A program made the position numbers and the translations under genes. The notes beneath the pieces were generated by a model. That model was given only the letters and a program-made list of their open reading frames with translations. It ran no database searches and had not been told where the DNA came from. A stretch of 64,000 nt of DNA from positions 62,001-126,000 of IMG/VR virus record IMGVR_UViG_3300035698_029839. One strand, written 5' to 3'. Origin of the DNA: a virus. Shown here piece after piece: positions 1 through 64,000 of this stretch. Each line of letters opens with the position of its first letter. The stretch's first letter is position 1.

Positions 1-149
1 ATATTCAAGCGGAACCAGAGAATGAAAAATTGATACCTTCTTTTATAAAAAGGTGTTTAGATCTAGATGATAGTTATAAGTTTATAAAAGATTTACCCAT
101 GGTAAAGAGTCATAATGATAAAATTAATACAGATGGTTTTGAGGATTAG
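1..149 (+). CDS. C-terminal end of an unidentified protein (cut by window edge)
   Basis: Only the last 48 codons are present; the frame starts at base 3 and ends with TAG at 147-149. The fragment is charged and has no motif I can name. The next gene starts 25 bases later behind a purine-rich SD at 152-160, so the two are probably co-transcribed. No function can be given from this fragment. Confidence 0.6.
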   Translation, partial: IQAEPENEKLIPSFIKRCLDLDDSYKFIKDLPMVKSHNDKINTDGFED

Positions 150-174
150 TTAAAGGGGGGCAGATATTTAAAAT

Positions 175-723
175 ATGAGTAAAAAAGGGCCAGTAATAAA
201 AAATACTAATAAGAGTCACAATCGTCATGGGAGTAATTGTAACGATAATAGTAGAGTTATAGTTGGCAAATCCCCTGGTGATCATATTCCTTATAGTTGG
301 TCTGTTCAAAAGTCTGTAGAGCATTATATAACTAAATATGAGTTGAAATGTTCTCTTTTACAGTTTCCTAGTAGAGCACCGTGGCAGAAGCTTCTTTCTG
401 ATAACAAAGTATCTAATGAGTTTTTAGATGTTTTTGCTAATAGGGTAATTTGGAGTGCGGTTTGTAGGTATCAAAAATTATCTGAAAAGATTATGGACAA
501 ACATGCTAATCTATTAGATTGGCCAATAGTTTCTTCTTGCCAGAAAATGTCTAAAAGATTTATTTTTAGGCATAAAAAAGAATTAGATATGGATATTGTT
601 AGTAATAGATTTTTGATTACTCAAGAGGATTTAGACCAGTGTGAGAAAGAAGAAAAAGAAAGAGTCGCATTTATGGAAGGCGGCGAGGAGATAGAAGATC
701 GTTTTGATATTTTGGATATGTAG
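175..723 (+). CDS. Hypothetical phage-type protein with 23-residue repeats
   Basis: A 182-residue protein without a recognised catalytic domain. Residues about 88-150 hold three units of about 23 residues, anchored by W93, W116 and M139. The first two units carry a Q-K-(L/M)-S step seven residues after the Trp (Q100, Q123). Repeats of a Trp, two hydrophobics and QxLS occur in many uncharacterised phage proteins. The first 45 residues are polar and low in complexity and the C-terminus is acidic. The SD AAAGGGGGG (152-160) supports the ATG. Function unknown. Confidence 0.7.
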   Translation: MSKKGPVIKNTNKSHNRHGSNCNDNSRVIVGKSPGDHIPYSWSVQKSVEHYITKYELKCSLLQFPSRAPWQKLLSDNKVSNEFLDVFANRVIWSAVCRYQKLSEKIMDKHANLLDWPIVSSCQKMSKRFIFRHKKELDMDIVSNRFLITQEDLDQCEKEEKERVAFMEGGEEIEDRFDILDM

Positions 724-740
724 AAAGGTAAGAAAACAAT

Positions 741-968
741 ATGAAAGAAGAAATGGTTAAATGCCCTATATGTCAAAGAAAAACTAATTCGTCTTTTGTG
801 TGTAATGATTGTTTGAAAGTTACTGAATCTTTTCATAAATGGATGGAATCTCTTAAAAAAGATAGAAAAAAGATGACAGATCAGGGAAGGATGGTTGCTT
901 TAAAGTCAATACTTACGAGAGTTGGAGAGGTAGGACAAAAAACATTGAGAGAATGGGGCACAAAGTAA
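741..968 (+). CDS. Small zinc-ribbon protein
   Basis: A 75-residue protein. C8-x2-C11 and C21-x2-C24 form a four-cysteine zinc ribbon, followed by a basic helical tail of about 50 residues. Such small proteins commonly bind nucleic acid or another protein, but nothing shows the partner. An SD (GAAAGG, about 723-728) lies upstream, and the gene sits 17 bases after the previous one. Both are probably in one early-type operon of small genes. Confidence 0.65.
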   Translation: MKEEMVKCPICQRKTNSSFVCNDCLKVTESFHKWMESLKKDRKKMTDQGRMVALKSILTRVGEVGQKTLREWGTK

Positions 969-1009
969 TATTTATAGATAGATAAAATGGTTAAGGAGGG
1001 TTTGGAATA

Positions 1010-1282
1010 ATGGCAGGAACTGGTCATTTTCAGTCTAATATAGGAGATGATGGAGTAAAAAGATGGAAGTATATTGGTCCTCCTATTGAGATAGTAGAGA
1101 TTCCGTTTGTGGGGGGAGTATTTAATGAGCATACTTATCGAGTAGGGAGATGTTTTTTAACTGATGATTATATTCTAAGATTAGATTTTTCTAATGATGG
1201 ATATATATACATATATGGATATGATAAAATTATGGACGCTATGATATATATAGAGAAAGAAAGGATAAACAATGAAGACTAA
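1010..1282 (+). CDS. Hypothetical protein, 90 residues
   Basis: I do not recognise this protein. It is predicted to be mostly beta, with many Tyr, Ile and Gly residues, no Cys pair, no signal peptide and no membrane helix. The SD AAGGAGG (993-999), ten bases before the ATG, is among the strongest in the window and makes the start secure. It is the last of the first small-gene run before the RHH/HNH pair. Confidence 0.65.
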   Translation: MAGTGHFQSNIGDDGVKRWKYIGPPIEIVEIPFVGGVFNEHTYRVGRCFLTDDYILRLDFSNDGYIYIYGYDKIMDAMIYIEKERINNED

Positions 1283-1325
1283 AAGTTATTATGAAACTTT
1301 AAAAGAAAATAAATAAAGGATTTTG

Positions 1326-1340
1326 TTCTGTAATACAGAA
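1326..1340. promoter_or_regulatory. Palindrome upstream of the RHH gene (candidate operator)
   Basis: A perfect inverted repeat, TTCTGTA-A-TACAGAA, lies 10 bases before the RHH gene. RHH repressors usually bind short palindromes or direct repeats near their own promoter, so this is a plausible autoregulatory site. A weak promoter reading (TTGTTC at 1323-1328, TATATA at 1345-1350, 16-base spacer) would put the palindrome in the spacer. The promoter part is speculative. Confidence 0.4.
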
Positions 1341-1350
1341 ATAATATATA

Positions 1351-1533
1351 ATGAAAAAGAATAAAGAAAAAATGACAGAGGAAATTAGAGTTATGGTTCA
1401 ACCTTCATTATATAAGTCTTTTAAAAAAACCTGTAAGGATGATTATAAAACCATATCAGATGTAATTAGAAATTATATGGTTCAATATTCCAAACAGGAG
1501 AAAAACAATGGGAAGAGTAAAAGATATAAGTAA
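1351..1533 (+). CDS. Ribbon-helix-helix (CopG/Arc-like) DNA-binding protein
   Basis: A 60-residue protein with the RHH pattern. A short beta strand (about residues 10-16, E-I-R-V-M-V) is followed by a helix, a turn and a second helix around S-D-V-I-R-N-Y. RHH dimers insert the strand pair into the major groove and usually repress. The 3' end overlaps the following HNH gene by 26 bases. The same RHH-then-HNH order recurs at 7649-8804, suggesting a travelling pair. No clear SD precedes the ATG, unlike most neighbours. Repression of its own unit through the palindrome at 1326-1340 is inferred. Confidence 0.65.
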   Translation: MKKNKEKMTEEIRVMVQPSLYKSFKKTCKDDYKTISDVIRNYMVQYSKQEKNNGKSKRYK

Positions 1534-2088
1534 TACGAGAGTTAATAAATTATATGTTACAGATAAAAAAGAAATTAGATTTAGTTCTAATAGTAAAAAT
1601 AAAAAAATAGAGTTTCTAGTCAAAGAAGCACTTATTGGTTATGCAGGTGTGATTGTGGAAAGGAATTATGGGTTAGGTCGGATGTGTTAGCAAAAAGAAA
1701 AAGTTGTGGTTGTGATAAACGTGCTGGAGAACTTGGAGATGGAGTAATGGGGGCTGTTTATGCTAGTTATAAAGGAAATGCCAAAAGAAGAAGTATTGAG
1801 TTTGATATATCTAAAGAATTTTTTAAAGAGATAACTAGTAAACTTTGTTATTATTGTGGCTCTCTTCCAAGTAATTATAGGTGTATAAAAAATTATTATG
1901 GAGATTTTAAATATAATGGTATTGATAGAATAGATAATAATATTGGTTATGAAAAAAGTAATTGTGTTCCGTGTTGTAAAAAATGCAATAGAGCGAAGGA
2001 TATAATGTCTAAAGATGAATTTGTAAGTTGGGTTAAAAATATATATAATAATTTGAAAAATAATGGAGTTTTAAATGAAGATAACTGA
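1508..2088 (+). CDS. HNH homing endonuclease, frame broken at an A7 run
   Basis: Read directly, this is two ORFs: 1508-1690 (60 residues) and a piece to 2088. A one-base step back at the seven A's at 1601-1607 joins them. The upstream part of the second frame then encodes a cysteine-rich segment (W-L-C-R-C-D-C-G, then K-S-C-G-C) that neither ORF alone contains in full. This segment is typical of phage HNH endonucleases. The C-terminal half has the HNH core: C-Y-Y-C-G, then I-D-R-I-D-N-N-x-G-Y and N-C-V-P-C-C-x-x-C-N-R-A-K. Such enzymes cut DNA and spread themselves. The break may be real decay, slippage on the A run, or a homopolymer sequencing error. Confidence 0.7.
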
Positions 2089-2593
2089 TAAATATATATT
2101 TTTTTATGGTGGAGTTTTTTCACAATGGGCAGGGAAAAGTTTTATATTAGATGGGAGTCTTTTTGGCACAGCGGAGCAGTATATGATGTATAGAAAAGCT
2201 AAACTTTTTGGGGATCATGAATCTGCCAAAAAGATATGGAGTTCTGGAGATCCTGCAAAACAAAAAGCATTGGGAAGAAAAGTAAAAAATTTCGATAAAG
2301 ATAAATGGGAAGCAATAGCAAAGACTGTTGTTTATGAAGCAAACTGGGCTAAATTTACTCAACATAAAGATTTGCAAAAGCAATTGTTAGATACAGATGA
2401 AAAAATAATAGTTGAGGCAAGTCCTTCGGATTGTATATGGGGAGTTGGTTTGTGGGCTAATGATCCTAAGATATTAGATTCTAAAAATTGGAGAGGAACT
2501 AATTGGTTGGGTGAGGCTATAATGGAAGTAAGAAGTGTTTTAAAACAATTAAATAGTACGAATGATAATCCAGATTTAAAAATAACGTGTTAA
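2075..2593 (+). CDS. NADAR-family ADP-ribose-related hydrolase (YbiA-like)
   Basis: A 172-residue protein with the NADAR signature: F-Y-G-G-x-F-S-Q-W near residues 10-18, A-E-Q-Y-M-M-Y-R-K-A at 33-42, D119 before I-W-G-x-G-L at 121-126, and N-W-R-G-x-N-W-L-G-E-A near 140-150. Family members act as N-glycosidases on ADP-ribose-like or riboflavin-precursor compounds. Some reverse ADP-ribosylation of guanine in DNA as partners of DarT1 toxins. Phage copies could counter NAD-based or DarT-type defence, but no DarT is present here. It overlaps the HNH gene by 14 bases and has GGAG at 2064-2067. Confidence 0.85.
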   Translation: MKITDKYIFFYGGVFSQWAGKSFILDGSLFGTAEQYMMYRKAKLFGDHESAKKIWSSGDPAKQKALGRKVKNFDKDKWEAIAKTVVYEANWAKFTQHKDLQKQLLDTDEKIIVEASPSDCIWGVGLWANDPKILDSKNWRGTNWLGEAIMEVRSVLKQLNSTNDNPDLKITC

Positions 2594-2605
2594 AGGAGAA
2601 ATAAA

Positions 2606-2875
2606 ATGGCAGATAGTCAAAAAGAGACAGAGAAAGTAACAGAGAAAAAGAAAAAAGTTGGGATAGAGATTCATGGCCCTACAATTTTACATGGGAAGAG
2701 AGCTAGATTCATGAGGGGCGAGAATGAGGTAGTAGGTGTTTTGTTAGCAAATGATCATCAAGTTAATTCTGATAAATTTGTATTTCAATTTGTTGATAAA
2801 AATGGGACAACATGCGTTAGTCCTCTTACGAGTGATGAATTAAAGAATATTGATGAAGCATTAGTGGATTTTTAA
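2606..2875 (+). CDS. Hypothetical protein with charged N-terminus
   Basis: An 89-residue protein. The first 17 residues are lysine/glutamate-rich and probably disordered. The rest looks like a small beta domain (G-I-E-I-H-G-P, V-V-G-V-L-L, F-V-F-Q-F-V). I recognise no family. A strong SD (AAAGGAG, 2592-2598) precedes the ATG. The stop is one base before the next gene, which suggests translational coupling with the receiver-domain protein. Confidence 0.6.
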   Translation: MADSQKETEKVTEKKKKVGIEIHGPTILHGKRARFMRGENEVVGVLLANDHQVNSDKFVFQFVDKNGTTCVSPLTSDELKNIDEALVDF

Positions 2876-2876
2876 T

Positions 2877-3260
2877 ATGGATAAGAATGTTCTTGATATT
2901 TTTATTTTAGAAGATAGCCCAGAAAGGATAAAGTGGTTCCAGCAATTTTTTGGAGATAGTAATTTAGTTCATACTAAAGATGTTAAAACTGCTTGCGATG
3001 AGTTAAGAACTAAAGATTATGATCTTGTATTTTTAGACAGAGATCTTGGTCATCCCAAAGAGAATGGGGAGGATGTTGCATGGGTTATGAAGGAAGAACA
3101 ATTATGCAAGAATGCTTGTGTTATTGTTCATACAGTTAATCCTCGCGGACAAAGAAATATTAAAAAATATTTGGGAGAGTATCATAAGAATTTCCATATT
3201 ATTAATTTTACCCAATTGAGAAAAATGAAAAGATCTGATTTTCAAATATCAGGTTCTTAA
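2877..3260 (+). CDS. Cyclic-phosphate receiver (cREC)-type domain protein
   Basis: A 127-residue stand-alone receiver-like fold. Acidic residues E12-D13 follow strand 1, F-L-D-R-D-L-G-H lies at 52-59 (D54, D56), and V-H-T-x-N-P-x-G follows at about 84-91. The D-x-D-L-G plus H-(S/T)-x-N-P-x-G combination separates the cREC family from ordinary response regulators. Comparative genomics has linked that family to processing of cyclic phosphate ends in RNA repair. There is no output domain or partner kinase. RlaP, another predicted RNA-repair protein, is at 62669. The 3' end overlaps the convergent NeuB-like gene by 12 bases, without a visible terminator. Confidence 0.7.
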   Translation: MDKNVLDIFILEDSPERIKWFQQFFGDSNLVHTKDVKTACDELRTKDYDLVFLDRDLGHPKENGEDVAWVMKEEQLCKNACVIVHTVNPRGQRNIKKYLGEYHKNFHIINFTQLRKMKRSDFQISGS

Positions 3261-4085
3261 TTTATCTCTTTGCTCTTTTTCAATTTCATCGAGTTTGTCA
3301 GGTTTATATTTTAAAGTTTTAGATATAGCCTTTAAATCTCTAATAACTTTAGAAAGGCCTTGTGGTTCCAAGCTGCAAGCTGAGTCCGTATGCAAAAATG
3401 TGCGATCATCTATAAAGTGCGTTTCAAAATATGTGGCTCCTAAAGTATATGCTACGGGGAAGATAGCAATTCCAAGAGAGTGATTACTATATCCTACTTT
3501 AGGGAATATTTTTTTTATATTTTCTATTTCTTTTAAGTAGGTTTGTTCGAAGGGAACGGGATAGCCGCTAACACAACTATAAATAACAACTTTATCTTTG
3601 TAGGGAAGTAGTTTTTTATAAAGTTCTTCTCGTTCTTTTTTAGAGGTCATTCCTGTAGAGATATGTACTTCTCCTTTATAATCATTTAATAATAGATTTA
3701 TGATTTCACGATTGTGGTTGCAAGCAGAAGGTATTTTTATAAATTTAGGATTTATATTAATTATTTCTTTTGTCGAGGCTATGTCCCACACGCTCGTGGA
3801 GTAATCTATTTCTATATTTTCACAATATTCTTTTAACTCTTTGTGTTCTTCTATAGATAGTTCTAAATTTAATCTATGTTGAAGATATGTTTCCCCATAA
3901 GAGAATAATTGATTTGGATGGGGTTTGTTCCATAGTTCTTTCTTAACAGATTTGTAAGGATTTCTTTTTTGTGTTTTTAAGATATTAGCTCCTGCTAATT
4001 TGGCTAATTTGGCTAATTTCTTAGCTCTTTCTAGTGATCCGATATGAGTCCCACCTATTTCTGCTATAAAAGTAAAGTTGTTCAT
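3249..4085 (-). CDS. NeuB-family ulosonic acid synthase, SAF domain absent
   Basis: NeuB enzymes condense phosphoenolpyruvate with an N-acyl hexosamine (or its phosphate) to make nine-carbon acids such as sialic acid. This 278-residue protein has the TIM-barrel landmarks: A-E-I-G-G-T-H-I-G-S at about 7-16, I-K-I-P-S-A, H-I-S-T-G-M, V-G-Y-S-N-H-S-x-G, and a late E-T-H-F followed by D and S-L-E-P. The usual C-terminal antifreeze-like (SAF) domain of full-length NeuB (about 340 residues) is missing. An upstream in-frame ATG gives 290 residues, but the SD AAAGGAG (revcomp 4091-4097) selects 4085. It is the only minus-strand gene here and faces KdsC (4227) across a 140-base divergent gap. Confidence 0.8.
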   Translation of the reverse strand: MNNFTFIAEIGGTHIGSLERAKKLAKLAKLAGANILKTQKRNPYKSVKKELWNKPHPNQLFSYGETYLQHRLNLELSIEEHKELKEYCENIEIDYSTSVWDIASTKEIININPKFIKIPSACNHNREIINLLLNDYKGEVHISTGMTSKKEREELYKKLLPYKDKVVIYSCVSGYPVPFEQTYLKEIENIKKIFPKVGYSNHSLGIAIFPVAYTLGATYFETHFIDDRTFLHTDSACSLEPQGLSKVIRDLKAISKTLKYKPDKLDEIEKEQRDKLRT

Positions 4086-4100
4086 ATTTCTCCTTTTTAT

Positions 4101-4117
4101 CGATATATTATATATCG
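4101..4117. promoter_or_regulatory. 17-base palindrome in the divergent gap
   Basis: A perfect inverted repeat, CGATATAT-T-ATATATCG, lies 16 bases upstream of the minus-strand NeuB start. A near-identical palindrome sits at the same relative place at 28892-28909. Read on the minus strand it contains TATAAT, so it could be an operator over a promoter or a leader hairpin. Regulation is inferred. Confidence 0.45.
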
Positions 4118-4138
4118 TCAAAAAGTGAAAAATACTAT

Positions 4139-4166
4139 TTGAAAGTGATTGTGAAACGAATATAAT
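4139..4166 (+). promoter_or_regulatory. Sigma70-type promoter (TTGAAA, 16, TATAAT)
   Basis: TTGAAA (4139-4144) and TATAAT (4161-4166) are separated by 16 bases, with about 60 bases to the KdsC-like start. The element at 62586-62613 shares not only the two boxes but also TTTGAAAGTGA and AACGAAT, implying a common promoter class. It probably drives the genes from 4227 on. Confidence 0.65.
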
Positions 4167-4226
4167 GTATTTATAGATATGGTTGAAAAAGTTATTTTAA
4201 CATAAGTCTTTATTATCTGGTGATTT

Positions 4227-4796
4227 ATGATTAGTTTTAGTGATATAAAAGTTTGTTTTATAGATATTGATGGTACATTGACTAATGGCATATATCAAAT
4301 TTCTGAAAATGGAGTAGTTACAAAATCTTTTTATACAAGGGATTTTTATGCTATTGAGAGAATAATGAAAGCAGGTATAAAGGTTGTTATATTAACTCAA
4401 TCTCATGATGGTGTGATATACAAGCAAATAGAAAGAATTTGCAATCATTCTGATTATTGGAGAGATTGTTATGAAGAAAATGGGCAGTTAACTATTTTTA
4501 CAGGAATAAAAAATAAAGAATATGTTGTAGAGATTTGTTTGCAAGCAGAAGAATTAAAATGGGATAATGTTGCTTATATAGGCGATGCTGAAAATGATGT
4601 GGGATGTATGAAAAAATCATTATATATAGGTTGTCCTAAAGATGCTATTGATGATGTGATTAGTGAGGTGGAAGATAAAAAACTTGAAGAGGTAGAGGGA
4701 GAAGGATGGAGATCTACATTTAATGGTGGTAAGGGTGCTGTTCATGAAATATGTTTAAAAATTTTAAGGGAAAAAAGTGAGAATTTTAAAACCTAA
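4227..4796 (+). CDS. KdsC/NeuA-C-type HAD sugar-acid phosphatase
   Basis: A 189-residue C0-cap HAD phosphatase. The nucleophile motif is D13-I-D15-G-T. Motif II is I-L-T-Q-S near residue 55, and motif IV is G119-D120-A-E-N-D124. A late G-G-K-G-A-V-H-E-I segment is typical of KdsC-like tetramers. KdsC hydrolyses KDO-8-phosphate; relatives act on sialic-acid-9-phosphate. With NeuB- and KdsB-like genes present, it likely removes phosphate from an ulosonic acid before CMP activation. The exact substrate cannot be read. The start is supported only by GGTGA. It overlaps the next gene by 20 bases. Confidence 0.8.
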   Translation: MISFSDIKVCFIDIDGTLTNGIYQISENGVVTKSFYTRDFYAIERIMKAGIKVVILTQSHDGVIYKQIERICNHSDYWRDCYEENGQLTIFTGIKNKEYVVEICLQAEELKWDNVAYIGDAENDVGCMKKSLYIGCPKDAIDDVISEVEDKKLEEVEGEGWRSTFNGGKGAVHEICLKILREKSENFKT

Positions 4797-5121
4797 TACA
4801 GGCGAAAAAGTTGTTCCAATTGCTAAGTATCATGTATATATTTTTGCGACAGATACTAAGAATAAGTTTTTTCTAAAAGAAATAAAAGTTGATCATGGAC
4901 AACATACTTGGGAATGGGTTTCATTAAGGACAGATCGTTTTATTGATATAACTAATATAAGTGGTAATTATTGTTCTTTTGATCACGCTATCAATAAGGC
5001 AGTCAATGATCCCTATAGTACAGTTTATGAATTTGATAATTTTGATGAAGTGTTTAGTAATTGGGAAGATATTAAGTATGTTGATAGTATAATAACTATT
5101 TACACTAGCGTAGATAGTTGA
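4777..5121 (+). CDS. Hypothetical protein, 114 residues
   Basis: I recognise no family. The protein looks alpha/beta, with several aromatic strands (Y-H-V-Y-I-F-A, W-E-W-V) and an acidic C-terminus rich in Asp and Tyr. It starts with GTG inside the end of the phosphatase gene, with AAGGG about eight bases upstream, so it is translationally coupled to it. No signal peptide or membrane helix is seen. The coupling suggests, but does not show, a role with the sugar-acid phosphatase. Confidence 0.55.
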   Translation: MRILKPNTGEKVVPIAKYHVYIFATDTKNKFFLKEIKVDHGQHTWEWVSLRTDRFIDITNISGNYCSFDHAINKAVNDPYSTVYEFDNFDEVFSNWEDIKYVDSIITIYTSVDS

Positions 5122-5135
5122 AAGAAAATAGAAAT

Positions 5136-5154
5136 TTAATTAAAAGTTAATTAA
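5136..5154. repeat. TTAATTAA pair with 3-base spacer (hairpin or operator)
   Basis: TTAATTAA-AAG-TTAATTAA is both a direct and an inverted repeat, and it abuts the SD (AAGGAAAGG, 5153-5161) of the next gene. Folding could hide the SD, or the site could bind a protein. It is A+T-only apart from one base, so chance is possible. Confidence 0.35.
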
Positions 5155-5168
5155 GGAAAGGATTTGAT

Positions 5169-5558
5169 ATGAGTTCATATCATGTTGTAGAGGTCGGTTT
5201 TAAAGATGAGTCATTGTTAATTCAATCTCTTAAGGAGTTAGGTTATGCTCCAACCATGCATAAAGAAGGGGTTCAATTATCTAATAGCTACAGTAAAAGT
5301 GCAGCTAAGGTTCAGATTGTTGTCCCTAAGTCACAATTTAATGGATCTTATGGAGATCTGGGTTTTGAGAAAACTAAAAAGGGTTTTACAATGCATGCAG
5401 ACCATATAGATATTTCAAAATTTAATTTAAAAGGTCTTAATAAGACATATGCAGAGAACAAATTGAAAAGATTTGTTAGTAGTACTGCACGATTTAACGT
5501 GTTCTCTCGTAGAGAAAAAGAAAATGGTCAGGTAGAGGTTCAATTGAGATTACAATAG
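5169..5558 (+). CDS. DUF1257/Ycf35-like protein
   Basis: A 129-residue protein resembling the DUF1257 family, which includes plastid/cyanobacterial Ycf35. The first 25 residues have the F-K-D-E-x-x-L-x-x-x-L-K-E-L-G-Y pattern. The middle has K-V-Q-I-V-V followed by D-L-G-F-E and a K-G-F strand. The C-terminus has Y-A-E-N-K, then an R-F strand ending in E-V-Q-L-R-L. The family function is not established; members occur in cyanobacteria, planctomycetes and phages. SD AAGGAAAGG is clear. The assignment is by pattern only. Confidence 0.55.
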   Translation: MSSYHVVEVGFKDESLLIQSLKELGYAPTMHKEGVQLSNSYSKSAAKVQIVVPKSQFNGSYGDLGFEKTKKGFTMHADHIDISKFNLKGLNKTYAENKLKRFVSSTARFNVFSRREKENGQVEVQLRLQ

Positions 5559-5573
5559 TTGTAGGAGTGGTAT

Positions 5574-6272
5574 ATGTCTAAGATTAAAGGCAAAGCAAGA
5601 GCAAACGCTAATAGAAAAAAGAAAAATAAACAAAAAAATGATTTTTTCTTAAGACGGAAATCTCTCATAAAAGAAATTAGGAAATATGATGATCCCGCAT
5701 TAGTATATAAGTGCGAGGTAGTTTCTGAGAGCGATAGTGATATAAAAAATATCTTTAAGAAAATGAAACAAGTTCTTAATGTTACTGATAATGGAGTTGG
5801 TTTGGCTGCTTCTCAAATCGGAGTACTTAAAACAATGGTTATTATAAAGCCAGATTCTAATTCCGCTAGCATAACGTGCATGATTAATCCTGAGATAGTT
5901 TCTCATTCAGAAGAAATGAAATTTGGACGCGAGGGATGTCTTTCTTATCCAGAAACATTTGCTTTTATAGAGAGATTTACTTCGATTAAAATTTCTTATT
6001 TTGATGAAGAGTGGAAGAATCATGTTGTAGAATATAAAGAGGGTGATATTCTTGGGATTGTTGTTCAGCACGAATTAGAGCATCTTAGCTTCGGCCATTG
6101 CCAGGTTTATGGGTGGTGGAAAGATCCAGAAGGTAAGAAAAAAGAGTTAGAAGAAAGAATGAAAAAGAAAGAAGAAACTCAAGAATCATCTTCAAGTTAT
6201 GCGATAGAAGAATCTGAAGATAGAAAAAGAGAAAAAGAAGAGGAGGAGAAAAAAGAGAAAAAGAATGATTAA
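5574..6272 (+). CDS. def: Peptide deformylase with charged tails
   Basis: The enzyme removes the N-formyl group from new proteins. All three metal-site motifs are present: G74-V-G-L-A-A-S-Q81, E120-G-C122-L-S124 and H166-E-L-E-H170. The usual third motif is H-E-x-D-H, so Glu replaces Asp, although the two His ligands and catalytic Glu are kept. The core (about 30-195) is flanked by a 25-residue Lys/Arg/Asn tail and a 35-residue Glu/Lys tail, making 232 residues against about 130-170 for phage enzymes. Peptide deformylases are known in marine phages. It overlaps the next gene by 8 bases. Confidence 0.9.
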   Translation: MSKIKGKARANANRKKKNKQKNDFFLRRKSLIKEIRKYDDPALVYKCEVVSESDSDIKNIFKKMKQVLNVTDNGVGLAASQIGVLKTMVIIKPDSNSASITCMINPEIVSHSEEMKFGREGCLSYPETFAFIERFTSIKISYFDEEWKNHVVEYKEGDILGIVVQHELEHLSFGHCQVYGWWKDPEGKKKELEERMKKKEETQESSSSYAIEESEDRKREKEEEEKKEKKND

Positions 6273-6606
6273 ATCTATAAATGATGACAAATGGTTTGGG
6301 ATTCAAACTCCTGATAATATAGTGTGGTGGATAACAAATGATGAACATGATTCATGGATGACGTTTTTTTGTCGTGATACATCTAAAGGAGGAGCTGCAT
6401 ATCATCATTTGCCTATAGCAGAAGCAATAAGAGCTTATGAGTCCATTGGGTATAAGTGTGTAGAACTTGAAGTTACTATTAAAGAGAAAAAATTATTTAG
6501 AGAAGAATGTATTACTTGTGATCATATGGTTAAGGGAGAAAAGGGAGAAGCATGTTGTGATAGAGAAATCTGTAAATTTGAAGAGAATGATGGTATTTCT
6601 TCTTGA
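6265..6606 (+). CDS. Hypothetical protein with C-terminal cysteine cluster
   Basis: A 113-residue protein. The N-terminal half is rich in Trp and aromatic residues (D-D-K-W-F-G, V-W-W-I, W-M-T-F-F). The last 30 residues hold C-x2-C, C-C and a further C in an otherwise charged segment, possibly binding zinc or an iron-sulfur cluster. No family is recognised. It overlaps the deformylase gene by 8 bases, and its stop codon abuts the -35 box of the next transcription unit. Confidence 0.6.
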   Translation: MIKSINDDKWFGIQTPDNIVWWITNDEHDSWMTFFCRDTSKGGAAYHHLPIAEAIRAYESIGYKCVELEVTIKEKKLFREECITCDHMVKGEKGEACCDREICKFEENDGISS

Positions 6607-6631
6607 CAATTATCTTAAAATATGATATAAT
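6603..6631 (+). promoter_or_regulatory. Perfect sigma70 consensus promoter
   Basis: TTGACA (6603-6608), a 17-base spacer and TATAAT (6626-6631) match the bacterial housekeeping consensus at all 12 positions and at optimal spacing. The start codon begins seven bases after the last base of the -10 box, so transcription should start at or within a base or two of the ATG. Confidence 0.9.
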
Positions 6632-6637
6632 ACTGTA

Positions 6638-7483
6638 ATGACTAATTTAAAATTATATAAAGAATCTTATGAGGACAAAGAATGCTTACTTTGTCCTCAT
6701 TTTTGTTTATTAAAGAATGGAGAAACTGGTAAATGTCGTGTTCGTAAAAATGATGGAGAAAAAATAGTATTAACTAATTATGGAATAATTACTTCTATGA
6801 CTATTTCTCCTATAGAAATAAAACCTTTTAAACATTTTCTACCAGGGACTAAGATTTTGAGTGTTGGAGGGGTAGGGTGTAATTTAAATTGCAAATTTTG
6901 CGAAAATTTTAAACTTAGTCAAAATAATAATTTAGAAGGAAAATATATTTCTCCTGAAAATATTGTTTTAGATGCCATAGAAAAACATTGTGAAAGTGTT
7001 TGTATGTCATTTAATGAACCTACTATCTCTTATGAGTTTTTAATGGATTTAGCAGAAGAATGTCATAAAAAAGATTTAAAATTTCTTCTTAAAACTAATG
7101 CGTTTATTAATAAAGAGCCATGGAGGGAGATATGCAAGGTAACAGACGCGATGAATATAGATCTTAAAGCAGGGACTAAAGAGAGTTTTAAAGCAATTAC
7201 TGGTGCTTATCAATATGTAACAAAAGATAGAATTAGAGAAGCATATGATTTAGGTGTTCATATAGAGACTAGTATTCCTTTATATTATTCTGATGATATT
7301 TTAGATAAAGAGGTTAATAATATAGGAGAATTTTTGTCATCTATTGATAAAGATATTCCTTGTCACTTGCTAAGAATCCAACCTGCGTATAAATATAGTG
7401 ATTTCATTTTTAATCCAGAGAATATGAAAAAGGCTAAAAACATATTATCAAAATATATGAATAATATATACGAAGTCATTTAG
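6638..7483 (+). CDS. AmrS-like radical SAM protein (PFL-activase type)
   Basis: A 281-residue radical SAM enzyme. The cluster motif is C81-x3-C85-x2-C88. An N-terminal four-Cys set (C16, C19, C23, C33) precedes it, as in the radical SAM member of the AmmeMemoRadiSam system and in pyruvate-formate-lyase activase relatives. M-S-F-N-E-P-T and a late L-R-I-Q-P also fit. The true substrate of this family is not settled. AMMECR1- and MEMO-type partners are absent. It has its own consensus promoter and hairpin terminator and no SD, so it is a self-contained, probably leaderless unit, like a cargo gene. Confidence 0.8.
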   Translation: MTNLKLYKESYEDKECLLCPHFCLLKNGETGKCRVRKNDGEKIVLTNYGIITSMTISPIEIKPFKHFLPGTKILSVGGVGCNLNCKFCENFKLSQNNNLEGKYISPENIVLDAIEKHCESVCMSFNEPTISYEFLMDLAEECHKKDLKFLLKTNAFINKEPWREICKVTDAMNIDLKAGTKESFKAITGAYQYVTKDRIREAYDLGVHIETSIPLYYSDDILDKEVNNIGEFLSSIDKDIPCHLLRIQPAYKYSDFIFNPENMKKAKNILSKYMNNIYEVI

Positions 7484-7510
7484 TAAGCTACATTTCTAAA
7501 AAATGTATTT

Positions 7511-7544
7511 AAGCCTCTTATCTATTAAATAAGAGGCTTTTTTT
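7511..7544 (+). terminator. Intrinsic terminator after the radical SAM gene
   Basis: An 11-bp perfect stem (7511-7521 with 7529-7539, AAGCCTCTTAT paired with ATAAGAGGCTT) has a 7-base loop and is followed by a T-run to 7544. It lies 27 bases after the stop codon. Confidence 0.92.
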
Positions 7545-7608
7545 ACGCTTGTAATTTATTTTATATTTTTTTTAAAAAATAAAAAGGTAATTCATAGAAT
7601 AGTTAGAA

Positions 7609-7639
7609 TTGTATATTTATATTATGCGCGTATTATGCG
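7609..7639 (+). promoter_or_regulatory. Candidate promoter with two ATTATGCG repeats
   Basis: ATTATGCG occurs at 7621-7628 and 7632-7639, exactly 11 bases apart (one helical turn). The second copy overlaps a possible -10 TATTAT (7631-7636), which pairs with TTGTAT (7609-7614) over a 16-base spacer. Tandem sites one turn apart suit cooperative RHH dimers. The following RHH gene starts ten bases on, without an SD. Confidence 0.5.
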
Positions 7640-7648
7640 TATATCATT

Positions 7649-7816
7649 ATGAAAGATAGAAAAATGGAAAGATATCATTTATACGTAACTTCTCGTCAAA
7701 AAAAACTCTTAAAGAGCAAATCGAAAGAGATAGGAATTTCTTGTGCAGAGTTGATTCGTAGAGTTTTGGACAAATATATAGATCAAAAAGAGAGGGAGGG
7801 GAAGAATGGAAAGTAA
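7649..7816 (+). CDS. Small ribbon-helix-helix protein
   Basis: A 55-residue protein with the RHH layout. A strand near residues 8-12 (Y-H-L-Y-V) is followed by a helix of Q-K-K-L-L-K-S, the turn G-I-S-C-A-E, and the helix L-I-R-R-V-L-D-K-Y. The gene overlaps the HNH gene by 11 bases, as the first RHH overlaps its own HNH. No SD is visible; a short or absent leader from the promoter at 7609-7636 is likely. It probably represses its own cassette through the ATTATGCG repeats. Confidence 0.65.
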   Translation: MKDRKMERYHLYVTSRQKKLLKSKSKEIGISCAELIRRVLDKYIDQKEREGKNGK

Positions 7817-8804
7817 AAAATGTAGGGTTTGTGGAGAGGAGAAGTTCTTGGATGATTTTTATTTTCGTAAGGACAGTGGGACGTATAGAGGAGATTGTAA
7901 AAAGTGCAATCTATCGGGAAGAAAAAAGTATAAGAAAAAATATAGAGAAGAGAATAGAGAAAAAATAAAAGAACAAAACAAGAAGTATAAAGAGAATCTC
8001 AGTGAAGAAAAAAAATTAAAACGAAAAGATTATTTAAAGACATATCAAGAAGAAAATAAAGAAAAAAGAAAAAAATATGCTAAAGGATATCGATCAGGAA
8101 ATAAGGAAAAAGTTAGAGAAGGGCAGAAAAGATATAGAGAAGAGAATAAAGAGAAAGTTGAAGAATGCAATAAAAAATATTATAATAATAACAGAGAAAA
8201 GATACTAGAAAAGAACAAAGAATATTATCAAAATAATAAAGAAAAATTTGCAGCTAATGATAAAAAGTGGAGAGAAAATAATAAAGAAAAAATGAAAGAA
8301 ATTTATAGGGTATACGAAGAAACCAATAAAGAAGAAATAGCAGAAAGAAAAAAAGAATATTATAAAAATAATAAAGATGTAATAGATAAAAGAAATAAAG
8401 AATATAGCAAGACTCCAGAAGGAATAAGACAACGCAGGGAGAGAGATAATAAGAGAAGGGAATGTCTTATGTTTAGGTTGAACGGGAATATGTCTAGTGG
8501 AATAAGGATTTCTTTAGAAAGAGATAATTTAAGTAAAAATGGTAGGCACTGGGAATATATAGTCGGATATACCACTAAAGAATTGAAATCTCATATAGAA
8601 AAATTATTTACTAAAGGTATGAATTGGGAAAATTATGGAGAGTGGCATATAGATCATATTACGCCAAAATCATTTTTTAAATATAAATCTACAGATGATG
8701 TAGAGTTCCGTTATTGTTGGTCTCTAAATAATTTGCAGCCTTTGTGGGCGGCAGATAATATAAGAAAAAGTGATAAAATTATTTTAAGGAAAATAGCAGT
8801 ATGA
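7806..8804 (+). CDS. HNH endonuclease with long charged repeat linker
   Basis: A 332-residue protein in three parts. Residues 6-34 form a zinc finger (C6-x2-C9, C31-x2-C34). Residues about 38-205 are degenerate repeats of Y-x-x-x-N-K-E-K type, probably one long charged helix. Residues about 240-325 hold an HNH nuclease (H281-x-D283-H284, then L-N-N-L-Q-P-L and N-I-R-K-S-D-K). This build is common among free-standing phage HNH homing nucleases. SD GAGGGAGGGG precedes the ATG. The gene ends with ATGA overlapping the first glycosyltransferase, so it sits at the cluster entrance. Confidence 0.85.
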   Translation: MESKKCRVCGEEKFLDDFYFRKDSGTYRGDCKKCNLSGRKKYKKKYREENREKIKEQNKKYKENLSEEKKLKRKDYLKTYQEENKEKRKKYAKGYRSGNKEKVREGQKRYREENKEKVEECNKKYYNNNREKILEKNKEYYQNNKEKFAANDKKWRENNKEKMKEIYRVYEETNKEEIAERKKEYYKNNKDVIDKRNKEYSKTPEGIRQRRERDNKRRECLMFRLNGNMSSGIRISLERDNLSKNGRHWEYIVGYTTKELKSHIEKLFTKGMNWENYGEWHIDHITPKSFFKYKSTDDVEFRYCWSLNNLQPLWAADNIRKSDKIILRKIAV

Positions 8805-10753
8805 ATATCGTGCATTGCATAGAAAGCCTTGGTATCGGAGGAGCACAAAGCTGTGCTTTTGAGTTATACCACTCCATTAATACTTATTATCCTCAATATT
8901 CTCAGACATTTATATATACTCAAAACAATAGGATAGATAAACAATTTGTTGCTTCTTATGGAGTCCCTTGTAGGCTCTCAAAAAATAATGATTGGATATT
9001 AAAAAAAATTAATAAAATGGGTAACGTTATAGTTGTTTTTCACAAATTAGCCAGTTCTAGTTATAAATTATTAGATTTAATTAAATCTAGAACGAAAGCT
9101 CGTATCATGGTCATCAATCATACGCTTTACAAATCTTCATCATGGAAGAATACTAAGAGTGTAGATGTAATGGTTGCTGTTAGTAAGAATATGATGGAAG
9201 CTATGAAAAAATGGTATCCTAACATTAAAAATAAAGTTCAAATTTACAACTCTGTTTCGGCTTTTAGATATGATGCAGTTGCTCCAAGAAATGGTAATAA
9301 AAAAGATATTTTTTTAACAGGCCGTTGCAATCGCATTTGCGGCTGGAAGCACTCCAATGATTGGAACACATGGTGTAGGGATATGAAGCTACCTAAGAAA
9401 ATGGTTCATGAATATATAGGTAGTGGTATTGGTAGAGGAAATAGAAGTAGTAAGCCAAGAAGAGAAAAAGGTAGAAATGTTGTTATGATGATGGGGGGTA
9501 TTAGTGATTTTTCTCAAAAAGTTTCTATTATGAAAGATTGGGACTTATTCCTTTACGAGACAAAAAAAAATGAGGGGGTTAGTATGGCTATTTTAGAGTC
9601 TTTAGCATGCGGGGTACCCGTAATGTGTAGCAGCAACTATGGTAATCTAGAGATAATAGAGGAAGGAATAAATGGATATGTTTTTAAGGACAAGAGACAT
9701 GCTCAGAAGATCCTGACTCATCTAATTAATAACCCAAAAGAATTAAAAAAATTAAGAAGAACTACAAAGGAGCATTTCCTGGAAAAATTAGATTCAAAAT
9801 TTATGGCATATAGTTATATAAAAACTATGGAAGAAATGATGGGAAATAATTCAGATAAAATTAAAAAACCTGATCAGGATTTAACAATGATTGACAAATT
9901 AAAAGAAGATAGAGTTATGGAATCAAGTATACAATTAGAGAAGCCTATAGAGATAGTTGAAAAAGATATAACCAAAGAACCTAATAGAAAATTCTCTATT
10001 CTCACATCTAGTTACAATAAAGCAGAGTTTTTAAACGATTGGTCTAGATCTGTTCTTGCACAAAAATATAGACCATTAGAAGTTGTATTCGCTAATGATT
10101 GTTCTACCGATAGTACATTACAAATGGTGGAAAATTTTAAAAAGCAATGTGATGATAATGGGATTGAGTTTGTATTAGTGAATAATGAGCAAAGATTATA
10201 TTGCGGATCATCATATAAAAACTTACTCTCATATGCTACTGGCTCTTATTTCGGAGTATTAGATGCTGATGATATGTTGGTAGATGATTCTGTAGAGTAT
10301 ATAATGAAAAAGTATGATGAGTACAAAAATGTTTCTTGGATTTATACTCAATATGAAAATTGCGATATAAAAATGAAGCCTCGTAGAAAAGGTTTCTGTT
10401 GTTGTCCAGGGAAAGGTGAAACTTTGTTGGATCTTGGTAATAAAAGAGTTCATGGTTTTGGTCATTGGAGAACATTTTGTTATAGATTTCCAAGACCAGG
10501 TAAATTATTTGAAAAAAAATTGAAATGTGGTGTTGATAAGTTTATGGGGTATAGGCTGGAAGAGTTTGGTCAGGGTATGTTTGTTGATAGGGTTTGTTAT
10601 AAATATAGGCAACATCCTGTAGGATCTCTTAAATCAGTTTCTTCTACTAAAGAAGCTATTAATGTATGGGGAGATATTAAGAGAAGGGCGAGTGCTCGTA
10701 GAAAAAGATATAATTTAAGACCTTCTCAAATAATTAATTGCAAAAAAGTTTAG
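8801..10753 (+). CDS. Two-domain glycosyltransferase, GT4-like plus GT2-like
   Basis: A 650-residue fusion. Residues 1-about 350 form a GT-B (family 4-like) transferase. It opens with E-S-L-G-I-G-G-A-Q and has the nucleotide-sugar E-x7-E motif (E258, E266) in an E-G-V-S-M-A-I-L-E-S-L-A-C-G-V-P-V context. A charged linker follows. Residues about 395-650 form a GT-A (family 2) domain with D488-A-D-D491 for metal and nucleotide binding. Two transferases in one chain suggest two successive sugar additions. The GT2 half is a close paralogue of the gene at 11496. First gene of the glycan cluster, with ATGA overlap and SD AAGGA. Confidence 0.85.
   Translation: MNIVHCIESLGIGGAQSCAFELYHSINTYYPQYSQTFIYTQNNRIDKQFVASYGVPCRLSKNNDWILKKINKMGNVIVVFHKLASSSYKLLDLIKSRTKARIMVINHTLYKSSSWKNTKSVDVMVAVSKNMMEAMKKWYPNIKNKVQIYNSVSAFRYDAVAPRNGNKKDIFLTGRCNRICGWKHSNDWNTWCRDMKLPKKMVHEYIGSGIGRGNRSSKPRREKGRNVVMMMGGISDFSQKVSIMKDWDLFLYETKKNEGVSMAILESLACGVPVMCSSNYGNLEIIEEGINGYVFKDKRHAQKILTHLINNPKELKKLRRTTKEHFLEKLDSKFMAYSYIKTMEEMMGNNSDKIKKPDQDLTMIDKLKEDRVMESSIQLEKPIEIVEKDITKEPNRKFSILTSSYNKAEFLNDWSRSVLAQKYRPLEVVFANDCSTDSTLQMVENFKKQCDDNGIEFVLVNNEQRLYCGSSYKNLLSYATGSYFGVLDADDMLVDDSVEYIMKKYDEYKNVSWIYTQYENCDIKMKPRRKGFCCCPGKGETLLDLGNKRVHGFGHWRTFCYRFPRPGKLFEKKLKCGVDKFMGYRLEEFGQGMFVDRVCYKYRQHPVGSLKSVSSTKEAINVWGDIKRRASARRKRYNLRPSQIINCKKV
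10256..10311 (+). repeat. 56-base block identical to 11772-11827
   Basis: The segment coding for the D-A-D-D motif and following helix is identical base for base in two GT2 genes. Flanking codons are freely diverged. This fits recent duplication with gene conversion, or a recombination hot spot. Confidence 0.85.
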
Positions 10754-10762
10754 GAAAATAAT

Positions 10763-11494
10763 ATGTTTAATTTAACTAAGGAGCAATTGGTAGAAATTGC
10801 TAAATGTGACACACCTAGTATTGCTAATGCTCTTGAAATGTGTTGCGGCAGGTCTCGTCTAGAAGGTTTTAATAAGGAGGAAGCTCATGATTTTATGCCA
10901 GATATGGGTACTATGGTTGGTTATGCAGTAACATTTAAAGTTTGTGCTAGTAGACCTCCAACAAAAGAGGAAGAACTTGTTTTTGAAAAAACTCTCAGAC
11001 TTATAGAAGGATTTCCTAAACCAATAATTATGGTGATGGAAGATATTGACTCTCCAAATGAGATAGTTGGTTCTATGTGGGGGAGAGTTACTGCAATTAC
11101 TTATAAAGCTATGGGGGTTGTTGGAGTTATTGCTGATGGGGGTGTTCGAGATTTGCCTTCAATGGCAGAGGCGGGCTTTCATGCTCTCGCTAGACGTGTT
11201 TGTGTTTCTCATGGTTATGCTCATCATATTGCCAGTGGGGAACCTGTCAATGTATTTGGCACAGAAGTTAAAACAGGTAATCTTATTGCTGCTGATCAGC
11301 ATGGTTTTATTACTATTCCATATGATTGTGCTGATAGGGTAGCAGAAATAGCGGGCATAATCGACAAACTGGAAAGAGAGTATTTGACAGATTTGACAGA
11401 AAAACCTGGTTATAATGTAGATATAAGACTTGGTGGTTTTAAGATTTTTCAAGAAAAAATGATTGCTACAAAAAATAATTTTAAAAAGACATAG
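10763..11494 (+). CDS. RraA-like / HMG-aldolase family protein
   Basis: A 243-residue member of the RraA-like family, which includes 4-hydroxy-4-methyl-2-oxoglutarate aldolases and the RNase E inhibitor RraA. The signature G-V-I-A-D125-G-G-V-R129-D130 carries the Arg and Asp that bind pyruvate and metal in the aldolases. C-D-T-P-S-I-A-N-A near residue 15 is also typical. In a glycan cluster rich in ulosonate genes, an aldolase-type role on a branched or keto acid is more likely than RNase control, but is not shown. It lies between two GT2 genes, with SD TAGGA. Confidence 0.8.
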   Translation: MFNLTKEQLVEIAKCDTPSIANALEMCCGRSRLEGFNKEEAHDFMPDMGTMVGYAVTFKVCASRPPTKEEELVFEKTLRLIEGFPKPIIMVMEDIDSPNEIVGSMWGRVTAITYKAMGVVGVIADGGVRDLPSMAEAGFHALARRVCVSHGYAHHIASGEPVNVFGTEVKTGNLIAADQHGFITIPYDCADRVAEIAGIIDKLEREYLTDLTEKPGYNVDIRLGGFKIFQEKMIATKNNFKKT

Positions 11495-11495
11495 T

Positions 11496-12257
11496 ATGAA
11501 TAATAAATTTACTATTTTAACAGCTTCATCTAATAAGTATCCTTATTTAAAGGATTGGATGAATTCTATTCTTGTTCAGAAATACAGGCCATTAGAAGTT
11601 GTTATGGTTGATGATTGTTCTGATGATATGACTAGAAAACTTATTAAAAGATTTAGAAAAAGATTTGGAGAAAATGATATATCTTTTAATTATTTGAGAA
11701 ATAAAAAAAGATTACATTGTAGTAGTTCTTATAGAGTAGCTATAAAAACAGCTACGGGTGATTTTATGGGGGTATTAGATGCTGATGATATGTTGGTAGA
11801 TGATTCTGTAGAGTATATAATGAAAAAATATAATCAGTATGAATATATGGCTTGGATTTATACTCAATTCCAAATTTGCGATGCTCGTATGGGGTATATT
11901 AAGGATGGTTTTTGTAGATCACCAATACCGTGGGGATCTATGCTAGATTCTGGAGAAAAAAGAAAGCAGGTTTATTCTCATTGGAGAACATTTTCTAGGC
12001 GTTGTAGTGATTTGAGTAATTTATTGCCTAAAGGACTTAGATGCGCTGTTGATAAATATATGGGGTATAAATTAGAAGAATTGGGTAATGGGATGTTTAT
12101 TAATAGGGTGTGTTATAAATATAGACAAGGAGTTAAGAGAGGAGTAGTGGCTAAAGAAAGCACAAAGAATACTTGGAAAAAATTGGTTGCTAATTTGGTA
12201 GAGGATAGGAAAAAGAATAATATAAAGCCATTTCCAATTATAGAAGGAAAAGTATAA
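11496..12257 (+). CDS. GT2-type glycosyltransferase
   Basis: A 253-residue GT-A transferase. F-T-I-L-T-A-S-S-N-K starts the fold, V-V-M-V-D-D-C-S-D-D binds nucleotide, and D95-A-D-D98 is the metal-binding motif. It matches the C-terminal half of the fusion at 8801 along most of its length, including H-W-R-T-F, C-x-V-D-K-x-M-G-Y and V-C-Y-K-Y-R-Q. The ATG at 11496, right after the preceding stop, gives the paralogue-matching N-terminus; a longer reading into the upstream gene is unlikely. It shares a stop/start base with the next gene (TAATG). Confidence 0.85.
   Translation: MNNKFTILTASSNKYPYLKDWMNSILVQKYRPLEVVMVDDCSDDMTRKLIKRFRKRFGENDISFNYLRNKKRLHCSSSYRVAIKTATGDFMGVLDADDMLVDDSVEYIMKKYNQYEYMAWIYTQFQICDARMGYIKDGFCRSPIPWGSMLDSGEKRKQVYSHWRTFSRRCSDLSNLLPKGLRCAVDKYMGYKLEELGNGMFINRVCYKYRQGVKRGVVAKESTKNTWKKLVANLVEDRKKNNIKPFPIIEGKV
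11772..11827 (+). repeat. 56-base block identical to 10256-10311
   Basis: Second copy of the identical block in paralogous GT2 genes. Confidence 0.85.
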
Positions 12258-12928
12258 TGGTAAGAACAAAAAAACAGTGGCATAGATATTTTATAAAAGA
12301 AATTTCTATGATAGTTTCTAAATATGTTGATAAAAATAAAGATTTCTTTGTTGAGTGTGGTGTTAAGCAGGGATCATCATCTGTAATAATGGCATCTAAT
12401 TTAAACATTGATGGGTATTTATTTGATACTTGGCAAGGTTTTCCTCATTTCACAGATATTGATTTAGATTTAGGTATTAATAAAGCTAAAGATAGTATGG
12501 AATATAGAATAAGAGTAGCCAAAAATACATATAAAGAGTGTGTTGATAATCTTACTAGTCATGGAGTAATTGATTTATGTCAAATGATGCAGGGTGATAT
12601 TTTAAAAATAGTTCCTAAATTTATTGAGAATTTAGAAGATTTTAATATTTCTATGATGCATATAGATACAGATCTTTATGAACCTGCAAAAGTTTCTTTA
12701 GAATCTTTTTGGCCATATGTTAAAGAATCTGGGGTAGTTTATTTTCATGACTACGAAGATAAGAAATGGAGAGGAATAAAAAAAGTTGTCGATAAATTAG
12801 TAGAGATAGATAAAAATTTGTATTTTCATATTTTTGATGCAAATAAGTTATTTTCAGCATGTGTTGTGAAAGGAAAGAGTAATGCCAGTGAAGATATTTT
12901 TAATAATATAGTTAGTTTTGATCGATAA
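12257..12928 (+). CDS. TylF/MycF-type sugar O-methyltransferase
   Basis: A 223-residue class I SAM methyltransferase of the macrocin O-methyltransferase family. E-C-G-V-K-Q-G-S-S near residue 33 binds SAM. H135-I-D137-T-D139-L-Y-E-P supplies the metal-binding acids used in sugar O-methylation. V-Y-F-H-D-Y-x-x-x-x-W-x-G-I-K follows. Relatives methylate deoxysugar hydroxyls on macrolides and polysaccharides. It is coupled by TAATG to the GT2 upstream and precedes a GT4, so it probably methylates a sugar added by these enzymes. SD AAGGAA. Confidence 0.85.
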   Translation: MVRTKKQWHRYFIKEISMIVSKYVDKNKDFFVECGVKQGSSSVIMASNLNIDGYLFDTWQGFPHFTDIDLDLGINKAKDSMEYRIRVAKNTYKECVDNLTSHGVIDLCQMMQGDILKIVPKFIENLEDFNISMMHIDTDLYEPAKVSLESFWPYVKESGVVYFHDYEDKKWRGIKKVVDKLVEIDKNLYFHIFDANKLFSACVVKGKSNASEDIFNNIVSFDR

Positions 12929-12929
12929 T

Positions 12930-13874
12930 ATGAAACTTCTTATGATAATGAAAAAATTTAGTGGTGGTCCAAATATATTCAGGAGGAGACTTTCGAATAT
13001 TTTAGAAAAAAGAGTTAAAGAAACTGGTATAGAAATAGTTCATGATCCAAAAGGGAATTTTGATGCTGAATTAGCTTTTGTGAGAACCTTAACACAACAT
13101 AGGAAACCTACTATTTTAAGGGTTGATGGTTGTTATCTGGGAGGTGGTTATGAGGGTAAAAATCGTCTTTATAAAGAAGCTGCTAAAAATGCTAAGTTTA
13201 TAATTTATCAGTCTGAGTTTTCTCGTAGAATGTGTGAAAGTGTATGGGGTATTAATAAACCTAATGTTGTTATTCATAATGGAATTAATTTTGATGATTT
13301 AAAAGGAATAGATAAAGATCCTGCCATACCAGAGGGATCTTTTGTTGCTTCAGCTATATGGAGAAAAAATAAAAGACCTGTTTCTATGATCCAGGGTTTT
13401 ATAGATGCTGGAATAAAAAATCATTTTTATATTATAGGTGATACATATGGTATACCAGATAAATATTTGAATAGATTTAGAAAACATAGGAATATTCATT
13501 TTCCTGGTCCTTGTGATTTTGAAAGATCTATGTCTATTTTTAAGTCATGTGATTATTTGTTACATCTTGCACAAATAGATTCGTGTCCTAATGTTGTTAT
13601 TGAGGGACTTGCATCTGGTCTTAAAGTTTTATATAGTAATTTACAAGGAACAAAAGAATTTGTACCTCCTGAAAATGGGATTAAGATTAAAACTGATAAA
13701 TGGAAGTTTCAACCAATAGGTCTAGGTCAACATGATAGAATAAAACCAGGGTTAGTAGCAGATGGAATACATAGATTAATGCAATTAAAAGGAGAGAGGA
13801 TAATGTACCCACCAGAAATTAATATTAATTTAGTAGCAGATAGATATATAAAGGTGATAAAAGAAAATGTTTAA
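12930..13874 (+). CDS. GT4-like glycosyltransferase
   Basis: A 314-residue GT-B transferase, short for the family. It has an H-N-G-I-N turn, an I-W-R-K-N-K-R-P start to the C-terminal Rossmann domain, and C-P-N-V-V-I-E-G-L-A-S-G, the usual donor-binding E plus G-L-A-S-G loop. The ATG at 12930 follows the previous stop by one base; an upstream TTG is less likely. No clear SD is seen, so coupling to the methyltransferase probably drives translation. A family relative is at 19790. Confidence 0.8.
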   Translation: MKLLMIMKKFSGGPNIFRRRLSNILEKRVKETGIEIVHDPKGNFDAELAFVRTLTQHRKPTILRVDGCYLGGGYEGKNRLYKEAAKNAKFIIYQSEFSRRMCESVWGINKPNVVIHNGINFDDLKGIDKDPAIPEGSFVASAIWRKNKRPVSMIQGFIDAGIKNHFYIIGDTYGIPDKYLNRFRKHRNIHFPGPCDFERSMSIFKSCDYLLHLAQIDSCPNVVIEGLASGLKVLYSNLQGTKEFVPPENGIKIKTDKWKFQPIGLGQHDRIKPGLVADGIHRLMQLKGERIMYPPEININLVADRYIKVIKENV

Positions 13875-14598
13875 AGTATCAGTAATAACAACTTTATATA
13901 ATTATAGTGATTATATTGTAGATTGTATCGAGTCTTTTCTTAATCAAAATTTTAAAGATTCAGAGATGATTATAGTTGATGATAATTCTTTAGACAATCC
14001 TTATCCTAATATTAAAAAATATAAATCTAATAGAATTAGATATATTAGATTAAATAAAAACATGGGATATTCTTTTGCTAAAAATATAGGAATTGAAAAT
14101 TGTAATTCTGATATTTTAGTAATGTTAGATGCTGATGATATGACTACAGAAAATGGTATATCTTTGAGGTATAATAAAATACAGGAAGGTTTTGATTTTG
14201 TTCACGGTCCAGTTTTAGATTTTACAGTTAAGAATGAGGAGATGAAAACAAAAGAGTCAAGACTTTGGCCAAAATGGAAAAAAAGTAAGAAAGATGCTTC
14301 TTGCTATAGGTTAATTCATGCTCAAAGTGTAATGCTTAAAAAGAATATACATAGAAAGATTGGCTTGTATGATGAAACTTTAAGAAGCAAAAGTGATAGA
14401 GAGATGTGGGCAAGAATATTAAATCATGGTTATAAAATGTTTTATGTGGAAGATTACGTGAGCTTGTATCGTAGACATAATAAGCAAATGCACAGATCCC
14501 CAGAAAAACTAAAAATAAATGACAAATTACAGAAGCATGTTTTAGCGTTGATAGAAAAAAGAAAAAAAGATTTGTCTGGTATTAAAATGTTAAAATAG
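13867..14598 (+). CDS. GT2-type glycosyltransferase
   Basis: A 243-residue GT-A enzyme. V-S-V-I-T-T-L-Y-N-Y opens the fold. I-I-V-D-D-N-S precedes the nucleotide site, D88-A-D-D91 is the DxD motif, and D-R-E-M-W-A-R-I near residue 178 is the usual ED/RE-x-W acceptor helix. Donor and acceptor cannot be read. SD AAAGGTGA is clear and the start overlaps the preceding gene by 8 bases. Confidence 0.85.
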   Translation: MFKVSVITTLYNYSDYIVDCIESFLNQNFKDSEMIIVDDNSLDNPYPNIKKYKSNRIRYIRLNKNMGYSFAKNIGIENCNSDILVMLDADDMTTENGISLRYNKIQEGFDFVHGPVLDFTVKNEEMKTKESRLWPKWKKSKKDASCYRLIHAQSVMLKKNIHRKIGLYDETLRSKSDREMWARILNHGYKMFYVEDYVSLYRRHNKQMHRSPEKLKINDKLQKHVLALIEKRKKDLSGIKMLK

Positions 14599-14606
14599 GA
14601 GTTATT

Positions 14607-14957
14607 GTGGATAAGCAAGGAAAAATATGGGGGTTTACTTCGGAAATATTTAATAAAAACAATGTAGAGATTCATAGAATTGTAGGAAATACTAATAGTC
14701 ATTGCTCTAAGCACAAACATGATCATAAGTTTAATATGTTTTTTGTGGAAAAAGGAATGATAATTATCAAAATATGGAAAAATGATTATGACCTTGTTGA
14801 TACAACTGTTCTAAATGAAGGACAATCATGTACTGTTCCTCCAGGGGAGTATCATCAATTTTTAGTTCAAGATAATTGTGTTGTTTATGAATTTTATTGG
14901 GTTGAAATAAGTTCAAAAGATATAGTTAGAGAAAATGTGGGAGGTATAAATGAGTAA
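14607..14957 (+). CDS. Cupin-domain protein
   Basis: A 116-residue single cupin. The first metal motif is H36-x-H38 with E48 (in F-F-V-E-K-G). The second is P-P-G-E-Y-H-Q-F near residue 80. Small cupins in glycan clusters include sugar ketoisomerases, epimerases and mannose-6-phosphate isomerase-like proteins. RmlA and RmlB at 58-61 kb lack an RmlC, so isomerase or epimerase work on a dTDP-keto sugar is possible, though the sequence does not prove it. GTG start chosen because AGGAG lies about six bases upstream. Confidence 0.75.
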   Translation: MDKQGKIWGFTSEIFNKNNVEIHRIVGNTNSHCSKHKHDHKFNMFFVEKGMIIIKIWKNDYDLVDTTVLNEGQSCTVPPGEYHQFLVQDNCVVYEFYWVEISSKDIVRENVGGINE

Positions 14958-15699
14958 AAAAGTAATATTAGTTCAAACTCCAGCATTCCTGTTTGAAGTA
15001 ATTCCCATGTTTTATGCGGAGACAAAAAAACTTGGATTTTTTGATAAAATTTATGTGGTTAGTGATTATGATGGAGATATATCTTTTGCTGAAGATGATT
15101 TTAAATTAATAAAATTAAATAAAGATTTACAATTTAGTTCTAACATACTATATGCATTAGATTTTATTGAAGAAGATATCATAACACTTTGTTGTGAAGA
15201 TCATATTTTTACTGATAAAAATAATTTAGAAAGATGGAGTGAGCATTTTGATTATTTTTATTTACATCCCGATATGGGTTTTTTAAGATTGTCTAATACT
15301 AAGAAGAAAGTTATTCCAGCTCCAGGACATGAAAAAGAAGATATATTTCCAATATCTACTAGATATAGATATCACATATCTTTACAGGTGGCTTTTTGGA
15401 GAAAAGAATATCTAAAAATAGCTTTGAATCCAGGCAATGATGCTGCAGATTTTGAAAGACGAGGAGCTAAATTAACTAGAAGAGCCTTTAGAGATGGGGA
15501 AATCAATATGAGATCTTATTGTGTTAAAGATTGTGTTGCACGTAGAACCAATTTTTATAAAGATGGTAAATATTATAGAAGACAATTTATTGATTATGCT
15601 CTTGCTCATAATATGTCATATAATAACAAGAAAAAAATAAAAACCAAACATGGTATTATAACATGCGCTGAGTACATAGAAAAAAATAAAAGGTTATAA
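14950..15699 (+). CDS. Probable glycosyltransferase-like protein
   Basis: A 249-residue soluble protein. I-I-T-L-C-C-E-D-H near residue 78 looks like the acidic strand end of a GT-A fold. Y-R-Y-H-I-S-L-Q-V-A-F-W-R-K-E-Y-L followed by an Asp/Glu-rich helix (D-A-A-D-F-E-R-R-G) resembles the acceptor part of uncharacterised cluster transferases. The C-terminal third is basic. It overlaps the cupin gene by 8 bases (SD GGGAGG). Transferase function is inferred from pattern and context. Confidence 0.55.
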   Translation: MSKKVILVQTPAFLFEVIPMFYAETKKLGFFDKIYVVSDYDGDISFAEDDFKLIKLNKDLQFSSNILYALDFIEEDIITLCCEDHIFTDKNNLERWSEHFDYFYLHPDMGFLRLSNTKKKVIPAPGHEKEDIFPISTRYRYHISLQVAFWRKEYLKIALNPGNDAADFERRGAKLTRRAFRDGEINMRSYCVKDCVARRTNFYKDGKYYRRQFIDYALAHNMSYNNKKKIKTKHGIITCAEYIEKNKRL

Positions 15700-15703
15700 A
15701 GTT

Positions 15704-16702
15704 ATGAATATACCTCCAGATAAGTATAAGAGTTTAATAGCTGTGGATAAGAAAAATAATGTTATACCTATTCCTAATAAGTTAATGAGGAAACAAAGAT
15801 GGAAAGAGGAGCAAGATAAAAGATTAACTCCTAATTCTCTTTGTATAGTTTGTAATTTTTCATATTATTACAAAGACAGAGGATGGTCAAATAATGTTAA
15901 AGCAATTTGTCATCCCTTTAGAGAATATCAGCAACCTGTGGGAGATAGGGAATTATATTTATTTTCTGAATCTGATATGTGCGATACCTTATGGATGGAC
16001 GATATTTTATTGTTGAAAAATAGAGATAATTATGAATATGATTTTTTTATTTTTACTATAGATAGTGGACAGGGAGTTAAGTGTAAGGGGGCATATTTTT
16101 TACCTCTAATATTTGAAGTGGCTAAGGAATTAGGAATGAGAGGTTTGGTATTAGATTATTATCCTCGTCAAAGACCTATTTGTGATGGTATTGGGAAATG
16201 GGATATTCAGGTAAGAGAGGTGAGATCATCTTTAAAAAAAATGGATAATATAAATATCAAAAGAGGATGGATTAGCCAAAATAAAATAAATAAATTGATG
16301 AGCCATTGCAAATTTGTAATATTTCCAAATAATAGAGATGCTAGTCCAAGAACAATACCAGAAACATTATTGAGAGGTAAACCTATTATGGTTAATAAAA
16401 ACATTTTAGGAGGATGGAAATATTGCAATGATATTAATGGAATATTGTATGATGGTGCTTTTGATGTGGAACAGTTGAAAAATAATAAGCAATATTATTA
16501 CGATGAAATTAAAAAATCTTTGATTGAGATGAGTAATAAAAAAAGTGATGCTAGTAATATTAAAAAAAATTATTTAGAAAAATATGGATTTTCTAATACG
16601 TCAAAGAGGCTAGCGTCTATTATTAATAAAATGGAAGGTCATAAAAAGTATAAATATGTGGCTTATACAGATTTTAAAAATTATTTAAAAGCTTTTGTGT
16701 AG
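15704..16702 (+). CDS. GT-B-type glycosyltransferase
   Basis: A 332-residue protein. The first 110 residues are unusual and end in E-S-D-M-C-D-T-L-W-M-D-D. The C-terminal Rossmann half has F-P-N-N-R-D-A-S-P-R-T-I-P-E-T-L-L-R-G-K-P-I-M-V, where the E and G-x-P match the donor-binding loop of GT4 enzymes. No membrane segment is present. It lies between a probable transferase and a pair of methyltransferases, with SD AGGT. Donor and acceptor unknown. Confidence 0.7.
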   Translation: MNIPPDKYKSLIAVDKKNNVIPIPNKLMRKQRWKEEQDKRLTPNSLCIVCNFSYYYKDRGWSNNVKAICHPFREYQQPVGDRELYLFSESDMCDTLWMDDILLLKNRDNYEYDFFIFTIDSGQGVKCKGAYFLPLIFEVAKELGMRGLVLDYYPRQRPICDGIGKWDIQVREVRSSLKKMDNINIKRGWISQNKINKLMSHCKFVIFPNNRDASPRTIPETLLRGKPIMVNKNILGGWKYCNDINGILYDGAFDVEQLKNNKQYYYDEIKKSLIEMSNKKSDASNIKKNYLEKYGFSNTSKRLASIINKMEGHKKYKYVAYTDFKNYLKAFV

Positions 16703-16712
16703 AGGTGAAGTT

Positions 16713-17207
16713 ATGGGAAAAGGTTTTTTAATGTGTAATGAAATACATGAGTGGATTGAAAATAATATTTCTAATGGTAGTACTATATTAGAATTAGGTA
16801 GTGGTAAGGGAACAGCTAGGATGGTAAAAAATTATACTGTTTATTCTATTGAGCATAGTAAAAAATGGATGAATAGATATGGATCTAATTATATTTATGC
16901 TCCTATAAAAGATGGATGGTATGATGTAGAGGCAATTAAGAAGGGTATTCCAGAGCATTATGACTTGTTATTAGTTGATGGCCCTCCTAGAAAAGTAGAT
17001 GGAGTAAAAATAGGAAGAAGACCGCTAGGAGATCATTTGGATTTATTTAAGACTAATGTGCCTATTATTGTTGATGATTCGGATAGGGGAAGAGAAATGA
17101 AGCTTCTAAAGTATATGGTAGAAAAATTAGGAAGGGATTACACAAGTCATAAAGGGAGAGATCATAGAGGTAAAGGAACCATGTTTGCAATTTTTGATAA
17201 GGAATAA
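16713..17207 (+). CDS. Class I SAM methyltransferase-like protein (tandem copy 1)
   Basis: A 164-residue short class I fold. The SAM motif is I-L-E-L-G-S-G-K-G-T (25-34). Y-D-L-L-L-V-D-G-P is the motif IV strand, and P-I-I-V-D-D follows. It is about 70% alike to the next gene and shares a 65-base identical block with it, so one is a tandem duplicate. The ATG at 16713 is chosen over an upstream TTG because AGAGGTGA lies just ahead. The target is probably a sugar hydroxyl or phosphate. Confidence 0.7.
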   Translation: MGKGFLMCNEIHEWIENNISNGSTILELGSGKGTARMVKNYTVYSIEHSKKWMNRYGSNYIYAPIKDGWYDVEAIKKGIPEHYDLLLVDGPPRKVDGVKIGRRPLGDHLDLFKTNVPIIVDDSDRGREMKLLKYMVEKLGRDYTSHKGRDHRGKGTMFAIFDKE

Positions 17208-17211
17208 AAAT

Positions 17212-17706
17212 ATGACAAGTGGGCATGAAATGTGTGGAGAAATTCACGATTGGATTATTAATAATATCTCTAAGGGTAGTATAATATTAGAGATTGGTAG
17301 TGGTAAAGGGACTAAAAGATTAATCGATAATGGTTTTATTGTTTATTCTATTGAGCATAATCTAAAATGGATGAATAAATACGGATCTAATTATATCTAT
17401 GCTCCTATAAAAGATGGGTGGTATGATGTAGAGGCAATTAAGAAGGGTATTCCAGAGCATTATGACTTGTTATTAGTTGATGGGCCTATTTGGAAGAATA
17501 GTAAAAATATAGGTAGAATACATTTAGTAAAATATTTAGATTTATTTAATGTTAATTGTTGTATGATTTTTGATGATTTTCACCGTAATGATGTTCCCGA
17601 ATTGGTATCGAAGGTTTCAGAAAAAGTAGGAAGGGATTATATTGGTTATAGAGGGAAGAGTGGACATAGGAGAGTGAAATTTGCAATTTTTGATAAGGTG
17701 GAATAA
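17212..17706 (+). CDS. Class I SAM methyltransferase-like protein (tandem copy 2)
   Basis: A 164-residue paralogue of the preceding gene with the same SAM motif (I-L-E-I-G-S-G-K-G, 25-33) and V-D-G-P-I-W after motif IV. The block 17419-17483 is identical to 16917-16981. The C-terminal third has diverged most, which may mean a changed acceptor. SD AAGGAAT, seven bases before the ATG at 17212, decides the start. The stop shares a base with the next ATG (TAATG). Confidence 0.7.
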   Translation: MTSGHEMCGEIHDWIINNISKGSIILEIGSGKGTKRLIDNGFIVYSIEHNLKWMNKYGSNYIYAPIKDGWYDVEAIKKGIPEHYDLLLVDGPIWKNSKNIGRIHLVKYLDLFNVNCCMIFDDFHRNDVPELVSKVSEKVGRDYIGYRGKSGHRRVKFAIFDKVE

Positions 17707-18509
17707 TGAAATATAATTTATCGTTTGAAGATCTTATGGATTTATGCTCTAAAAAGATAATGGCCAAAGTGCCTAAAGTTCCAGGACCTATGAAGGGAGC
17801 TTTTAATGGTGGAGATTATTTAGGAAGACCAGGAAAAGATGTATATTTTGCTTTGCCTCGATTAGATGATGGTCAAATTAATAAGGTAATTGAGCAACTA
17901 AGCTTGAGGTTTCCCTATGATCCTCCAGTTAATCATGTTGGTTATGCTGGTTGTATTAGGTATATATACGGGCAATTTGAAAAACAGGGTATTCTACGTT
18001 CAGAAGAAGATCTTAAAAGAATGCAAAGAGAAGATATAAATTGGAGTATTCCAAGAAAATTTATGTTTTCTCTTAGAGATAAATTTGAAGAGCAAAAAAA
18101 TTATTATGGTTTGTGTCTATTTTATGAAATGGAAGCTCACAGGTTGGGAGATGAATCTTTTATTAATAATGATAAGGATAAAAGAGAAGAGATGGAAAAA
18201 TATTATTTAAAATCTGTGGAGTGTGCTTCTAAATGTAATAGTTTAAAACAGTTATTTACTCCTTATTTTTGGAGTTTTAAATATTATAATAGAATGGGGA
18301 ATCATAGTAAGGCATTGGAATATGTCTTAAAGACGTTAGAAGGAATGGAAAAATATTGTGAAAGTCCTAGACAGGGTTATTTAGTAAAAGCTATGGATTG
18401 TGCTAAATATATGAAAAAAAATCATCCTAAAAAGTGGAAAGAAACGTTGTTATATTATAGAAAAAATGGGAAAAATGATTGTATAAAGAAAATGGTTAAA
18501 AAATGTTAG
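17706..18509 (+). CDS. Helical (TPR-like) protein of unknown function
   Basis: A 267-residue protein. The first 110 residues carry short conserved-looking turns (P-G-P-M-K-G-A-F-N-G-G-D-Y). The rest is alpha-helical, with paired helices resembling tetratricopeptide units near residues 130-240 (Y-G-L-C-L-F-Y-E-M-E-A-H, A-L-E-Y-V-L-K-T-L-E). Such folds hold complexes together. It is coupled to the methyltransferase pair. No catalytic motif was recognised, so a scaffold role would be a guess. Confidence 0.55.
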   Translation: MKYNLSFEDLMDLCSKKIMAKVPKVPGPMKGAFNGGDYLGRPGKDVYFALPRLDDGQINKVIEQLSLRFPYDPPVNHVGYAGCIRYIYGQFEKQGILRSEEDLKRMQREDINWSIPRKFMFSLRDKFEEQKNYYGLCLFYEMEAHRLGDESFINNDKDKREEMEKYYLKSVECASKCNSLKQLFTPYFWSFKYYNRMGNHSKALEYVLKTLEGMEKYCESPRQGYLVKAMDCAKYMKKNHPKKWKETLLYYRKNGKNDCIKKMVKKC

Positions 18510-18551
18510 AAAGTAAATGAGAAAAATTATAAAACAGAAAGGATATATCTT

Positions 18552-19115
18552 ATGTGTAGGAAAAATTGTATTGATTTTTGTTATAAAAATGTAATAAAAG
18601 AAGATATTTTTAACAAAAGAGTTTTGGAGGTTGGTTCTTTTGATATTAATGGGTCTGTTCAAGAATCTATAAAAGGGTTGGGTCCTAAAGAGTATATAGG
18701 TGTTGATATTATAGAAGGTAAGGGAGTGGATCTTGTGTGTGATGCTTGTGATATTCTTGATAAATGGGGAGCTGCTGCATTTGATATTTTAATATCTACT
18801 GAAATGTTGGAGCATGTAGAAGATTGGAAAAAAATAATTCATAATTTTAAAAATATAGTTGTGCCTGGGGGTATGATTTTCATAACAACTCGTTCTTATG
18901 GTTGTAAACGTCATGATCATCCTAATGATTTTTGGAGGTATGAGGTTGACGATATGGAAAGAATATTTTCAGACTTTATTGTAAATAAAATAGTTTCAGA
19001 TCCTATTCGTCCAGGGGTATTTGTTAAAGCCACAAAACCAGATAATTTTACAGAAAACGATCTTTCAAATCATGTTTTATACAGTATGGAAGGAAAGAAA
19101 AAAAGAGAAAAATGA
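18552..19115 (+). CDS. Class I SAM methyltransferase (Methyltransf_11 type)
   Basis: A 187-residue protein. R-V-L-E-V-G-S-F-D-I-N-G (23-34) is motif I. I-G-V-D-I holds the ribose-binding Asp. S-T-E-M-L-E-H-V-E-D-W is the typical post-III helix, and V-P-G-G-M-I-F-I-T-T-R follows. F-W-R-Y near residue 129 is common in LPS-cluster methyltransferases. SD AAAGGAT is upstream. It starts a new sub-operon after a 42-base gap and overlaps the next gene by four bases (ATGA). Confidence 0.8.
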   Translation: MCRKNCIDFCYKNVIKEDIFNKRVLEVGSFDINGSVQESIKGLGPKEYIGVDIIEGKGVDLVCDACDILDKWGAAAFDILISTEMLEHVEDWKKIIHNFKNIVVPGGMIFITTRSYGCKRHDHPNDFWRYEVDDMERIFSDFIVNKIVSDPIRPGVFVKATKPDNFTENDLSNHVLYSMEGKKKREK

Positions 19116-19786
19116 TAGATATTATAACAACAGCTACAATTCGTCCTAATTTATTTTATCAAACTCTTAAATCTTTTACTGATAATTTATTTACTAATAA
19201 AAAAGAGTATCGTTTGATTTTAAATATAGATCCTATAGGAGAAGATGTTGATCCTATAGAGATGGTAAAAGTAGGAAAGCAGTTTTTTGATAATGTGGTT
19301 TATAATATTCCTGATAAACCTAATTTTGCACAAGCTTGTAAATGGTGCTGGGGGAAAACTTCTTCTGAATTTGTTTTTCATTTGGAGGATGATTGGACTT
19401 TATCAAGGAAGATACTTATTGGAAATCTTGTGTCTTTAATGAGAGATAATCCTATAATGATGTCTTTAAGATTACCAAAATTAAATCTTAAAAGTTTAAA
19501 AAAAGAAGATAATAAAAATAATTTTATAAAACATCATAAACTTTTGTTGAATCCAGTTATGTTTAGAGGTGATTTTATTAGAAGTATAGCGGGGTGTATG
19601 AATATTATTGATAATCCAGAAAAGCAGTTAAGAAAAGTTTTTAAATTAGATAGTGATAAAATAGCAGGTATTTATTGTGGTATAGGTAGTGGAGAATATA
19701 TTAAACATCATGGCAGAAAGTGGCAAAAAACAAGTAGTTATAAGAAGGTTAAAGGATCTAATTTTATAACATGGGAGAAAAGGTAA
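19112..19786 (+). CDS. GT-A-type glycosyltransferase
   Basis: A 224-residue protein. I-I-T-T-A-T-I-R-P starts the Rossmann-like half. F-V-F-H-L-E-D-D-W near residue 90 supplies the acidic metal and nucleotide motif. M-M-S-L-R-L-P precedes the acceptor half. Close in build to family 2 transferases but short. Coupled to the preceding methyltransferase by ATGA and followed by a GT4-like gene. Donor not readable. Confidence 0.75.
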   Translation: MIDIITTATIRPNLFYQTLKSFTDNLFTNKKEYRLILNIDPIGEDVDPIEMVKVGKQFFDNVVYNIPDKPNFAQACKWCWGKTSSEFVFHLEDDWTLSRKILIGNLVSLMRDNPIMMSLRLPKLNLKSLKKEDNKNNFIKHHKLLLNPVMFRGDFIRSIAGCMNIIDNPEKQLRKVFKLDSDKIAGIYCGIGSGEYIKHHGRKWQKTSSYKKVKGSNFITWEKR

Positions 19787-19789
19787 AGA

Positions 19790-20704
19790 ATGAAAATTTG
19801 TGTATTAGAAGATTATAATCAAGAAAGAAGTGGAAAACATAAGTTCTTAAACAGATTAGTTAGATGTTTTAAGAATAAGGGGGTTAAGGTAGTAGATAAT
19901 AACTCTGATATATTGCTTCATATAGGTAGGGATCATAAGAAGATGAAGAAGATTAGTACTAGAAAAGTTGTAATGAGGATAGATGGGCTTATTCTTAATA
20001 AATCTGCAAAGCATGAAGAAAGTAATAGAAAAATAATTAAGTACATAGGTAGGAGTGATGCTATTATTTATCAGGGAGTTTTTTGCAAAAATGCTTATGA
20101 AAAATTTTTAAATGTTGATAAGAAGAATACATGTATTCATAATGGAGCATATCCTAATGAGTTTCTTAAAAGGGATGTTAAGAATTATTATTTAACTTGT
20201 TGTAAATGGAGACCTCACAAAAGATTAAGAAATGTGTGCGAAGGATTTATTTATGCATATGATAAGGGATTGGATTCTATCTTATATGTTGGTGGGAAGG
20301 TGAACGATAAAGATAAAATAAAACATCCTAAAATTAAATATCTTGGATGGAAGACAACAGAGGAAATGAAAGCGTATTTTGCAGGAGCAATAGCATCTAT
20401 TCATTTATCTTGGTTGGATTGGTGTCCTAATGCTATGGTTGAATCCATTGTAGCAGGATGCCCTATTATTTATTCTGACTCTGGAGGATCTCCAGAAATT
20501 GGCAAGTTTGGTGGAGTACCTATAAGGGATGTCCAATGGGATTTTAAAGCATTGGAGCTTTATGATCCTCCTAAATTAGATTTAGAAGAAATTTCTAATG
20601 CTCTGTTTTATGTTAAGAATAATAATGTAGAAGTTGATGGAAATTATTTACATATAGATTATATAGCAGATAAGTATATTGAATTTTTTAAGGAAGTATT
20701 ATGA
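19790..20704 (+). CDS. GT4-like glycosyltransferase
   Basis: A 304-residue GT-B protein. C-I-H-N-G-A and C-C-K-W-R-P-H-K-R start the second Rossmann half. L-G-W-K-T-T-E-E-M and W-C-P-N-A-M-V-E-S-I-V-A-G-C-P-I-I-Y-S-D-S-G-G form the donor-binding loop. Shares with the gene at 12930 the order H-N-G, W-R, C-P-N-x-x-(I/V)-E, so the two are distant paralogues. SD AAAGGT. The last four bases overlap the next gene. Confidence 0.85.
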   Translation: MKICVLEDYNQERSGKHKFLNRLVRCFKNKGVKVVDNNSDILLHIGRDHKKMKKISTRKVVMRIDGLILNKSAKHEESNRKIIKYIGRSDAIIYQGVFCKNAYEKFLNVDKKNTCIHNGAYPNEFLKRDVKNYYLTCCKWRPHKRLRNVCEGFIYAYDKGLDSILYVGGKVNDKDKIKHPKIKYLGWKTTEEMKAYFAGAIASIHLSWLDWCPNAMVESIVAGCPIIYSDSGGSPEIGKFGGVPIRDVQWDFKALELYDPPKLDLEEISNALFYVKNNNVEVDGNYLHIDYIADKYIEFFKEVL

Positions 20705-21363
20705 AAAGTGAATTAGATATTTTAGCTAGTAAATTCGGCACTGATAAATGTAGTTTAAAACATAATTATGTTAAATGGTACGAATGGTATTTTGGACATA
20801 TTCAAAATAAAAAAATGAATATATTAGAGATAGGTATTCAAAAAGGATATTCGTTGTTGACATGGAATGAATATTTTAAAAATAGCAAAATCTTTGGCAT
20901 AGATAGAAAAAAACGTAGTGGATATAATAAAAAATTAAAAATAAATGGAATACAGTTTTTTATAGGAGATGGATCTGATTCTAATTTTTTATCAACAGTT
21001 TTATCCAGTGTCGAAGGAGGTTTTGATATTATTATAGATGATGCTAGTCATAATCCTGCTCATCAGATAGATAGTTTTAAATACTTATTTCCTAATTTGA
21101 ATCATGGAGGTATCTATGTTATTGAGGATCTCCAGACATCTTATTTTGATGAGTATGTTTCTTCAGGTATCTCTGCTGTTGATTATTTTAAAAGTCTAGT
21201 GGATGATATTAATTTTAATGGCAAAAATAGATATTATCAGAATTTTGATACTATAGAAAAGGAAAAAATAAAAGAAGCAACGGAATATGAAAAAAATGTA
21301 GAGTCTATTCATTTTCATATGGGTATATGTTTTATTTTCAAAAGGAATTGTAATGCTAAGTAG
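20701..21363 (+). CDS. Macrocin/CmcI-type methyltransferase (copy 1)
   Basis: A 220-residue SAM methyltransferase of the family that opens with L-A-x-K-F-G-T-D-K and Y-x-x-Y-F (here residues 8-31). Motif I is N-I-L-E-I-G-I-Q-K-G (40-49). F-D-I-I-I-D-D-A-S-H gives acids for metal, and H-G-G-I-Y-V-I-E-D-L-x-T-S-Y follows. Relatives methylate sugar hydroxyls. A clear paralogue is at 22961, and each is followed by a paralogous GT-B gene, pointing to duplication of a gene pair. SD AAGGAAG. Confidence 0.85.
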   Translation: MKSELDILASKFGTDKCSLKHNYVKWYEWYFGHIQNKKMNILEIGIQKGYSLLTWNEYFKNSKIFGIDRKKRSGYNKKLKINGIQFFIGDGSDSNFLSTVLSSVEGGFDIIIDDASHNPAHQIDSFKYLFPNLNHGGIYVIEDLQTSYFDEYVSSGISAVDYFKSLVDDINFNGKNRYYQNFDTIEKEKIKEATEYEKNVESIHFHMGICFIFKRNCNAK

Positions 21364-21832
21364 ATTTGATATAATTTCATCAGATTTGTTTTTTTATCGT
21401 TATAAGCCAGATATGGAATATTATTATGAAAAATATTGGGGAAAAGATGGTAATTTTTTATATATCAAGAACCACCCATTGGCTATATTTGCATCTGATT
21501 ATGTAAAGTACGGTAAAGAAATATTAAATAATTTAGATAATCATATTTTTATAAGATATGAATATGATAGGTATTCTAGTGCAGAGACTGTTAAAAATGA
21601 CACTCATAAATATAATGCTTCAAAGAGAATTATGGATATGGTTGATTCTATAAGGAAGTATGGTTATTGTTCTGGGAAATATGATAAATCAAAACATTTG
21701 ATAAGAGTTATTAAAACTGTCGATAAAAGATATATACAAGGGAAAGAGGTATATGTTTTAAAAACTAGAAAGCATAGAGCATCAGCATGTTGTGCTTTAG
21801 GCATAAAAAATATAAAAGTTAAAGTTGTTTAA
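21353..21832 (+). CDS. ParB/sulfiredoxin-like domain protein
   Basis: A 159-residue protein. The C-terminal segment T-R-K-H-R-A-S-A-C-C-A-L-G-I-K-N-I-K-V matches the ParB/Srx-type motif G-x-H-R-x-A followed by L-G. It aligns with 53723-54349 across Y-x-Y-R/P..., L-D-N-H-I-F-I and Y-G-Y-C. ParB-fold proteins include CTP-dependent clamps and small-molecule kinases such as SbnI, so a phosphotransfer role in glycan work is possible but unproven. It sits between a methyltransferase and a GT-B gene, with SD AAAGGAA. Confidence 0.6.
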   Translation: MLSRFDIISSDLFFYRYKPDMEYYYEKYWGKDGNFLYIKNHPLAIFASDYVKYGKEILNNLDNHIFIRYEYDRYSSAETVKNDTHKYNASKRIMDMVDSIRKYGYCSGKYDKSKHLIRVIKTVDKRYIQGKEVYVLKTRKHRASACCALGIKNIKVKVV

Positions 21833-22971
21833 TGAAAAGAATATTATTAATAGCTACCATTTATAGAGTTGGCGAAAAAATATATCCCATTATAGAGGGT
21901 TTATCTAAAGAGTTTGAAATAGATGTTCTACATATGTTCCAGATGAGTCCTGATACAAAATTGCCTAAAGAAGGAGATTATAGGAAGTTATTTCAATCCA
22001 AATATAGTGATTATATTTGTAACCAATATTATGGACCATGCTTTATAAAAACTGGTGATATAGATGGAGAAAGATCAAGAAATTTCTTAAAAAGTTTTGA
22101 GAATATTGTAAAGAATAATAATTATTCTCTTGCTATATGGGATAATAATCAACCTACAAAGGGAGGGGCAATTTCAGAATTCTATCAAATGCTTTCAAAA
22201 TACAATATAAAAGTTATAGCTTCTCCTCATGCTAATAAAGATTATAAGAAATATAAATTAAGTAAAAGGATAGGAGCCACATATGATTATTCTTTTGTTT
22301 TTGGTGAAAAAGAAAGATTTAAATTATCTAGGATAAAGAAGAGAACATTATTTAGTGCCGATAAAATATATGAGAGGTTTTTACCTGCTGGTATACCATC
22401 TAATGATGCTCTGAAAAATTACGATAAGCCAGGTAAATACATTTTGATTATACCTAATTTTACTGAGGCTCAACCTAAAAATTCTAGATCAAGACATTCG
22501 AAACCATTTACTAAAGAAGTTTTTTTAAAATTAAAAATTCTTGAATTAAGTAATAAATATGGTTGCCCTATTGTTATTAAGGAAAAACCAAGAGCTTTTT
22601 ATAAAGAATATAAATTTAGAGATGTATTGAATAAGTATGATAATATAGAATTTTTATATTATTGTGAAGATGATAATAAGCTTATGGCAGATGCTAAAAT
22701 GGTTATTGGGTCTCCTTCAACATTTATGCTCAAACCAATTCAGTTGGGTATACCTACGGTTATTTTAAATGGTCAGGGAGAGATAGGCAATTTTTCTGAT
22801 TATCCTGGTTTGGTAGAACCTTCGTATGAGAATATTTTAAGATCTATTAAATTTCAAATGGATAATGGTAGATTTGATGATTATATTAAGAGGACTTTAT
22901 CGGGAGGATTAGATTTTACATCTACTAATTTATATGTTAATAATATAAGGAATTTAGTTTATGAGAAATGA
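21832..22971 (+). CDS. GT-B glycosyl/glycerophosphotransferase-like protein (copy 1)
   Basis: A 379-residue protein. I-A-S-P-H-A-N near residue 127 and P-A-G-I-P-S-N-D near 188 lie in the first half. I-L-I-I-P-N-F-T opens the second Rossmann domain. E-D-D-N-K-L-M-A-D-A-K-M-V-I-G-S-P-S-T and L-G-I-P-T-V-I-L form the donor loop, as in CDP-glycerol glycerophosphotransferases and UDP-GlcNAc 2-epimerase-like proteins. A paralogue is at 23605. Whether sugar or polyol phosphate is moved cannot be told. Coupled by TAATG. Confidence 0.7.
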   Translation: MKRILLIATIYRVGEKIYPIIEGLSKEFEIDVLHMFQMSPDTKLPKEGDYRKLFQSKYSDYICNQYYGPCFIKTGDIDGERSRNFLKSFENIVKNNNYSLAIWDNNQPTKGGAISEFYQMLSKYNIKVIASPHANKDYKKYKLSKRIGATYDYSFVFGEKERFKLSRIKKRTLFSADKIYERFLPAGIPSNDALKNYDKPGKYILIIPNFTEAQPKNSRSRHSKPFTKEVFLKLKILELSNKYGCPIVIKEKPRAFYKEYKFRDVLNKYDNIEFLYYCEDDNKLMADAKMVIGSPSTFMLKPIQLGIPTVILNGQGEIGNFSDYPGLVEPSYENILRSIKFQMDNGRFDDYIKRTLSGGLDFTSTNLYVNNIRNLVYEK

Positions 22972-23605
22972 ATTAGATTTATTTGCTCAAAAATACGGAA
23001 CAGATAAGCGTAGCTCAAAACATTATTATACCAAATGGTATAATAATTATTTTAGAGATTTACGTGATAAAAAAATAAATATACTTGAAATAGGTATTAA
23101 AAAAGGAGCATCTGTTTTGATGTGGAGGGATTATTTTAAAAATGGTAATGTGTTTGGGATAGATATAGAGGATCATAAAAGTTATAGTCGTAAGTTAAAA
23201 GGCATAAAGTGCTTTATAGGAGATGCTTCTGATGATTCTTTTTTATCTAAAGTTGAGTCTAAAGTTGCAGGTGGTTTTGACATTATTATAGATGACGCTA
23301 GTCATGAACCCTCTCATCAGATATCTGGGTTTGAGTGTTTGTTTTCTAAGCTCAATAAAGGTGGAATTTATGTTGTAGAAGATTTGCATACATCTTATGA
23401 AAATAAGGATATATCTTCTTATATTAATGCTGTTGATTATTTTAAAAGACTTGTAGATGAAGTTAATTTTAATGGTAAGAATAAATATCAAAATTTTAAT
23501 AGGATTAAAGAAGAGATTATGAAAGAATCAACATATTATGAAAGAACAATAGAATCTATATGCTTTCATATGGGCATATGTTTTATTTTTAAGAGGAAAG
23601 TATAA
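22961..23605 (+). CDS. Macrocin/CmcI-type methyltransferase (copy 2)
   Basis: A 214-residue paralogue of 20701-21363. The same L-F-A-Q-K-Y-G-T-D-K start, motif I N-I-L-E-I-G-I-K-K-G-A-S, F-D-I-I-I-D-D-A-S-H-E-P-S-H-Q and G-G-I-Y-V-V-E-D-L-H-T-S-Y are all kept, so it should be active. It differs in having no ParB-like gene between it and its GT-B partner. The start overlaps the GT-B gene by 11 bases and the stop shares a base with the next ATG. Confidence 0.85.
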   Translation: MRNELDLFAQKYGTDKRSSKHYYTKWYNNYFRDLRDKKINILEIGIKKGASVLMWRDYFKNGNVFGIDIEDHKSYSRKLKGIKCFIGDASDDSFLSKVESKVAGGFDIIIDDASHEPSHQISGFECLFSKLNKGGIYVVEDLHTSYENKDISSYINAVDYFKRLVDEVNFNGKNKYQNFNRIKEEIMKESTYYERTIESICFHMGICFIFKRKV

Positions 23606-24765
23606 TGAAAAAAAATATATTATTTATTACTACCACATACTTAACTGGGGAAAAAATATATCCTATTATACCAGTATTAAGTAAAATACATAATATTGAA
23701 GTTTTGAATTTATATAGTATGTCAAAACATACTGATTGGTCATTTGATTATGATCCGAGACAACGTTTTTATAATATGTGTGATAATTTAAATATAAAAA
23801 TGACGGATGGCCCATCTGTTTGTAGTGATAAATCTGTTGATATAAAAAAATATTCTGAATTTTTTGATAATTTTGAAAAAGTTTTAAGTAGTAATTATGA
23901 TTTAGTTATTATAGATAATAACTGGAAAGACAAACATATGGGGTGGAAGAGAATGTCCCAGTATTTTTCACAAAATAAGATACCCATTATTGCCAGTCCG
24001 CATGGTAATACTGGGGATAAAACTAATAGATTGCTGAAGAGGATGGGTTATCTTTTTGATTTTTCTTTTATATTTGGAGAAAGAAGAAAAGAAAATGTAA
24101 TTAGATATGAAAAAAGTATCTCTCAAGAGAATCTTTATAAAATAGATAGGATGTTTCCAGCAGGTATTCCATCTAATGACAAGTTAAAAGAATATGAACG
24201 AGGTAATAAATATATACTGATAATTCCTAATTTTACGATGCCTCCACCTAAGCATGGTAAAAATAAAAAATGGAATTGGAAACAATTTACAGTGGAGTTG
24301 TTTGATGAATTAAAAATACATAAATTAAGTGAAGATAATAATTGCCCAATTGTTATAAAACGAAAACATAGATTATTTTATAAAACAGGATTATTAGAGT
24401 CATCTTTTAAAAAATATAAAAAAATAGTTAAAATTATAGATGTTTGTGAAGATGACAATAAATTAATAGCAGATGCTAAAATGGTTATTAGCGCTCCTTC
24501 CACTATGTCTTTTAAGCCTATCCAATTGGGAGTACCTACTGTTTTATTAAGGGGTCATGGTCAGATCGGAGATTTTAGTAATTATCCTGGATTAATAGAT
24601 CCATCTTATGATAAAATTAAAAGGTCTCTTGAGCAACAGAAAGAACAGGGGAGAAATGTTGAATTTATTGCTGAAACTTTATCTGGGGGGGTGGAATATA
24701 ATTCTATACAGATACATATGGAATATATTAACAAGATTTTAACAGGAGAAATAAAGTGTCATTAA
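23605..24765 (+). CDS. GT-B glycosyl/glycerophosphotransferase-like protein (copy 2)
   Basis: A 386-residue paralogue of 21832-22971. It keeps I-A-S-P-H-G-N, P-A-G-I-P-S-N-D, I-L-I-I-P-N-F-T, E-D-D-N-K-L-I-A-D-A-K-M-V-I-S-A-P-S-T and L-G-V-P-T-V-L-L. Divergence is greatest in the first 110 residues, where the acceptor binds in GT-B enzymes, suggesting same donor type and a different acceptor. SD GAGGAAAG. It ends inside the next gene's GTG start. Confidence 0.7.
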   Translation: MKKNILFITTTYLTGEKIYPIIPVLSKIHNIEVLNLYSMSKHTDWSFDYDPRQRFYNMCDNLNIKMTDGPSVCSDKSVDIKKYSEFFDNFEKVLSSNYDLVIIDNNWKDKHMGWKRMSQYFSQNKIPIIASPHGNTGDKTNRLLKRMGYLFDFSFIFGERRKENVIRYEKSISQENLYKIDRMFPAGIPSNDKLKEYERGNKYILIIPNFTMPPPKHGKNKKWNWKQFTVELFDELKIHKLSEDNNCPIVIKRKHRLFYKTGLLESSFKKYKKIVKIIDVCEDDNKLIADAKMVISAPSTMSFKPIQLGVPTVLLRGHGQIGDFSNYPGLIDPSYDKIKRSLEQQKEQGRNVEFIAETLSGGVEYNSIQIHMEYINKILTGEIKCH

Positions 24766-25292
24766 AATTACATCTTGGTTGCGGAGATAAACATATAGAT
24801 GGATATATTAATATTGATATCCGACCAATGGAAGAAGTTGATAAAGTTGATAATATAAAATATTTACGTTCATTTCAGAAAGATAGCGTTGACGTTATTT
24901 ATTCTGCTTCTGTTTTAGAGCATTTTATAAGATGGGAATATAAAAATGCTTTAAGAAGGTGGTACGAGATATTAAAGCTAGGAGGGATATTGAGATTAGG
25001 GGTTCCTGATTTTGAGGCTATTATAAAATATTATCAAAAAACAAATGATTTAGATGCAGTAATGGGATTATTGTATGGAGGTCAAGATTATGATCAAAAT
25101 TTTCATTATGTTTGTTGGGATTTTTATAGATTGAGCAATGACTTAAAAGAAGTTGGTTTTAAAAATATAAAGAGATATGATTGGAGAGATACAGAGCATT
25201 CAAATGTGGATGATTTTAGTCAATGTTATTTACCCCATATGGATAAAGATAATGGCATGTTGATGCACTTAAATGTAGAGGCAATTAAGTAA
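24756..25292 (+). CDS. Class I SAM methyltransferase
   Basis: A 178-residue protein. L-H-L-G-C-G-D-K-H-I-D-G-Y-I-N-I-D-I at residues 5-22 is the motif I and II pattern seen in many LPS-cluster methyltransferases. S-A-S-V-L-E-H-F and L-K-L-G-G-I-L-R-L-G-V-P-D-F follow, and the C-terminus holds R-L-S-N-D-L-K-E-V-G-F. GTG start supported by AGGAG about eight bases upstream. Coupled to the next GT-A gene by TAATG. Confidence 0.82.
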   Translation: MSLKLHLGCGDKHIDGYINIDIRPMEEVDKVDNIKYLRSFQKDSVDVIYSASVLEHFIRWEYKNALRRWYEILKLGGILRLGVPDFEAIIKYYQKTNDLDAVMGLLYGGQDYDQNFHYVCWDFYRLSNDLKEVGFKNIKRYDWRDTEHSNVDDFSQCYLPHMDKDNGMLMHLNVEAIK

Positions 25293-26272
25293 TGAGTCAA
25301 ATTGGTATTTTATTAACTAGTCGTAATAATTATGATTTTATGGAAAAGTTCTGGGTGCCCAATACTATGGGTAAATGTGACGTGAATTGTAAAGTTTTAA
25401 ATATAGATGAAGGTTCAAGTCTAGATGAAAAAGCTAAGGGCAAAATTTTATGTGAAAAATATGGTATAGATTACATGGATCGCGAAGAGCCAGGTATGCA
25501 TCATAATGTCTCTTCGGCTATACGTTTTTTTGGTGAGGAAGTTAAATATATAATATGGTTTCAACATGATTGTTGGCCTTTGCAAAGAGATTTTTTTACG
25601 AGATTTAACAGTATTGTTAATAGTGGCAAATTAGATGTTTTTGGGACTATTGGTTTTAATAGTCTTGCTCAAAATATGTTTAAAAGAAATAATGAGCATG
25701 AAGATATTATTATGGAATTTAAAGAAGAGAAAAAACCTATCGGAGTAATATCTAGGAGTGTTTTAGAAAGTGCTGGAGGAAGAGATCTTTATTATTGTGG
25801 GAAGAAAGTGGGCAAGAGAATACGATATCCTGTTGATAGGGATAAATTTTCTAAGCCATGTGCTATAGCTGTTCCAGTGTGGTATGCTATATCTGTGAAT
25901 GCTTCTTTATTTAAAAAAGAGATAGAGTTGGATAGAGGTATGCATTTTTTTAGATCTTGGGACGATATATCTTTTCAGTTTTTAAATAAAAATATATACA
26001 ATATAGTTCTTCCAGATTTTTATATAGAGCATAGACCAGATCTAAAAAGAGTTATTGGCCTGCCGCAACTGTCCGTTAAAAGAGTGAAAAAAGATGATAC
26101 CTATCATTCGGCAATTGGGTCAGGTCCAGAAGCATGGATAAAGGTATGGGGCTGGAATTTTGAAAAACCATCTACTTTTGAGAATGTTAAAAAAAGGTAC
26201 AAAGGAACTTTGCTAGAAAAATTCTATAAATATGATTATACAGCAGGCCCTTTGAAGATTTTTAATTTATAA
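25292..26272 (+). CDS. GT-A-type glycosyltransferase
   Basis: A 326-residue protein. I-G-I-L-L-T-S-R-N-N-Y opens a family 2-like fold. Y-I-I-W-F-Q-H-D-C-W-P-L near residue 87 is in the place of the DxD motif. F-R-S-W-D-D-I-S-F-Q-F-L near residue 225 is the ED-type catalytic helix. The long C-terminus carries H-R-P-D-L and a Trp-rich tail. It converges on the minus-strand methyltransferase, overlapping its end by 6 bases, so this plus-strand sub-operon stops here. Confidence 0.7.
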   Translation: MSQIGILLTSRNNYDFMEKFWVPNTMGKCDVNCKVLNIDEGSSLDEKAKGKILCEKYGIDYMDREEPGMHHNVSSAIRFFGEEVKYIIWFQHDCWPLQRDFFTRFNSIVNSGKLDVFGTIGFNSLAQNMFKRNNEHEDIIMEFKEEKKPIGVISRSVLESAGGRDLYYCGKKVGKRIRYPVDRDKFSKPCAIAVPVWYAISVNASLFKKEIELDRGMHFFRSWDDISFQFLNKNIYNIVLPDFYIEHRPDLKRVIGLPQLSVKRVKKDDTYHSAIGSGPEAWIKVWGWNFEKPSTFENVKKRYKGTLLEKFYKYDYTAGPLKIFNL

Positions 26273-26890
26273 TTTATCTCTCCATCCGCTAATCATTTTT
26301 TTAGGATCGAAGAGGATACCTAATCCATTATTATAAGCGCATTCTGCGTATCTGAACTGAGGGTATTCTTTTTGAAATCTTTCAATCCCCTCCCGTAGTC
26401 TGGCTTTTTTAAGAATAACATCATGCATTAATATCATACTTGTGGGTTTTATTTTTTTATGCCATAGTGACAGTTCTTTAAAAATCATATCTGGTTTATG
26501 TTTTGTATCTATGAATAAGATATCAATTGATTCGTCTTCCCAGTCCTTATATACTTCTCGACTGTCTCCTATTTTAAAATCCCAAAAATCGTAAGATCTG
26601 CATTCTGGGAGTCTTTTTAGTATTCCCCATCCTTTAAAATAGCTATCAGGTTGTATTTCTTTTATATCATAGCTATAAAGTTTTCCATCTGGTATGTAGG
26701 ATGTTGCTGTTAGAAAAGCTTGTGTAGACAAACCAGCTCTAACTCCTAATTCGACAATAGTTTTTGCTTGTTTAGAAATACATAGATCAAAAAGTAATGG
26801 AAGATGTTCACAGATATCTGTTTCTATATCTATATTTGATAGAGCTATTAAATTGTCCATCAGTTTTTTTTGTAATTCTTTTGTTTTCAT
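26267..26890 (-). CDS. Class I SAM methyltransferase (Methyltransf_24/CmcI-like)
   Basis: A 207-residue protein. I-V-E-L-G-V-R-A-G-L-S-T near residue 45 is motif I. I-D-I-L-F-I-D-T-K-H and S-M-I-L-M-H-D-V provide the acids for metal, and W-x-K-I-K-P lies between them, as in the cephalosporin-hydroxylase/CmcI-like group. It is the last of three minus-strand genes (28866 to 26267), read after the radical SAM gene with a 12-base gap. SD AAAGGAA. Probably an O-methyltransferase acting with that set. Confidence 0.78.
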   Translation of the reverse strand: MKTKELQKKLMDNLIALSNIDIETDICEHLPLLFDLCISKQAKTIVELGVRAGLSTQAFLTATSYIPDGKLYSYDIKEIQPDSYFKGWGILKRLPECRSYDFWDFKIGDSREVYKDWEDESIDILFIDTKHKPDMIFKELSLWHKKIKPTSMILMHDVILKKARLREGIERFQKEYPQFRYAECAYNNGLGILFDPKKMISGWRDKL

Positions 26891-26902
26891 TATTTGTTCC
26901 TT

Positions 26903-27943
26903 TTATAAAAAGTTGATATGATTTTTTTCTTTTTTAATGTTCCATAATATTGTGTTAAAAGTATCAGCCCTACACAGTAGGGGGCATTCTTTTAATTTTA
27001 TTTCTGATACAGCTTTTTTTCTTTGTTCTGAGTTCCATATTTCTTTTATTGAATTCTTTTTAATGTCTCCTATTACCATAGATTGTATTCCTCTTCCATG
27101 ACAACAGATATACATTTCTCCAGAAGCAGATATAGTAGTAGCGAATTGATGTCCATAGCATTTATCGTACTGTCTTTTTATATTATTATTGATCATAGCA
27201 TCGTATTTATGTTTGGAGCACAGTATGTTAGTTGTTTCATTTGCCTTTGATAGGAATTGATTGAAATCTATCGGAGTAAAATCTGTTAGGTCTTTTTTGT
27301 TTAGAGGTTTGATAAATGGTCTAAATTGTGCATAATCTACTTCTAATTCTATAGATAAATTTACGAAGTCCATCATATCGTTAAAATTATTTGTACCTAC
27401 ACCAGTTAAATATCCCACTCCTATTGTGCAATCTGATTGAATTCTTTTTTTAGTATCTACTAATGTTTTGATATCTTCTACAACTTTGCTGAAGTCTTTT
27501 GTTCCATGTACTATACGGTGAATTCTTTCTGATCCCGCGTCTAAACTTATTCTTATCCAAGTACAATTAGATAGCAAAGATTCGTTGTTGAAGTTATGCA
27601 ATAGTCCTCCATTTGTGATAAGACCTACGTCCATATTTTTAGATTTTGCATATTTTATAGCTTCTCCAGCATAGGGGTGGCAAAGTGGCTCTCCTCCTCC
27701 TGTAAAGATAATTCCCTTACATCCCATTTCAGAAACTTCTTTTATAGTTTTATTTATTTCGTTTTTAGAGAGTTCTTCTTTTAGAGAAAGATCTCCTCCT
27801 ACACATCCTGGACAGTTATGATTACATTTGTTTGTTAAATCTATTTCTAATGTTATTGCAAAAGGATTTCCTTCTTTATACCACTCATTAACTTCATCTA
27901 AGTGATTTAGTATTTTATCAGATGTGAATTGTTTTGGATTCAT
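26903..27943 (-). CDS. Radical SAM enzyme with SPASM-type C-terminus
   Basis: A 346-residue protein. C40-x3-C44-x2-C47 within L-T-N-K-C-N-H-N-C-P-G-C binds the 4Fe-4S/SAM cluster. F-T-G-G-G-E-P-L and S-L-D-A-G-S are barrel motifs. A C-terminal cysteine group (C-Y-G-H, Y-I-C-C-H-G-R-G, C-P-L-L-C) is SPASM-like and would hold auxiliary clusters. Relatives modify peptides or sugars by H-atom abstraction. It is read with a NodZ-like transferase and a methyltransferase, and faces a dehydrogenase/NeuA/NeuB operon. A second, different copy is at 47379. Confidence 0.85.
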   Translation of the reverse strand: MNPKQFTSDKILNHLDEVNEWYKEGNPFAITLEIDLTNKCNHNCPGCVGGDLSLKEELSKNEINKTIKEVSEMGCKGIIFTGGGEPLCHPYAGEAIKYAKSKNMDVGLITNGGLLHNFNNESLLSNCTWIRISLDAGSERIHRIVHGTKDFSKVVEDIKTLVDTKKRIQSDCTIGVGYLTGVGTNNFNDMMDFVNLSIELEVDYAQFRPFIKPLNKKDLTDFTPIDFNQFLSKANETTNILCSKHKYDAMINNNIKRQYDKCYGHQFATTISASGEMYICCHGRGIQSMVIGDIKKNSIKEIWNSEQRKKAVSEIKLKECPLLCRADTFNTILWNIKKEKNHINFL

Positions 27944-27945
27944 AT

Positions 27946-28866
27946 CTATTTTTTTCCTATAAATTCATGTGGCACATTTGGATTATAAAGCATGGCAGCA
28001 ATTGCCATATTTGTTTCTGGATGAATTATAAAATCACATTCCGCCAAACAGAGAGTGTCTATAATATTTTCTTTTCCTGCATCTCCTTTTGTTTTGCCGT
28101 CCATCGGTCCGTAGTCGGGGTCATTCCATTGGGGATCAATATCTGAAGAATGATATCTATATCTCATGTTATTTTTATGACATATTAGATTATTCCCGAA
28201 TTCTTTCTCGAATTTTTTAACAGATTCATGGCTGTCAGAAATTAAGTAGATATGATCAGCATCAATTTTTTTCATATAGTCTTGGCATTTTTTTATATAA
28301 TCATCTATTTCAAGTTTTTTGCCAGTTTTGAAAGTAGTATTTCCTGATATGGCATTAAATTTATTTGTTCCTCTGGCAAACGTACCAATTATTTTTTTCC
28401 CCTTCATATGCTTTTCGTAAAAGTCGTTTTTTTCTTTTAGTATGTAGGGTTTTATTTTTATATATTTATCAATTATTTTTTTGAAATGATTTCTATGTTT
28501 GAAATCAAAAGTAGGTGGAGTATTATTTTTAAATCTAGATAAATACCCCTTTGCTCCTCCAGCTATTCCTAAATAATAATGTAGGTGTTGAGGGTTAGAC
28601 ATAAAAGATGATCTGATTTTTTTATTTTTTTTATCTTTTTCACTTATATTTTTATCTGAGAATTGAGATACTGGTTCAAAGTAATATTCCCACACATTGT
28701 CTCCATATTTTAAATCGTAACATAGCAATTTTGGATTTTTCATACTTATTATTGGTATGAGATCTTTTTTTTCGCATTTGCTTAGATTATCCAGCACTTG
28801 TAAAAATATAGATGTTATGGAAGCTTTTCTGCTACTACGCGTTATATATGAAAATCTTTCATTCAT
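27946..28866 (-). CDS. NodZ/FUT8-like (GT23-type) glycosyltransferase
   Basis: A 306-residue GT-B protein. G-T-F-A-R165-G-T-N-K is reminiscent of the Arg-containing GDP-binding motif of alpha-1,6-fucosyltransferases. I-Y-L-I-S-D-S-H-E-S-V-K-K-F and A-G-K-E-N-I-I-D-T-L-C-L-A-E-C-D-F-I-I-H follow as in that superfamily. A fucose-type donor would need GDP-fucose, whose synthesis genes I do not see here. It is first in the minus-strand trio, just behind the palindrome at 28892. Confidence 0.6.
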   Translation of the reverse strand: MNERFSYITRSSRKASITSIFLQVLDNLSKCEKKDLIPIISMKNPKLLCYDLKYGDNVWEYYFEPVSQFSDKNISEKDKKNKKIRSSFMSNPQHLHYYLGIAGGAKGYLSRFKNNTPPTFDFKHRNHFKKIIDKYIKIKPYILKEKNDFYEKHMKGKKIIGTFARGTNKFNAISGNTTFKTGKKLEIDDYIKKCQDYMKKIDADHIYLISDSHESVKKFEKEFGNNLICHKNNMRYRYHSSDIDPQWNDPDYGPMDGKTKGDAGKENIIDTLCLAECDFIIHPETNMAIAAMLYNPNVPHEFIGKK

Positions 28867-28891
28867 TTATTTATCTTTCTTATAAATTTTG

Positions 28892-28909
28892 TCGATATAT
28901 TTATATCGA
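28892..28909. promoter_or_regulatory. 18-base palindrome in the second divergent gap
   Basis: TCGATATA-TT-TATATCGA is perfect and nearly matches the palindrome at 4101-4117. It lies 26 bases upstream of the minus-strand start. It also fills the 19-base spacer of a possible plus-strand promoter (TTGTCG at 28889-28894, TATAAT at 28914-28919). It may be a shared operator for both directions. Read on the minus strand it includes TATAAATA. Confidence 0.5.
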
Positions 28910-28949
28910 ATTTTATAATAAAAAAGATTAATATAAGAGGAATATTAAT

Positions 28950-29903
28950 ATGAGAAAAATAATTTGTATAACACCTGTTAAACACATAGATGGAGCTATG
29001 GAAGCTCTTCAAGGACATGGAGAAGTTATTTATGACCCGTACATTAGTAAAGTAGATCTTAAAAATAAAATAATTAATAATGAAATAGATACTATATTTT
29101 GCAATCCCTGTAAACAGATTTTTAAGATTGATGAGGAATTATTGAGTGGAACAAAGATTAATACTATTTGCACTTCTTCTACGGGTAATAATCATATAGA
29201 CATGGTTTATTGTAAAATTAACAATATAAATGTTTTGGCTATAACTAAAGATTATAAAATACTTAAGACTATAACAGCTACAGCGGAAATGGCTTTTACT
29301 CTTACCCTAGCTATTATTAGGAATTTAATAAAAGCTGTTAAAAGTTCTAGTGAGTATGATTGGGACTATGAGAAACATAAGAGTAGACAATTAGATCATC
29401 TGTCTGTTGGTATTATCGGATATGGTAGACTGGGAGAGATTTATGCTAGGTTTTGTAGTCCTTTCTTTAAAGATATTTTGGTTGTAGATCCTTATAAAAA
29501 TGTCCCCAACGATTATCAACAAGTAGAGTTTGATGAATTATTGAAAGAGTCAGATGTTATTGCTCTTCATATTCATCTTAACAAAGAGAATCGTCATATA
29601 ATAAATGAAAAGTCAATTAATAAAATGAAAGATGGTGTTTATTTAATTAATACTTCTAGGGGTGACATAGTAGATGAAAAAGCGGTTATAGAAGCTATTA
29701 GAAGCGGAAAGATAAAAGGTTATGCTGCCGATGTTATATCAGATGAGTATAAAGACGGAGTTGCAGGAAGCGAATTAATTAAAGCTATGAATGAAGGATT
29801 GAATATTATTATTACTCCTCATATTTCTGGTTGTACTAAAGAATCTCAAAAAATAGCGTACTTATATGTTATATCTAAATTAGGAAAGAAGAGAAATGAT
29901 TAA
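28950..29903 (+). CDS. D-isomer-specific 2-hydroxyacid dehydrogenase (A)
   Basis: A 317-residue NAD(P)-dependent dehydrogenase. V-G-I-I-G-Y-G-R-L-G near residue 152 is the dinucleotide loop. N-T-S-R237-G-D-I-V-D-E carries the substrate-binding Arg. H291 in T-P-H-I-S-G is the catalytic acid. Family enzymes interconvert 2-keto and D-2-hydroxy acids. It heads a four-gene operon (dehydrogenase, NeuA, NeuB, NeuB), so a role in making or altering a carboxylated sugar or lactyl-type group is likely. A paralogue at 48305 has the same neighbour types. SD AGAGGAA. Confidence 0.85.
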   Translation: MRKIICITPVKHIDGAMEALQGHGEVIYDPYISKVDLKNKIINNEIDTIFCNPCKQIFKIDEELLSGTKINTICTSSTGNNHIDMVYCKINNINVLAITKDYKILKTITATAEMAFTLTLAIIRNLIKAVKSSSEYDWDYEKHKSRQLDHLSVGIIGYGRLGEIYARFCSPFFKDILVVDPYKNVPNDYQQVEFDELLKESDVIALHIHLNKENRHIINEKSINKMKDGVYLINTSRGDIVDEKAVIEAIRSGKIKGYAADVISDEYKDGVAGSELIKAMNEGLNIIITPHISGCTKESQKIAYLYVISKLGKKRND

Positions 29904-30606
29904 TAATAAAAAAATATTAGCTATCACTCTGGCAAGAGGAGGATCTAAAGCAGTTAAAAAGAAAAATATTGTCGATATCTGCGGCAAACCATTATTACAA
30001 TATACAACTGACGAAGTTAAGAAAAGTAAATATATTGATAGATATATAGTTTCTACTGACGCTGATGATATTAAAGAAGTTTGTGAAGAATTAGATGTTG
30101 AATATTATAATAGATCTAAAGAATTTGCTCAATCCACTTCTACAACTGAAGATGCATTGATAGAGGTTGTAAACAATATAGGTGAAAATTTTGATTATAT
30201 TGTTGAAATAATGTGTACAAATCCACTTAAGACTATTGAAGATATAGATGGATGTATAGAAAAAATAGAAAATACTGATGCTGATTCTGTTACGTCAGTT
30301 GTAAGGATATGGGACCATCATCCATCAAGAGCAAAATATATTGAGGACGATTTATTAAAAGATTTTTTTCCAGAAAAGCAGCACAGGCGACAAGATTTAA
30401 AACCTCCTGCTTATGTTAGGAATGGATCTGTCTATATTACATATGTAGATAAATTATTAAAATACAAAAATAGATTAAATGGTCTTATTAGGCCATATAT
30501 TATGTCAGAGGATAATACAATCAATATAGATGAACATAGAGATTTAGAATTAGCTAGAATTTTAATAAAAATATTAAGTAAGGATAAAAAAAATGAAAAA
30601 AATTAA
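29896..30606 (+). CDS. neuA: CMP-N-acylneuraminate-type cytidylyltransferase
   Basis: A 236-residue NeuA-family enzyme that activates an ulosonic acid with CTP. I-T-L-A-R14-G-G-S-K18 is the CTP-binding loop. T-D-A-D-D-I, Q-S-T-S-T-T-E-D-A, C-T-N-P-L-K-T-I-E-D-I-D and R-N-G-S-V-Y-I-T are family landmarks. It lacks the C-terminal phosphatase domain found in some NeuA proteins; the KdsC-like gene at 4227 could supply that step. It overlaps the dehydrogenase by 8 bases and the first NeuB by 14. Confidence 0.85.
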   Translation: MINNKKILAITLARGGSKAVKKKNIVDICGKPLLQYTTDEVKKSKYIDRYIVSTDADDIKEVCEELDVEYYNRSKEFAQSTSTTEDALIEVVNNIGENFDYIVEIMCTNPLKTIEDIDGCIEKIENTDADSVTSVVRIWDHHPSRAKYIEDDLLKDFFPEKQHRRQDLKPPAYVRNGSVYITYVDKLLKYKNRLNGLIRPYIMSEDNTINIDEHRDLELARILIKILSKDKKNEKN

Positions 30607-31405
30607 GTTAATAGCGGAATTAGGATGGAATTGGATCGGAGATATTTCTCTTGCTAAAGAGATGATTTCAGCAGCAAAAGAATCAGGTGCTGATTATGCC
30701 AAATTTCAATCTTGGAAGGTTGATAGATTATTACCAGGTGCTTGGGATACAGATGGTAGAAGAGAGATATATAAAAAAGCAGAATTAACAGAAGAAAAAC
30801 ATCATATTATGAAAGAATACTGCGATTCTGTAGGAATTAAATTTCTTACTTCTTGTTTTTGCGAGAGAGATATAGATACTATGTTAAATTCTATTTTAAA
30901 TTTTACTAATGAGATTAAAATCCCAGGTGGCGATACGGGATGTCCTGAATTGGTGGAACCAGCTATAGAGAAATTTGATCATGTTTATATGTCTGTAGGT
31001 GCATTGGGTCTAGAAGAATATATTAAATGGGCATCTTATGACAACGTGACATTGATGCATTGTGTTTCTTCTTATCCTTGTAGTTTAGATCACGCTAACT
31101 TCCCAAAAATGAAATTCTTACAATCTCTTACTCCTCGAGTTGGGTATAGCGGACATGTTTTAGGTAATAGAGATGCGATGATTGCTATTGCCATGGGCGC
31201 TACTGTTATTGAGAAGCATTTTACTATTGATAATAATTTACCAGGAAAAGACAATCAGTTTTCTATTGAACCTCATGAGATGAAAGAAATAAAAGATTTT
31301 ATCGATGATTATGAAAAAGTAACAATTAATAGAGGGCTATTAGTACAAGAATGTGAGAGAGTTTATAAGGATAATTATGTAGGTAGATGGATGGGAGGAG
31401 AGTAA
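30593..31405 (+). CDS. neuB: NeuB-family ulosonic acid synthase, copy 1
   Basis: A 270-residue TIM-barrel synthase. I-A-E-L-G-W-N-W opens strand 1 (an altered A-E-I-G-x-N-H). Y-A-K-F-Q-S-W-K supplies the phosphoenolpyruvate Lys. L-M-H-C-V-S-S-Y-P, V-G-Y-S-G-H, and E-K-H-F-T-I-D-N-N-L-P-G-K-D with S-I-E-P complete the site. No SAF domain follows, unlike standard NeuB. It is about 75% like the next gene, with long identical DNA blocks. SD AAGGAT. Product likely a sialic-acid-like sugar; the exact one is unknown. Confidence 0.85.
   Translation: MKKIKLIAELGWNWIGDISLAKEMISAAKESGADYAKFQSWKVDRLLPGAWDTDGRREIYKKAELTEEKHHIMKEYCDSVGIKFLTSCFCERDIDTMLNSILNFTNEIKIPGGDTGCPELVEPAIEKFDHVYMSVGALGLEEYIKWASYDNVTLMHCVSSYPCSLDHANFPKMKFLQSLTPRVGYSGHVLGNRDAMIAIAMGATVIEKHFTIDNNLPGKDNQFSIEPHEMKEIKDFIDDYEKVTINRGLLVQECERVYKDNYVGRWMGGE
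31025..31166 (+). repeat. Near-identical block shared by tandem neuB copies
   Basis: Bases 31025-31089 (65) and 31094-31166 (73) are identical to 31829-31893 and 31898-31970, an exact 804-base offset. Sequence outside diverges freely. This marks a recent tandem duplication or conversion across the phosphoenolpyruvate-binding half of the barrel. Confidence 0.9.
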
Positions 31406-31408
31406 AAA

Positions 31409-32203
31409 ATGAAAAAAGTTAAATTAGTTGCGGAGTTAGGTTGGAGTTGGGTTGGAGATGTTTCTCTTGCTAAAGAGATGGTTTTTGCAGCAAAAGAATC
31501 AGGTGCTGATTGTGCTAAATTTCAAACTTGGAAAGCGGAAAGATTAATACCTGGGCCTTGGGACGAGGATGGCAGAAGAGAGATATATAAAAAAGCAGAA
31601 TTTACAGTAGAAAAACATCATATTATGAAGGACTACTGTGATTCTCTAGGAATAGAATTTATGACTTCTTGTTTTTGCGAGAGAGATATAGATACTATTT
31701 TAGAGTTTGCCAATGAAGTTAAGATTCCAGGTGCAGATGGAAGTTGTATTCCATTAATAGAAAAAGTAGTAGAGAAATTTGATCACGTTTATTTGTCTAC
31801 TGGTGCATTGGGTTTAGAAGAATATATCAAATGGGCATCTTATGACAACGTGACATTGATGCATTGTGTTTCTTCTTATCCTTGTAGTTTAGAGAATGCT
31901 AACTTCCCAAAAATGAAATTCTTACAATCTCTTACTCCTCGAGTTGGGTATAGCGGACATGTTTTAGGTAGCCTGGATGCTATTCTTGCTATCGCTTTGG
32001 GCGCTACTGTTATTGAGAAGCATTTTACTATTGATAATAATTTACCAGGAAAAGATAATAAAATGTCTATTCTTCCAAGTCATATGAAAGAAATAAAAGA
32101 TTTTAGAGATGCTTATGATAAAATGACAATTGATAATGGATTATTAATACAAGAATGTGAGAAAAATTTTAGAAAATGTATGACTGGAAGGTGGGATGGG
32201 TGA
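31409..32203 (+). CDS. neuB: NeuB-family ulosonic acid synthase, copy 2
   Basis: A 264-residue tandem paralogue of the preceding gene, three bases after it, with SD GGAGGAGAG. It keeps C-A-K-F-Q-T-W-K, L-M-H-C-V-S-S-Y-P, V-G-Y-S-G-H and E-K-H-F-T-I-D-N-N-L-P-G-K-D. The end changes from S-I-E-P to S-I-L-P, so the Glu often seen there is lost. It also lacks six residues near position 100 (L-N-S-I-L-N in copy 1). Both changes sit near the sugar site, so a different acceptor sugar or weakened activity is possible. No SAF domain. Confidence 0.82.
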   Translation: MKKVKLVAELGWSWVGDVSLAKEMVFAAKESGADCAKFQTWKAERLIPGPWDEDGRREIYKKAEFTVEKHHIMKDYCDSLGIEFMTSCFCERDIDTILEFANEVKIPGADGSCIPLIEKVVEKFDHVYLSTGALGLEEYIKWASYDNVTLMHCVSSYPCSLENANFPKMKFLQSLTPRVGYSGHVLGSLDAILAIALGATVIEKHFTIDNNLPGKDNKMSILPSHMKEIKDFRDAYDKMTIDNGLLIQECEKNFRKCMTGRWDG

Positions 32204-33012
32204 ATAAAGATTGGCTTTTAAATATTGAAAGTTATGAAAACAAAATATATTCTCAAGGAGGACAAGACGGAGTTATTGAATATATTTTTAATAATATAAG
32301 AACAAAAAATAACCCACCTTATTGTGTTGAGTTTGGATTTAATTCAGATACTTTAACTGGAGGTTCAGGTCCTAATGTTGCGAATCTTATTAAATATAAA
32401 GGATGGAAGGGTTTATTGTTAGATAGGGATTATGAGAATTTGGAAATTAATTTACATAAGCATTTTTTAACAAGCGATAATATTTGTGATATATTTAAAA
32501 TACATAATGTTCCTAAAGAGCCAGAATATGTTAGTATTGATATTGACTCTATAGACTTATGGTTATTTGAAGCGATTTTATCAGATTATAGGCCACTTGT
32601 TGTTTCGGTTGAATATAATTCTCTTTTTCCATTTGAGAGGGCTATAACTGTTTGTAATAACAATGATTTTAAAAAAAGAAAAGGTATGTATGGAGCATCT
32701 TTAAAAGCTTTAAAATTAGTTGGTGATAAATTCGGTTATGATATTATTAACATAGTGAGGGAAGATGTATTTTTTATAAGACATGATTTAATTGAAGATG
32801 TTAGTGCTATTCCTATAGAATATTTTAGAAATAAAACTTCTGTGGTTAGTAAGACACCTATACTTATATCAAAAAGGGGTTATAAGCTTGCTGATAAACT
32901 AGCTAAAAACTCTTTAGATTATGAAGTTTATTTAAAAACAGGCGGGGATATAAAAAAAAGTAGACAAGAAGCTTTTTTAATTAGCAGAGAATGTCTTCTA
33001 AAAAAGAAATAA
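32200..33012 (+). CDS. FkbM-like methyltransferase-type protein
   Basis: About 270 residues. Y-S-Q-G-G-Q-D-G-V-I-E-Y-I-F, then V-E-F-G-F and G-W-K-G-L-L-L-D, follow the FkbM-type order (SQxGQD, V-E-x-G, W-x-G-L-x-x-E). The usual acidic residue after G-L is Asp here. Y-V-S-I-D-I-D-S-I-D is the metal/SAM strand. FkbM proteins methylate hydroxyls of sugars and polyketides. GTG at 32200 is preferred because AAGGTGGG lies seven to nine bases before it; an ATG 24 bases upstream would overlap neuB further. Confidence 0.65.
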   Translation: MNKDWLLNIESYENKIYSQGGQDGVIEYIFNNIRTKNNPPYCVEFGFNSDTLTGGSGPNVANLIKYKGWKGLLLDRDYENLEINLHKHFLTSDNICDIFKIHNVPKEPEYVSIDIDSIDLWLFEAILSDYRPLVVSVEYNSLFPFERAITVCNNNDFKKRKGMYGASLKALKLVGDKFGYDIINIVREDVFFIRHDLIEDVSAIPIEYFRNKTSVVSKTPILISKRGYKLADKLAKNSLDYEVYLKTGGDIKKSRQEAFLISRECLLKKK

Positions 33013-33022
33013 TGGAGTAATA

Positions 33023-33667
33023 ATGAATAGAACATTAATAGTTATACTTACATGGAATCGTTTGGAAAAAACTAAACATACCCTTAAGACTTTAAAAAAA
33101 CATAATGGTAGAGATCTAGATTTTTTATTCGTTGATAATGGATCAACTGATGGTACTGTAGAATTTGTAGAAAGAAAAGGCTGGAAAATAATTAAGAACA
33201 AAACTAATGAGGGTATTTTTAGAGCCACTACTAAAGCTTGGATGGAAGGAGTTAAGATGGGATATGATTTTATTCTGAATCTTCAGAACGATTTCCCATG
33301 TTCACGAAGAATACCTTTTAATACTCTTGAGTCATATATGGACAATAATTCTGATGTTTGTTATATAAGGTTAAATAAGAAGAAAGATAAAAAGAAAAAT
33401 ATTGTCACAAATGCTCTTATTAAATATCAGGAGGAAGAGAAATTTGAAGACTATAGAATATTAAAATGTAATTACCATGCAGGTTTTAATCCTTCTATGA
33501 TTAGATCTACTATTATAAAAGACTATATAAAATATGATGGAGACAATCCGAGAGAACGTATTCTTATGAATAATTTTGAAAAAATGGGTAAGCAGTGTGC
33601 CAAATTGTATCCAGAAGTTTTTGAAACATTAAGACAGAACCATCATATACCAGGTTGGATACATTAA
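33023..33667 (+). CDS. GT2-type glycosyltransferase
   Basis: A 214-residue short GT-A enzyme. V-I-L-T-W-N-R and F-V-D-N-G-S-T-D-G-T bind the nucleotide. F-I-L-N-L-Q-N-D-F-P replaces the usual DxD with N-D. N-E-G-I-F-R-A motif present. The acceptor half is compact. SD TGGAG. It shares a stop/start base with the MptE/Maf-like gene that follows (TAATG), as the two may act together. Confidence 0.8.
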   Translation: MNRTLIVILTWNRLEKTKHTLKTLKKHNGRDLDFLFVDNGSTDGTVEFVERKGWKIIKNKTNEGIFRATTKAWMEGVKMGYDFILNLQNDFPCSRRIPFNTLESYMDNNSDVCYIRLNKKKDKKKNIVTNALIKYQEEEKFEDYRILKCNYHAGFNPSMIRSTIIKDYIKYDGDNPRERILMNNFEKMGKQCAKLYPEVFETLRQNHHIPGWIH

Positions 33668-34407
33668 TGGGTCTTTTTTTAAATCATGAATTTGATAAAA
33701 ATAATAGAACTAAAACTGTAGTTATATATGGTTGTGGATCTTCTTTGAATGATCTTACCGATTTAGATAGTTATGTTCTGAGCCAGTTCGATAGTGTGGC
33801 GTTCAACTGGTTTTGTTTTTCCCATATTCCTGTTACTTATTACTTAGTTAGAGAGCAGGCTAATATTCCTAAAAGAGTTCATGGAGAAGAGACAGTCGAT
33901 AATTTTTACAATTTAATTAACAAGTATTATAAAAAAAGTTGTTTAGTTATTCATGATTTATATAATCATTCTCCTAATGCTTATCCTTACTGGCATGTCA
34001 ATAATGAAAAAGAATTTATTCCTAATTCTATTTATGTGCAAGATACAAAATTAAAAGGGAATGATCCAGGAGTGGATAGGTGGGGGAAAGAGAATATTTT
34101 GAAAGATGGTATATATCATGGAAAAACTACATTAACTAATACTTTACATTTTGCGGTATGGATGGGTTATGAAAGAATTATTTTTGTTGGTATAGATCTT
34201 TATGATTCTAAATATTTTTGGTTGAAAGATAATGAAACAAGATATTCTGTAAAGAATAAGAAAAAGACAAAAGATTCTAAGCACCAAGCGGCAAAGGACA
34301 CTTTGGGTTTAATTGAAAAAGTTAAAAAAATTTATCCAGATATAGAAATGTATACATATAATAAAAAATCTTTGTTATCTGGTGTTATTGGGGTGTGGAA
34401 TAGCTAA
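33667..34407 (+). CDS. MptE/Maf-like (DUF115) protein 1
   Basis: A 246-residue protein. V-V-I-Y-G-C-G-S-S-L-N-D near residue 20 is the G-x-G-x-S loop. F-N-W-F-C-F follows, and R-I-I-F-V-G-I-D-L-Y near residue 180 is the G-x-D motif. This order marks the DUF115 family, which includes MptE and the Maf flagellin nonulosonate transferases. With CMP-ulosonate genes nearby, transfer of an ulosonic acid is a reasonable idea. Relatives are at 36644, 44553 and 60990. ATG at 33667 is preferred over an upstream TTG. Confidence 0.6.
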   Translation: MGLFLNHEFDKNNRTKTVVIYGCGSSLNDLTDLDSYVLSQFDSVAFNWFCFSHIPVTYYLVREQANIPKRVHGEETVDNFYNLINKYYKKSCLVIHDLYNHSPNAYPYWHVNNEKEFIPNSIYVQDTKLKGNDPGVDRWGKENILKDGIYHGKTTLTNTLHFAVWMGYERIIFVGIDLYDSKYFWLKDNETRYSVKNKKKTKDSKHQAAKDTLGLIEKVKKIYPDIEMYTYNKKSLLSGVIGVWNS

Positions 34408-34921
34408 GCCAAGAAATAAAAGATATGAGTATATCCTTAAACATCTTAAGAGATTAAGAGTAAGGCCAGGTTCAGTAGTTATCGATTGTGCTTGTGGAGA
34501 TGGATATGGATCTAGTATTTTAAATTCAGCAGATATGAGTGTTATAGGGTATGATATATCAGAAGAATTAGTATTTGCAGCTATCGAAAGAGGCATAGAA
34601 GCAGATATATCTAATATTTGTAATCTTCCATGCGAAGATGATATGGCTGATGTATTTGTTTGTTCAGAAACGCTGGAACATTTAGATAAACAAGAATCTC
34701 AAAAGGCAGTTAATGAAATAAAAAGAACTACTAAAAAAAATGGAATTATTTGTGTGACGGTTCCATCAGATCCTAAGTTGTGTCTTAGAAATAAAAATCA
34801 TAAACAATATTTATCTTTGAAAAATTTGAAAGATATTTTTAGCGATTGTCATATATTATTTCATGGAGAGTTTTGTAAGAAACCAGGAAAATGTAATACA
34901 GTAGTTTTTTTTAGAAAATAG
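34382..34921 (+). CDS. Class I SAM methyltransferase (Methyltransf_11 type)
   Basis: A 179-residue protein. V-V-I-D-C-A-C-G-D-G-Y-G-S at residues 32-44 is motif I. I-G-Y-D-I-S follows, then V-C-S-E-T-L-E-H-L and G-I-I-C-V-T-V-P. Start is uncertain: the GTG at 34382 lies inside the preceding gene and has no good SD, but no other in-frame start precedes motif I. A coupled start is the best explanation. Confidence 0.75.
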   Translation: MLLGCGIAKPRNKRYEYILKHLKRLRVRPGSVVIDCACGDGYGSSILNSADMSVIGYDISEELVFAAIERGIEADISNICNLPCEDDMADVFVCSETLEHLDKQESQKAVNEIKRTTKKNGIICVTVPSDPKLCLRNKNHKQYLSLKNLKDIFSDCHILFHGEFCKKPGKCNTVVFFRK

Positions 34922-34923
34922 AT

Positions 34924-35784
34924 ATGAACATACTTTTTGTAACTGATAAACAAGGCAGGATTCAGTATAACAGGGCAAAGATATTACAAAATTTAATTAA
35001 GAATCATTCAATAGAAGTCGCCACATTAAAAGATAGAAATATTAATTGGAAGAGATATGATTTAATTTACTATTCTCATTTTTCCCTGCATAAGAAAATT
35101 CCTGCTCCAGAAAATAAAACAATTCTCACATCTATAACTAGTCATAAATGTTTGTCAGATTTTAAAAAGACTTTAAAAATTTTAGATAAGTTTGATAGAG
35201 TATCGGTCAATAATACAATTCTGTTTGATAAATTTAAAGATAATATTAAAAACTTATATTACACTCCTAATGGGGTAGACACTTCTTTTTTCGCACCTGA
35301 TTATAATGATCTTCATGATGATATTATTTTTGGGTGGGTTGGGAATATTGATAGAGCTACTAAAAGGTATAATGAAATTGTTATTCCTTTGAGTAAGAAA
35401 TATACTTTCAAGATAATAGGGACTTCTAAAAAAGATTGTATAGATAAATTATTAAACAAGCAAGAGATGAGAGATTATTATAATAGTATCGATTATTTTG
35501 TTGTTTCTAGTGATACGGAGGGAACTCCAAATCCTGCTCTTGAGGCCATGTCCTGTGGTATTCCTGTAATAACCACTAAAGTGGGCAATATGATAGAGAT
35601 TGTTGATTCTGGGGTATCTGGTTTCTTTGTAGAGGGTGATATGCAATCATTTATAGATGTTATAAAAAATTTATCAAAAAGTGATTACCAAGAAATGTGT
35701 ATTAAATCTAGAAATAGGATTGAATCATGGGATTGGTCGATAAAATATAGGGATTGGTGTAATTTTTTATTTAATAAAGGTTAG
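34924..35784 (+). CDS. GT4-type glycosyltransferase
   Basis: A 286-residue GT-B enzyme. Y-T-P-N-G-V-D-T-S-F-F-A-P ends the first domain. G-W-V-G-N opens the second. S-S-D-T-E-G-T-P-N-P-A-L-E-A-M-S-C-G-I-P-V-I-T-T is the classic E-x7-E donor loop, and S-W-D-W ends the protein. A paralogue with the same Y-T-P-N-G-V-D step is at 41064. The N-terminal domain is small, which suggests a soluble or small acceptor. Confidence 0.87.
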   Translation: MNILFVTDKQGRIQYNRAKILQNLIKNHSIEVATLKDRNINWKRYDLIYYSHFSLHKKIPAPENKTILTSITSHKCLSDFKKTLKILDKFDRVSVNNTILFDKFKDNIKNLYYTPNGVDTSFFAPDYNDLHDDIIFGWVGNIDRATKRYNEIVIPLSKKYTFKIIGTSKKDCIDKLLNKQEMRDYYNSIDYFVVSSDTEGTPNPALEAMSCGIPVITTKVGNMIEIVDSGVSGFFVEGDMQSFIDVIKNLSKSDYQEMCIKSRNRIESWDWSIKYRDWCNFLFNKG

Positions 35785-35787
35785 TTT

Positions 35788-36660
35788 ATGGCAAACATAG
35801 ATTTTATTACTTTTTTGACCAGGCACTCGTCAGCATATGCTGCTTTTCTTAGAAAAACAGGAGAAGCTCTTAAAAGTAATAAGCATAATATTTTATGGAA
35901 ATGTGTTTTATCTAATAAAGCGAAAAAAATTCCAGAAAATTATGAGAATATTAATAAAGTTAATTTTGCTGTAAAGAATTCATCGCTAAGACATGGCTTA
36001 ACAATTAACTCGACCTTGCCCAAGGTTTCTAGTGACTATGTTATTATATCAGATGTAGATGTAGCTATGACATATAAAAATTGGGACGATGAAATTGTAA
36101 AAATCTTAGATGGAGATTATTCATGTTTTGGCTCTGAAAATATTGTAAGAGAAAGGGAGCATTTACATTTTCCTAATGTGCCTTTCTTTTGTTTTAAAAA
36201 AGATATCATGAAAGAAATACAATTAGATTTTACACCAAGAATGAAAAATGGTGATCTCGAGAGATTGATTATAAAAACTAAGGAAGAGGCAGAATTTTAC
36301 GAAAAAAAGATAGGAGAAATAGTAATTTTTAATAGCGGAAGTAGATTGTATAAGCTTTTTAAAGAATCTGGGTTAAAAGGTAAAAGTTTATCTCCAGTAT
36401 TAATTGGATCTAATGATATTCAACTAGAATTTATGAGCAAAAAAGAAAAAGGTGATATATTAAAAGATAATGAAATATCTACTCGTGGTTTATCAGAATT
36501 TCATTATAATGGAAATGTGTTTTTAACACATGTTGGAAGAAGTCATAAAAGAAATTTTAAAATAGGTTATATTAAAAACTGGGTAGAGAGAATTCAAAAA
36601 TATGTTAAAAAGAAATATAATATAGTTTTAAGGAATGAGCCGTATGGATATAAAACTTAA
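35788..36660 (+). CDS. GT-A-type glycosyltransferase (paralogue of 38009)
   Basis: A 290-residue protein. D-F-I-T-F-L-T-R opens the fold. Y-V-I-I-S-D-V-D-V-A-M-T-Y near residue 92 gives the DxD motif. S-C-F-G-S-E and N-G-N-V-F-L-T-H-V-G-R-S-H-K-R frame the acceptor half, the His-rich end matching GT2 chemistry. Aligned with 38009-38845 over most of its length (D-V-A-x-T-Y-K-x-W, F-P-N, L-T-H/G-T-H), so the two arose by duplication. SD AAAGGT. Confidence 0.72.
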   Translation: MANIDFITFLTRHSSAYAAFLRKTGEALKSNKHNILWKCVLSNKAKKIPENYENINKVNFAVKNSSLRHGLTINSTLPKVSSDYVIISDVDVAMTYKNWDDEIVKILDGDYSCFGSENIVREREHLHFPNVPFFCFKKDIMKEIQLDFTPRMKNGDLERLIIKTKEEAEFYEKKIGEIVIFNSGSRLYKLFKESGLKGKSLSPVLIGSNDIQLEFMSKKEKGDILKDNEISTRGLSEFHYNGNVFLTHVGRSHKRNFKIGYIKNWVERIQKYVKKKYNIVLRNEPYGYKT

Positions 36661-37348
36661 TAAATTTAATTGTTGTGATTTTTCTAAAGTAGATTCTATA
36701 GGAGTGATGTGTAGAGGAAGATCTTTGGGAAGCATAGGAGAATATAAAAAGCATTTTAAAAATATATTTATTGTGGGTCAACATGTGAGATCTCTTAGTC
36801 TTATAGGAAAATATGTTAAGGGGGCTAATATGGTGAGAGTGTGGGGAAGTACTTACGATAAGCCATCTGTAGAAGTTAAAGCGATGTATAAAGAGTATAA
36901 TATAAGAGATATTCAAACATATTTAGCTCCTACTGTGAGCGATAGAAAAGCTCATAAATTTAAAAAACTTTTTAAGAGATTTTCTGATTTAGCGCAGGTA
37001 TTTCCTCTTCCTTTGAATTTTCATCAAAGAAACAAGAGATTTATTTTAAAGAGAAAATATAGAGATAGAGAGAGATTGCATCATCCTACTTTGGGGTTGT
37101 ATGGTGTTGATTTGGCTTGTGCCTACAAACCTATATCAATTCATATTATAGGTTTAGATTTCTATACTGTCCCTGATTTTGTAGCGGAAAAAAATCATAT
37201 TAATATTGCTAAAAATGCGCCTAGATGCCATGGGATGATCGAATATTTTAAGTTATTGTGTAAAGAAGAATCAGATATACAATTTTATTTATACACATGC
37301 TGTAAAACAATAAAGAGTGAAGGTAATTTAAAAGTCATAAGAGTATGA
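36644..37348 (+). CDS. MptE/Maf-like (DUF115) protein 2
   Basis: A 234-residue protein. S-I-G-V-M-C-R-G-R-S-L-G-S-I near residue 18 is a variant of the G-x-G-x-S loop. I-F-I-V-G-Q-H replaces the usual N-rich turn. I-H-I-I-G-L-D-F-Y-T near residue 175 is the G-x-D motif. The middle is strongly basic. The ATG at 36644 is chosen over one nine bases earlier because the SD AAGGA (36630-36634) is then nine bases away. Coupled to the next gene by ATGA. Confidence 0.55.
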   Translation: MDIKLNKFNCCDFSKVDSIGVMCRGRSLGSIGEYKKHFKNIFIVGQHVRSLSLIGKYVKGANMVRVWGSTYDKPSVEVKAMYKEYNIRDIQTYLAPTVSDRKAHKFKKLFKRFSDLAQVFPLPLNFHQRNKRFILKRKYRDRERLHHPTLGLYGVDLACAYKPISIHIIGLDFYTVPDFVAEKNHINIAKNAPRCHGMIEYFKLLCKEESDIQFYLYTCCKTIKSEGNLKVIRV

Positions 37349-38016
37349 TAAAATTGCATGGAATGATAGATGTTTTTATTATAACAAATGGACGTTCTAC
37401 TTTTGAGTATTGTAAAAAATCTATTAAGAATCAGTTGGGAGTGCATTTTAGTCCTATTTATATTAGAGATAAGGACTGGCAGGAATCTCATGAAATATTA
37501 TTAAAAAAGTGTAGATCTAATTATGCTCTTAGAGTAGATGATGATATGCTCCTTCACCAATTAGCTTTAAAATTCATGTATAAATGTATTAAAAACCAGA
37601 ATAGTAATATAGCTTTAAGAGGATGGAGGTTATGGGAGCCGTGGAGTAATAAGATTTGTAAGGGTATTAAGGTATATAATACTAAAATAGCAAGACAAAT
37701 AGGTTTTAAATTAGATCATTTGGGAAAAATTGATAAGCCGTTTACAAAAAATGCAGAAAAAGCTGGTTATAAAATAAAATATTCTAAAGATATAGTTGCT
37801 ATTCATTCTTGCGGCACTTTTGATGAGCATTTTAAATATTGGGTAATGAGGGGAGAATCAAATGGTAAAAAATTTGAAGAAAAAAGGAAGTGGGCTAAGA
37901 ATCTTATAGAAAATTGTCCTTATAGTTTAAAAGAGCAATATAATTTAAATAAAAAATTTATTCCAAAAGAGAATATTAAAAGAGGGACGAAATTCGGAGA
38001 CTTTTTAAATGAATAA
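37345..38016 (+). CDS. GT-A-type glycosyltransferase
   Basis: A 223-residue protein. D-V-F-I-I-T-N-G-R opens the fold, and Y-A-L-R-V-D-D-D-M-L-L near residue 65 is the acidic motif. A Trp-rich run (G-W-R-L-W-E-P-W) and S-C-G-T-F-D-E-H-F follow. Short, with a basic C-terminal third. Coupled to its neighbours by ATGA and an 8-base overlap. Donor not readable. Confidence 0.65.
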   Translation: MIKLHGMIDVFIITNGRSTFEYCKKSIKNQLGVHFSPIYIRDKDWQESHEILLKKCRSNYALRVDDDMLLHQLALKFMYKCIKNQNSNIALRGWRLWEPWSNKICKGIKVYNTKIARQIGFKLDHLGKIDKPFTKNAEKAGYKIKYSKDIVAIHSCGTFDEHFKYWVMRGESNGKKFEEKRKWAKNLIENCPYSLKEQYNLNKKFIPKENIKRGTKFGDFLNE

Positions 38017-38845
38017 AATTGATTTATTTACATTCGTCTATGCTGATTTATATAAGTATGCGGAACTATTTCATAGATCTTGTGAAGCAATGAAGAGTGG
38101 TGATGTTGAAATTAATTATAAATGTATAGAATCTATTTCTATGGATAAAAAACCAGAAGGATATAAACGTGTTGCCACAACAGGCAAGAGTAATAAAGGA
38201 GATTCTTTTAATCATTCTATTGCTGTGAATGAGGCATTTAATCATATTGAGAGTAAATATGTTATTTTTGCTGATGCAGACGTAGCTATTACTTACAAGG
38301 ACTGGGATAAGGTAGTTATAGATAAATTAGATTCTGGATTGTCATGTTTCGGTTTCGATTATTATAGGAAGTCAAGACGTTATTTTAATTTTCCTAATAT
38401 TTATTTCTTTGCTTTTAATAATGAATTGATTAGTGATGTTAATTTGGATTTTAGACCTAGAATAAGTAATGGGAAAATAGACGATGAAAATATTGATACT
38501 GATCAAAAATCTTATCTTTCAGGCAAACCATTTGGCGAATATATTAAATGTGATACAGGATGGAACGTTCCTTTTACTATTAAGGGTGCTGGGTTGAAAG
38601 GAGAATCTATTCCTTGTTTTAGAAGTGATACGGAGGGTCAAATTTTACCATTTAGAAATGATAAGCAAAAGAAATTATCCTTTAAGAAGCATAGGTTAAT
38701 GAATGAGTTTATTTACAATGGAGAATTATTTGGAACTCATTTGAAGAGATGTAGATTTAATAATTATGATAGCAAATATGGAAAAATATGGAGAGATAGA
38801 ATTTCTTTATATTTTAATAAAAAGTATGGTATTAAATTTGAATAG
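38009..38845 (+). CDS. GT-A-type glycosyltransferase (paralogue of 35788)
   Basis: A 278-residue protein with Y-V-I-F-A-D-A-D-V-A-I-T-Y as its DxD motif near residue 90. D-S-G-L-S-C-F-G and N-G-E-L-F-G-T-H-L-K-R lie near the ends of the acceptor half. The two genes between it and its paralogue (DUF115-like, GT-A) suggest a duplicated block that has since changed. The final 50 residues are basic and end K-K-Y-G-I-K-F. Confidence 0.72.
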   Translation: MNKIDLFTFVYADLYKYAELFHRSCEAMKSGDVEINYKCIESISMDKKPEGYKRVATTGKSNKGDSFNHSIAVNEAFNHIESKYVIFADADVAITYKDWDKVVIDKLDSGLSCFGFDYYRKSRRYFNFPNIYFFAFNNELISDVNLDFRPRISNGKIDDENIDTDQKSYLSGKPFGEYIKCDTGWNVPFTIKGAGLKGESIPCFRSDTEGQILPFRNDKQKKLSFKKHRLMNEFIYNGELFGTHLKRCRFNNYDSKYGKIWRDRISLYFNKKYGIKFE

Positions 38846-38849
38846 CAAT

Positions 38850-39755
38850 ATGAAAAAAATATTATTCAATATTTTAACGTGTAACAGATTTTATTATTTT
38901 AAAAATTGTATAGAATCAATTATTAAATGTGTTGATATGAATTGTATTGATATATTGATATGTGATAACAATACTATTGAAAAAGGTTTTGATGAATATG
39001 TTAATAATTTATGTTCTAAACATAGTAATATTGTTATTAAGAAATTCACTGATAGGACAAGAGGTGAATTATATAGAGCTATGAACTGGGCTATTGACTA
39101 CGCAAAAAAGAACGAATATGGGATAATAAATTTTATTCAAGATGATATCCAATATCTTTATAATATACCTTCTCATTTGGATGATATCGTTAATATTTTT
39201 GAAAATTATAAAAATATAGTTCAAATTAATTGTAATTTAGCATGGAGAAGAAAAATAGACAAGATCGGAAAAATTAAAAATATAGAAACTAACGGTCATA
39301 AATATGGGATATTGTTAGATAAGAGAGCTTGCGATAGCGGGTTTACAAGGGTGGCTATTTACGATCAAATAGGGAGTTATCCGATGGAAGCTATAAGCTG
39401 GGGGATGGAAAAAGATAGATATGTGGGTAAAACTAATGGGGAGATATGGTTTGGTAAAAGATGTTATAAGCATGGTTATAATAGAGCATTAACTTATCAT
39501 GCTAATTCGGGAATGATTTTTGATTGTGCCTATGTCAGAGGTGATGAAAGATATGGAAATTACTTTCCTGCTCCTAAAGAATTTTATTTTAAAATGCTTG
39601 ATAAATCTCATATTAGAAAAATAAGGGAAAGATCTAAAAAGAATAAGTTTTCTTATATGGAAGATTTTTGCATACCTGATGGATGGAAACCTAAAACATA
39701 TGGGAAGCATGGAGATATTAATATTATAAATAAAATTGGAGAACAGAATGAGTAA
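38850..39755 (+). CDS. GT-A-type glycosyltransferase
   Basis: A 301-residue protein. I-L-F-N-I-L-T-C-N-R starts a family 2-like fold. I-C-D-N-N-T binds nucleotide, and I-I-N-F-I-Q-D-D-I-Q-Y near residue 92 is the DD motif. I-S-W-G-M-E-K-D-R-Y near residue 185 is the catalytic helix region. ATG at 38850, four bases after the preceding stop, gives the normal N-terminus; a longer frame runs back into the upstream gene. It overlaps the next gene by 8 bases. Confidence 0.75.
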   Translation: MKKILFNILTCNRFYYFKNCIESIIKCVDMNCIDILICDNNTIEKGFDEYVNNLCSKHSNIVIKKFTDRTRGELYRAMNWAIDYAKKNEYGIINFIQDDIQYLYNIPSHLDDIVNIFENYKNIVQINCNLAWRRKIDKIGKIKNIETNGHKYGILLDKRACDSGFTRVAIYDQIGSYPMEAISWGMEKDRYVGKTNGEIWFGKRCYKHGYNRALTYHANSGMIFDCAYVRGDERYGNYFPAPKEFYFKMLDKSHIRKIRERSKKNKFSYMEDFCIPDGWKPKTYGKHGDINIINKIGEQNE

Positions 39756-40569
39756 ATTTTATTATGTAACACACGCTGCTGGAGATAAATTTATAAAAGA
39801 TTATGCTCACTATGCCATTAAAACATTAATAAATGTAGGTGTTGATAAAAATGATATTCATATGATTTGTAATAATCGTAAAGAAATAAATTTATTTGAG
39901 AAGTTTGGTTGTAAGGGTATTAATTATTATGAAGCTAATATAGATTTTTCTCATGTTAAATGGAAATATATGGGAGGTAAAAGAAGGTACGCGTGGTTAA
40001 AATCAGCTTCTATAAATAAGTTTTTTCCTAAGCCTATTGAAGGTAGGCATATGGTTTATTTTGATGGTGATGTTCTTTTTTATAAGAACCCTGAATCATT
40101 TTTAGAAAAGCATTGTAGTAAAACATGGTACCATCATGGGAAATCGTTAAGAGAAAGATGCCCAGCAGGGAAGGCTGGTAAAACTGTTAACGATATAGAC
40201 GTTACAAATTATGATAGTTTATCACAATGGGCTAGTGCTCCTCAAGCTCATTTGATGGTTAAATTTGGAGCTAAGAAAGTTCCTGAGTACGAAGTATGTT
40301 CTGGATTTTATATCCTTCACCCAAAAGATCATGAAGCTCTCATGAAATGGACTTTAAAAGGATGCGAAGAAAATGCTGATAAATTTGTCAAGCATGAGGG
40401 GGGTGGAGAGCAGAAGCCCATGAACGCGGCTTTAGCTATCTGCGATATAGATTGGGATGGTGGTAGCAAGTTCTTTTGTCCTGATTGGATAAAATATTTT
40501 GATCATTTTTTTGGAGCAAAAAATTATAAAGATAGATTTAGAAAAAAAGTTATAGAGATGAGTTTGTAA
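39748..40569 (+). CDS. GT8-like nucleotide-diphospho-sugar transferase
   Basis: A 273-residue protein. F-Y-Y-V-T-H-A-A-G-D opens it. Y-A-W-L-K-S-A-S-I near residue 85 is followed by M-V-Y-F-D106-G-D108-V-L-F, the DxD motif used for metal and UDP-sugar in GT-A enzymes of family 8 type. C-S-G-F-Y-I-L-H and E-Q-K-P-M-N-A-A-L then mark the acceptor half. GGAG eight to ten bases upstream fixes the ATG at 39748. It looks a little less A+T-rich than its neighbours. Confidence 0.75.
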   Translation: MSKFYYVTHAAGDKFIKDYAHYAIKTLINVGVDKNDIHMICNNRKEINLFEKFGCKGINYYEANIDFSHVKWKYMGGKRRYAWLKSASINKFFPKPIEGRHMVYFDGDVLFYKNPESFLEKHCSKTWYHHGKSLRERCPAGKAGKTVNDIDVTNYDSLSQWASAPQAHLMVKFGAKKVPEYEVCSGFYILHPKDHEALMKWTLKGCEENADKFVKHEGGGEQKPMNAALAICDIDWDGGSKFFCPDWIKYFDHFFGAKNYKDRFRKKVIEMSL

Positions 40570-40572
40570 TAT

Positions 40573-41067
40573 ATGGATGTTATTAGACCAGTTATTGGGA
40601 TACCCAATTACCCTTGGAAAAAAGCGGCAATTAAATTTGTAAAAAATAATCCATATATCATAAAATTAGAGGTTAAAAATTTATGTTATGAATGTGATCG
40701 GCATCGTGATCTTCTAAAAATGTTTGATGAAGAAAAAACAGATTATGAGAACAGTATTTATTTTAAGTACAGTATAGAAAAAAGTAAAAAAACAAAGAAA
40801 GTTGCTTTAAAAAAAATACATAAATATAAAGATTTATATTTCAACATGAAAAAAGTTATTTGCGAACTTCCTAAAAATAAATTACCAATCATAACAGAGG
40901 ACGGTTGTCGTTTAGATGGTTCTCATAAATTAACTATTTTAGAACATCTAAATTATGAAGAAGCAGATGTTAATATTGTTTTTTATAATAAAATATTTTC
41001 TAAAAAAGAAATTAAAAAAATACTGAAAGATAATCTTAACTACAGGAAAGAAGTATATAATTTATGA
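40573..41067 (+). CDS. Divergent ParB/sulfiredoxin-like domain protein
   Basis: A 164-residue protein. L-P-I-I-T-E-D-G-C-R-L-D-G-S-H-K-L-T-I-L-E-H-L fits the ParB-type strand, turn and D-G-x-H-(R/K) pattern, with Lys in place of Arg. The N-terminal half (C-Y-E-C-D-R-H, basic helices) resembles none of the other three relatives (21353, 44015, 53723). It lies between a GT8-like and a GT4 gene. The call rests on one motif, so it is tentative. Confidence 0.5.
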   Translation: MDVIRPVIGIPNYPWKKAAIKFVKNNPYIIKLEVKNLCYECDRHRDLLKMFDEEKTDYENSIYFKYSIEKSKKTKKVALKKIHKYKDLYFNMKKVICELPKNKLPIITEDGCRLDGSHKLTILEHLNYEEADVNIVFYNKIFSKKEIKKILKDNLNYRKEVYNL

Positions 41068-41972
41068 AAATTTTAATTTTAGTAGACAAACCAAATTGGG
41101 CATATCATAGTATAGCTAAATCTTTGTGTAAGTATAACACGTGTAAATCTTGTTTTTTTAATATTATTGCTATAAAAAATGGTGTGGATAAGATTCAGAG
41201 AGAATATAAAAAATATGATTTATTTTACGTAATGGGGTTTCAGACTTATAAGAAAATAGAATTTTTACCTAAAAATAAAACAATGGTTGGTATTCATTCT
41301 TGCCACTCATGGGATAACAAGAAAACTACTCCTACGAATATTGTTTATCCTGATAAGAAGCTGATTAAATATTTAAATGGATTTTTAAGAGTTAACGCTG
41401 TTTCTAAGTACTTGTATGATATTTTTAAAAAATCAGGATTAAATAATTTATATTACACACCGAATGGAGTAGATTCTAACGTTTTTGTCCCTATTAGTAG
41501 GGATGGTGATTGTTTTACCGTGGGTTATTCTGGTACTAAATCACATGACTGGAGAAAAGGGATAACAGAGTTTATAATTCCTGCTGCTAAAAAATCTAAA
41601 GTTAAGATTAATTTAGCAATGAGGGCAACTGGTAGCCATATATCTTTAGAAGAAATGCCATCATTTTATAATACTTTAGATGCTTATATATGTGCTTCTT
41701 CGTCTGAAGGTTTTTCATTAAGCGTTCTAGAAGCAGCTTCTTGCGGAGTTCCTATTATTTCAACAAGAGTAACTGGATGTACAGAATTAATACGACATGG
41801 AGAGAATGGTTTATTTGTCGATAGAACTGTAGAAGATATTGTTGAAAAAATAAATATTATGAAAGATTATGAGTTTAGAAAATTTATGAGTAAAAATATT
41901 AGGAGTGATGTTGTTAAGTACCATTGTTGGGCTAAGAAGATAAATGAATGGATTAATTTTTTGATAGGATAA
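41064..41972 (+). CDS. GT4-type glycosyltransferase
   Basis: A 302-residue GT-B enzyme. Y-T-P-N-G-V-D-S-N-V-F and G-Y-S-G-T-K-S-H-D-W-R-K-G form the domain junction. C-A-S-S-S-E-G-F-S-L-S-V-L-E-A-A-S-C-G-V-P-I-I is the E-x7-E donor loop. G-E-N-G-L-F-V follows. Paralogue of 34924. Coupled to the previous gene by ATGA. Confidence 0.87.
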   Translation: MKILILVDKPNWAYHSIAKSLCKYNTCKSCFFNIIAIKNGVDKIQREYKKYDLFYVMGFQTYKKIEFLPKNKTMVGIHSCHSWDNKKTTPTNIVYPDKKLIKYLNGFLRVNAVSKYLYDIFKKSGLNNLYYTPNGVDSNVFVPISRDGDCFTVGYSGTKSHDWRKGITEFIIPAAKKSKVKINLAMRATGSHISLEEMPSFYNTLDAYICASSSEGFSLSVLEAASCGVPIISTRVTGCTELIRHGENGLFVDRTVEDIVEKINIMKDYEFRKFMSKNIRSDVVKYHCWAKKINEWINFLIG

Positions 41973-41978
41973 ATTTTT

Positions 41979-42497
41979 ATGCCAATTTCAGAAGATTTAT
42001 TAAAAAATAATATAAATGATTTTTTTATAGAAACGGGATCTGCTAATGGGGTAACAATATCCAAAGCCCTTACGGCTGGTTTTAAAAAGATATTTAGTGT
42101 AGAAATTTTTAAACGAAGATATAAACGTTGTAAAAAGAAATTTTTAAAAAATAATAAAGTTAATTTATTTTTTGGAGAGTCTCCTCAGTTTATTAGAAAA
42201 GTAATAAACGAAATAGATGGCAATATAACATTTTGGCTAGATGCTCATCCTAACAGTGTGGAAAATATCAACCCATTACTTGATGAATTGTCTGAAATTT
42301 CAAAGCATCATATAAAAACTCATACAATTTTAATAGATGATATGAGGCTAATGGGGCATGGAGTTTGGCCTTCCAAAGAAAAAATAATAGAATGTATTAA
42401 GAAAATTAATAATGATTATATTATTTCTTATGAAGATAACTATGATGCTAAGCATGATATTCATAGACAAAATGAAGTTATGGTATGTAAGGTATGA
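41979..42497 (+). CDS. Class I SAM methyltransferase-like protein
   Basis: A 172-residue protein. D-F-F-I-E-T-G-S-A-N-G-V-T near residue 14 is motif I of the FkbM-related short group. I-F-S-V-E-I holds the acidic ribose ligand. F-W-L-D-A-H-P and T-I-L-I-D-D-M-R-L supply later acids. The last residues overlap the next gene by ATGA. The short length and D-A-H resemble uncharacterised glycan-cluster methyltransferases. Confidence 0.68.
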   Translation: MPISEDLLKNNINDFFIETGSANGVTISKALTAGFKKIFSVEIFKRRYKRCKKKFLKNNKVNLFFGESPQFIRKVINEIDGNITFWLDAHPNSVENINPLLDELSEISKHHIKTHTILIDDMRLMGHGVWPSKEKIIECIKKINNDYIISYEDNYDAKHDIHRQNEVMVCKV

Positions 42498-43327
42498 TTA
42501 TAGTTTTAAATCATTATAACACAAATAGGGAGAGTCCTTATGGTGACACTTGGAGAAATATTATTTTTTCTTGTTTGAAAAATTTCCCCAATATTAAGAA
42601 AATAGTTATAGATTGGGGTTCTAATGATGGCTCTAATATTTTAGCAAAAGAGACATGTGAAAAAGAAGGATATATATATGAGGAAATAAGAAAAGAAGGA
42701 AAAAATAAAAAGTTTAGCTGGTTTGAATATTTATGTTATTGGATGGATATTATGTTGAAATATATTGATTATAAGGAATATATTTTATATTTAGAAGCTG
42801 ATACCTATATATGTGGAGATGAAAATCAATTATTTAAAGCTGAGCAAATTTTAAAAAATAATAAGAACATAGGAATGGTTAATTTGCTTAGGTTGGATTG
42901 GGACGGACTAAGACCAACATATGTTTATAGACAAATAGAAAATGGTTTTATATTGCCTAGAATAAAAGAACCCAAGAAGTCATTAGAATTTAAAAAACAA
43001 AATAATGAGTTGTTATCAGCTAGGAGACATATAAGAGGAATATGGAATAATTGGGATATTAAATGCACCTTATTTAAATTTTCTTGTTTTCACTCAGCGT
43101 TTAAAGATCTGCATCGTTCTAAAATTCATAGGAAGGATAAAAAAAGGGGGTTTTATAATTTTGCTGTTATATTTTGTAATAAGTATCAATGTTCAATAAG
43201 TGATTATTTTTTCTCTTATAATTACGGGACTCTTGGCCGTCAATATGATAAAGCTATAGAAATTTGTAATAATTATTGGAATGATAAAATAATAGATATT
43301 TGTAAAGAATCTATTTTATATGTATAA
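42494..43327 (+). CDS. GT-A-type glycosyltransferase
   Basis: A 277-residue protein. I-V-L-N-H-Y-N opens it and V-I-D-W-G-S-N-D-G-S binds nucleotide. Y-I-L-Y-L-E-A-D-T-Y-I near residue 99 is an E-A-D version of DxD. The acceptor half is rich in Trp, Lys and Cys, and is diverged. No membrane segment. Coupled upstream by ATGA and followed by an 18-base gap. Confidence 0.68.
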   Translation: MIIVLNHYNTNRESPYGDTWRNIIFSCLKNFPNIKKIVIDWGSNDGSNILAKETCEKEGYIYEEIRKEGKNKKFSWFEYLCYWMDIMLKYIDYKEYILYLEADTYICGDENQLFKAEQILKNNKNIGMVNLLRLDWDGLRPTYVYRQIENGFILPRIKEPKKSLEFKKQNNELLSARRHIRGIWNNWDIKCTLFKFSCFHSAFKDLHRSKIHRKDKKRGFYNFAVIFCNKYQCSISDYFFSYNYGTLGRQYDKAIEICNNYWNDKIIDICKESILYV

Positions 43328-43345
43328 ATTAAAGGAACTACCCAA

Positions 43346-44005
43346 ATGAAAAAAATTAAAGAATATAAAAGGAAATGGGATAATTATGAAATTGGGAATG
43401 TTAAATGGATCGATATTAATAGAGAACATTATAGTAGAAGAAAATTTATAGAATATATTAAAAAAGATAAAATAAAAACAATTATAGAAGTTGGAGGAGG
43501 AGAGCTTATTGAAGCTCAAGATATATTATCTAAGGGTTTGGTTGATAATTATTCTGTTGTTGATGTTTCAGATGTGTTTTTAAAATTTGCTCAAAGTATT
43601 AATGGGCTGAAATCATTCAGGGGGGACATGATTGATATTCCTATGAAAGATAAAGAGTTTGATCTTATTTATTGTAGTTCTGTATTAGAGCATTCTCCAG
43701 ATATTAGAAAGACTATTTCTGAAGCTAGAAGAGTGAGTAGAAAATTTTATTTTACTATGTTTAAATGGAGAATGAAGACAGGTGGGTTAGAATCTGTTTT
43801 TCGTCATAAAAAGGGATATTTTTCGACAGAGTTTAATATAGATATGTTATTAGATTTAATAACAAAATATGGGAATATTAAATATCTTGGAATAAATGGT
43901 AGAGAGGGAGGGGAAGAAGTATTTGATGAATATAGGAAAAATAATCAAGATATCGATTTAAATAGAAATGGCAAGTATCTGAGTATTCAGGGGTCCTGGG
44001 GATAA
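43346..44005 (+). CDS. Class I SAM methyltransferase (Methyltransf_11 type)
   Basis: A 219-residue protein. T-I-I-E-V-G-G-G-E near residue 45 is motif I. Y-S-V-V-D-V-S follows, then F-R-G-D-M-I-D-I-P, D-L-I-Y-C-S-S-V-L-E-H-S-P-D and the post-III helix. F-Y-F-T-M-F-K-W-R is an unusual continuation. SD AAAGGAA lies ten bases before the ATG. It probably methylates a sugar added by the preceding GT-A. Confidence 0.78.
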   Translation: MKKIKEYKRKWDNYEIGNVKWIDINREHYSRRKFIEYIKKDKIKTIIEVGGGELIEAQDILSKGLVDNYSVVDVSDVFLKFAQSINGLKSFRGDMIDIPMKDKEFDLIYCSSVLEHSPDIRKTISEARRVSRKFYFTMFKWRMKTGGLESVFRHKKGYFSTEFNIDMLLDLITKYGNIKYLGINGREGGEEVFDEYRKNNQDIDLNRNGKYLSIQGSWG

Positions 44006-44014
44006 TAACTTTTT

Positions 44015-44551
44015 ATGAGTAAAATTGAAAAATATATGAAAAGATATTGTCTAAAGTTTGCTGAATTTAAAAAAGTAGATTTGCGGACTTTATATTGCCA
44101 ATATCGTCCTGGCATTGATCCTAGCGATTTAAAAATTATCAATTCTTCTCATTTTGAATTGGCAGATTTATATTATAAAAATGGATTATCTTGGTTGGAA
44201 AAAAACTTTAGTAATACCAAATATTTTACATTCCAAAAATATATATTAAAAATAAATCCTCATTTTCCTAAAAAAAAGATACATTTATTTGATTCCTTAA
44301 AGAAAGGATATCTAAGGAAAGGTCATGAAAAAGATCATGTTGTGATTTTGAATATCCCTTTTATTTGTAGTAGATATGGATTGAAAAATGTTTTTGCATA
44401 TTCTCCTGAAATTTATATAGGCCATCATAGATCCGCTGCATTAATTGCTTTAGGAGAATATATGTCGGAGGTTATGGTAGCTACTGATGACCAACCAATG
44501 ACTCATAAATGCAATAGTAAATTACATAAGATATATAAGGAAATAAAATAA
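44015..44551 (+). CDS. ParB/sulfiredoxin-like domain protein
   Basis: A 178-residue protein. The C-terminal part V-F-A-Y-S-P-E-I-Y-I-G-H-H-R-S-A-A-L-I-A-L-G matches the ParB-type G-H-H-R-x-A motif closely. The N-terminal 90 residues are aromatic and basic, with L-x-x-L-Y-C-Q-Y-R-P resembling the Y-Y-P-Y-R-T step of 53723. It sits between a methyltransferase and a DUF115-like gene. Possible nucleotide or phosphotransfer role as in other ParB-fold proteins; not shown. Confidence 0.6.
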   Translation: MSKIEKYMKRYCLKFAEFKKVDLRTLYCQYRPGIDPSDLKIINSSHFELADLYYKNGLSWLEKNFSNTKYFTFQKYILKINPHFPKKKIHLFDSLKKGYLRKGHEKDHVVILNIPFICSRYGLKNVFAYSPEIYIGHHRSAALIALGEYMSEVMVATDDQPMTHKCNSKLHKIYKEIK

Positions 44552-44552
44552 T

Positions 44553-45227
44553 ATGGAATATTTAAAAGATTATGTTGGTAGTGGTGAAAATAAAGATTTT
44601 CTTATTGTCGGTGGAGGACGTACTATTAAGGATTATGAAGATAAAATTATAGATTTTATAAAGTCTAATTCTATTGTGACTATAGGTATCAATAAATTAC
44701 TTCCATCTATACCAATAAATTATCAATTATGGACTAATAAACAAAGATATATTACTTTGAAAGATGGTGTTATTAAAGAATCTAAATTAATGTTTGGGTG
44801 TAATTTAGATAAGAGGATTATTAAAAAGAATTATGAAGGAGAAGATTATATTTGTGTTAATTATACTTCTCAGTTTTCTGAAGCTATGAAAGAAGAAATA
44901 GATTATAAAGATGGCAAGATATTTGGATTTTTTAGAACGGCAGGAACTTTAGCTATTATGATTGCTCATATTTTTGGAGCTAATAATATTTATATAGTAG
45001 GTATGGATGGTTATACTCTATATGGTAAGGAAGATTTGTTATCTAAGAACAAACATCACCATTGTTATGGGGAAGGATATACTGATGATGCTAATTGGGA
45101 GAAATGTAAGAAAAAAGATGATCAAGTTGATGAAAATTTAAAAGAACTACATAGTTATGGGGTTAATTTTAAAATTATTACCCCTACTAAATTTAAAGAT
45201 TTTTATGATTTTAATATTTTAGGATAA
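44553..45227 (+). CDS. MptE/Maf-like (DUF115) protein 3
   Basis: A 224-residue protein. F-L-I-V-G-G-G-R-T-I-K-D near residue 16 is the G-G-G-R/P-S loop. I-V-T-I-G-I-N-K is the usual N-turn. F-R-T-A-G-T-L-A-I-M-I-A-H-I-F-G, then I-Y-I-V-G-M-D-G-Y near residue 150, completes the DUF115 pattern. This is the clearest of the four relatives. It may transfer or bind a phospho- or CMP-linked acid sugar. SD AAGGAAAT. Confidence 0.65.
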   Translation: MEYLKDYVGSGENKDFLIVGGGRTIKDYEDKIIDFIKSNSIVTIGINKLLPSIPINYQLWTNKQRYITLKDGVIKESKLMFGCNLDKRIIKKNYEGEDYICVNYTSQFSEAMKEEIDYKDGKIFGFFRTAGTLAIMIAHIFGANNIYIVGMDGYTLYGKEDLLSKNKHHHCYGEGYTDDANWEKCKKKDDQVDENLKELHSYGVNFKIITPTKFKDFYDFNILG

Positions 45228-45231
45228 TAAT

Positions 45232-45834
45232 ATGGGAAGTCCAAATAAGGAAGAGCTAAAAATATTATATAAATATGCTAGTAGATGTAATTTTATTATT
45301 GAAACTGGAGGTGGGGGAAAATCAACAATATGGTTAGCTAAAGCTGCTTTAAAATCTGGAGCTACTTTTGTATCCATAGAGGCTGATAAGAATAGAAAGA
45401 TTCCTATTGAAAAAGAATTGGAAGAAGTAATTAATTATAAATATGGATGGTCTGTTACTTATGATGATATTGTTAAAATAGGGGACTCTAGATTTGTAGA
45501 GTCCAGATATAAAACTATAGATGCAGAGATAGCATTTGGGAGAAAAGATCTTATGATAGGAGAAGTGGATTTAATAAGGAAAACTATTGAAGAATTAAAA
45601 TTGCATCTTGATTTCTTTTTTTGTGATACTGGAGAGTATTGCGGTATAGCAGAGTGGAATATAGTAAAAAATAAAATTAAACAGGGAGGCTATTTTGTAG
45701 CCCATGATATATATTTTCCGAAAAGTATAAAATGTTTTCAAGTTATTGAAGAAATTGAAAATAGTAAGGATTGGGAAATGATTATTAAAACTAATAGCAG
45801 ACAGGAATTAGCAGTGGCATGTAAATTAAGGTGA
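45232..45834 (+). CDS. Class I SAM methyltransferase-like protein
   Basis: A 200-residue protein. F-I-I-E-T-G-G-G-G-K-S-T near residue 22 is motif I, with a Gly-rich loop. F-V-S-I-E-A-D ends strand 2. D-F-F-F-C-D-T-G-E-Y, Q-G-G-Y-F-V-A-H-D-I provide later acids. The build resembles short FkbM/CmcI-type enzymes. SD AGGA. Four bases separate it from the preceding gene. Confidence 0.7.
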   Translation: MGSPNKEELKILYKYASRCNFIIETGGGGKSTIWLAKAALKSGATFVSIEADKNRKIPIEKELEEVINYKYGWSVTYDDIVKIGDSRFVESRYKTIDAEIAFGRKDLMIGEVDLIRKTIEELKLHLDFFFCDTGEYCGIAEWNIVKNKIKQGGYFVAHDIYFPKSIKCFQVIEEIENSKDWEMIIKTNSRQELAVACKLR

Positions 45835-45837
45835 TTT

Positions 45838-46542
45838 ATGAAATATCCGATAATGAATAATTTAAATACTGATTTTAAAATGAATAATACATATAGTAAG
45901 TATATTGATGATCAGATGAGTGCAGGGAAAGATTTTCTATTTTCATTGGATGGAGTACCAATTTCTAAAGAGTATCCTGAAAAAGAAGTTTCTTCAGAGA
46001 TATATGATAAGATTTGGGATAAGAAACCTCATCATAATAATGTGCATCCATATATGTCAATAATGGCAGAATTATGTAAAAAGCATTCTCCAGATGTTAA
46101 GCATATTATTGATGTTGGAGCAGGGTTTGGGAATATGGCAATTATGTTTATAGATAAAATTAAACCATTGTCTTATACAGCTTATGAATTTTCAAATGCT
46201 CATGAGAAGATAACGGAACGTTTTAAAAATGTCTCTTGTGAAACAAATGTGATAGTAGATTCATTCAGAGAATGTAGTTTAGAAAAATTTGACTGTGTTG
46301 TTGCAACAGAAATATTTGAACATATTTGTTGGGATATTGAATTTTTATCTAAGATACCTAGCGGTACATATATTTATTTTTCCGTACCATCTCATCACTC
46401 TATAGTGCATGTTCGTGCATTTTTGGTCCCTGAAAGTATATATCTTAGGTATGATGATGTGGTTGATATTATTGATATAAAGACTGTTTATAGACATAAA
46501 GATATTCCTAAATGGTGGTGTGTTGCTGCTAGGAAAAAATAA
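45838..46542 (+). CDS. Class I SAM methyltransferase
   Basis: A 234-residue protein. Residues 1-75 form a long helical N-terminus. I-I-D-V-G-A-G-F-G-N-M-A near residue 91 is motif I. Y-T-A-Y-E-F ends strand 2, and C-V-V-A-T-E-I-F-E-H-I is the motif IV plus post helix. Y-I-Y-F-S-V-P-S-H-H-S follows. SD AGGTGA. It lies just before the KdsB gene, after a run of methyltransferase-like genes. Confidence 0.75.
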   Translation: MKYPIMNNLNTDFKMNNTYSKYIDDQMSAGKDFLFSLDGVPISKEYPEKEVSSEIYDKIWDKKPHHNNVHPYMSIMAELCKKHSPDVKHIIDVGAGFGNMAIMFIDKIKPLSYTAYEFSNAHEKITERFKNVSCETNVIVDSFRECSLEKFDCVVATEIFEHICWDIEFLSKIPSGTYIYFSVPSHHSIVHVRAFLVPESIYLRYDDVVDIIDIKTVYRHKDIPKWWCVAARKK

Positions 46543-46563
46543 TTATAGTTTAGGAGAATAAAA

Positions 46564-47379
46564 ATGAAAGAAGAAACATATATAGGTATTATACCTGCAA
46601 GATATCAATCATCACGTTTCCCAGGAAAACCTCTTTGTGATATCTTAGGACAACCTATGATTAGAATAGTTTATGATTCGGTTATGAAGTGGAATAGGTG
46701 GAAAAATGTTTATGTAGCCACTGATAGTGAAAAAATAAAAAAGAGATGTGAGGAATTTAAAGTGCCTGTTATTATGACAAAAGATACTCATACTGATTGT
46801 TTAGATAGAGCGGCAGAAGTGGTGGAAATTTTAGAATCTAATAAAAATGGTGCTGATAAATATGTAGTAGTGCAAGGAGATGAACCTCTATTTAATGTTG
46901 ACACTTTAGATACTGATCTAACTCCTTCCATTATTAATTTTTATACGGAAGTTCATGATCAATATGATAAATATGATAGTAATGCTGTTAAAGTAGTAAT
47001 TTCAAATAATTGTAAGGCTTTATATTTTTCAAGATATTCAGTGCCATATCATGATAATAAAACTAAAAGAACTGATGATGAAGAAGTTGTTTTAAAACAA
47101 ATAGGTGTATATGTTTTTAGCGGAGAAATGTTGAAAATTTATACTAGTTTAAAACAAACTTCTTTAGAGAATATGGAGGGAATTGGGCTAAATCGTCTTA
47201 TAGAAAATGATATAGAAGTACATATGAGATATACTAAGCACGATAGTATAAGTGTTGATACTCCAGAAGATAGAAATAGAATTATAAAATTAATTAAAAA
47301 ATATTATAGTGATATTGGTTCTTCTATTAATGATGATGGTAGTGTTATAAATTGTGATGGAAATAGTAGGATGATATAA
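46564..47379 (+). CDS. kdsB: CMP-KDO synthetase-type cytidylyltransferase
   Basis: A 271-residue KdsB-family enzyme that activates KDO or a similar acid with CTP. I-I-P-A-R13-Y-x-S-S-R-F-P-G-K-P-L is the CTP loop. V-V-Q-G-D-E-P, Y-F-S-R-Y-S-V-P, K-Q-I-G-V-Y-V-F and S-V-D-T-P-E-D are all present. An insert around residue 120-130 is longer than usual, and a 20-residue acidic tail is added. It heads the second ulosonate module, followed by radical SAM, dehydrogenase and aldolase. SD AGGAG. Confidence 0.9.
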   Translation: MKEETYIGIIPARYQSSRFPGKPLCDILGQPMIRIVYDSVMKWNRWKNVYVATDSEKIKKRCEEFKVPVIMTKDTHTDCLDRAAEVVEILESNKNGADKYVVVQGDEPLFNVDTLDTDLTPSIINFYTEVHDQYDKYDSNAVKVVISNNCKALYFSRYSVPYHDNKTKRTDDEEVVLKQIGVYVFSGEMLKIYTSLKQTSLENMEGIGLNRLIENDIEVHMRYTKHDSISVDTPEDRNRIIKLIKKYYSDIGSSINDDGSVINCDGNSRMI

Positions 47380-48308
47380 TGAAATTAATATTGTCAGTTA
47401 CTAAAAGATGTAATATGAGATGTCCTAATTGTTTGTGGATTTTAGAAAAAGGAGATTTTTTTAATAAAGACGATATGCCTCTTCAAGATGCTATAGATAT
47501 TTTTGAATATTATAAAAAAAATAAGTTAAAAAACGTAGTTTTGCAAGGAGAGGGAGAGGTTTTTTTATATCCTTATTTTAAAGAACTTTATTCTTATTTT
47601 CTTAAATCTAAAGTTGCTTTGAATGGAATTACAACTAATGGTTTGATTCTTGATAAATTTTTATATGTTGCTAAAGATGTTGGGCTAACAATTAGCTTAG
47701 ATGGATATGATAGTCAAAGTTATATGGAACATAGAGGTGGTGGGGAAGATCAATTTAACAAAGTATTAGATAATATAAGAGAAGTTTTAAAAGTTAAAAA
47801 TAGAAAAAAAATAGTTATAAATTGTATCGTCTCCCTTACTGATTATAAAAAAATACCAGGCATGATAGCACTAGCAGAATCCTTAGGCGTAGATTATATG
47901 AGATTTGGAAACTACCATCCCATAGCGGGTGATTTAAAACCTTTGTTTGATACTGATAAAGAAGTTGTTGATTTTTATAAAAATATTATTAGCAAAGATG
48001 ATTATAAAGTTAATATCACGCTGCCAGGTTTGATGAGTACAAATAAAGGGAAGCTTAAATGCAGTATGCTTAAGTGCAAAAACGTTGGTTCTGAAGGTTT
48101 TTATTCTCCATGTTGTCATATATCTACAGATGTTAAATATGGATCTTTCCCTAATGAATCAAAAAGTTTAACGGAATTTAAAAAACAATTTAGTAATGCT
48201 AAAAAAATAACCGATCTTCCAGAGCCATGTAGATTATGTCCTAGATTATTTAAAAATAGAATAATTTTTAATAAAGATAGCAAAAAGTGGAGTAAAAAAT
48301 TATTGTGA
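47379..48308 (+). CDS. Radical SAM enzyme with SPASM-like C-terminus
   Basis: A 309-residue protein. C11-x3-C15-x2-C18 in V-T-K-R-C-N-M-R-C-P-N-C binds the 4Fe-4S/SAM cluster. V-L-Q-G-E-G-E-V is an odd form of the GGE motif, and T-I-S-L-D-G-Y follows. A C-terminal Cys group (C-S-M-L-K-C, C-C-H, C-R-L-C) looks SPASM-like. Neighbours are KdsB upstream (TAATG) and a D-2-hydroxyacid dehydrogenase downstream, a near copy of the 26903-29896 grouping. It may modify a carboxylated sugar or a peptide. Confidence 0.85.
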   Translation: MKLILSVTKRCNMRCPNCLWILEKGDFFNKDDMPLQDAIDIFEYYKKNKLKNVVLQGEGEVFLYPYFKELYSYFLKSKVALNGITTNGLILDKFLYVAKDVGLTISLDGYDSQSYMEHRGGGEDQFNKVLDNIREVLKVKNRKKIVINCIVSLTDYKKIPGMIALAESLGVDYMRFGNYHPIAGDLKPLFDTDKEVVDFYKNIISKDDYKVNITLPGLMSTNKGKLKCSMLKCKNVGSEGFYSPCCHISTDVKYGSFPNESKSLTEFKKQFSNAKKITDLPEPCRLCPRLFKNRIIFNKDSKKWSKKLL

Positions 48309-49255
48309 ATATACTAATAACTGTATATCCATTTGGTAAGTGTGGAGATAAACCTATTACACTTCTTGAAGGTAGGGGGTGGAATCTAATATTTAATCCT
48401 TTAGAGAGAAGATTGAAAGAAGACGAAGTTAGAGAAATGGTAAAAGGAGTGGATGCAGTAATAGCTGGAACTGAACCATATAACAGAAGAACTATTCAAT
48501 ATGCTAAAGATTTAAAAGTTATTTCTAGATCAGGAATAGGTCTTGATAGTATCGATTATCAAGCGTGTAAAGAGAAAAATATATTAGTTGCAAATACTCC
48601 AGAAGCTCCTTCTGATGCTGTGTCAGATTTAACTATTGCTCAAATTTTTAATTTATTGAGAAATATTTATATATCTAATCAATTCATTAAAAATGGCATG
48701 TGGAAAAGGTTTACAGGCTTATCAATTAGGCAAATAAAAATAGGTATTTTGGGAGTAGGTAGGATAGGTGGTAGAGTTATAAATAGATTAAAGTCATTTG
48801 ATGCAAATATTTTAGCTTGTGATGTAGATATAAATAAAGATATAGATGGAGTTATATGGGTTGATAAGGATACTTTATTTAAAGAATCTGATTTAATATC
48901 TATTCATATCCCGTTAACTAAAAAAAATTATCATTTTGTTGGTATGAATGAATTGAGCATGATGAAAAAAGGTGCATATTTAATTAATACTTCTAGAGGC
49001 AGCGTGTTGAATGAGAGAGATCTGGAATCATGTCTTATTAACCATCATCTAGCAGGGGCAGCTTTAGATGTTTTTGAAAAAGAGCCATATGAGGGATGTA
49101 TGAAGGATATGGATAATGTTCTATTGACTGCTCATCATGCTTCTTCTGATAGATTATCAAAATATAAAATGGAATTAGGAGCAGTTGAAAATTGTATAAA
49201 ACTTCTTAATGGAGAAATTCCAAAAGACATAGTTACGGAGAAAGATTTTGAATAA
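48305..49255 (+). CDS. D-isomer-specific 2-hydroxyacid dehydrogenase (B)
   Basis: A 316-residue NAD(P)-dependent dehydrogenase. S-R-S-G-I-G-L-D-S-I-D near residue 78 and G-I-L-G-V-G-R-I-G near 144 are the substrate and dinucleotide motifs. N-T-S-R-G-S-V-L-N-E has the substrate Arg, and F-E-K-E-P holds the catalytic Glu. The usual H-x-(S/G) acid is in T-A-H-H-A-S-S. Built like phosphoglycerate dehydrogenases without the ACT domain. GTG start overlaps the previous stop (GTGA). Confidence 0.87.
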   Translation: MNILITVYPFGKCGDKPITLLEGRGWNLIFNPLERRLKEDEVREMVKGVDAVIAGTEPYNRRTIQYAKDLKVISRSGIGLDSIDYQACKEKNILVANTPEAPSDAVSDLTIAQIFNLLRNIYISNQFIKNGMWKRFTGLSIRQIKIGILGVGRIGGRVINRLKSFDANILACDVDINKDIDGVIWVDKDTLFKESDLISIHIPLTKKNYHFVGMNELSMMKKGAYLINTSRGSVLNERDLESCLINHHLAGAALDVFEKEPYEGCMKDMDNVLLTAHHASSDRLSKYKMELGAVENCIKLLNGEIPKDIVTEKDFE

Positions 49256-50000
49256 ATTAAAAGAAGCATTAAAAAATAATAAAGTATCGTTGGGGACTTG
49301 GATTCAAATTCCTCATCCTTCTATCGTAGAAATTATTGCTCATAATTGTAGAGGTAAATTAGATTGGATGTGTATAGATATGGAGCATGGTTCTATAGAT
49401 ATAGAGTCTATGACTAATCTAATTAGAACTATTGAGAAGTATAATATCACTCCTATTGTGAGGATACCTAAGAATGATTATATATGGATTCACAGGGTTT
49501 TAGATGCTGGGGCTAAGGGTCTAGTCATACCTATGGTGAAAAGTGAATCTGAGGCATCTGATGCTGTTTTAGAGACATTGTATCCTCCGTTAGGAAATAG
49601 AAGCTTTGGATATAGTCGTGCTAATATATATGGGGCTGATTTTGAAGAATATATTAAAAGTGCTAATGACGATATAGCTATAATTATTCAAATTGAACAT
49701 ATTGATTCTATAAATGAATTAGATTTTATTTTATCTGTTAAGGGTATAGATGGGACATTTATTGGACCTTATGATCTGTCAGGATCTTTAGGAGTATCTG
49801 GAGATTTTGATAATGAAGCATATCAGAATGCTTTATCATTTTATATATCAAAATCTAATGAGCATAAAATTCCGATGGGTATTCATATTGTTAGACCGAA
49901 TTTGGAAAAAGTAAAATTTTGTAAAAATGTTGGGTATAAAATGATAGCAATTGGTACTGATGCTGTTCTTCTTGAAGAGAAATGCAAAGAAATTTTTTAA
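49248..50000 (+). CDS. HpcH/HpaI-family aldolase
   Basis: A 250-residue class II pyruvate aldolase-type protein. L-G-T-W-I-Q-I-P-H-P near residue 15 and C-I-D-M-E-H-G-S near 43 open the barrel. V-I-P-M-V-K-S follows, then Y-P-P-L-G-N-R-S-F-G, I-I-Q-I-E-H (metal Glu) and F-I-G-P-Y-D-L-S-G-S (metal Asp). Such enzymes cleave or form 2-keto-3-deoxy acids with pyruvate. Next to KdsB and a D-2-hydroxyacid dehydrogenase, it may build or trim a keto acid for a sugar. TTG start is set by GGAG (49237-49240) seven bases upstream. Confidence 0.87.
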   Translation: MNKLKEALKNNKVSLGTWIQIPHPSIVEIIAHNCRGKLDWMCIDMEHGSIDIESMTNLIRTIEKYNITPIVRIPKNDYIWIHRVLDAGAKGLVIPMVKSESEASDAVLETLYPPLGNRSFGYSRANIYGADFEEYIKSANDDIAIIIQIEHIDSINELDFILSVKGIDGTFIGPYDLSGSLGVSGDFDNEAYQNALSFYISKSNEHKIPMGIHIVRPNLEKVKFCKNVGYKMIAIGTDAVLLEEKCKEIF

Positions 50001-50010
50001 GGATATATCT

Positions 50011-50673
50011 ATGAGTAAAAATGAAGAGTTATTTTTATTTGGTAATAAGGGTAAATTAGATAATCCACCACAAGTAAAAATTATTGATATAATTCCTCTT
50101 TATCCTAATAAAGATAATATGTTTTTTATAGAAGTTGGTGCTAACAACGGAGTTGATAATGATCCAATTAGAGGTTGGGTTGAAGAATACAATTGGACAG
50201 GTATTTTAATAGAGCCTGTTGAGCAAGCATTTGAAGAGTTGAGGAGTAATTATGAAGGTATAAAAAATGTTTATTTTGAGAATGTGGCTATTTCTAACTC
50301 TGATGAAAAAAATGTTATCATGTATAAACCAAAATCTTCTAAAATAGCATCTCTTGATAAGAATCATCCTCCTATGAAAAACAAATACAAAAAAATAGAT
50401 GTTAGATTAAAAAAACTTAATGATATAGTCGATAAATATAATGTAGATCATATAGATTTGTTAAATATAGATGCGGAAGGTTATGATTTTGAAGTTATAA
50501 AGAGTTTAGATTTAAATAAGTGTAGGCCTATTATAGTTCATTATGAGCATAGGCATTTAGGTGATTGGAAAGTTGATTGTGAAACTTATTTACTTAATAA
50601 TGGATATTTTTTATGTTGGAATAGAAATAATACAATAGCAATAGATAGGGTGTTTAAGGAGAGTTTTGAATGA
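50011..50673 (+). CDS. FkbM-family methyltransferase
   Basis: A 220-residue protein. F-F-I-E-V-G-A-N-N-G-V-D near residue 38, W-T-G-I-L-I-E-P-V-E (strand 2 with Glu), N-V-A-I-S-N and L-L-N-I-D-A-E-G-Y-D are the full FkbM signature. H-Y-E-H ends it. These enzymes O-methylate sugars. ATG at 50011 with AAGGAT eight bases before is preferred; a longer frame runs back into the aldolase gene. It overlaps the next gene by ATGA. Confidence 0.88.
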   Translation: MSKNEELFLFGNKGKLDNPPQVKIIDIIPLYPNKDNMFFIEVGANNGVDNDPIRGWVEEYNWTGILIEPVEQAFEELRSNYEGIKNVYFENVAISNSDEKNVIMYKPKSSKIASLDKNHPPMKNKYKKIDVRLKKLNDIVDKYNVDHIDLLNIDAEGYDFEVIKSLDLNKCRPIIVHYEHRHLGDWKVDCETYLLNNGYFLCWNRNNTIAIDRVFKESFE

Positions 50674-51674
50674 AAGTTTTATATCAGGGGCCATTAAAAC
50701 AAGGGACACCATTGCCCGATTTAATAAAGATGGTTCATTATAATCATCCAAAAGTGGAATTTGTTCCTTATGAAAGAGGAAGAGAAGGAGATGTTATATT
50801 GACCCTTAATAGAACTGGAATTACTCCTGAGGATATTAATAAAAAGGATGAAATAATTAGAAAAGACATAAGAAGGATAGTTCATATCGGATCTATTCCT
50901 ACTTTTATGAAAAGAGGGCGTAACAAATATTCTGATAAAATTAGCCATGTTTTTTATAATTCCAATTTTTGTAAAAATATTATTCAGCCCACTTCCGATT
51001 TTAAAGAATTTTCTTCATTTTTAGTTTTTGGAGGGATGCCCGCTGATGATAATATGTCCCCAATAAGAGGCCCTCGTAAAATTAATGGGAACATCCATTT
51101 TATTGCTTTGGCAAAATGGTTTAAAAGACCATACAAAAGACTTCCACAAATAATTAGGCTTTATAATAAATTTTTGATAAAGGAATATCCTGATTCTATA
51201 TTGAATATTGTAGGATTTAAAAAAGATTATAGAGAAGGTAATATACATTATTATAGGAAGAGTTCTCATGACAAACGTTTGATAAGTATTTTTAAAAACT
51301 CTCATATCCAGTTAATGCCAACTCCTTTTGATACAGGTCCCAAAACTTTAGCTGAATCTCTTCATTATAGAGTTCCATTTATTTGTAGTAATAATTGTGC
51401 TGGCAAAGAGTATATAAAAATTTTAGGGAAATGCGGTATAGAAATAGAAACTGATATTTTTATTGATACTTATTCAAAATATAGAATACATCAACCTATT
51501 TCTATTATTGCTAAAAATAAATTTTACAAAAATGCACTTCCTTATGAAAAATATTTTGAAGCTGTGAAAGAAATAGTAAATAATTTTGAAGAATATACTT
51601 CATGGGAGTGGAATGAAAAATTAAATTATAAAGATCAATCTGATAAATTATATAATATACTAAAGGGTAAATAA
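50670..51674 (+). CDS. GT-B (GT4-like) glycosyltransferase
   Basis: A 334-residue protein. Y-N-S-N-F-C-K-N near residue 90 resembles the first-domain exit of GT4 enzymes. F-I-A-L-A-K-W-F-K-R-P-Y-K-R-L opens the second domain. I-Q-L-M-P-T-P-F-D-T-G-P-K-T-L-A-E-S-L-H-Y-R-V-P-F-I gives the donor loop. No SD stronger than GGAG far upstream, but ATGA coupling is evident. Product not predictable. Confidence 0.72.
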   Translation: MKVLYQGPLKQGTPLPDLIKMVHYNHPKVEFVPYERGREGDVILTLNRTGITPEDINKKDEIIRKDIRRIVHIGSIPTFMKRGRNKYSDKISHVFYNSNFCKNIIQPTSDFKEFSSFLVFGGMPADDNMSPIRGPRKINGNIHFIALAKWFKRPYKRLPQIIRLYNKFLIKEYPDSILNIVGFKKDYREGNIHYYRKSSHDKRLISIFKNSHIQLMPTPFDTGPKTLAESLHYRVPFICSNNCAGKEYIKILGKCGIEIETDIFIDTYSKYRIHQPISIIAKNKFYKNALPYEKYFEAVKEIVNNFEEYTSWEWNEKLNYKDQSDKLYNILKGK

Positions 51675-52349
51675 ATGCAATTATCTAAAAGATTAAATTA
51701 TTTAACCCATCTTCCAGTATTAAAAGCTATGTGTAAAACATTTTCTCCAACAGGTATTTTAGAATTGGGGTGTGGGAAACATAGTACTTCTTTTTTTTAT
51801 AATTATGATGGTGATATTGTGTCTTTGGAAAATGATGAAAAGTGGTGTGAAAGTATTAGAAAAATATGCCCAGATAAGGATAATTTTAAATTGATTTTTC
51901 ACGATGTCGGAGACGGAATTACTAAAAGAACAAAACATAATGAATTATCTGAAGAAAAAATTAATAATATAAATAATTTTTATGATGATATATTGTCTCG
52001 ATATAATTTGAATTTTTTATTTGTAGATCACTGGAAGTCCATTCGTTGCAGGTCTATAAGATATTTATCTCATAAATTTGACATAATAGCTTATCACGAT
52101 GCAGAAGATAAAAATAAGCAGTACTATTATAGGACTTTAATTTCTGAACCATTGGATGGTTTTTTCCATTGGATATATTGTTCTTTTACTACTCAGACTG
52201 GTATTCTAATTAATAAAAAATATAGTGATAAATTAGAAATTTTTGATAAGAATATTGAGTACTATCACGAAGAATTTTGTAAAAGTATAGGTAAAAAGTG
52301 TAAGTGTAAAATTAAAAGGATAAAAAATGAAAAAAATAATATTACTTAG
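51675..52349 (+). CDS. Class I SAM methyltransferase-like protein
   Basis: A 224-residue protein. G-I-L-E-L-G-C-G-K-H-S-T near residue 27 is motif I, and I-V-S-L-E-N-D-E-K-W holds the strand 2 acid. L-N-F-L-F-V-D-H-W, I-A-Y-H-D-A follow as motif IV and later acids. The C-terminus is Lys/Cys-rich. It starts right after the preceding stop. Methylation of a sugar is likely from context. Confidence 0.72.
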   Translation: MQLSKRLNYLTHLPVLKAMCKTFSPTGILELGCGKHSTSFFYNYDGDIVSLENDEKWCESIRKICPDKDNFKLIFHDVGDGITKRTKHNELSEEKINNINNFYDDILSRYNLNFLFVDHWKSIRCRSIRYLSHKFDIIAYHDAEDKNKQYYYRTLISEPLDGFFHWIYCSFTTQTGILINKKYSDKLEIFDKNIEYYHEEFCKSIGKKCKCKIKRIKNEKNNIT

Positions 52350-53043
52350 TACAGATACAATGCATCATCGATATTTTATAAACAAACTTATTGATGAAAA
52401 CATATATATTGACAAATGCTTTTTTCAGACGGATCATCTACAGCCAAAATTTCCTGTTGCCCCTTTGTATGAGAAAGAGGAAGAGTTGTTCGAGTCGAAT
52501 AACTTCTTTAAATCGACTAGAAAAGATCTTGATAGAGTGCAGGTTGAGTATGTTCCCACATTCAATTGTAGGGAATGTATCGAACAAATCTCCGATTTGA
52601 AACCTGATTTCGGTATTGTATTTGGTGCAGGTATAATATATGTTCCTACAATAGAACTATTCAAAGATTATCTAATTAATGTGCATCGAGGTATAGCTCA
52701 AAAATACCGAGGTCTTGAATCCGATCTATGGGCGATATATCATAAAGATTATGCTAATATTGGAGTGACGGTTCATTTTGTTGAAAAAGAGCTTGATACG
52801 GGAGATATTGTCGGCCAAAAAAGGATACCTATCAATAATAATATGAAAATATGGCAGCTAAGATATCACTGGACTCTAATAGCCACGGAGTTAGTAACCA
52901 ATGCTATTGAAATGTATGTTGCAGGAAAAATGAGTGCATATAGCCAGCAAAGTAAGGGGAGATATTATTCATTCATGCCTTCGGAACTGAAAAATATTAT
53001 GGCTTCCCGCTTTAATACTTATTGTGAGAAACTCGATGAATAA
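52327..53043 (+). CDS. Formyltransferase-fold protein (sugar N-formyltransferase?)
   Basis: A 238-residue protein with the N-terminal formyltransferase fold. I-N118-V-H120-R-G-x-x-x-x-Y-R-G and L-D157-T-G-D-I-V give the N-x-H and Asp triad used with 10-formyl-tetrahydrofolate. No C-terminal tRNA-binding domain is present, so a sugar amine is a likelier target than Met-tRNA. By hand count, 52441-52740 is about 37% G+C, against about 28% in 51721-51900, and it uses CGA, TCG and ACG codons rare nearby. It overlaps the preceding gene by 23 bases. Likely a recent arrival. Confidence 0.82.
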   Translation: MKKIILLSTDTMHHRYFINKLIDENIYIDKCFFQTDHLQPKFPVAPLYEKEEELFESNNFFKSTRKDLDRVQVEYVPTFNCRECIEQISDLKPDFGIVFGAGIIYVPTIELFKDYLINVHRGIAQKYRGLESDLWAIYHKDYANIGVTVHFVEKELDTGDIVGQKRIPINNNMKIWQLRYHWTLIATELVTNAIEMYVAGKMSAYSQQSKGRYYSFMPSELKNIMASRFNTYCEKLDE

Positions 53044-53092
53044 AAATAAGAATGACATAATATATTATATATAAATTGTAATAAGAAATTAA

Positions 53093-53710
53093 ATGAAAAA
53101 AATTAATTTAACTAATCAAGATAAAAAAGAAATTTTAGAAGTAGTAAAACTTACTAATAAAAAACATAGAAAAGATCCATATCAGGCAATTGGGGATATA
53201 AAAGGAGTTAGAAACACAGATTATAGATGCGAGTTTATGAAACTGCCAAAAGATTTCAAAGGGAAATCGGTATTAGATATAGGATGTAATTTAGGAGCTA
53301 TGTGTTATATTGCTAAAAGTAGAGGTGCGGGTCGCGTTGTCGGTATCGATTACAATACAGTTCTTTTAGATATGTCATCTAATGTGTTTTCAAGACATAA
53401 TTACGATATATCTCTTATTAGTTATGATTTAAATACTCAAGGGTATACTCCTTTGACAGAAATTTTAGGAAAAGATAAATTTGATTATATATTTGCGTTA
53501 TCAATTTATCATCATATTAACGATAAAAATGTATTATGGAATATTATTAATAATTATTGTTGCGATACTTGCTGGTTTGAAGGCCATAAAAGAAACAAGA
53601 GGGAAGAATTACAAAAAGTTTTAACACTGAATATTAAAGCAAAAAAAATAGATTTTGTAGGCAATATAGATGACCATGTTCGTAGATCAATTTTTAAATG
53701 TGTATTTTAA
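53093..53710 (+). CDS. Class I SAM methyltransferase
   Basis: A 205-residue protein. S-V-L-D-I-G-C-N-L-G-A near residue 59 is motif I, with R-V-V-G-I-D-Y-N for strand 2 and F-A-L-S-I-Y-H-H-I for the post helix. The first 50 residues contain Y-R-C-E-F-M and are typical of an Methyltransf_23/25-like enzyme. It follows a 49-base A+T-rich gap and no strong SD is visible. Confidence 0.75.
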   Translation: MKKINLTNQDKKEILEVVKLTNKKHRKDPYQAIGDIKGVRNTDYRCEFMKLPKDFKGKSVLDIGCNLGAMCYIAKSRGAGRVVGIDYNTVLLDMSSNVFSRHNYDISLISYDLNTQGYTPLTEILGKDKFDYIFALSIYHHINDKNVLWNIINNYCCDTCWFEGHKRNKREELQKVLTLNIKAKKIDFVGNIDDHVRRSIFKCVF

Positions 53711-53722
53711 AAGGAAAAGAAT

Positions 53723-54349
53723 ATGGTAAAAGGAGAAACTTCTGAAGAAAGAAAAAAGAGAAAATTAGCGAAAAAAAGAGAAAATAGAAGACAGAGGAAA
53801 GAAAGAAGAATACAGAGAGGAGAACGTCATAATAATATTTTAAGAGAAATAAAAGATATAGATGTAGAATTAATATATTATCCATATCGTACTTGGGATG
53901 AACCGTATGTAAAATATTGGAGACAAAATAATGGGCACCTATTAAGATTTATTAATTGCCCATGGGCATTATTTATTGAAGATTATGTGAGATTGGGAGA
54001 TAAGATATGGAGAGATTTAGACAATCATATTTTTATTCAATGGGAACGTGATATATTCTTAACAGCTAATAGGAAGGTAGATAGGCTGGAGAGAGAAAAG
54101 ATTGAAAAAGGTACTCATTCAATAAAAGCAGCTTTAAGGTTGATAAAATTGGCAAACAGTATACAAAAGTATGGATATTGTAAGGGGGTACATGCTGTAG
54201 ATAAGAATCTTATTAATGTTGTAGCGAATTACACATCTCCACATGGAGGTAGTGGATATAGAGTATTATGGGGGAATCATAGAGCAGCGGTATGTGCTGG
54301 TCTGGGGATGAAAAAAATAAAAGTGAGATGTTGGGATTCTTATTCTTAA
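53723..54349 (+). CDS. ParB/sulfiredoxin-like protein with basic N-tail
   Basis: A 208-residue protein. Residues 1-40 are almost all Lys, Arg, Glu and Gln. The core aligns with 21353-21832: Y-Y-P-Y-R-T-W, P-W-A-L-F-I-E-D-Y-V, L-D-N-H-I-F-I-Q-W-E and Y-G-Y-C. V-L-W-G-N-H-R-A-A-V-C-A-G-L-G-M near residue 187 is a good ParB-type G-N-H-R-x-A motif. Function is unknown. The basic tail could bind nucleic acid or another surface. SD AAAGGA. Confidence 0.62.
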   Translation: MVKGETSEERKKRKLAKKRENRRQRKERRIQRGERHNNILREIKDIDVELIYYPYRTWDEPYVKYWRQNNGHLLRFINCPWALFIEDYVRLGDKIWRDLDNHIFIQWERDIFLTANRKVDRLEREKIEKGTHSIKAALRLIKLANSIQKYGYCKGVHAVDKNLINVVANYTSPHGGSGYRVLWGNHRAAVCAGLGMKKIKVRCWDSYS

Positions 54350-54406
54350 ATTATAAAATTAAGGGTAAATGATATAAAAAAGTTATGTAAAAGAAGAGAG
54401 AATTAA

Positions 54407-55480
54407 ATGAAAAAAGTTTTTGTTTCTGGATGTTATGATATTATTCATGGAGGACACATCCAGTTTTTTAAGGATGCTAAAAAATATGGAGATTTTTTAA
54501 TTGTTAATATAGCTTCTGATGAAGTTATTAAATTAGCTAAAAATAAAAGACCTTCATTACCAGTTGAGCATAGGATATCAATTTTAGAATCATTAGAAAT
54601 AGTGGATAAAGTTTATGTTAGTAGCGATGTTGATAGTGTGTTAGATTTTAAAACTAATTTTATAAATGAGAAACCTGATTTACTAGTGTTTTCTGGAGAT
54701 GAAAAAAACAAAGATATTAAGAAAGAGTTTTGTAAAGAAGTTGGATCAGAGTGTGTCCAGATAGATAAGATTAATCCTTTTAATTATGATTCATCAATTT
54801 CTACTTCTAAAATAATTAATCTGGTTAAAAGACCAAAGAAAATACCTTTAAGAGTAGATTTTGCTGGCGGTTGGTTAGATGTCCCTTCTTTATCAAGACA
54901 AAATGCTTTTATAGTTAATTGTACAATTAATAAATTTATGGATGAAGATTGTGAGTTCGATCCAGGAGCTGGTGTAGGAGGATCTGCTGCTTACTGGCTT
55001 TATAAGGGACAGAATACATTAGAAAGTGAGTTAAAGAATGGAGCTGGATGGCAAGATCCTGCTGTTATTACAGAAACAGGATTATGTGTGTGGAGGTCTG
55101 GTATGATTCCTATTTTGGAATTAAAAATAAATCCTGATTTCCTAAATAATAAAATGGCTCTTTTATATGATAGAACTCCTCATGATACTCCCTCACTAAG
55201 AGAAATAGAAAGAGATTATAAATTGATTGAAGAAGCAGGATCTAAAGCTTATGAGGCAGTTATTAACAAAAATTTATTTCTTCTTAATGATGCGGTCGAT
55301 ATATCTTATAAAGCTCAATTAAAAGAGGGAATGAATAAATTAAAATCGTATGGAGAGATGAGTAAAAAATATTGTGGTTCAGGATGGGGAGGATGTTCTT
55401 TATATGTTTTTTATAATCATGAAAGAGTTCCTGACAATATGATAAAAATACAACCATATATAAGAAATATTGACGAATAG
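54407..55480 (+). CDS. Nucleotidyltransferase - GHMP kinase fusion
   Basis: A 357-residue fusion. Residues 1-about 140 form a cytidylyltransferase-type domain with H14-G-G-H17 and a late S-T-S-K-I, as in HldE/RfaE-type enzymes. Residues 149-357 form a GHMP kinase: R149-V-D-F-A-G-G-W opens it, D185-P-G-A-G-V-G-G-S-A-A is the ATP loop, and C-G-S-G-W-G-G-C comes late. Together they could phosphorylate a sugar and then attach a nucleotide. In HldE the kinase is PfkB-type and lies first, so this order and kinase type are unusual. HddA/HddC-type heptose activation is the closest idea. Confidence 0.82.
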   Translation: MKKVFVSGCYDIIHGGHIQFFKDAKKYGDFLIVNIASDEVIKLAKNKRPSLPVEHRISILESLEIVDKVYVSSDVDSVLDFKTNFINEKPDLLVFSGDEKNKDIKKEFCKEVGSECVQIDKINPFNYDSSISTSKIINLVKRPKKIPLRVDFAGGWLDVPSLSRQNAFIVNCTINKFMDEDCEFDPGAGVGGSAAYWLYKGQNTLESELKNGAGWQDPAVITETGLCVWRSGMIPILELKINPDFLNNKMALLYDRTPHDTPSLREIERDYKLIEEAGSKAYEAVINKNLFLLNDAVDISYKAQLKEGMNKLKSYGEMSKKYCGSGWGGCSLYVFYNHERVPDNMIKIQPYIRNIDE

Positions 55481-55509
55481 ATTATAAGTTAAAAGATACA
55501 GGAGATAAT

Positions 55510-56328
55510 ATGACCAAAGTAGGAATTATAGGTTATGGAATTATAGGAAAAGCAGTATTAAAAATGTTTAAGGACAAAGTAGAACTTTGTGTTCATGATA
55601 TAAATATTTCTACTGATGATAAAATATATTTAAATATGGTTGGAATAGAATATTCTGATAAGGAAGAAATTAATAGTTGTGATATTGCTTTTGTTTGTGT
55701 CCCTACCCCACATAATAAGTATGATGGCTTGGATATGTCTATTGTTGAAAGTGTTATAAAAGAGTTTAATCCAGGAATGTTTGTTATATGTTCTGCTTTA
55801 CAACCTGGCACAGCAGATATTTTAATGAATAAATATGGAAAGAAAATAGTTGTACAGCCAGAATATTTTGGAGAGACAACGAATCATCCTCTTACTAATT
55901 TATCTCAAAATCCATTTATGATTTTAGGCGGTAAAAATGAAGATGTTGATGAAGTCATAAAACTTTATCAAAAAGTTTATAATGCTAATATCAGAATTAG
56001 AAAGGTGACAGCTTTAGAAGCTGAAGTGATTAAACTTTCTGAGAATAGAGCTATAGCATATAAGGTTGCTCAATGTCAAGAATTGTATGATGCTTGTAAA
56101 AATTCTAAGGTAGATTATGAAACTATTAGACAAGCTGTTTATGGGGATGACCCAAGATTTAATTTATGGTGGACTTTTGTTTATGAAGATAACAGAGGTA
56201 TGAATAGTAAGTGTATTCCTAAGGATGTTTACGGGTGGTATAGGTGGGCAGATGATTCAGGAGTTAATCCACGATTAACTGAAGCCTTATTAGATTATAA
56301 CCACAGTTTAGTAAAGAAAGATGAGTAA
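55510..56328 (+). CDS. UDP-sugar dehydrogenase-family protein (intein-free)
   Basis: A 272-residue member of the UDP-glucose/GDP-mannose dehydrogenase family, which oxidises a sugar's C6 to an acid in two NAD steps. G-I-I-G-Y-G-I-I-G opens the NAD domain. V-P-T-P-H and Q-P-E-Y-F-G-E-T follow, then K-L-S-E-N-R-A-I-A-Y-K. The nucleophile is C235 in N-S-K-C-I-P-K-D-V. The C-terminal UDP-binding domain is absent (about 390-450 residues is usual). It is a paralogue of the next, intein-broken gene. ATG with GGAG. Confidence 0.8.
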   Translation: MTKVGIIGYGIIGKAVLKMFKDKVELCVHDINISTDDKIYLNMVGIEYSDKEEINSCDIAFVCVPTPHNKYDGLDMSIVESVIKEFNPGMFVICSALQPGTADILMNKYGKKIVVQPEYFGETTNHPLTNLSQNPFMILGGKNEDVDEVIKLYQKVYNANIRIRKVTALEAEVIKLSENRAIAYKVAQCQELYDACKNSKVDYETIRQAVYGDDPRFNLWWTFVYEDNRGMNSKCIPKDVYGWYRWADDSGVNPRLTEALLDYNHSLVKKDE

Positions 56329-57421
56329 TATGAAAGATACTATTGGAGTAATTGGTTGCGGTTTTGTGGGGAAGGCAGTTGTAAAAGGTTTCGAGCAATT
56401 TGCAGATGTTAAAATCTATGATACGGATGAAAAAAAATCAATACATGATTTTAAAGAAGTAGTAAATTGTGATTTTGTTTTTATATGTTTGCCTACACCA
56501 ATGATATCATCAGAAGGAGGAAGAGCTAATTTATCAATACTTGAGAAATGTATGGAAGATATTAGTAATGTAGAAAATAGAAATAAAGATTCTATTTATG
56601 TTATTAAATCGACAGTCCCAATTGGGACAACAAAAAGATTTGTATCTCAGTATAAAAATTTGCGTATAGTTCATAATCCAGAATTTCTAACTGCACGTTC
56701 TGCTATAATAGATTTTATTTGTCCTGCAAGAAATATTGTTGGTGCAGATTGGGGACGTGATGGCAAACCTGTTCAGGATTTATTAATAGATAGATTTCCA
56801 GGTACTCGTTGTATAGCTATGACATCTGAAGAATCAGAAACGGTTAAATATATGGCAAATTCTTTTTTAGCAACAAAGGTTATATTTTTCAATGAAATGA
56901 GATTGCTAGTTGATAAGAAAAATTTAGACTGGGATAGAGTCATAAGTGGAGTTATGTCAGATGGTAGGATAGGAACTTCTCATTATCAAGTACCAGGACA
57001 TGATGGGGACAGGGGTTTTGGTGGATTGTGTGTTTTACCTGATGCTAAAGTTAGTGTGAGTAGTAATTTTTGTTACTTCCCAGAATTTTTAAATGATGAA
57101 GATAGTAGCTATATGAGAAGTCATGCTTATTCTAATAGGGAAATAAGAATAGAAGATTTATATGACGAATTTAAAGATAGAAAGAAATTTCATTTTTTGT
57201 TAATACAATCTTGCAATGATAAAATAGAAGAAATTGAAGATAAATATATCAGAGATGTGACTGTTAGGGATATAGATGAAGAAATTTATTGTTTTGAAAC
57301 TTCAAATGGTTTGTTTCGTTGCACATCTAATCATTTAATGCCTGTCGAAAGACAAGGAAAAATAATTATTATTCCTGCAAAAGAAATAAAGGAAACGGAT
57401 TTGCTTTTCTCGAAAGTATAA
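56321..57421 (+). CDS. ugd: UDP-sugar dehydrogenase N-half fused to N-intein
   Basis: A 366-residue chain. Residues 1-236 are the N-extein: an NAD-binding G-V-I-G-C-G-F-V-G, C-L-P-T-P, K-S-T-V-P-I-G-T-T, H-N-P-E-F-L, and an end in G-D-R-G-F-G-G-L. C237 starts the N-intein (C-V-L-P-D-A-K-V), and the frame ends in TAA. The rest of the enzyme is encoded at 58221-58523 with the matching C-intein. The product should be inactive alone, because the nucleophile Cys lies in the other half. It overlaps the intact paralogue by 8 bases. A second ATG at 56330 could be the true start. Confidence 0.88.
   Translation: MSNMKDTIGVIGCGFVGKAVVKGFEQFADVKIYDTDEKKSIHDFKEVVNCDFVFICLPTPMISSEGGRANLSILEKCMEDISNVENRNKDSIYVIKSTVPIGTTKRFVSQYKNLRIVHNPEFLTARSAIIDFICPARNIVGADWGRDGKPVQDLLIDRFPGTRCIAMTSEESETVKYMANSFLATKVIFFNEMRLLVDKKNLDWDRVISGVMSDGRIGTSHYQVPGHDGDRGFGGLCVLPDAKVSVSSNFCYFPEFLNDEDSSYMRSHAYSNREIRIEDLYDEFKDRKKFHFLLIQSCNDKIEEIEDKYIRDVTVRDIDEEIYCFETSNGLFRCTSNHLMPVERQGKIIIIPAKEIKETDLLFSKV
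57029..57421 (+). other. N-terminal half of a split intein (130 residues)
   Basis: It starts at Cys237 with C-V-L-P-D-A-K-V (block A). Block B is near the end (C-T-S-N-H-L-M-P-V, carrying the T-x-x-H step). Then come A-K-E-I-K-E-T-D and a stop. No endonuclease domain follows in this frame. With the 48-residue C-part it makes a 178-residue split mini-intein. Confidence 0.88.
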
Positions 57422-57456
57422 TGGATAAACAGGTTTCTTAAAATACTGGATAGAAA

Positions 57457-58224
57457 ATGTTAATAGAATATTTATCAGAAAAAATTAATACAAAAACGAA
57501 TATAAGGTTCAAATGTGATCAGTGTGGAAACTTATATATTAGGAATAATAAACCATATATAAATATGAAAAAAAGTATTTATTATGATAAGGATTATTGT
57601 TGTTTATGCTGGAGAAAAATTTTAAATAATCGTCCTGAATATAAAAAGAATATGAGTATATCTATACGGAAGATGTATGAAGATCATCCAGAGATAAGAA
57701 GTAAAATTTCTAAAACTTTGAAAAAAAATGGGGCAAATATAGGGAATAAAAATGGGATGAAACAAATTAAAGCAAGAATAAAGGCATCGATGACAAGAAA
57801 AAAAAAGTTTTTAGATCCAGTTTTTAGAAAAGCTCATTCTGATATGATTAAAAAGGCGTGGGCAGATGGTAAATTTGATGGAGTTAGAGTTGGGCAGTGT
57901 AAATGGCATGAATATAAACATTCTAATGGGAATGTTTATAAAGTTCAGGGAACATGGGAGCTAGCATTTATAAAATGGTTAGATGAAAATAATTTGAAAT
58001 TTAAATGCCATAGAGGAAGAATTCCATACAGAATTAAAGGGGAAAATAGAAATTATTATCCAGATTTTTGGGTTGATAAATGGGATGCTTTTATCGATGT
58101 AAAGTGTAGATATTTTTATGATATAAGTAAGAATAAGTTTAAAGCTATAAAAAAAAGTAATCCAAATATAAATATAAAAATTTTATTTAAAAAAGATTTA
58201 TTAAAATTAGGAGTTGTTTTGTGA
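57457..58224 (+). CDS. Free-standing homing endonuclease in the gene break (PD-(D/E)XK/Vsr type)
   Basis: A 255-residue protein. The N-terminus has a cysteine group (C20-x2-C23, then C-C-x2-C). The middle has basic helices with repeat-like K-x-S/M-x-x-x-K units, often DNA-binding. The C-terminus has W167-E168, P202-D203-F204 and D214-V-K216, a PD-(D/E)XK/Vsr-like site. It lies in a different frame from both intein halves. In-frame stops at 57439 and 57451 separate it from the N-half. It probably cuts the uninterrupted ugd gene and so spreads the broken allele. Its stop overlaps the C-half GTG. Confidence 0.85.
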   Translation: MLIEYLSEKINTKTNIRFKCDQCGNLYIRNNKPYINMKKSIYYDKDYCCLCWRKILNNRPEYKKNMSISIRKMYEDHPEIRSKISKTLKKNGANIGNKNGMKQIKARIKASMTRKKKFLDPVFRKAHSDMIKKAWADGKFDGVRVGQCKWHEYKHSNGNVYKVQGTWELAFIKWLDENNLKFKCHRGRIPYRIKGENRNYYPDFWVDKWDAFIDVKCRYFYDISKNKFKAIKKSNPNINIKILFKKDLLKLGVVL

Positions 58225-58364
58225 AAAAAATAAAAATTAATAAAATAAAAAAAGAAAGCTATAAGGGTAAAGTTTATAATCTTGAATTAGAAACAGAAAA
58301 TTTTGATACTGATGGAGATGATTTGTTCTGGATAGAGCAGGAAACAGGAATTGTTACTCATAAT
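58221..58364 (+). other. C-terminal half of a split intein (48 residues)
   Basis: It spans from the GTG start to the terminal Asn at 58362-58364, just before the TGC of Cys+1. The V-Y-N-L-E-L-E-T-E-N-F and V-T-H-N-C motifs are diagnostic. Its start is coupled to the endonuclease gene. Confidence 0.9.
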
Positions 58365-58523
58365 TGCTTTAGTAAAGATATTAATTCTTTAATTGATACC
58401 ATGGAAAAGGAAGGTCTTGATCCATTGGTTTTAAAAGCAGTATGGGAACAAAATAAAAGAGTTAGAAAAAAATGGGACTGGGCCGATGAGTCTTCAGCCG
58501 TTTTAGGGGAGGAAAAGTCATGA
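58221..58523 (+). CDS. ugd: C-intein fused to UDP-sugar dehydrogenase C-half
   Basis: A 100-residue chain. Residues 1-48 are the C-intein: G-K-V-Y-N-L-E-L-E-T-E-N-F is block F and G-I-V-T-H-N48 is block G with its terminal His-Asn. Residue C49 is the +1 nucleophile and begins the C-extein (C-F-S-K-D-I-N). Fused to G-F-G-G-L it restores G-F-G-G-L-C-F-S-K-D, the dehydrogenase active-site motif. The spliced enzyme would be 288 residues, like the 272-residue paralogue. GTG start overlaps TGA of the endonuclease (GTGA), and AGGAG lies eight bases before it. Confidence 0.9.
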   Translation: MKKIKINKIKKESYKGKVYNLELETENFDTDGDDLFWIEQETGIVTHNCFSKDINSLIDTMEKEGLDPLVLKAVWEQNKRVRKKWDWADESSAVLGEEKS

Positions 58524-59251
58524 GTGTTGTAAGGGGGGTTATATTAGCAGGTGGACATGGGAAGAGACTTTATCCTATGACTAAGGTTATAAATAAGCAT
58601 TTATTGAATGTTTATAATAAACCCATGATTTATTACCCGATAGAGACTATGATTAATGCTGGGATTGATCAAATTATGATAGTAACAGGGGGAAATAATG
58701 CAGGTAGTTTTTTGGAGCTTATTGGGAATGGGGAAGAGTTCGGATTAAAAGAAATGCACTATTCTTATCAAAAAGGAGCAGGAGGTATAGCGGAAGCTTT
58801 ATCTTTAGCAGAGAATTTTACGGCTGGAGATAAGTTTGTAGTTATTTTAGGAGATAATATACTAGAAAAAAGTATTAAGCCTTATGTGGATAATTTTAAA
58901 TGTCAACAAGGAGGAGCAAAAATACTTTTAACTAAGTCTATGACTCCAGAACGTTTTGGGGTAGCGGAGATTGACGATAATAATAATGTTACTTGTATAG
59001 TTGAGAAGCCACGAGAACCTAAAAGTGACAGTATAGTTATTGGCGTATATATGTATGATGGAGAAGTTTTCGAAGCTATTAAACAACAACAACGTTCTGA
59101 CAGAGGAGAATTAGAGATTACTGATGTGAATAATTATTATATAGAAAAGAGTAAGCTAACAAGTGATTTTATTGATGGATGGTGGACAGACGCTGGGACT
59201 ATTCCTTCTCTATTTAAAGCCAATGCGTTACTAAAGGATAATAATGAGTAA
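58520..59251 (+). CDS. rmlA: RmlA-type sugar-1-phosphate nucleotidyltransferase
   Basis: A 243-residue enzyme of glucose-1-phosphate thymidylyltransferase type. L-A-G-G-H-G-K15-R16-L-Y-P-M-T-K is the NTP loop. P-M-I-Y-Y-P-I, G-G-I-A-E-A-L, V-I-L-G-D-N, E-K-P and D-G-W-W-T-D-A-G-T are all standard. It is short (usual about 290), lacking the final regulatory helices. It begins a dTDP-sugar set with the next two genes. SD GAGGAAAA, ATGA overlap. Confidence 0.87.
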   Translation: MSVVRGVILAGGHGKRLYPMTKVINKHLLNVYNKPMIYYPIETMINAGIDQIMIVTGGNNAGSFLELIGNGEEFGLKEMHYSYQKGAGGIAEALSLAENFTAGDKFVVILGDNILEKSIKPYVDNFKCQQGGAKILLTKSMTPERFGVAEIDDNNNVTCIVEKPREPKSDSIVIGVYMYDGEVFEAIKQQQRSDRGELEITDVNNYYIEKSKLTSDFIDGWWTDAGTIPSLFKANALLKDNNE

Positions 59252-60068
59252 TATAATTTTTGGAAACGGTTTTATAGGTAATATTTTAAATAATAAGTTA
59301 GATGATTATGAATTATCAGATTTAAACCCATTATTTTATGGAACTCTTTGTAAGGCATTAGATGTACATAAACCAGAAGTTATTATTAATTGTATTGGTA
59401 AAACAGGAAGACCCAATATAGATTGGTGCGAGAATAATAAAGAAGATACAATATTATCCAATATCGCCGTACCATCAATACTTGCATCTGAATGTTCTAA
59501 AAGAGGTATATATTTTGTCCATATGGGAAGCGGTTGTATTTATTCTGATAGGGACGGAGAGAATAATTTTTCTGAAGATGATGAACCAAATTTCTATAAA
59601 TATCAGACTTACGCAAGAACTAAAATATTAGCTGAAAAAATTGTTAAAAATGTACCCTCTTTGCAGGTGCGTATTAGAATGCCTATTTGTTCTTATCCTC
59701 ATGATAGAAATTTAATAACAAAATTATCAAAGTATGAAAAAGTAATTGATATTAAAAATTCTATGACAGTTATAGAGGATTTTTTACCTGTGTTTAAGAC
59801 ACTTGTAGATAATAGGGCTACGGGTATATATAATGTTGTGAATGAAGGGGCTATATCTGCTTATGAGATTATGAAGTTGTATGCAGAAATTGTAGATTTA
59901 TCATATAGGGTGTCTTTATTAAGTAAAGAAGAGTTAAATAGGATAACAGTTGGTGAAAGATCCAATTGTATTATTTTGTCGGAAAAGATTAAAAAATATG
60001 GAATATCTATGCCCAATATAAGAGAATCTATAGAGAAAGTTCTTTATGAATATAAGGAAAATTTATGA
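59244..60068 (+). CDS. RmlD-like extended SDR / sugar reductase or epimerase
   Basis: A 274-residue Rossmann protein. I-I-F-G-N-G-F-I-G opens the NAD site, with Gly spacing like dTDP-4-dehydrorhamnose reductases. I-N-C-I-G-K-T and V-H-M-G-S-G-C follow. Y-x-x-x-K is in Y-A-R-T-K near residue 130. G-I-Y-N-V-V-N-E is the late family motif. It is placed between RmlA and RmlB, so it likely reduces or epimerises a dTDP-keto sugar. RmlC is missing. The start overlaps RmlA by 8 bases. Confidence 0.78.
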   Translation: MSNIIFGNGFIGNILNNKLDDYELSDLNPLFYGTLCKALDVHKPEVIINCIGKTGRPNIDWCENNKEDTILSNIAVPSILASECSKRGIYFVHMGSGCIYSDRDGENNFSEDDEPNFYKYQTYARTKILAEKIVKNVPSLQVRIRMPICSYPHDRNLITKLSKYEKVIDIKNSMTVIEDFLPVFKTLVDNRATGIYNVVNEGAISAYEIMKLYAEIVDLSYRVSLLSKEELNRITVGERSNCIILSEKIKKYGISMPNIRESIEKVLYEYKENL

Positions 60069-61009
60069 ATATATTAGTTACGGGCGGTGCGGGTTTTATA
60101 GGCTCTAATTTTATAGAAATACTTTTAGAAAAAACAAATCATAATATTGTAGTTTATGATTGTTTAACATATGCTGGTAATATAAATAATATTAAAGAAT
60201 TTATAGAAGATCGAAGATTAACTTTTGTAGAAGGCGATATACGAAATGGAAGTGTTGTTGATTGTTCTATAAAGAGTACTGATGTGGTTGTTAACTTTGC
60301 AGCGGAGACTCATGTTGATAATAGTATTTCATCTTGTAAGGATTTCTTAACTACCAATATTATTGGGACTGCTGTGTTGGCTGATTCAGCTATAAAATAT
60401 AAGGTTAAGAAATTTGTTCAAATATCTACAGATGAGGTTTATGGAGCTATTAATTACCCACATTCTTCTATAGAAACAGATGTATTAAAACCTCAGAATC
60501 CATATAGTGCTTCTAAGGCTTCTGCTGATATGTTGTTACTTTCTTATTATAACACTTATAAATTTCCAGTTGTTATAACAAGGTGCACTAATAATTATGG
60601 GAAGAAACAATATCCTGAGAAAATTATACCTTTATTTATATCAAATTTAATGAATGATAAAAAGGTTCCTGTCTATGGAGATGGGCTACAAATAAGAGAC
60701 TGGATACATGTAAGTGATCATTGCAATGCTATTCTTAATGTTATGGAAAAAGGAAGGGTTGGGGAGGTATATAATATAGGTTCTTCCAATGAAATTAAAA
60801 ATATTGATTTAACAAAAATTTTAATAAGTAAAATGGAAAAAGATGAAACATCTATAAAATATGTAGAAGATCGTCTTGGACACGATAAAAGATATTCTTT
60901 AAATACCGAAAAAATAAAAAATGAGCTAGAATGGAAATCTGTAGTTAATTTTGAAGAAGGAATTGATTCTACTGTCAAATGGTACAAAGATGCATTTCAA
61001 CAGAAATAA
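60065..61009 (+). CDS. rmlB: dTDP-glucose 4,6-dehydratase
   Basis: A 314-residue extended SDR. G-G-A-G-F-I-G-S-N (7-15) binds NAD. F-A-A-E-T-H-V-D-N-S, Q-I-S-T-D-E-V-Y-G, P-Y-S-A-S-K-A-S-A-D (Y147, K151), T-N-N-Y-G and D-W-I-H-V-x-D-H all match RmlB. It converts dTDP-glucose to the 4-keto-6-deoxy sugar, the entry to rhamnose, fucose and amino sugars. SD AAGGAAAA. It is slightly overlapped by the next gene. Confidence 0.92.
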   Translation: MNILVTGGAGFIGSNFIEILLEKTNHNIVVYDCLTYAGNINNIKEFIEDRRLTFVEGDIRNGSVVDCSIKSTDVVVNFAAETHVDNSISSCKDFLTTNIIGTAVLADSAIKYKVKKFVQISTDEVYGAINYPHSSIETDVLKPQNPYSASKASADMLLLSYYNTYKFPVVITRCTNNYGKKQYPEKIIPLFISNLMNDKKVPVYGDGLQIRDWIHVSDHCNAILNVMEKGRVGEVYNIGSSNEIKNIDLTKILISKMEKDETSIKYVEDRLGHDKRYSLNTEKIKNELEWKSVVNFEEGIDSTVKWYKDAFQQK

Positions 61010-61829
61010 AATAAAACAAAATAAATTAAAGATTTCTCCTAGGGGTGGAAAAAAAAAGAAAATAAAAACTGCTAGCTCAAATAAGATTGTTCGCCCTGTC
61101 AAGAAGTCTAAAAAGAAAAATAGAAAATTAAAAATAACTTCTACATCTGGTTCTAGTGCTTTAAATATTAAAAAATTCGGGGATAAATCTATTTATAAGC
61201 CTATGGATGAATGGAAAAATTTATTAGAAGGACATGTGGTATTTATACTAGGTAATTCTCCTGGGATATCTAAACAAAATTTAGATATTTTGAAACCTTA
61301 TTTTACGATAGGTATTAATAGAATATTTTATATTTATACTTCTACTATCTTAATGTGGCAAGATATTCAAATGTGGAACAGTGAAAAGAATAAAATAGCC
61401 AATAATAAATCATTAAGAATATGTAATACTGCTAGCGATCCTAGAAAATTTTTCTTAAATTTCAAAGTTAAGGGTGGAAGTTTTAAATTTGGTAAGAATC
61501 CTTCTGTTCTATATGGAACTGGAAATACGACAGCGCTTGCTGCTCAATTAGCTGTTAGTTTGGGTTGTTCAGATATAGTTTTATTGGGAACAGACTGTAA
61601 GTATCAGGGGGGTAAAACTGATTTTTATGGAAAGAATAAAGATCACAAATCATATACATTAAAAATGTGTGATACAGCCATGAAATGGATAAAAAATGAT
61701 TGTCCCATTCCAGTTCATAATTGTAGTAGTAATAAGTTATTACCAGAAGAGAATCTAATAGACGTTATAAAAAAATTAAGACCAGAAAAAATGAGTAGAA
61801 AAGAATATATAAGGAAATTCAAAATATAA
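60990..61829 (+). CDS. MptE/Maf-like (DUF115) protein 4 with basic N-tail
   Basis: A 279-residue protein. Residues 1-60 are a Lys-rich tail. V-V-F-I-L-G-N-S-P-G-I near residue 80 is the G-N-S-P loop, F-T-I-G-I-N-R-I-F-Y the N-turn, and I-V-L-L-G-T-D-C-K near 199 the G-x-D motif. T-T-A-L-A-A-Q-L-A-V-S-L-G is typical of the group. ATG at 60990 is chosen over an upstream TTG; SD is weak. It ends the glycan cluster. Confidence 0.65.
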   Translation: MHFNRNKIKQNKLKISPRGGKKKKIKTASSNKIVRPVKKSKKKNRKLKITSTSGSSALNIKKFGDKSIYKPMDEWKNLLEGHVVFILGNSPGISKQNLDILKPYFTIGINRIFYIYTSTILMWQDIQMWNSEKNKIANNKSLRICNTASDPRKFFLNFKVKGGSFKFGKNPSVLYGTGNTTALAAQLAVSLGCSDIVLLGTDCKYQGGKTDFYGKNKDHKSYTLKMCDTAMKWIKNDCPIPVHNCSSNKLLPEENLIDVIKKLRPEKMSRKEYIRKFKI

Positions 61830-62086
61830 TGTATGGAGTAGATTTTAATAACCAATTAGCCGATTATTTGTTAGATGATAACAGAAAAATTTCTAAGGCA
61901 CATTTGAATAGCGTCTGCAAAATAGAGCAGAAGGATAAAACTTGTAGGTATATATCTTTATCAAAAATAGGATATGTGTGCATGAAGAAAAGTCCAGCCA
62001 AAGAAAAATTAGACGAAATGGTAAAAGGTGAAAATATGATTGCACGATCAGATAACTGCGAAGGACTGGGAGATATGCATGGCTAA
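61829..62086 (+). CDS. Hypothetical protein, 85 residues
   Basis: Charged and low in aromatic content, with three Cys in the middle (C-K-I-E-Q-K-D-K-T-C, V-C-M-K-K). No family is recognised. It begins on the stop base of the preceding gene (TAATG). Its last 8 bases overlap the lysine-rich gene. The reading is plausible from packing alone. Confidence 0.5.
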   Translation: MYGVDFNNQLADYLLDDNRKISKAHLNSVCKIEQKDKTCRYISLSKIGYVCMKKSPAKEKLDEMVKGENMIARSDNCEGLGDMHG

Positions 62087-62534
62087 AGCTACTAAGAAAA
62101 AGACTTTAAAAGTGAAAAGCAAAACGGTAAAATCTAAAAATAAGGTTACTAAGAAAAAAGTAACTAAAAAAAAGATTAAGAAAAAGTCCCTTGCTAAGAA
62201 AAAGACTACTAGAAAAAAGGTTAAGAAAAAAACTAAAAAGAGAGTCAAGAAGAGAGCAAGGAGAAAGAAAATATTAATGGAAGATATTTATTCTATCATC
62301 AATAAGGTACAATTTGGTAAAAGAAAAACTACATTTGTTACCGAAATAACGGACGCACCTACAATAGAAAATAATATTAAAGATGTAGATTTAAGGTATG
62401 ATAAGGTAGAAATGAAAACTCAAGTAGTTTTTACTCTTTATCCTAATGAACAACAACATAATGACGAAATGGATACTATACATTTCGAAATAATGGATGA
62501 TGAAATTCCCGATATAGGGCAAATTTTTGGGTAA
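62079..62534 (+). CDS. Lysine-rich-tailed protein (histone H1-like N-terminus)
   Basis: A 151-residue protein. Residues 3-66 are a run of K-K-K, T-K-K, V-K-K and R-K-K units without acidic residues, as in histone H1-like bacterial proteins (HctB, AlgP type). Residues 67-151 form a small acidic domain (M-E-D-I-Y-S-I-I-N-K, F-V-T-E-I-T, T-Q-V-V-F-T-L-Y). DNA or RNA binding or packing is likely from charge. The ATG at 62079 is preferred over a longer reading because GGGAG lies just before it. Confidence 0.68.
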   Translation: MAKATKKKTLKVKSKTVKSKNKVTKKKVTKKKIKKKSLAKKKTTRKKVKKKTKKRVKKRARRKKILMEDIYSIINKVQFGKRKTTFVTEITDAPTIENNIKDVDLRYDKVEMKTQVVFTLYPNEQQHNDEMDTIHFEIMDDEIPDIGQIFG

Positions 62535-62585
62535 GTCGTTTGCTAATAACGATTTATATTATTTCTTTATAATTTAAAAAAACAT

Positions 62586-62613
62586 TTGAAAGTGAAAACG
62601 AATCAATTATAAT
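62586..62613 (+). promoter_or_regulatory. Sigma70-type promoter (TTGAAA, 16, TATAAT)
   Basis: TTGAAA (62586-62591) and TATAAT (62608-62613) flank a 16-base spacer that begins GTGA and contains AACGAAT, as does the promoter at 4139-4166. It lies in a 134-base gap about 55 bases before the RlaP gene. Confidence 0.65.
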
Positions 62614-62668
62614 AATTATTCATAGTGGGTTGAGATCAATAAAAGTAGAAATTGTGATAGGATAAAGT

Positions 62669-63553
62669 GTGAAAGTAAAAGATGAACAATTATTAGAAGA
62701 AGCTCTTAAAACTCCAGATTTTCTTTGTGAATCAGGTAGTCATTTGTACGGAATGACTACGCCTACATCAGATTATGATTTGAGAGGTTTTGTATTCCCA
62801 CCATTTGCTTATTTTGTAGGTGTTAAGAAATTTGAATGTAGAGAGATGGAGGGAGATAAAAAAGTTTATAGTGCTGCTCATTTTCTTAAGTTAGTTATGA
62901 AAGGAGATCCTCAATGTTCAGAATTGTTCTTTGCTAGTGATAAGAATATCATTAATTGCTCTGATCTCGGTAAGGAAATAATGGATATGAGGGACGATAT
63001 AATTAGTAATGCTATTTATGGCAGGATTATGGGTTATAGTACTGGGGAATGGCGTAAGGCAATGGCTGTTCGTCTTGTCTCTAAAGAGCGTAGCAAAAAT
63101 AAGAAAGAAGTTATTAATGATGTCAGAACATTTTGGCAACTCAATAAAGAGAAGATGGATAATATTATTGAGATTTTAGATTCTGTTGATGAGAAAAAAA
63201 TGATTTCTTCTCAAGCTGGGTTGGGAGTAAAAAGAAAAGCAGATATTAAGAAATATGGCTTTTGTAGAAAAAGTGCTGCCCACTCTATTCGTCTTGTAAA
63301 GCAGTTAACAGAACTTATGAATACTGGCAAAATGGTATTTCCTCTTTCTTTCAAAGAGATGTTGTTGGATATTAAAAATGGCAAGTACACTAAAAAAGAG
63401 CTAGAATTAATTCATGATGAAGTTGTTGCTGATGCAGAAAAAATGCGTGATAGATCTGTTCTTCCAGATAAACCAAATGAGAAAAAAGTTTGGAATACAT
63501 ATCTAAAATTAGTAAAAAAAGTAATAAAAAAAGATAAAGAATTTTTAAATTAA
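62669..63553 (+). CDS. rlaP: RlaP-like RNA-repair nucleotidyltransferase
   Basis: A 294-residue polymerase beta-superfamily nucleotidyltransferase. G23-S24-H-L-Y-G-M, followed by S-D35-Y-D37-L-R-G, is the nucleotide and metal site. K-F-E-C-R-E-M, the long helix G-Y-S-T-G-E-W-R-K-A-M and A-A-H-S-I-R-L-V-K-Q-L-T-E-L-M fit the family. RlaP is predicted to act with RNA ligases in RNA repair and occurs in phages. No ligase was seen in this window, but the cREC protein at 2877 belongs to the same predicted network. GTG start with AGGAT upstream. Confidence 0.85.
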   Translation: MKVKDEQLLEEALKTPDFLCESGSHLYGMTTPTSDYDLRGFVFPPFAYFVGVKKFECREMEGDKKVYSAAHFLKLVMKGDPQCSELFFASDKNIINCSDLGKEIMDMRDDIISNAIYGRIMGYSTGEWRKAMAVRLVSKERSKNKKEVINDVRTFWQLNKEKMDNIIEILDSVDEKKMISSQAGLGVKRKADIKKYGFCRKSAAHSIRLVKQLTELMNTGKMVFPLSFKEMLLDIKNGKYTKKELELIHDEVVADAEKMRDRSVLPDKPNEKKVWNTYLKLVKKVIKKDKEFLN

Positions 63554-63567
63554 AGGAGCTTCTTGTT

Positions 63568-64000
63568 ATGCAATCAAAAAGAAAATATAGAGGTTTAAAA
63601 AAATATGAGTCTCTTTTGCAGGTTATTTGTAAAACTGAAAGTCCTGAGTGGCTTATGGCAAAGGAGTGGGAAAATTATTTGGGTATTCAAGGTCTTTCTT
63701 CTCATATAAAAAATAACTATGATAATTTAACAGAAGAAGAATGGGAGGGGTGCTTAGGGGTGGCGTGTGTTATTTCTGTTATAGAGGGCGTGAATTCTAG
63801 TTTGTTCTCTCTATCAAAACATTTAGATATTTCTAATAATAATCCTCATTTACAGAATGCTTTTGAGAGGTTAAGGGTTAGTGGTGTTTTTAATGCTAAG
63901 AGAGATATTAGGAATGATCCGTTATTGACGGGAAATGGTAAGGATAAGGAATTGAGAGCTGCTGCTGATTCTGAAAGAAGCGCATGGTGTCATATTGCTG
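63568..64000 (+). CDS. Unidentified protein, cut by window end
   Basis: The first 144 codons of a gene continuing past the window. It starts with ATG behind AAAGGAG (63552-63558). The sequence is soluble and mixed, with Trp-rich helices (E-W-L-M-A-K-E-W-E-N-Y). I do not recognise it. It is coupled by a 14-base gap to the RlaP gene. Confidence 0.6.
   Translation, partial: MQSKRKYRGLKKYESLLQVICKTESPEWLMAKEWENYLGIQGLSSHIKNNYDNLTEEEWEGCLGVACVISVIEGVNSSLFSLSKHLDISNNNPHLQNAFERLRVSGVFNAKRDIRNDPLLTGNGKDKELRAAADSERSAWCHIA

Follow-up and report, generated by a model that had tools for sequence, protein, structure and literature searches.

Candidate CMP-ulosonate modules with D-2-hydroxyacid dehydrogenase genes in the glycan cluster of a jumbo phage

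INTRODUCTION

Several described systems resemble parts of the phage locus reported here, which contains two gene modules for CMP-activated sugar acids. The Kdo pathway (KdsD-KdsA-KdsC-KdsB) shares with one of them (module 2) a KdsB-type CMP synthetase and a 3-deoxy-2-ulosonate type of logic, but module 2 is without KdsA and instead has an HpcH/HpaI pyruvate-type aldolase and a D-2-hydroxyacid dehydrogenase (HADH). The sialic, legionaminic, and pseudaminic acid pathways share with the other (module 1) adjacent NeuA and NeuB homologs, whereas the phage NeuB proteins lack the SAF region, are duplicated, and are accompanied by a 2-hydroxyacid dehydrogenase. Phages are known to alter ulosonic acids. 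The phage-encoded EpaA, in which an aldo-keto reductase (AKR) is joined to a CTP_transf_3 domain, works with EpaB (an SDR) to convert Pse to 8-epiPse (PMC12053666). These enzymes likewise combine a phage CTP_transf_3 domain with oxidoreductases, but the latter are an AKR and an SDR rather than 2-hydroxyacid dehydrogenases, and they come from small prophages without a de novo synthase. Cyanophage S-SCSM2R carries its own CMP-Kdo-type genes within a phage glycan cluster, but uses KdsA and has neither HADH nor HpcH nearby. For the transfer step, Maf enzymes with a PF01973 domain move CMP-Neu5Ac and CMP-KDO onto protein (PMC11339370). Proteins with a similar MAF_flag10/MptE-like domain are encoded near the phage CMP-acid synthetases, although they are single-domain proteins of 215-290 aa, the copies in the analyzed DNA score below the family cut-off, and there is no flagellin.

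RESULTS

The DNA analyzed here (the window, 64,000 nt) is part of the 298-kb virus record IMGVR_UViG_3300035698_029839 and lies in a glycan cluster of ~58 kb. Domain searches found a phage DNA polymerase and DnaB-like and other helicases in the record, and because of these replication genes we call it a jumbo phage; a first, sequence-only reading had not recognized the window as phage DNA. When viral contigs were scanned with either radical SAM protein, KdsB, HpcH, or a NodZ-like neighbor, the sole useful relative was a 548-kb sister phage, whose cluster has the same gene order. Terminase_6N has no match in either the 298-kb or the 548-kb record, and the 298-kb record might be incomplete or divergent. 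Matches to HADH1 by tblastn in a phage collection (Listeria, Staphylococcus, Enterococcus) look like stretches of host DNA filed as "phage" and were set aside.

Module 2 consists of translationally coupled genes on the plus strand in the order KdsB–radical SAM–HADH2–HpcH. The KdsB-type CMP-ulosonate synthetase (46564..47379) was assigned by Pfam, by comparison with KdsB in the PDB, and by its conserved motifs, and has a 75% ortholog in the sister phage. HADH2 (48305..49255, with a GTG start; Pfam, PDB; 59% ortholog) is of the phosphoglycerate/glyoxylate reductase type and retains the catalytic Arg, Glu, and His. The HpcH/HpaI-type class II pyruvate aldolase (49248..50000; Pfam, PDB; 70% ortholog) retains the motifs DMEHG, VR, IE, and GPYDLS. 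KdsA, the PEP-dependent Kdo8P synthase, is not beside KdsB; the HpcH aldolase is there instead, and NeuB-family genes occur elsewhere in the cluster. We found no description of a KdsB–2-hydroxyacid dehydrogenase–HpcH module in the literature searched, and searches for HpcH with a cytidylyltransferase and a 2-hydroxyacid dehydrogenase in surface-glycan loci gave nothing relevant.

Module 1 is a plus-strand operon of HADH1, NeuA, NeuB1, and NeuB2. HADH1 (28950..29903; Pfam; 61% ortholog) has the catalytic Arg (NTSRG), Glu (DVISDE), and His (PHIS) as well as GxGxxG, and D-lactate dehydrogenase is its nearest solved structure in the PDB comparison. The NeuA-type CMP-acid synthetase (29896..30606; 69% ortholog), assigned by Pfam and by similarity to CMP-Neu5Ac synthetases in the PDB, adjoins NeuB1 (30593..31405; Pfam), a PEP-dependent NeuB-type ulosonate synthase. 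NeuB2 (31409..32203) is a duplicate of NeuB1 with 77% amino acid identity to it, and the sister phage has a single NeuB at this place that is equally distant (61%) from both. The two proteins have 264/270 aa, and their match to the family stops before the C-terminal SAF region, which is likewise missing from some bacterial NeuB proteins. Nearly all of the larger ORFs in the cluster were scanned with Pfam, and none matched a UDP-sugar 2-epimerase/hydrolase or aminotransferase for supply of a hexosamine acceptor, nor was a NeuC/LegG/PseG hydrolase recognized in the window; this supply could come from the host.

A third NeuB and a third CMP-acid synthetase flank these two modules, a set missing from the sequence-only reading. 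The NeuB-type synthase (3249..4121, minus strand; Pfam; 52% ortholog in the 548-kb phage) stands at the cluster edge, paired with a HAD phosphatase, and the synthetase is just left of the window. Neither an HADH nor a radical SAM gene of the module types accompanies them.

ORF and Pfam scans confirmed the open reading frames and domains that the sequence-only reading had placed in two modules (26903-32203 and 46564-50000). That reading also held that each of two CMP-activating enzymes sits beside the same two rarer enzymes, a radical SAM and a dehydrogenase. The dehydrogenase half of this claim holds: the sister phage keeps both HADH1–NeuA–NeuB and KdsB–HADH2–HpcH, with 59-75% identity across the CMP-acid synthetase and dehydrogenase arrangement. 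Just two HADH genes per phage score above the family cut-off, and all of them adjoin CMP-acid synthetases. Both HADH genes of the 298-kb record are ≤2.1 kb from such a synthetase (random placement, p ~0.002 in the record and ~0.02 within the cluster), an association that beats chance.

The radical SAM half fares differently, as the sister phage leaves both slots unoccupied and its cluster contains no radical SAM ortholog. Radical SAM 1 (26903..27943, minus strand; Pfam; CNHNCPGC) had been counted as a member of module 1, but it is encoded on the strand opposite to HADH1 with the gene at 27946..28866 intervening, and thus stands outside the HADH1–NeuA–NeuB operon. The intervening minus-strand gene encodes a putative glycosyltransferase, weakly NodZ/fucosyltransferase-like (NodZ match, E 0.016), with a 72% ortholog in the sister phage; the confidence of its fold model is too low for use. 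Downstream of radical SAM 1 is a SAM-dependent O-methyltransferase (Methyltransf_24, 26267..26890, minus strand; Pfam), whose ortholog in the 548-kb phage (56-58%) directly abuts that of the NodZ-like gene. Radical SAM 2 (47379..48308, plus strand; Pfam; CNMRCPNC) shares overlapping start/stop codons with KdsB on one side and HADH2 on the other. Both had been described as SPASM proteins, which Pfam bears out for the first only; the second has a Cys-rich C-terminal tail. Two of the four radical SAM genes in the record lie near a CMP-acid synthetase (random placement, p ~0.016 in the record and ~0.09 within the cluster), a proximity that, taken alone, is not convincing.

Genome searches in one phylum, the Actinomycetota, found the module 2 genes again in three fragments. 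In the cellular genome G248, a stretch of ~7 kb encodes KdsB, HpcH, and a dehydrogenase of the HADH2 type and belongs to a polysaccharide cluster with a SIS isomerase, a phosphatase, a Wzy_C ligase, and a sugar transferase; the isomerase and phosphatase add to the likeness to the Kdo pathway. The set therefore occurs in more than one lineage (two phages and G248) and partially in two further genomes, G258 (KdsB-methyltransferase-HADH2-type) and G027 (KdsB directly followed by HpcH). In the HpcH tree, the phage and G248 proteins are set apart, at 100/100, from actinobacterial HpcHs (30-33%, the only kind of match in a scan of genome contigs with the HpcH pair) that we took as catabolic without checking their context; the KdsB tree does not resolve the placement of the phage branch. 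None of the neighborhoods of these bacterial KdsB/HADH/HpcH relatives contains a radical SAM motif.

Recurrence of the trio of CMP-synthetase, radical SAM, and HADH in other genomes, the lack of which the sequence-only reading had named as grounds for refutation, was not observed. The trio is absent from 20 of 20 actinobacterial NeuB neighborhoods and from every fetched locus other than the window, literature searches for it gave nothing relevant, and no 2-hydroxyacid dehydrogenase is annotated in 12 plasmid NeuB/KdsB neighborhoods. A Solidesulfovibrio radical SAM gene beside an "NAD(P)-dependent oxidoreductase" was dismissed as an instance, the oxidoreductase being an RmlD-like SDR. The radical SAM genes look optional, probably tailoring accessories, because the sister phage and, for module 2, bacterial loci keep the dehydrogenase without them; with only one sister phage, their gain here cannot be told from loss there.

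Each of the three CMP-acid synthetase genes in the phage has a PF01973-like gene ≤4 kb away, and such genes also occur near those of the sister phage. In the window, three plus-strand genes encode MptE-like proteins: a candidate CMP-acid transferase near module 1 (33655..34407; E 3e-6; 59% ortholog), a second near module 2 (44553..45227; E 9e-5), and a third at the right end of the cluster (60951..61829; 56% ortholog). Phage copies near CMP synthetases score 20.9-33 bits against a curated cut-off of 34.6, and one further copy scores 44 bits. In the sister phage, the ortholog of the second (E 2e-5) is the immediate neighbor of KdsB, and the structural model of the second (mean confidence 64) is closest to Methanocaldococcus jannaschii MptE (TM 0.52, probability 1.00, E 1.1e-3). 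Clear membrane segments are missing from all cluster ORFs, in which the 19-residue mean peaks at 1.86. Because an MptE/Maf-like protein is encoded close to each CMP-acid synthetase and membrane proteins are lacking, we suspect that transfer takes place in the cytoplasm, with protein, perhaps of the virion, as acceptor.

DISCUSSION

From the gene content, the motifs, the conservation of CMP-synthetase with HADH (and HpcH or NeuB), the absence of radical SAM genes in relatives, and the lack of obvious membrane proteins, we infer the reactions, the acceptor molecule, and what the dehydrogenases do, as follows. We lean toward the view that the phage has two CMP-ulosonate modules, each with a core HADH, that Maf-like transfer follows, and that the radical SAM enzymes are accessory. 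In module 2, the HpcH aldolase would couple pyruvate (or hydroxypyruvate) with an aldose to yield a 2-keto-ulosonic acid, which KdsB would activate with CTP. HADH2 would be the core redox partner, most likely turning a D-2-hydroxyacid of the lactate/glycerate type into the keto-acid donor, or alternatively acting on a 2-hydroxyacid moiety of the sugar. For module 1, the SAF-less NeuB would form the acid with PEP, NeuA would activate it, and HADH1 would carry out a redox step comparable to that of HADH2. An MptE/Maf-like protein would then transfer the acid from CMP to an acceptor that is soluble and plausibly a phage protein, and the radical SAM enzymes would serve as lineage-specific tailors of sugars or glycans. 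Supply of a donor by the dehydrogenase misfits module 1, where NeuB uses PEP, and HADH1 and HADH2, only ~28% identical, may have different jobs. The three MptE-like matches in the window fall under the cut-off, the mean confidence of the model is 64, recurrence amounts to three actinobacterial fragments and one sister phage, and no phage structural gene was identified.

The dehydrogenases could instead be NulO-tailoring enzymes that epimerize or oxidize a carbon in the ring or side chain of the ulosonic acid, either ahead of its activation with CMP or afterward; this would account for an HADH beside PEP-type (NeuB) and aldolase-type (HpcH) modules alike, and EpaA/EpaB provide a precedent for a dehydrogenase plus cytidylyltransferase (PMC12053666). 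Yet EpaA and EpaB have other folds, and the HADH family usually acts on 2-hydroxyacid/2-ketoacid groups and not ring carbons, so we hold this role to be possible without being probable. That the dehydrogenases work on no ulosonic acid at all and make a lactyl- or glyceryl-type glycan substituent (D-lactate, D-glycerate) seems improbable to us: D-lactate dehydrogenase is indeed the nearest solved relative of HADH1, but no gene for activating or attaching a hydroxy acid was recognized in the operons, and the HADH genes adjoin CMP-acid genes specifically.

The sequence-only reading had proposed a possible new route to an unusual carboxylated sugar or to a lactyl-type substituent. The CMP-synthetase/HADH arrangement is consistent with non-standard routes to carboxylated sugars, but a place for the radical SAM in the module is not supported. 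A single trio pathway, with a required radical SAM step toward a new carboxylated sugar and a simpler sugar in the sister phage, would agree with the translational coupling of radical SAM 2 between KdsB and HADH2. It would also agree with a relative of this protein in Brachyspira plasmids, encoded by a gene with rfbF on one side and a 3,5-epimerase-family member on the other, a context indicating that its family works in sugar clusters. We consider this unlikely, given the empty slots in the sister phage, the bacterial loci and 20 NeuB neighborhoods devoid of radical SAM genes, and the different subfamilies of the two proteins (SPASM versus no Pfam SPASM). The SPASM domain of radical SAM 1 and a weak resemblance to SkfB and YydG in the PDB could instead point to peptide (RiPP) maturases present in the cluster by chance. 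The gaps flanking radical SAM 1 are 13 bp and 2 bp and the flanks of radical SAM 2 are overlapping codons, and we reject this very improbable reading because there is no space for a precursor gene; the closest deposited phage relative is, moreover, surrounded by glycosyltransferase genes.

The view we favor, of two HADH-containing modules, has a bolder extension in which jumbo phages themselves make two or three unusual CMP-ulosonic acids, one via HpcH, a 2-hydroxyacid dehydrogenase, and KdsB, and use compact Maf-like transferases to decorate their virion proteins with them. We regard this extension as speculative and rather doubtful. If true, it would mean a sialic-acid-like phage coat made without any membrane machinery. 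Occurring both in jumbo phages and in a polysaccharide cluster of a bacterium, the conserved set of KdsB, 2-hydroxyacid dehydrogenase, and HpcH, three small soluble enzymes, points to an uncharacterized aldolase-based synthesis of CMP-sugar acids. It also suggests that a phage can encode nearly all of a soluble route to acidic sugars, a capacity relevant to how virions become glycosylated and how host surfaces are altered.

A glycan cluster with two CMP-synthetase–dehydrogenase modules

The virus record (297,710 bp, of which the window is positions 62001-126000; GC 29%) is called a jumbo phage here on its IMG/VR class and replication genes only (a split T4-type DNA polymerase plus DnaB-like and other helicases, elsewhere in the record), because a family search for Terminase_6N found no match in it. 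Pfam scans show glycosyltransferases, methyltransferases, and nucleotide-sugar genes densely packed from ~7.8 to 62 kb of the window, an unusually large phage glycan cluster of soluble enzymes (7806-62000, about 55-58 kb) that is syntenic in a 548-kb phage. At its right border lies an RlaP-type RNA-repair nucleotidyltransferase (62669-63553), ~70% identical to its copy in that sister phage.

All enzyme types named by the sequence-only reading were found as ORFs with their domains, at the coordinates it gives. In module 1 (26903-32203), a radical SAM (radical SAM 1), a D-2-hydroxyacid dehydrogenase (HADH1), NeuA, NeuB1, and NeuB2 are present, but radical SAM 1 is encoded on the minus strand, and another gene separates it from HADH1. 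Module 2 (46564-50000) holds KdsB, radical SAM 2, HADH2, and an HpcH-type aldolase. Both radical SAMs had been described as SPASM proteins; the Pfam SPASM domain is found in radical SAM 1 but not in radical SAM 2. Active-site motifs of KdsB, HpcH, HADH1, and HADH2 are all intact in a sequence motif check.

NeuB1 and NeuB2 are a duplicate pair, 77% identical and without an SAF domain, and the single sister-phage NeuB is 61% identical to each. The DNA of the tandem genes (30593-32203) is near-identical over codons 141-180 and 201-220, which suggests recent duplication or gene conversion. A third ulosonate set comprises a NeuB-type synthase (3249-4121, minus strand), a KdsC-like HAD phosphatase (4227-4796, plus strand) and, just beyond the left edge of the window, a third CMP-acid synthetase with an adjoining MptE-like gene (virus record 57172-59521). 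Of this set, the sister phage has kept the NeuB, synthetase, and MptE-like genes, and no HADH accompanies either the NeuB and phosphatase or the synthetase.

The sister phage retains the dehydrogenases and lacks the radical SAMs

The sister contig (547,943 bp) was reached by a scan with HpcH, which is 70% identical between the phages. Synteny with the sister cluster spans ~60 kb, and of the 69 cluster ORFs, 44 have a homolog there (≥40% identity over 60% of length). HADH1–NeuA–NeuB and KdsB–HADH2–HpcH are both kept, at 59-75% identity. In the sister phage, however, HADH2 directly follows KdsB with no intervening radical SAM, and at the position of radical SAM 1 a methyltransferase directly abuts the NodZ-like putative glycosyltransferase gene (27946-28866 in the window); none of the six radical SAM genes of the sister contig lies near either gene set. 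Because about one-third of cluster genes differ between the phages, two missing genes are unremarkable alone. The telling contrast is that the CMP-synthetase, HADH, and aldolase or NeuB genes are all retained, whereas both radical SAMs are not. An RraA-like aldolase (10763-11494) and a formyltransferase gene (52327-53043) within the cluster are also missing from the sister phage. Outside the sugar modules and unrelated to them, a radical SAM at 6638-7483, by eye of AmmeMemoRadiSam/PFL-activase family, adjoins a peptide deformylase (5574-6272) and is conserved in the sister phage.

Each of the two phages carries just two HADH genes that score above the family cut-off, and in each both adjoin a CMP-acid synthetase; for the virus record, random placement would give this with p ~0.002 over its whole length and ~0.02 inside the cluster. 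For the radical SAMs, two of four lie near a CMP-acid synthetase (p ~0.016 and ~0.09, respectively).

Bacterial relatives and the conserved unit

We searched ~400 genomes of one phylum, the Actinomycetota, several of whose relevant contigs are short, with an HADH2 profile built from the two phages. The fourth-best genome (G248) carries HADH2-type, KdsB, and HpcH genes on one strand within ~7 kb, together with carbamoyltransferase, methyltransferase, Gfo/Idh oxidoreductase, SIS isomerase, and inositol-phosphatase-family genes; a Wzy_C ligase, a sugar transferase, and a GT9 lie on the same contig. In the second-best (G258), the series runs KdsB fragment, methyltransferase, HADH2-type gene, HAD phosphatase. 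KdsB occurs in only 6 of 397 genomes (E ≤ 1e-20), best in G248 and second in G027, where the start of an HpcH gene directly follows KdsB at the contig end. In the HpcH tree, the phages group with G248, away from actinobacterial HpcHs presumed catabolic. Among 20 actinobacterial NeuB neighborhoods, NeuA is present in 19, and none contains HADH, HpcH, or a relative of radical SAM 1 or 2. No ORF of ≥200 aa with CX3CX2C near its N terminus was found in the G248, G258, and G027 stretches examined, several of them on short contigs.

On the Leisingera plasmid L120 (6371-9373), an "aldolase catalytic domain" protein lies directly 5' of KdsB and a HAD hydrolase, possibly another aldolase-based CMP-ulosonate route. 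Several Listeria, Staphylococcus, and Enterococcus records deposited as "phage" (OR8xxxxx) have matches to bacterial 2HADH genes and are apparently host DNA.

The sequence-only reading had proposed a trio of CMP-acid synthetase, radical SAM, and dehydrogenase as the signature of non-standard acidic-sugar routes. The suspicion of such routes was reasonable, but the trio does not hold as a signature: both radical SAMs are missing from the sister-phage modules, and no radical SAM motif was found in the bacterial KdsB/HADH/HpcH stretches. As judged from sequence, the conserved unit is a CMP-synthetase with a 2-hydroxyacid dehydrogenase, and HpcH or NeuB is the predicted carbon-carbon bond former. 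Azospirillum, Streptomyces, Solidesulfovibrio, and a podovirus carry relatives of radical SAM 1 in glycan-type clusters; in Brachyspira, a relative of radical SAM 2 is flanked by rfbF and a sugar-epimerase-family gene; and there is no room for a precursor-peptide gene beside either phage radical SAM. Both are best seen as optional, putative glycan-tailoring genes.

Possible roles of the dehydrogenase

Enzymes of the HpcH/HpaI aldolase type join pyruvate-type enolates to aldehydes, and the nearest solved relatives of the phage HpcH in a PDB comparison are HpaI, GarL, YfaU, and hydroxyketoacid aldolases. HpcH and KdsB would together yield a CMP-ulosonate with no PEP-dependent synthase alongside, and HADH2 could convert a D-2-hydroxyacid to the keto acid supplied to the aldolase. 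Since NeuB uses PEP, keto-acid supply is not simply transferable to module 1, and redox tailoring of the ulosonic acid by HADH therefore stays a serious rival. Such tailoring would have a precedent in phage EpaA/EpaB, though these are of other enzyme folds (PMC12053666).

Proposed transfer and destination of the sugars

PF01973 (MptE-like) is the MAF_flag10 domain of Maf glycosyltransferases, enzymes that accept both CMP-Neu5Ac and CMP-KDO (PMC11339370). The virus record has five PF01973 matches, most below the curated cut-off, and each of the three CMP-acid synthetases has a PF01973-like gene no more than 4 kb away. For one gene (44553-45227), the closest match to its structure model is Methanocaldococcus jannaschii MptE (TM 0.52, E = 1.1e-3). 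Because no phage-cluster ORF has a clear membrane segment, unlike the G248 bacterial cluster, glycosylation in the cytoplasm is a likelier role than export of a polymer. In the podovirus, glycosyltransferase genes surround the radical SAM 1 relative, and the major capsid gene lies on one side of them, later structural genes on the other; this placement fits decoration of the virion, as a consistent picture rather than proof.

What the first reader, a model, noticed from the sequence alone, without database searches (positions are those of the whole stretch)
56321..58523. A UDP-sugar dehydrogenase gene broken into two by a split intein
Seen directly: 56321-57421 ends with a recognisable N-intein (block A from C237, block B T-x-x-H). 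58221-58523 begins with a C-intein (V-Y-N-L-E-L-E-T-E-N-F, V-T-H-N, then C). Joined, the exteins give G-F-G-G-L-C-F-S-K-D, the dehydrogenase active-site motif. The halves are in different frames, with 799 bases between. Known: 'fractured genes' of this kind, with split inteins and endonucleases between halves, were reported from environmental phage-type DNA by Dassa and colleagues (2009). I know of no UDP-glucose dehydrogenase example, but cannot search.
Basis: partly seen in the sequence, partly recalled or inferred. Interest (0 to 1): 0.92.

Follow-up and report, generated by a model that had tools for sequence, protein, structure and literature searches.

The report
Sugar dehydrogenase split by mobile intein
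A large virus (probably a phage) carries a sugar-nucleotide dehydrogenase gene cut in two exactly at its catalytic cysteine by a split intein with a DNA-cutting-enzyme gene in the gap, and related virus contigs show the same cassette both inside and outside this gene, so the way such mobile elements break genes becomes testable at one site.

Summary
An N-half (236 aa dehydrogenase + 130 aa N-intein) and a C-half (48 aa C-intein + 52 aa dehydrogenase) join without a scar at GFGGL|CFSKD, so the catalytic cysteine is the +1 splice nucleophile. The 799 bases between encode a 255 aa zinc-finger endonuclease with a T7-endonuclease-I-like PD-(D/E)XK nuclease domain.

This is not one odd locus. About 20 IMG/VR contigs hold the same three-part cassette at the same codon, and 14 more hold it at the equivalent codon of a paralogous dehydrogenase. 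Cassette parts are inherited together and partly apart from the host gene, as homing predicts (window and L018: exteins 35-39% identical, endonuclease 66%).

The same endonuclease family also sits as a free-standing gene directly after intact, intein-less copies. There 18 of 19 copies have an altered active-site motif, against 6 of 67 without it. This suggests that the endonuclease targets the intein site and that altered motifs are resistant; the association is strong, but not significant on few phylogenetically independent pairs.

The kind (fractured genes, Dassa 2009) is known. The host enzyme, nuclease type and series of states appear new. Splicing and cleavage are untested.

The parts
56321..57421 (+). 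N-half gene, 366 aa: N-extein of UDPG/MGDP dehydrogenase fused to N-intein
   Evidence: AlphaFold model pLDDT 81.5, best PDB match Cj1441 UDP-glucose dehydrogenase 7kws, E 7e-16
56321..57028 (+). N-extein, 236 aa: NAD-binding domain (PF03721) and most of the central domain (PF00984), ends GFGGL
57029..57418 (+). N-intein, 130 aa: Cys1, block B T-S-N-H
   Evidence: C1, T99, H102 invariant in A5; Pfam Intein_splicing 2.3e-5 for the reconstituted intein
57457..58224 (+). endonuclease gene, 255 aa: N-terminal CxxC zinc finger, middle NUMOD3-like region, C-terminal T7-endonuclease-I-like PD-(D/E)XK nuclease (E168, PD203, D214-x-K216)
   Evidence: Pfam Phage_endo_I 1.5e-5; profile to T7 endonuclease I 1m0d 4.6e-7; 38 invariant columns in 10 loci; model pLDDT 83
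58221..58523 (+). C-half gene, 100 aa, GTG start overlapping the endonuclease stop (GTGA), AGGAG upstream
   Evidence: same overlap in L018, L021, L023, L024, L026
58221..58364 (+). C-intein, 48 aa, ends GIVTHN (His-Asn)
   Evidence: His177 and Asn178 invariant in A5
58365..58520 (+). C-extein, 52 aa, starts with the catalytic Cys (TGC 58365-58367): CFSKD...
55510..56328 (+). intact tandem paralogue (272 aa) of the same dehydrogenase family, odd motif GMNSKCIPKD, no intein
58520..59251 (+). nucleotidyltransferase (RmlA-like); its ATG overlaps the C-half stop, so halves, endonuclease and this gene form one tightly packed cluster

Best explanation
A mobile three-part cassette (N-intein / endonuclease gene / C-intein) has inserted at the catalytic-Cys codon of a short viral sugar-nucleotide dehydrogenase gene. 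The three genes are packed head to tail and are probably co-transcribed. The two halves are translated separately, the intein halves associate, and they splice in trans to leave a 288 aa dehydrogenase whose catalytic Cys is the +1 splice nucleophile. The endonuclease cuts intein-less copies of the gene at or near that codon during co-infection, and repair copies the whole cassette in (homing). Shown by sequence: anatomy, scarless junctions, recurrence, co-inheritance of cassette parts, related free-standing copies with altered motifs. Inferred: co-transcription, splicing, cleavage, homing.
For: Exact junction and all splice residues. Intein homology. T7-endonuclease-I-like nuclease. Same cassette in 21 loci of class A and 14 of class C. 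Class C joined exteins align through the site to the intein-less gene of isolated Synechococcus phage Bellamy (AGMGDGGACHPRDNIALRWM in both). Split inteins form one clade (SH-aLRT 99). In class A pairs the correlations of identity are Nint-HEN 0.79, Cint-HEN 0.78, Next-Cext 0.81, but Next-HEN 0.54. dN/dS of the endonuclease 0.08-0.21 where defined. Related endonuclease next to intact genes: altered motif in 18/19 against 6/67 (Fisher 1.5e-12), within one clade 14/15 against 4/9 (p 0.015).
Against: No splicing or cleavage data. The window's own halves score below the curated Pfam and NCBIfam intein cut-offs when scanned alone. The Fisher tests ignore relatedness; only 5 independent pairs exist on supported branches (same way 4.2 on average, opposite 0; sign test cannot reach 0.05). 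Co-conversion of the downstream extein with the endonuclease is only a weak trend. Window motif CFSKD departs from the usual CFPKD. dN/dS is higher for some intein halves (up to about 0.7, short stretches).
Confidence: 0.86

Rival explanations
1. Sequencing or assembly frameshifts have broken one contiguous intein gene that carries an inner endonuclease.
For: The three ORFs lie in three different frames; no raw reads are available.
Against: The same break with its own starts and stops recurs in about 20 contigs of many metagenomes, including an identical locus in two of them (L148/L150). The C-half start overlaps the endonuclease stop by exactly 4 bases in several loci. Stops close each frame at the ends of the three ORFs.
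Confidence: 0.02
2. The halves are a decaying relic: the intact paralogue next door (55510-56328) does the work and no splicing occurs.
For: Intact paralogue present; window exteins are diverged and carry CFSKD.
Against: All splice residues and the expected dehydrogenase catalytic residues are kept; joining restores the Pfam domain score; relatives show purifying selection on exteins and endonuclease; the paralogue itself has the odder motif (GMNSKCIPKD).
Confidence: 0.08
3. The split has been kept as a regulator of enzyme assembly rather than as a selfish element.
For: The enzyme cannot be whole before splicing; tight gene packing.
Against: The cassette is found in diverged hosts and in a second enzyme type, with partly independent inheritance, and with a decayed endonuclease in L033/L173: behaviour of a mobile element. 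No evidence for a regulatory signal.
Confidence: 0.04

Closest known systems
Fractured genes of Dassa et al. 2009 (doi 10.1093/nar/gkp095; text not held, recalled from memory)
   Same: Conserved enzyme gene broken by a split intein with a free-standing endonuclease gene between the halves, mostly in phage DNA
   Different: As I recall, the hosts there were DNA synthesis and repair enzymes and half the endonucleases were Vsr-like. Here the host is a sugar-nucleotide dehydrogenase, the nuclease is T7-endonuclease-I-like, and the same nuclease family is also seen free-standing next to intact target genes.
Contiguous inteins in UDP-glucose dehydrogenase (allele 'udp' in Halobacteria, PMC4071816)
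   Same: Host enzyme family; in my genome hits the insertion is at the same catalytic Cys
   Different: Contiguous, most about 450-490 aa; they fall outside the split clade
Collaborative homing: F-CphI and the psbA intron of cyanophage S-PM2 (PMC6083498; reviewed in PMC2988022)
   Same: A free-standing, Holliday-resolvase-like endonuclease specific for the gene in which a self-splicing element sits
   Different: There a group I intron and an Endo VII-type nuclease; here a split intein and a T7 endonuclease I-type nuclease, with free-standing and inserted states in one nuclease family at one gene
Split PolB intein with HNH endonuclease in jumbo phage MIJ3 (PMC6892783)
   Same: Split intein plus endonuclease ORF in a phage
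   Different: DNA polymerase host, HNH nuclease

Membership tests
Fractured gene (Dassa type) | conserved enzyme reading frame broken in two | tested here: met
Fractured gene (Dassa type) | N- and C-intein halves at the break with complete splice residues | tested here: met
Fractured gene (Dassa type) | free-standing endonuclease gene between the halves | tested here: met
Fractured gene (Dassa type) | Vsr-like (EDxHD) endonuclease (frequent there as I recall, not defining) | tested here: not met
   nuclease domain matches T7 endonuclease I and Pfam Phage_endo_I
Fractured gene (Dassa type) | halves splice in trans | not testable with these tools
   needs expression
UDP-glucose dehydrogenase | NAD-binding and central domains PF03721 + PF00984 above cut-off | tested here: met
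   68.9 and 73.9 bits
UDP-glucose dehydrogenase | C-terminal UDP-binding domain PF03720 | tested here: not met
   absent in the joined protein and in intact viral homologue L139; hence called short viral form, substrate uncertain
Homing endonuclease | cuts intein-less allele at or near the insertion site | tested here: inconclusive
   only indirect: altered site in 18/19 intact genes that sit beside the endonuclease
T7 endonuclease I-like PD-(D/E)XK nuclease | profile match and catalytic E / PD / (D,E)xK | tested here: met
   whole-protein Foldseek hits were weak (best E 0.02)

The most novel reading that the evidence does not exclude
One gene shows many steps of gene fracture by collaborative homing in nature. 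A free-standing endonuclease sits beside an intact dehydrogenase whose active-site motif has changed to resist cutting. The same endonuclease family has joined a split intein at that codon and spread, also into a paralogous enzyme. Elsewhere the endonuclease has decayed, or has gone and left only the altered motif (L225, L240, L270). Selfish-element pressure would then have changed otherwise near-invariant active-site residues of a metabolic enzyme.
Probability: 0.55. Interest if true: 0.85.

Novelty: new variant of a known kind. Interest (0 to 1): 0.74.

Why it matters
It extends fractured genes from DNA metabolism to sugar-nucleotide metabolism, adds a family of about 24 natural split inteins (useful for protein engineering) and a likely new homing-nuclease type. 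It also offers one site where free-standing, inserted, decayed and lost states of the same element can be compared, which makes the long-debated origin of split inteins and the collaborative homing model directly testable.

Tried and rejected
Frameshift or assembly artefact: rejected by recurrence. Vsr-like identity of the window endonuclease: rejected, T7 endonuclease I profile matches. Common origin with the endonuclease of the DnaE fracture in the same genome: no significant match. A clear co-conversion tract around the free-standing endonuclease: only a weak trend, not claimed. Single-sequence scan of viral contigs with the window endonuclease found nothing; the profile of ten did. The C-half in phage records: no match. 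No UGDH fracture found in isolated phages. Foldseek of the whole endonuclease was uninformative beyond the PD-(D/E)XK class. Two terminase models found nothing in G000, so the phage lineage is unknown. Dassa 2009 could not be read; statements about it are from memory. A B-centred rescan added few loci: L299 (intact gene, altered GFGLSCLPKD, broken endonuclease) fits the pattern; L300-L304 and L315 are rearranged.

Full report
Observation. The window is bases 62001-126000 of a 297,710-base virus record. ORF 56321-57421 encodes 236 aa of a UDPG/MGDP dehydrogenase followed by 130 aa starting CVLPDAKVSV and holding CTSNH; ORF 58221-58523 (GTG) encodes 48 aa ending GIVTHN followed by 52 aa starting CFSKD. 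The 799 bases between carry a 255 aa ORF, 57457-58224. N-half, endonuclease and C-half lie in three frames; the endonuclease stop overlaps the C-half GTG (GTGA), and the C-half stop overlaps the next ATG. The cluster also holds an intact paralogue (55510-56328) and RmlA-, RmlD- and RmlB-like genes.

Is it an intein in a dehydrogenase? Joined, the exteins give 288 aa that align with no gap at the junction to a 287 aa intact viral homologue, L003 (GFGGSCFVKD). The central-domain score rises from 48.8 and 17.5 bits for the halves to 73.9 for the joined protein. The N-half model (pLDDT 81.5) best matches UDP-glucose dehydrogenases in the PDB. The window halves are weak against intein models alone, but the family profile matches solved inteins, MJ0781 2jmz at 1.6e-12 and the split NrdJ-1 intein at 2.2e-5, and all nine members tested match Pfam Intein_splicing, best 6e-10. 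Cys1, block-B Thr and His, and the final His-Asn are invariant. The enzyme lacks the UDP-binding domain PF03720, as does the intact viral homologue L139, so it is a short viral form and its substrate is uncertain.

The gene in the gap. Ten homologues from the same position align with 38 invariant columns. The C-terminal domain matches T7 endonuclease I (1m0d, 4.6e-7) with E168, P202-D203 and D214-x-K216 in place; the N-terminus has a CxxC zinc finger and the middle weak NUMOD3 similarity. The AlphaFold model (pLDDT 83) gave only weak Foldseek hits, led by PD-(D/E)XK nucleases such as Bax1.

Recurrence. A degenerate DNA pattern for V-x-H-N-C-F-x-K-D found 14 viral contigs. Ten besides the window have the full arrangement; L033, found with a second pattern, has it with the endonuclease reduced to a scrap (as L173). 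The endonuclease profile found 126 viral relatives, of which 80 loci were kept. They fall into classes. A: fractured dehydrogenase, 21 loci with the window. B: endonuclease directly after an intact, intein-less dehydrogenase, 21 loci. C: the same cassette in a longer paralogous dehydrogenase at GMGDGGA|CHPRDN, 14 loci. E: other or distant contexts, 25 loci. Near-identical loci count separately here. For class C an intein-less gene exists in an isolated phage, Synechococcus phage Bellamy, identical over AGMGDGGACHPRDNIALRWM. In cellular genomes a pattern for the same site gave 76 hits, at least 60 of them contiguous inteins in bacteria and archaea. Split inteins A and C form one clade (SH-aLRT 99) apart from the contiguous ones.

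Mobility. Window and L018/L111 exteins are 35% and 39% identical, but N-intein 54%, endonuclease 66%, C-intein 71%. Over 136 pairs, cassette parts correlate with each other (0.78-0.79) and exteins with each other (0.81), but N-extein with endonuclease only 0.54. The endonuclease tree needs repeated switches between classes A and B. In close pairs the endonuclease is under purifying selection (dN/dS 0.08-0.21).

Target site. Intact viral genes with the endonuclease beside them nearly all have an altered form of the near-invariant motif G(F/Y/W)GGxC(F/L)PKD: 18 of 19, against 6 of 67 without it (Fisher 1.5e-12); within one clade 14/15 against 4/9 (p 0.015). The one exception, L210, carries a divergent endonuclease. 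Three genes with altered motif and no endonuclease (L225, L240, L270) have no remnant after the gene. A later find, L299, has a broken endonuclease and an altered motif. Caveat: only five independent pairs on supported branches, 4.2 the same way on average and none opposite, too few for significance. I read this as resistance of the endonuclease's own genome at the intein insertion site; that is inference. The L210 reading is after the fact.

Comparison. The arrangement is that of fractured genes (Dassa 2009; cited in PMC10448857 and PMC12350094; text not held). Differences: host enzyme, nuclease type, and the free-standing state next to the intact target gene. The last is what collaborative homing predicts; this is described for the psbA intron of S-PM2 with F-CphI, another Holliday-resolvase-like enzyme (PMC6083498; PMC2988022). 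Paper searches combining intein with UDP-glucose dehydrogenase found the halobacterial allele but no split case; the library held is partial.

Verdict. Anatomy and recurrence are certain; trans-splicing very likely; homing likely; resistance reading plausible and testable. Known kind, new variant.

Noticed in passing
L009:5679-9685 (G000:C1:33679-37685): Second fractured gene in the same virus: DnaE-type DNA polymerase III alpha, N-half ending in an N-intein (CLAKDTPIL), 286 aa zinc-finger endonuclease-like ORF of another family, C-half starting with a C-intein (VVHN|SHAAG). The same C-half also holds a contiguous mini-intein.
   Followed up: partly
L009:3123-4532 and 5679: The N-terminal third of the same DnaE (PHP domain) is a separate ORF, with no intein halves seen at that break and a 106 aa ORF in between.
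   Followed up: no
L011:2364-5978; L009:16264-18153; G000:C1:47553-48629: Further contiguous inteins in this virus: topoisomerase I (with LAGLIDADG), a cysteine-rich protein (YkgJ-like by eye), and a UvrD-like helicase by eye. The genome is unusually rich in inteins.
   Followed up: partly
L123-L129, L132-L136, L120, L122: The same split intein and endonuclease cassette in a longer paralogous dehydrogenase (GMGDGGA|CHPRDN); the intein-less gene is in Synechococcus phage Bellamy.
   Followed up: yes
L031:292-2073: Viral dehydrogenase with a contiguous intein, LAGLIDADG-like by eye, at the same catalytic Cys.
   Followed up: partly
L173:3492-3716 (L033 contig): Split intein with the endonuclease gene reduced to a scrap: a decayed state.
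   Followed up: partly
L131:1-1477; L300:3221-4550: Endonuclease gene flanked on both sides by scraps or copies of the dehydrogenase C-extein, as if left by a failed or rearranged insertion.
   Followed up: no
L003:4432-5226: Endonuclease ORF with resolvase-like nuclease domain two genes upstream of an intact dehydrogenase with altered motif CFVKD.
   Followed up: no
L011:6041-6931: HNH endonuclease gene directly after the intein-bearing topoisomerase I gene.
   Followed up: no
G000 whole record: No terminase large subunit found with Pfam PF03237 or phrog_2, so lineage and completeness are unclear.
   Followed up: partly
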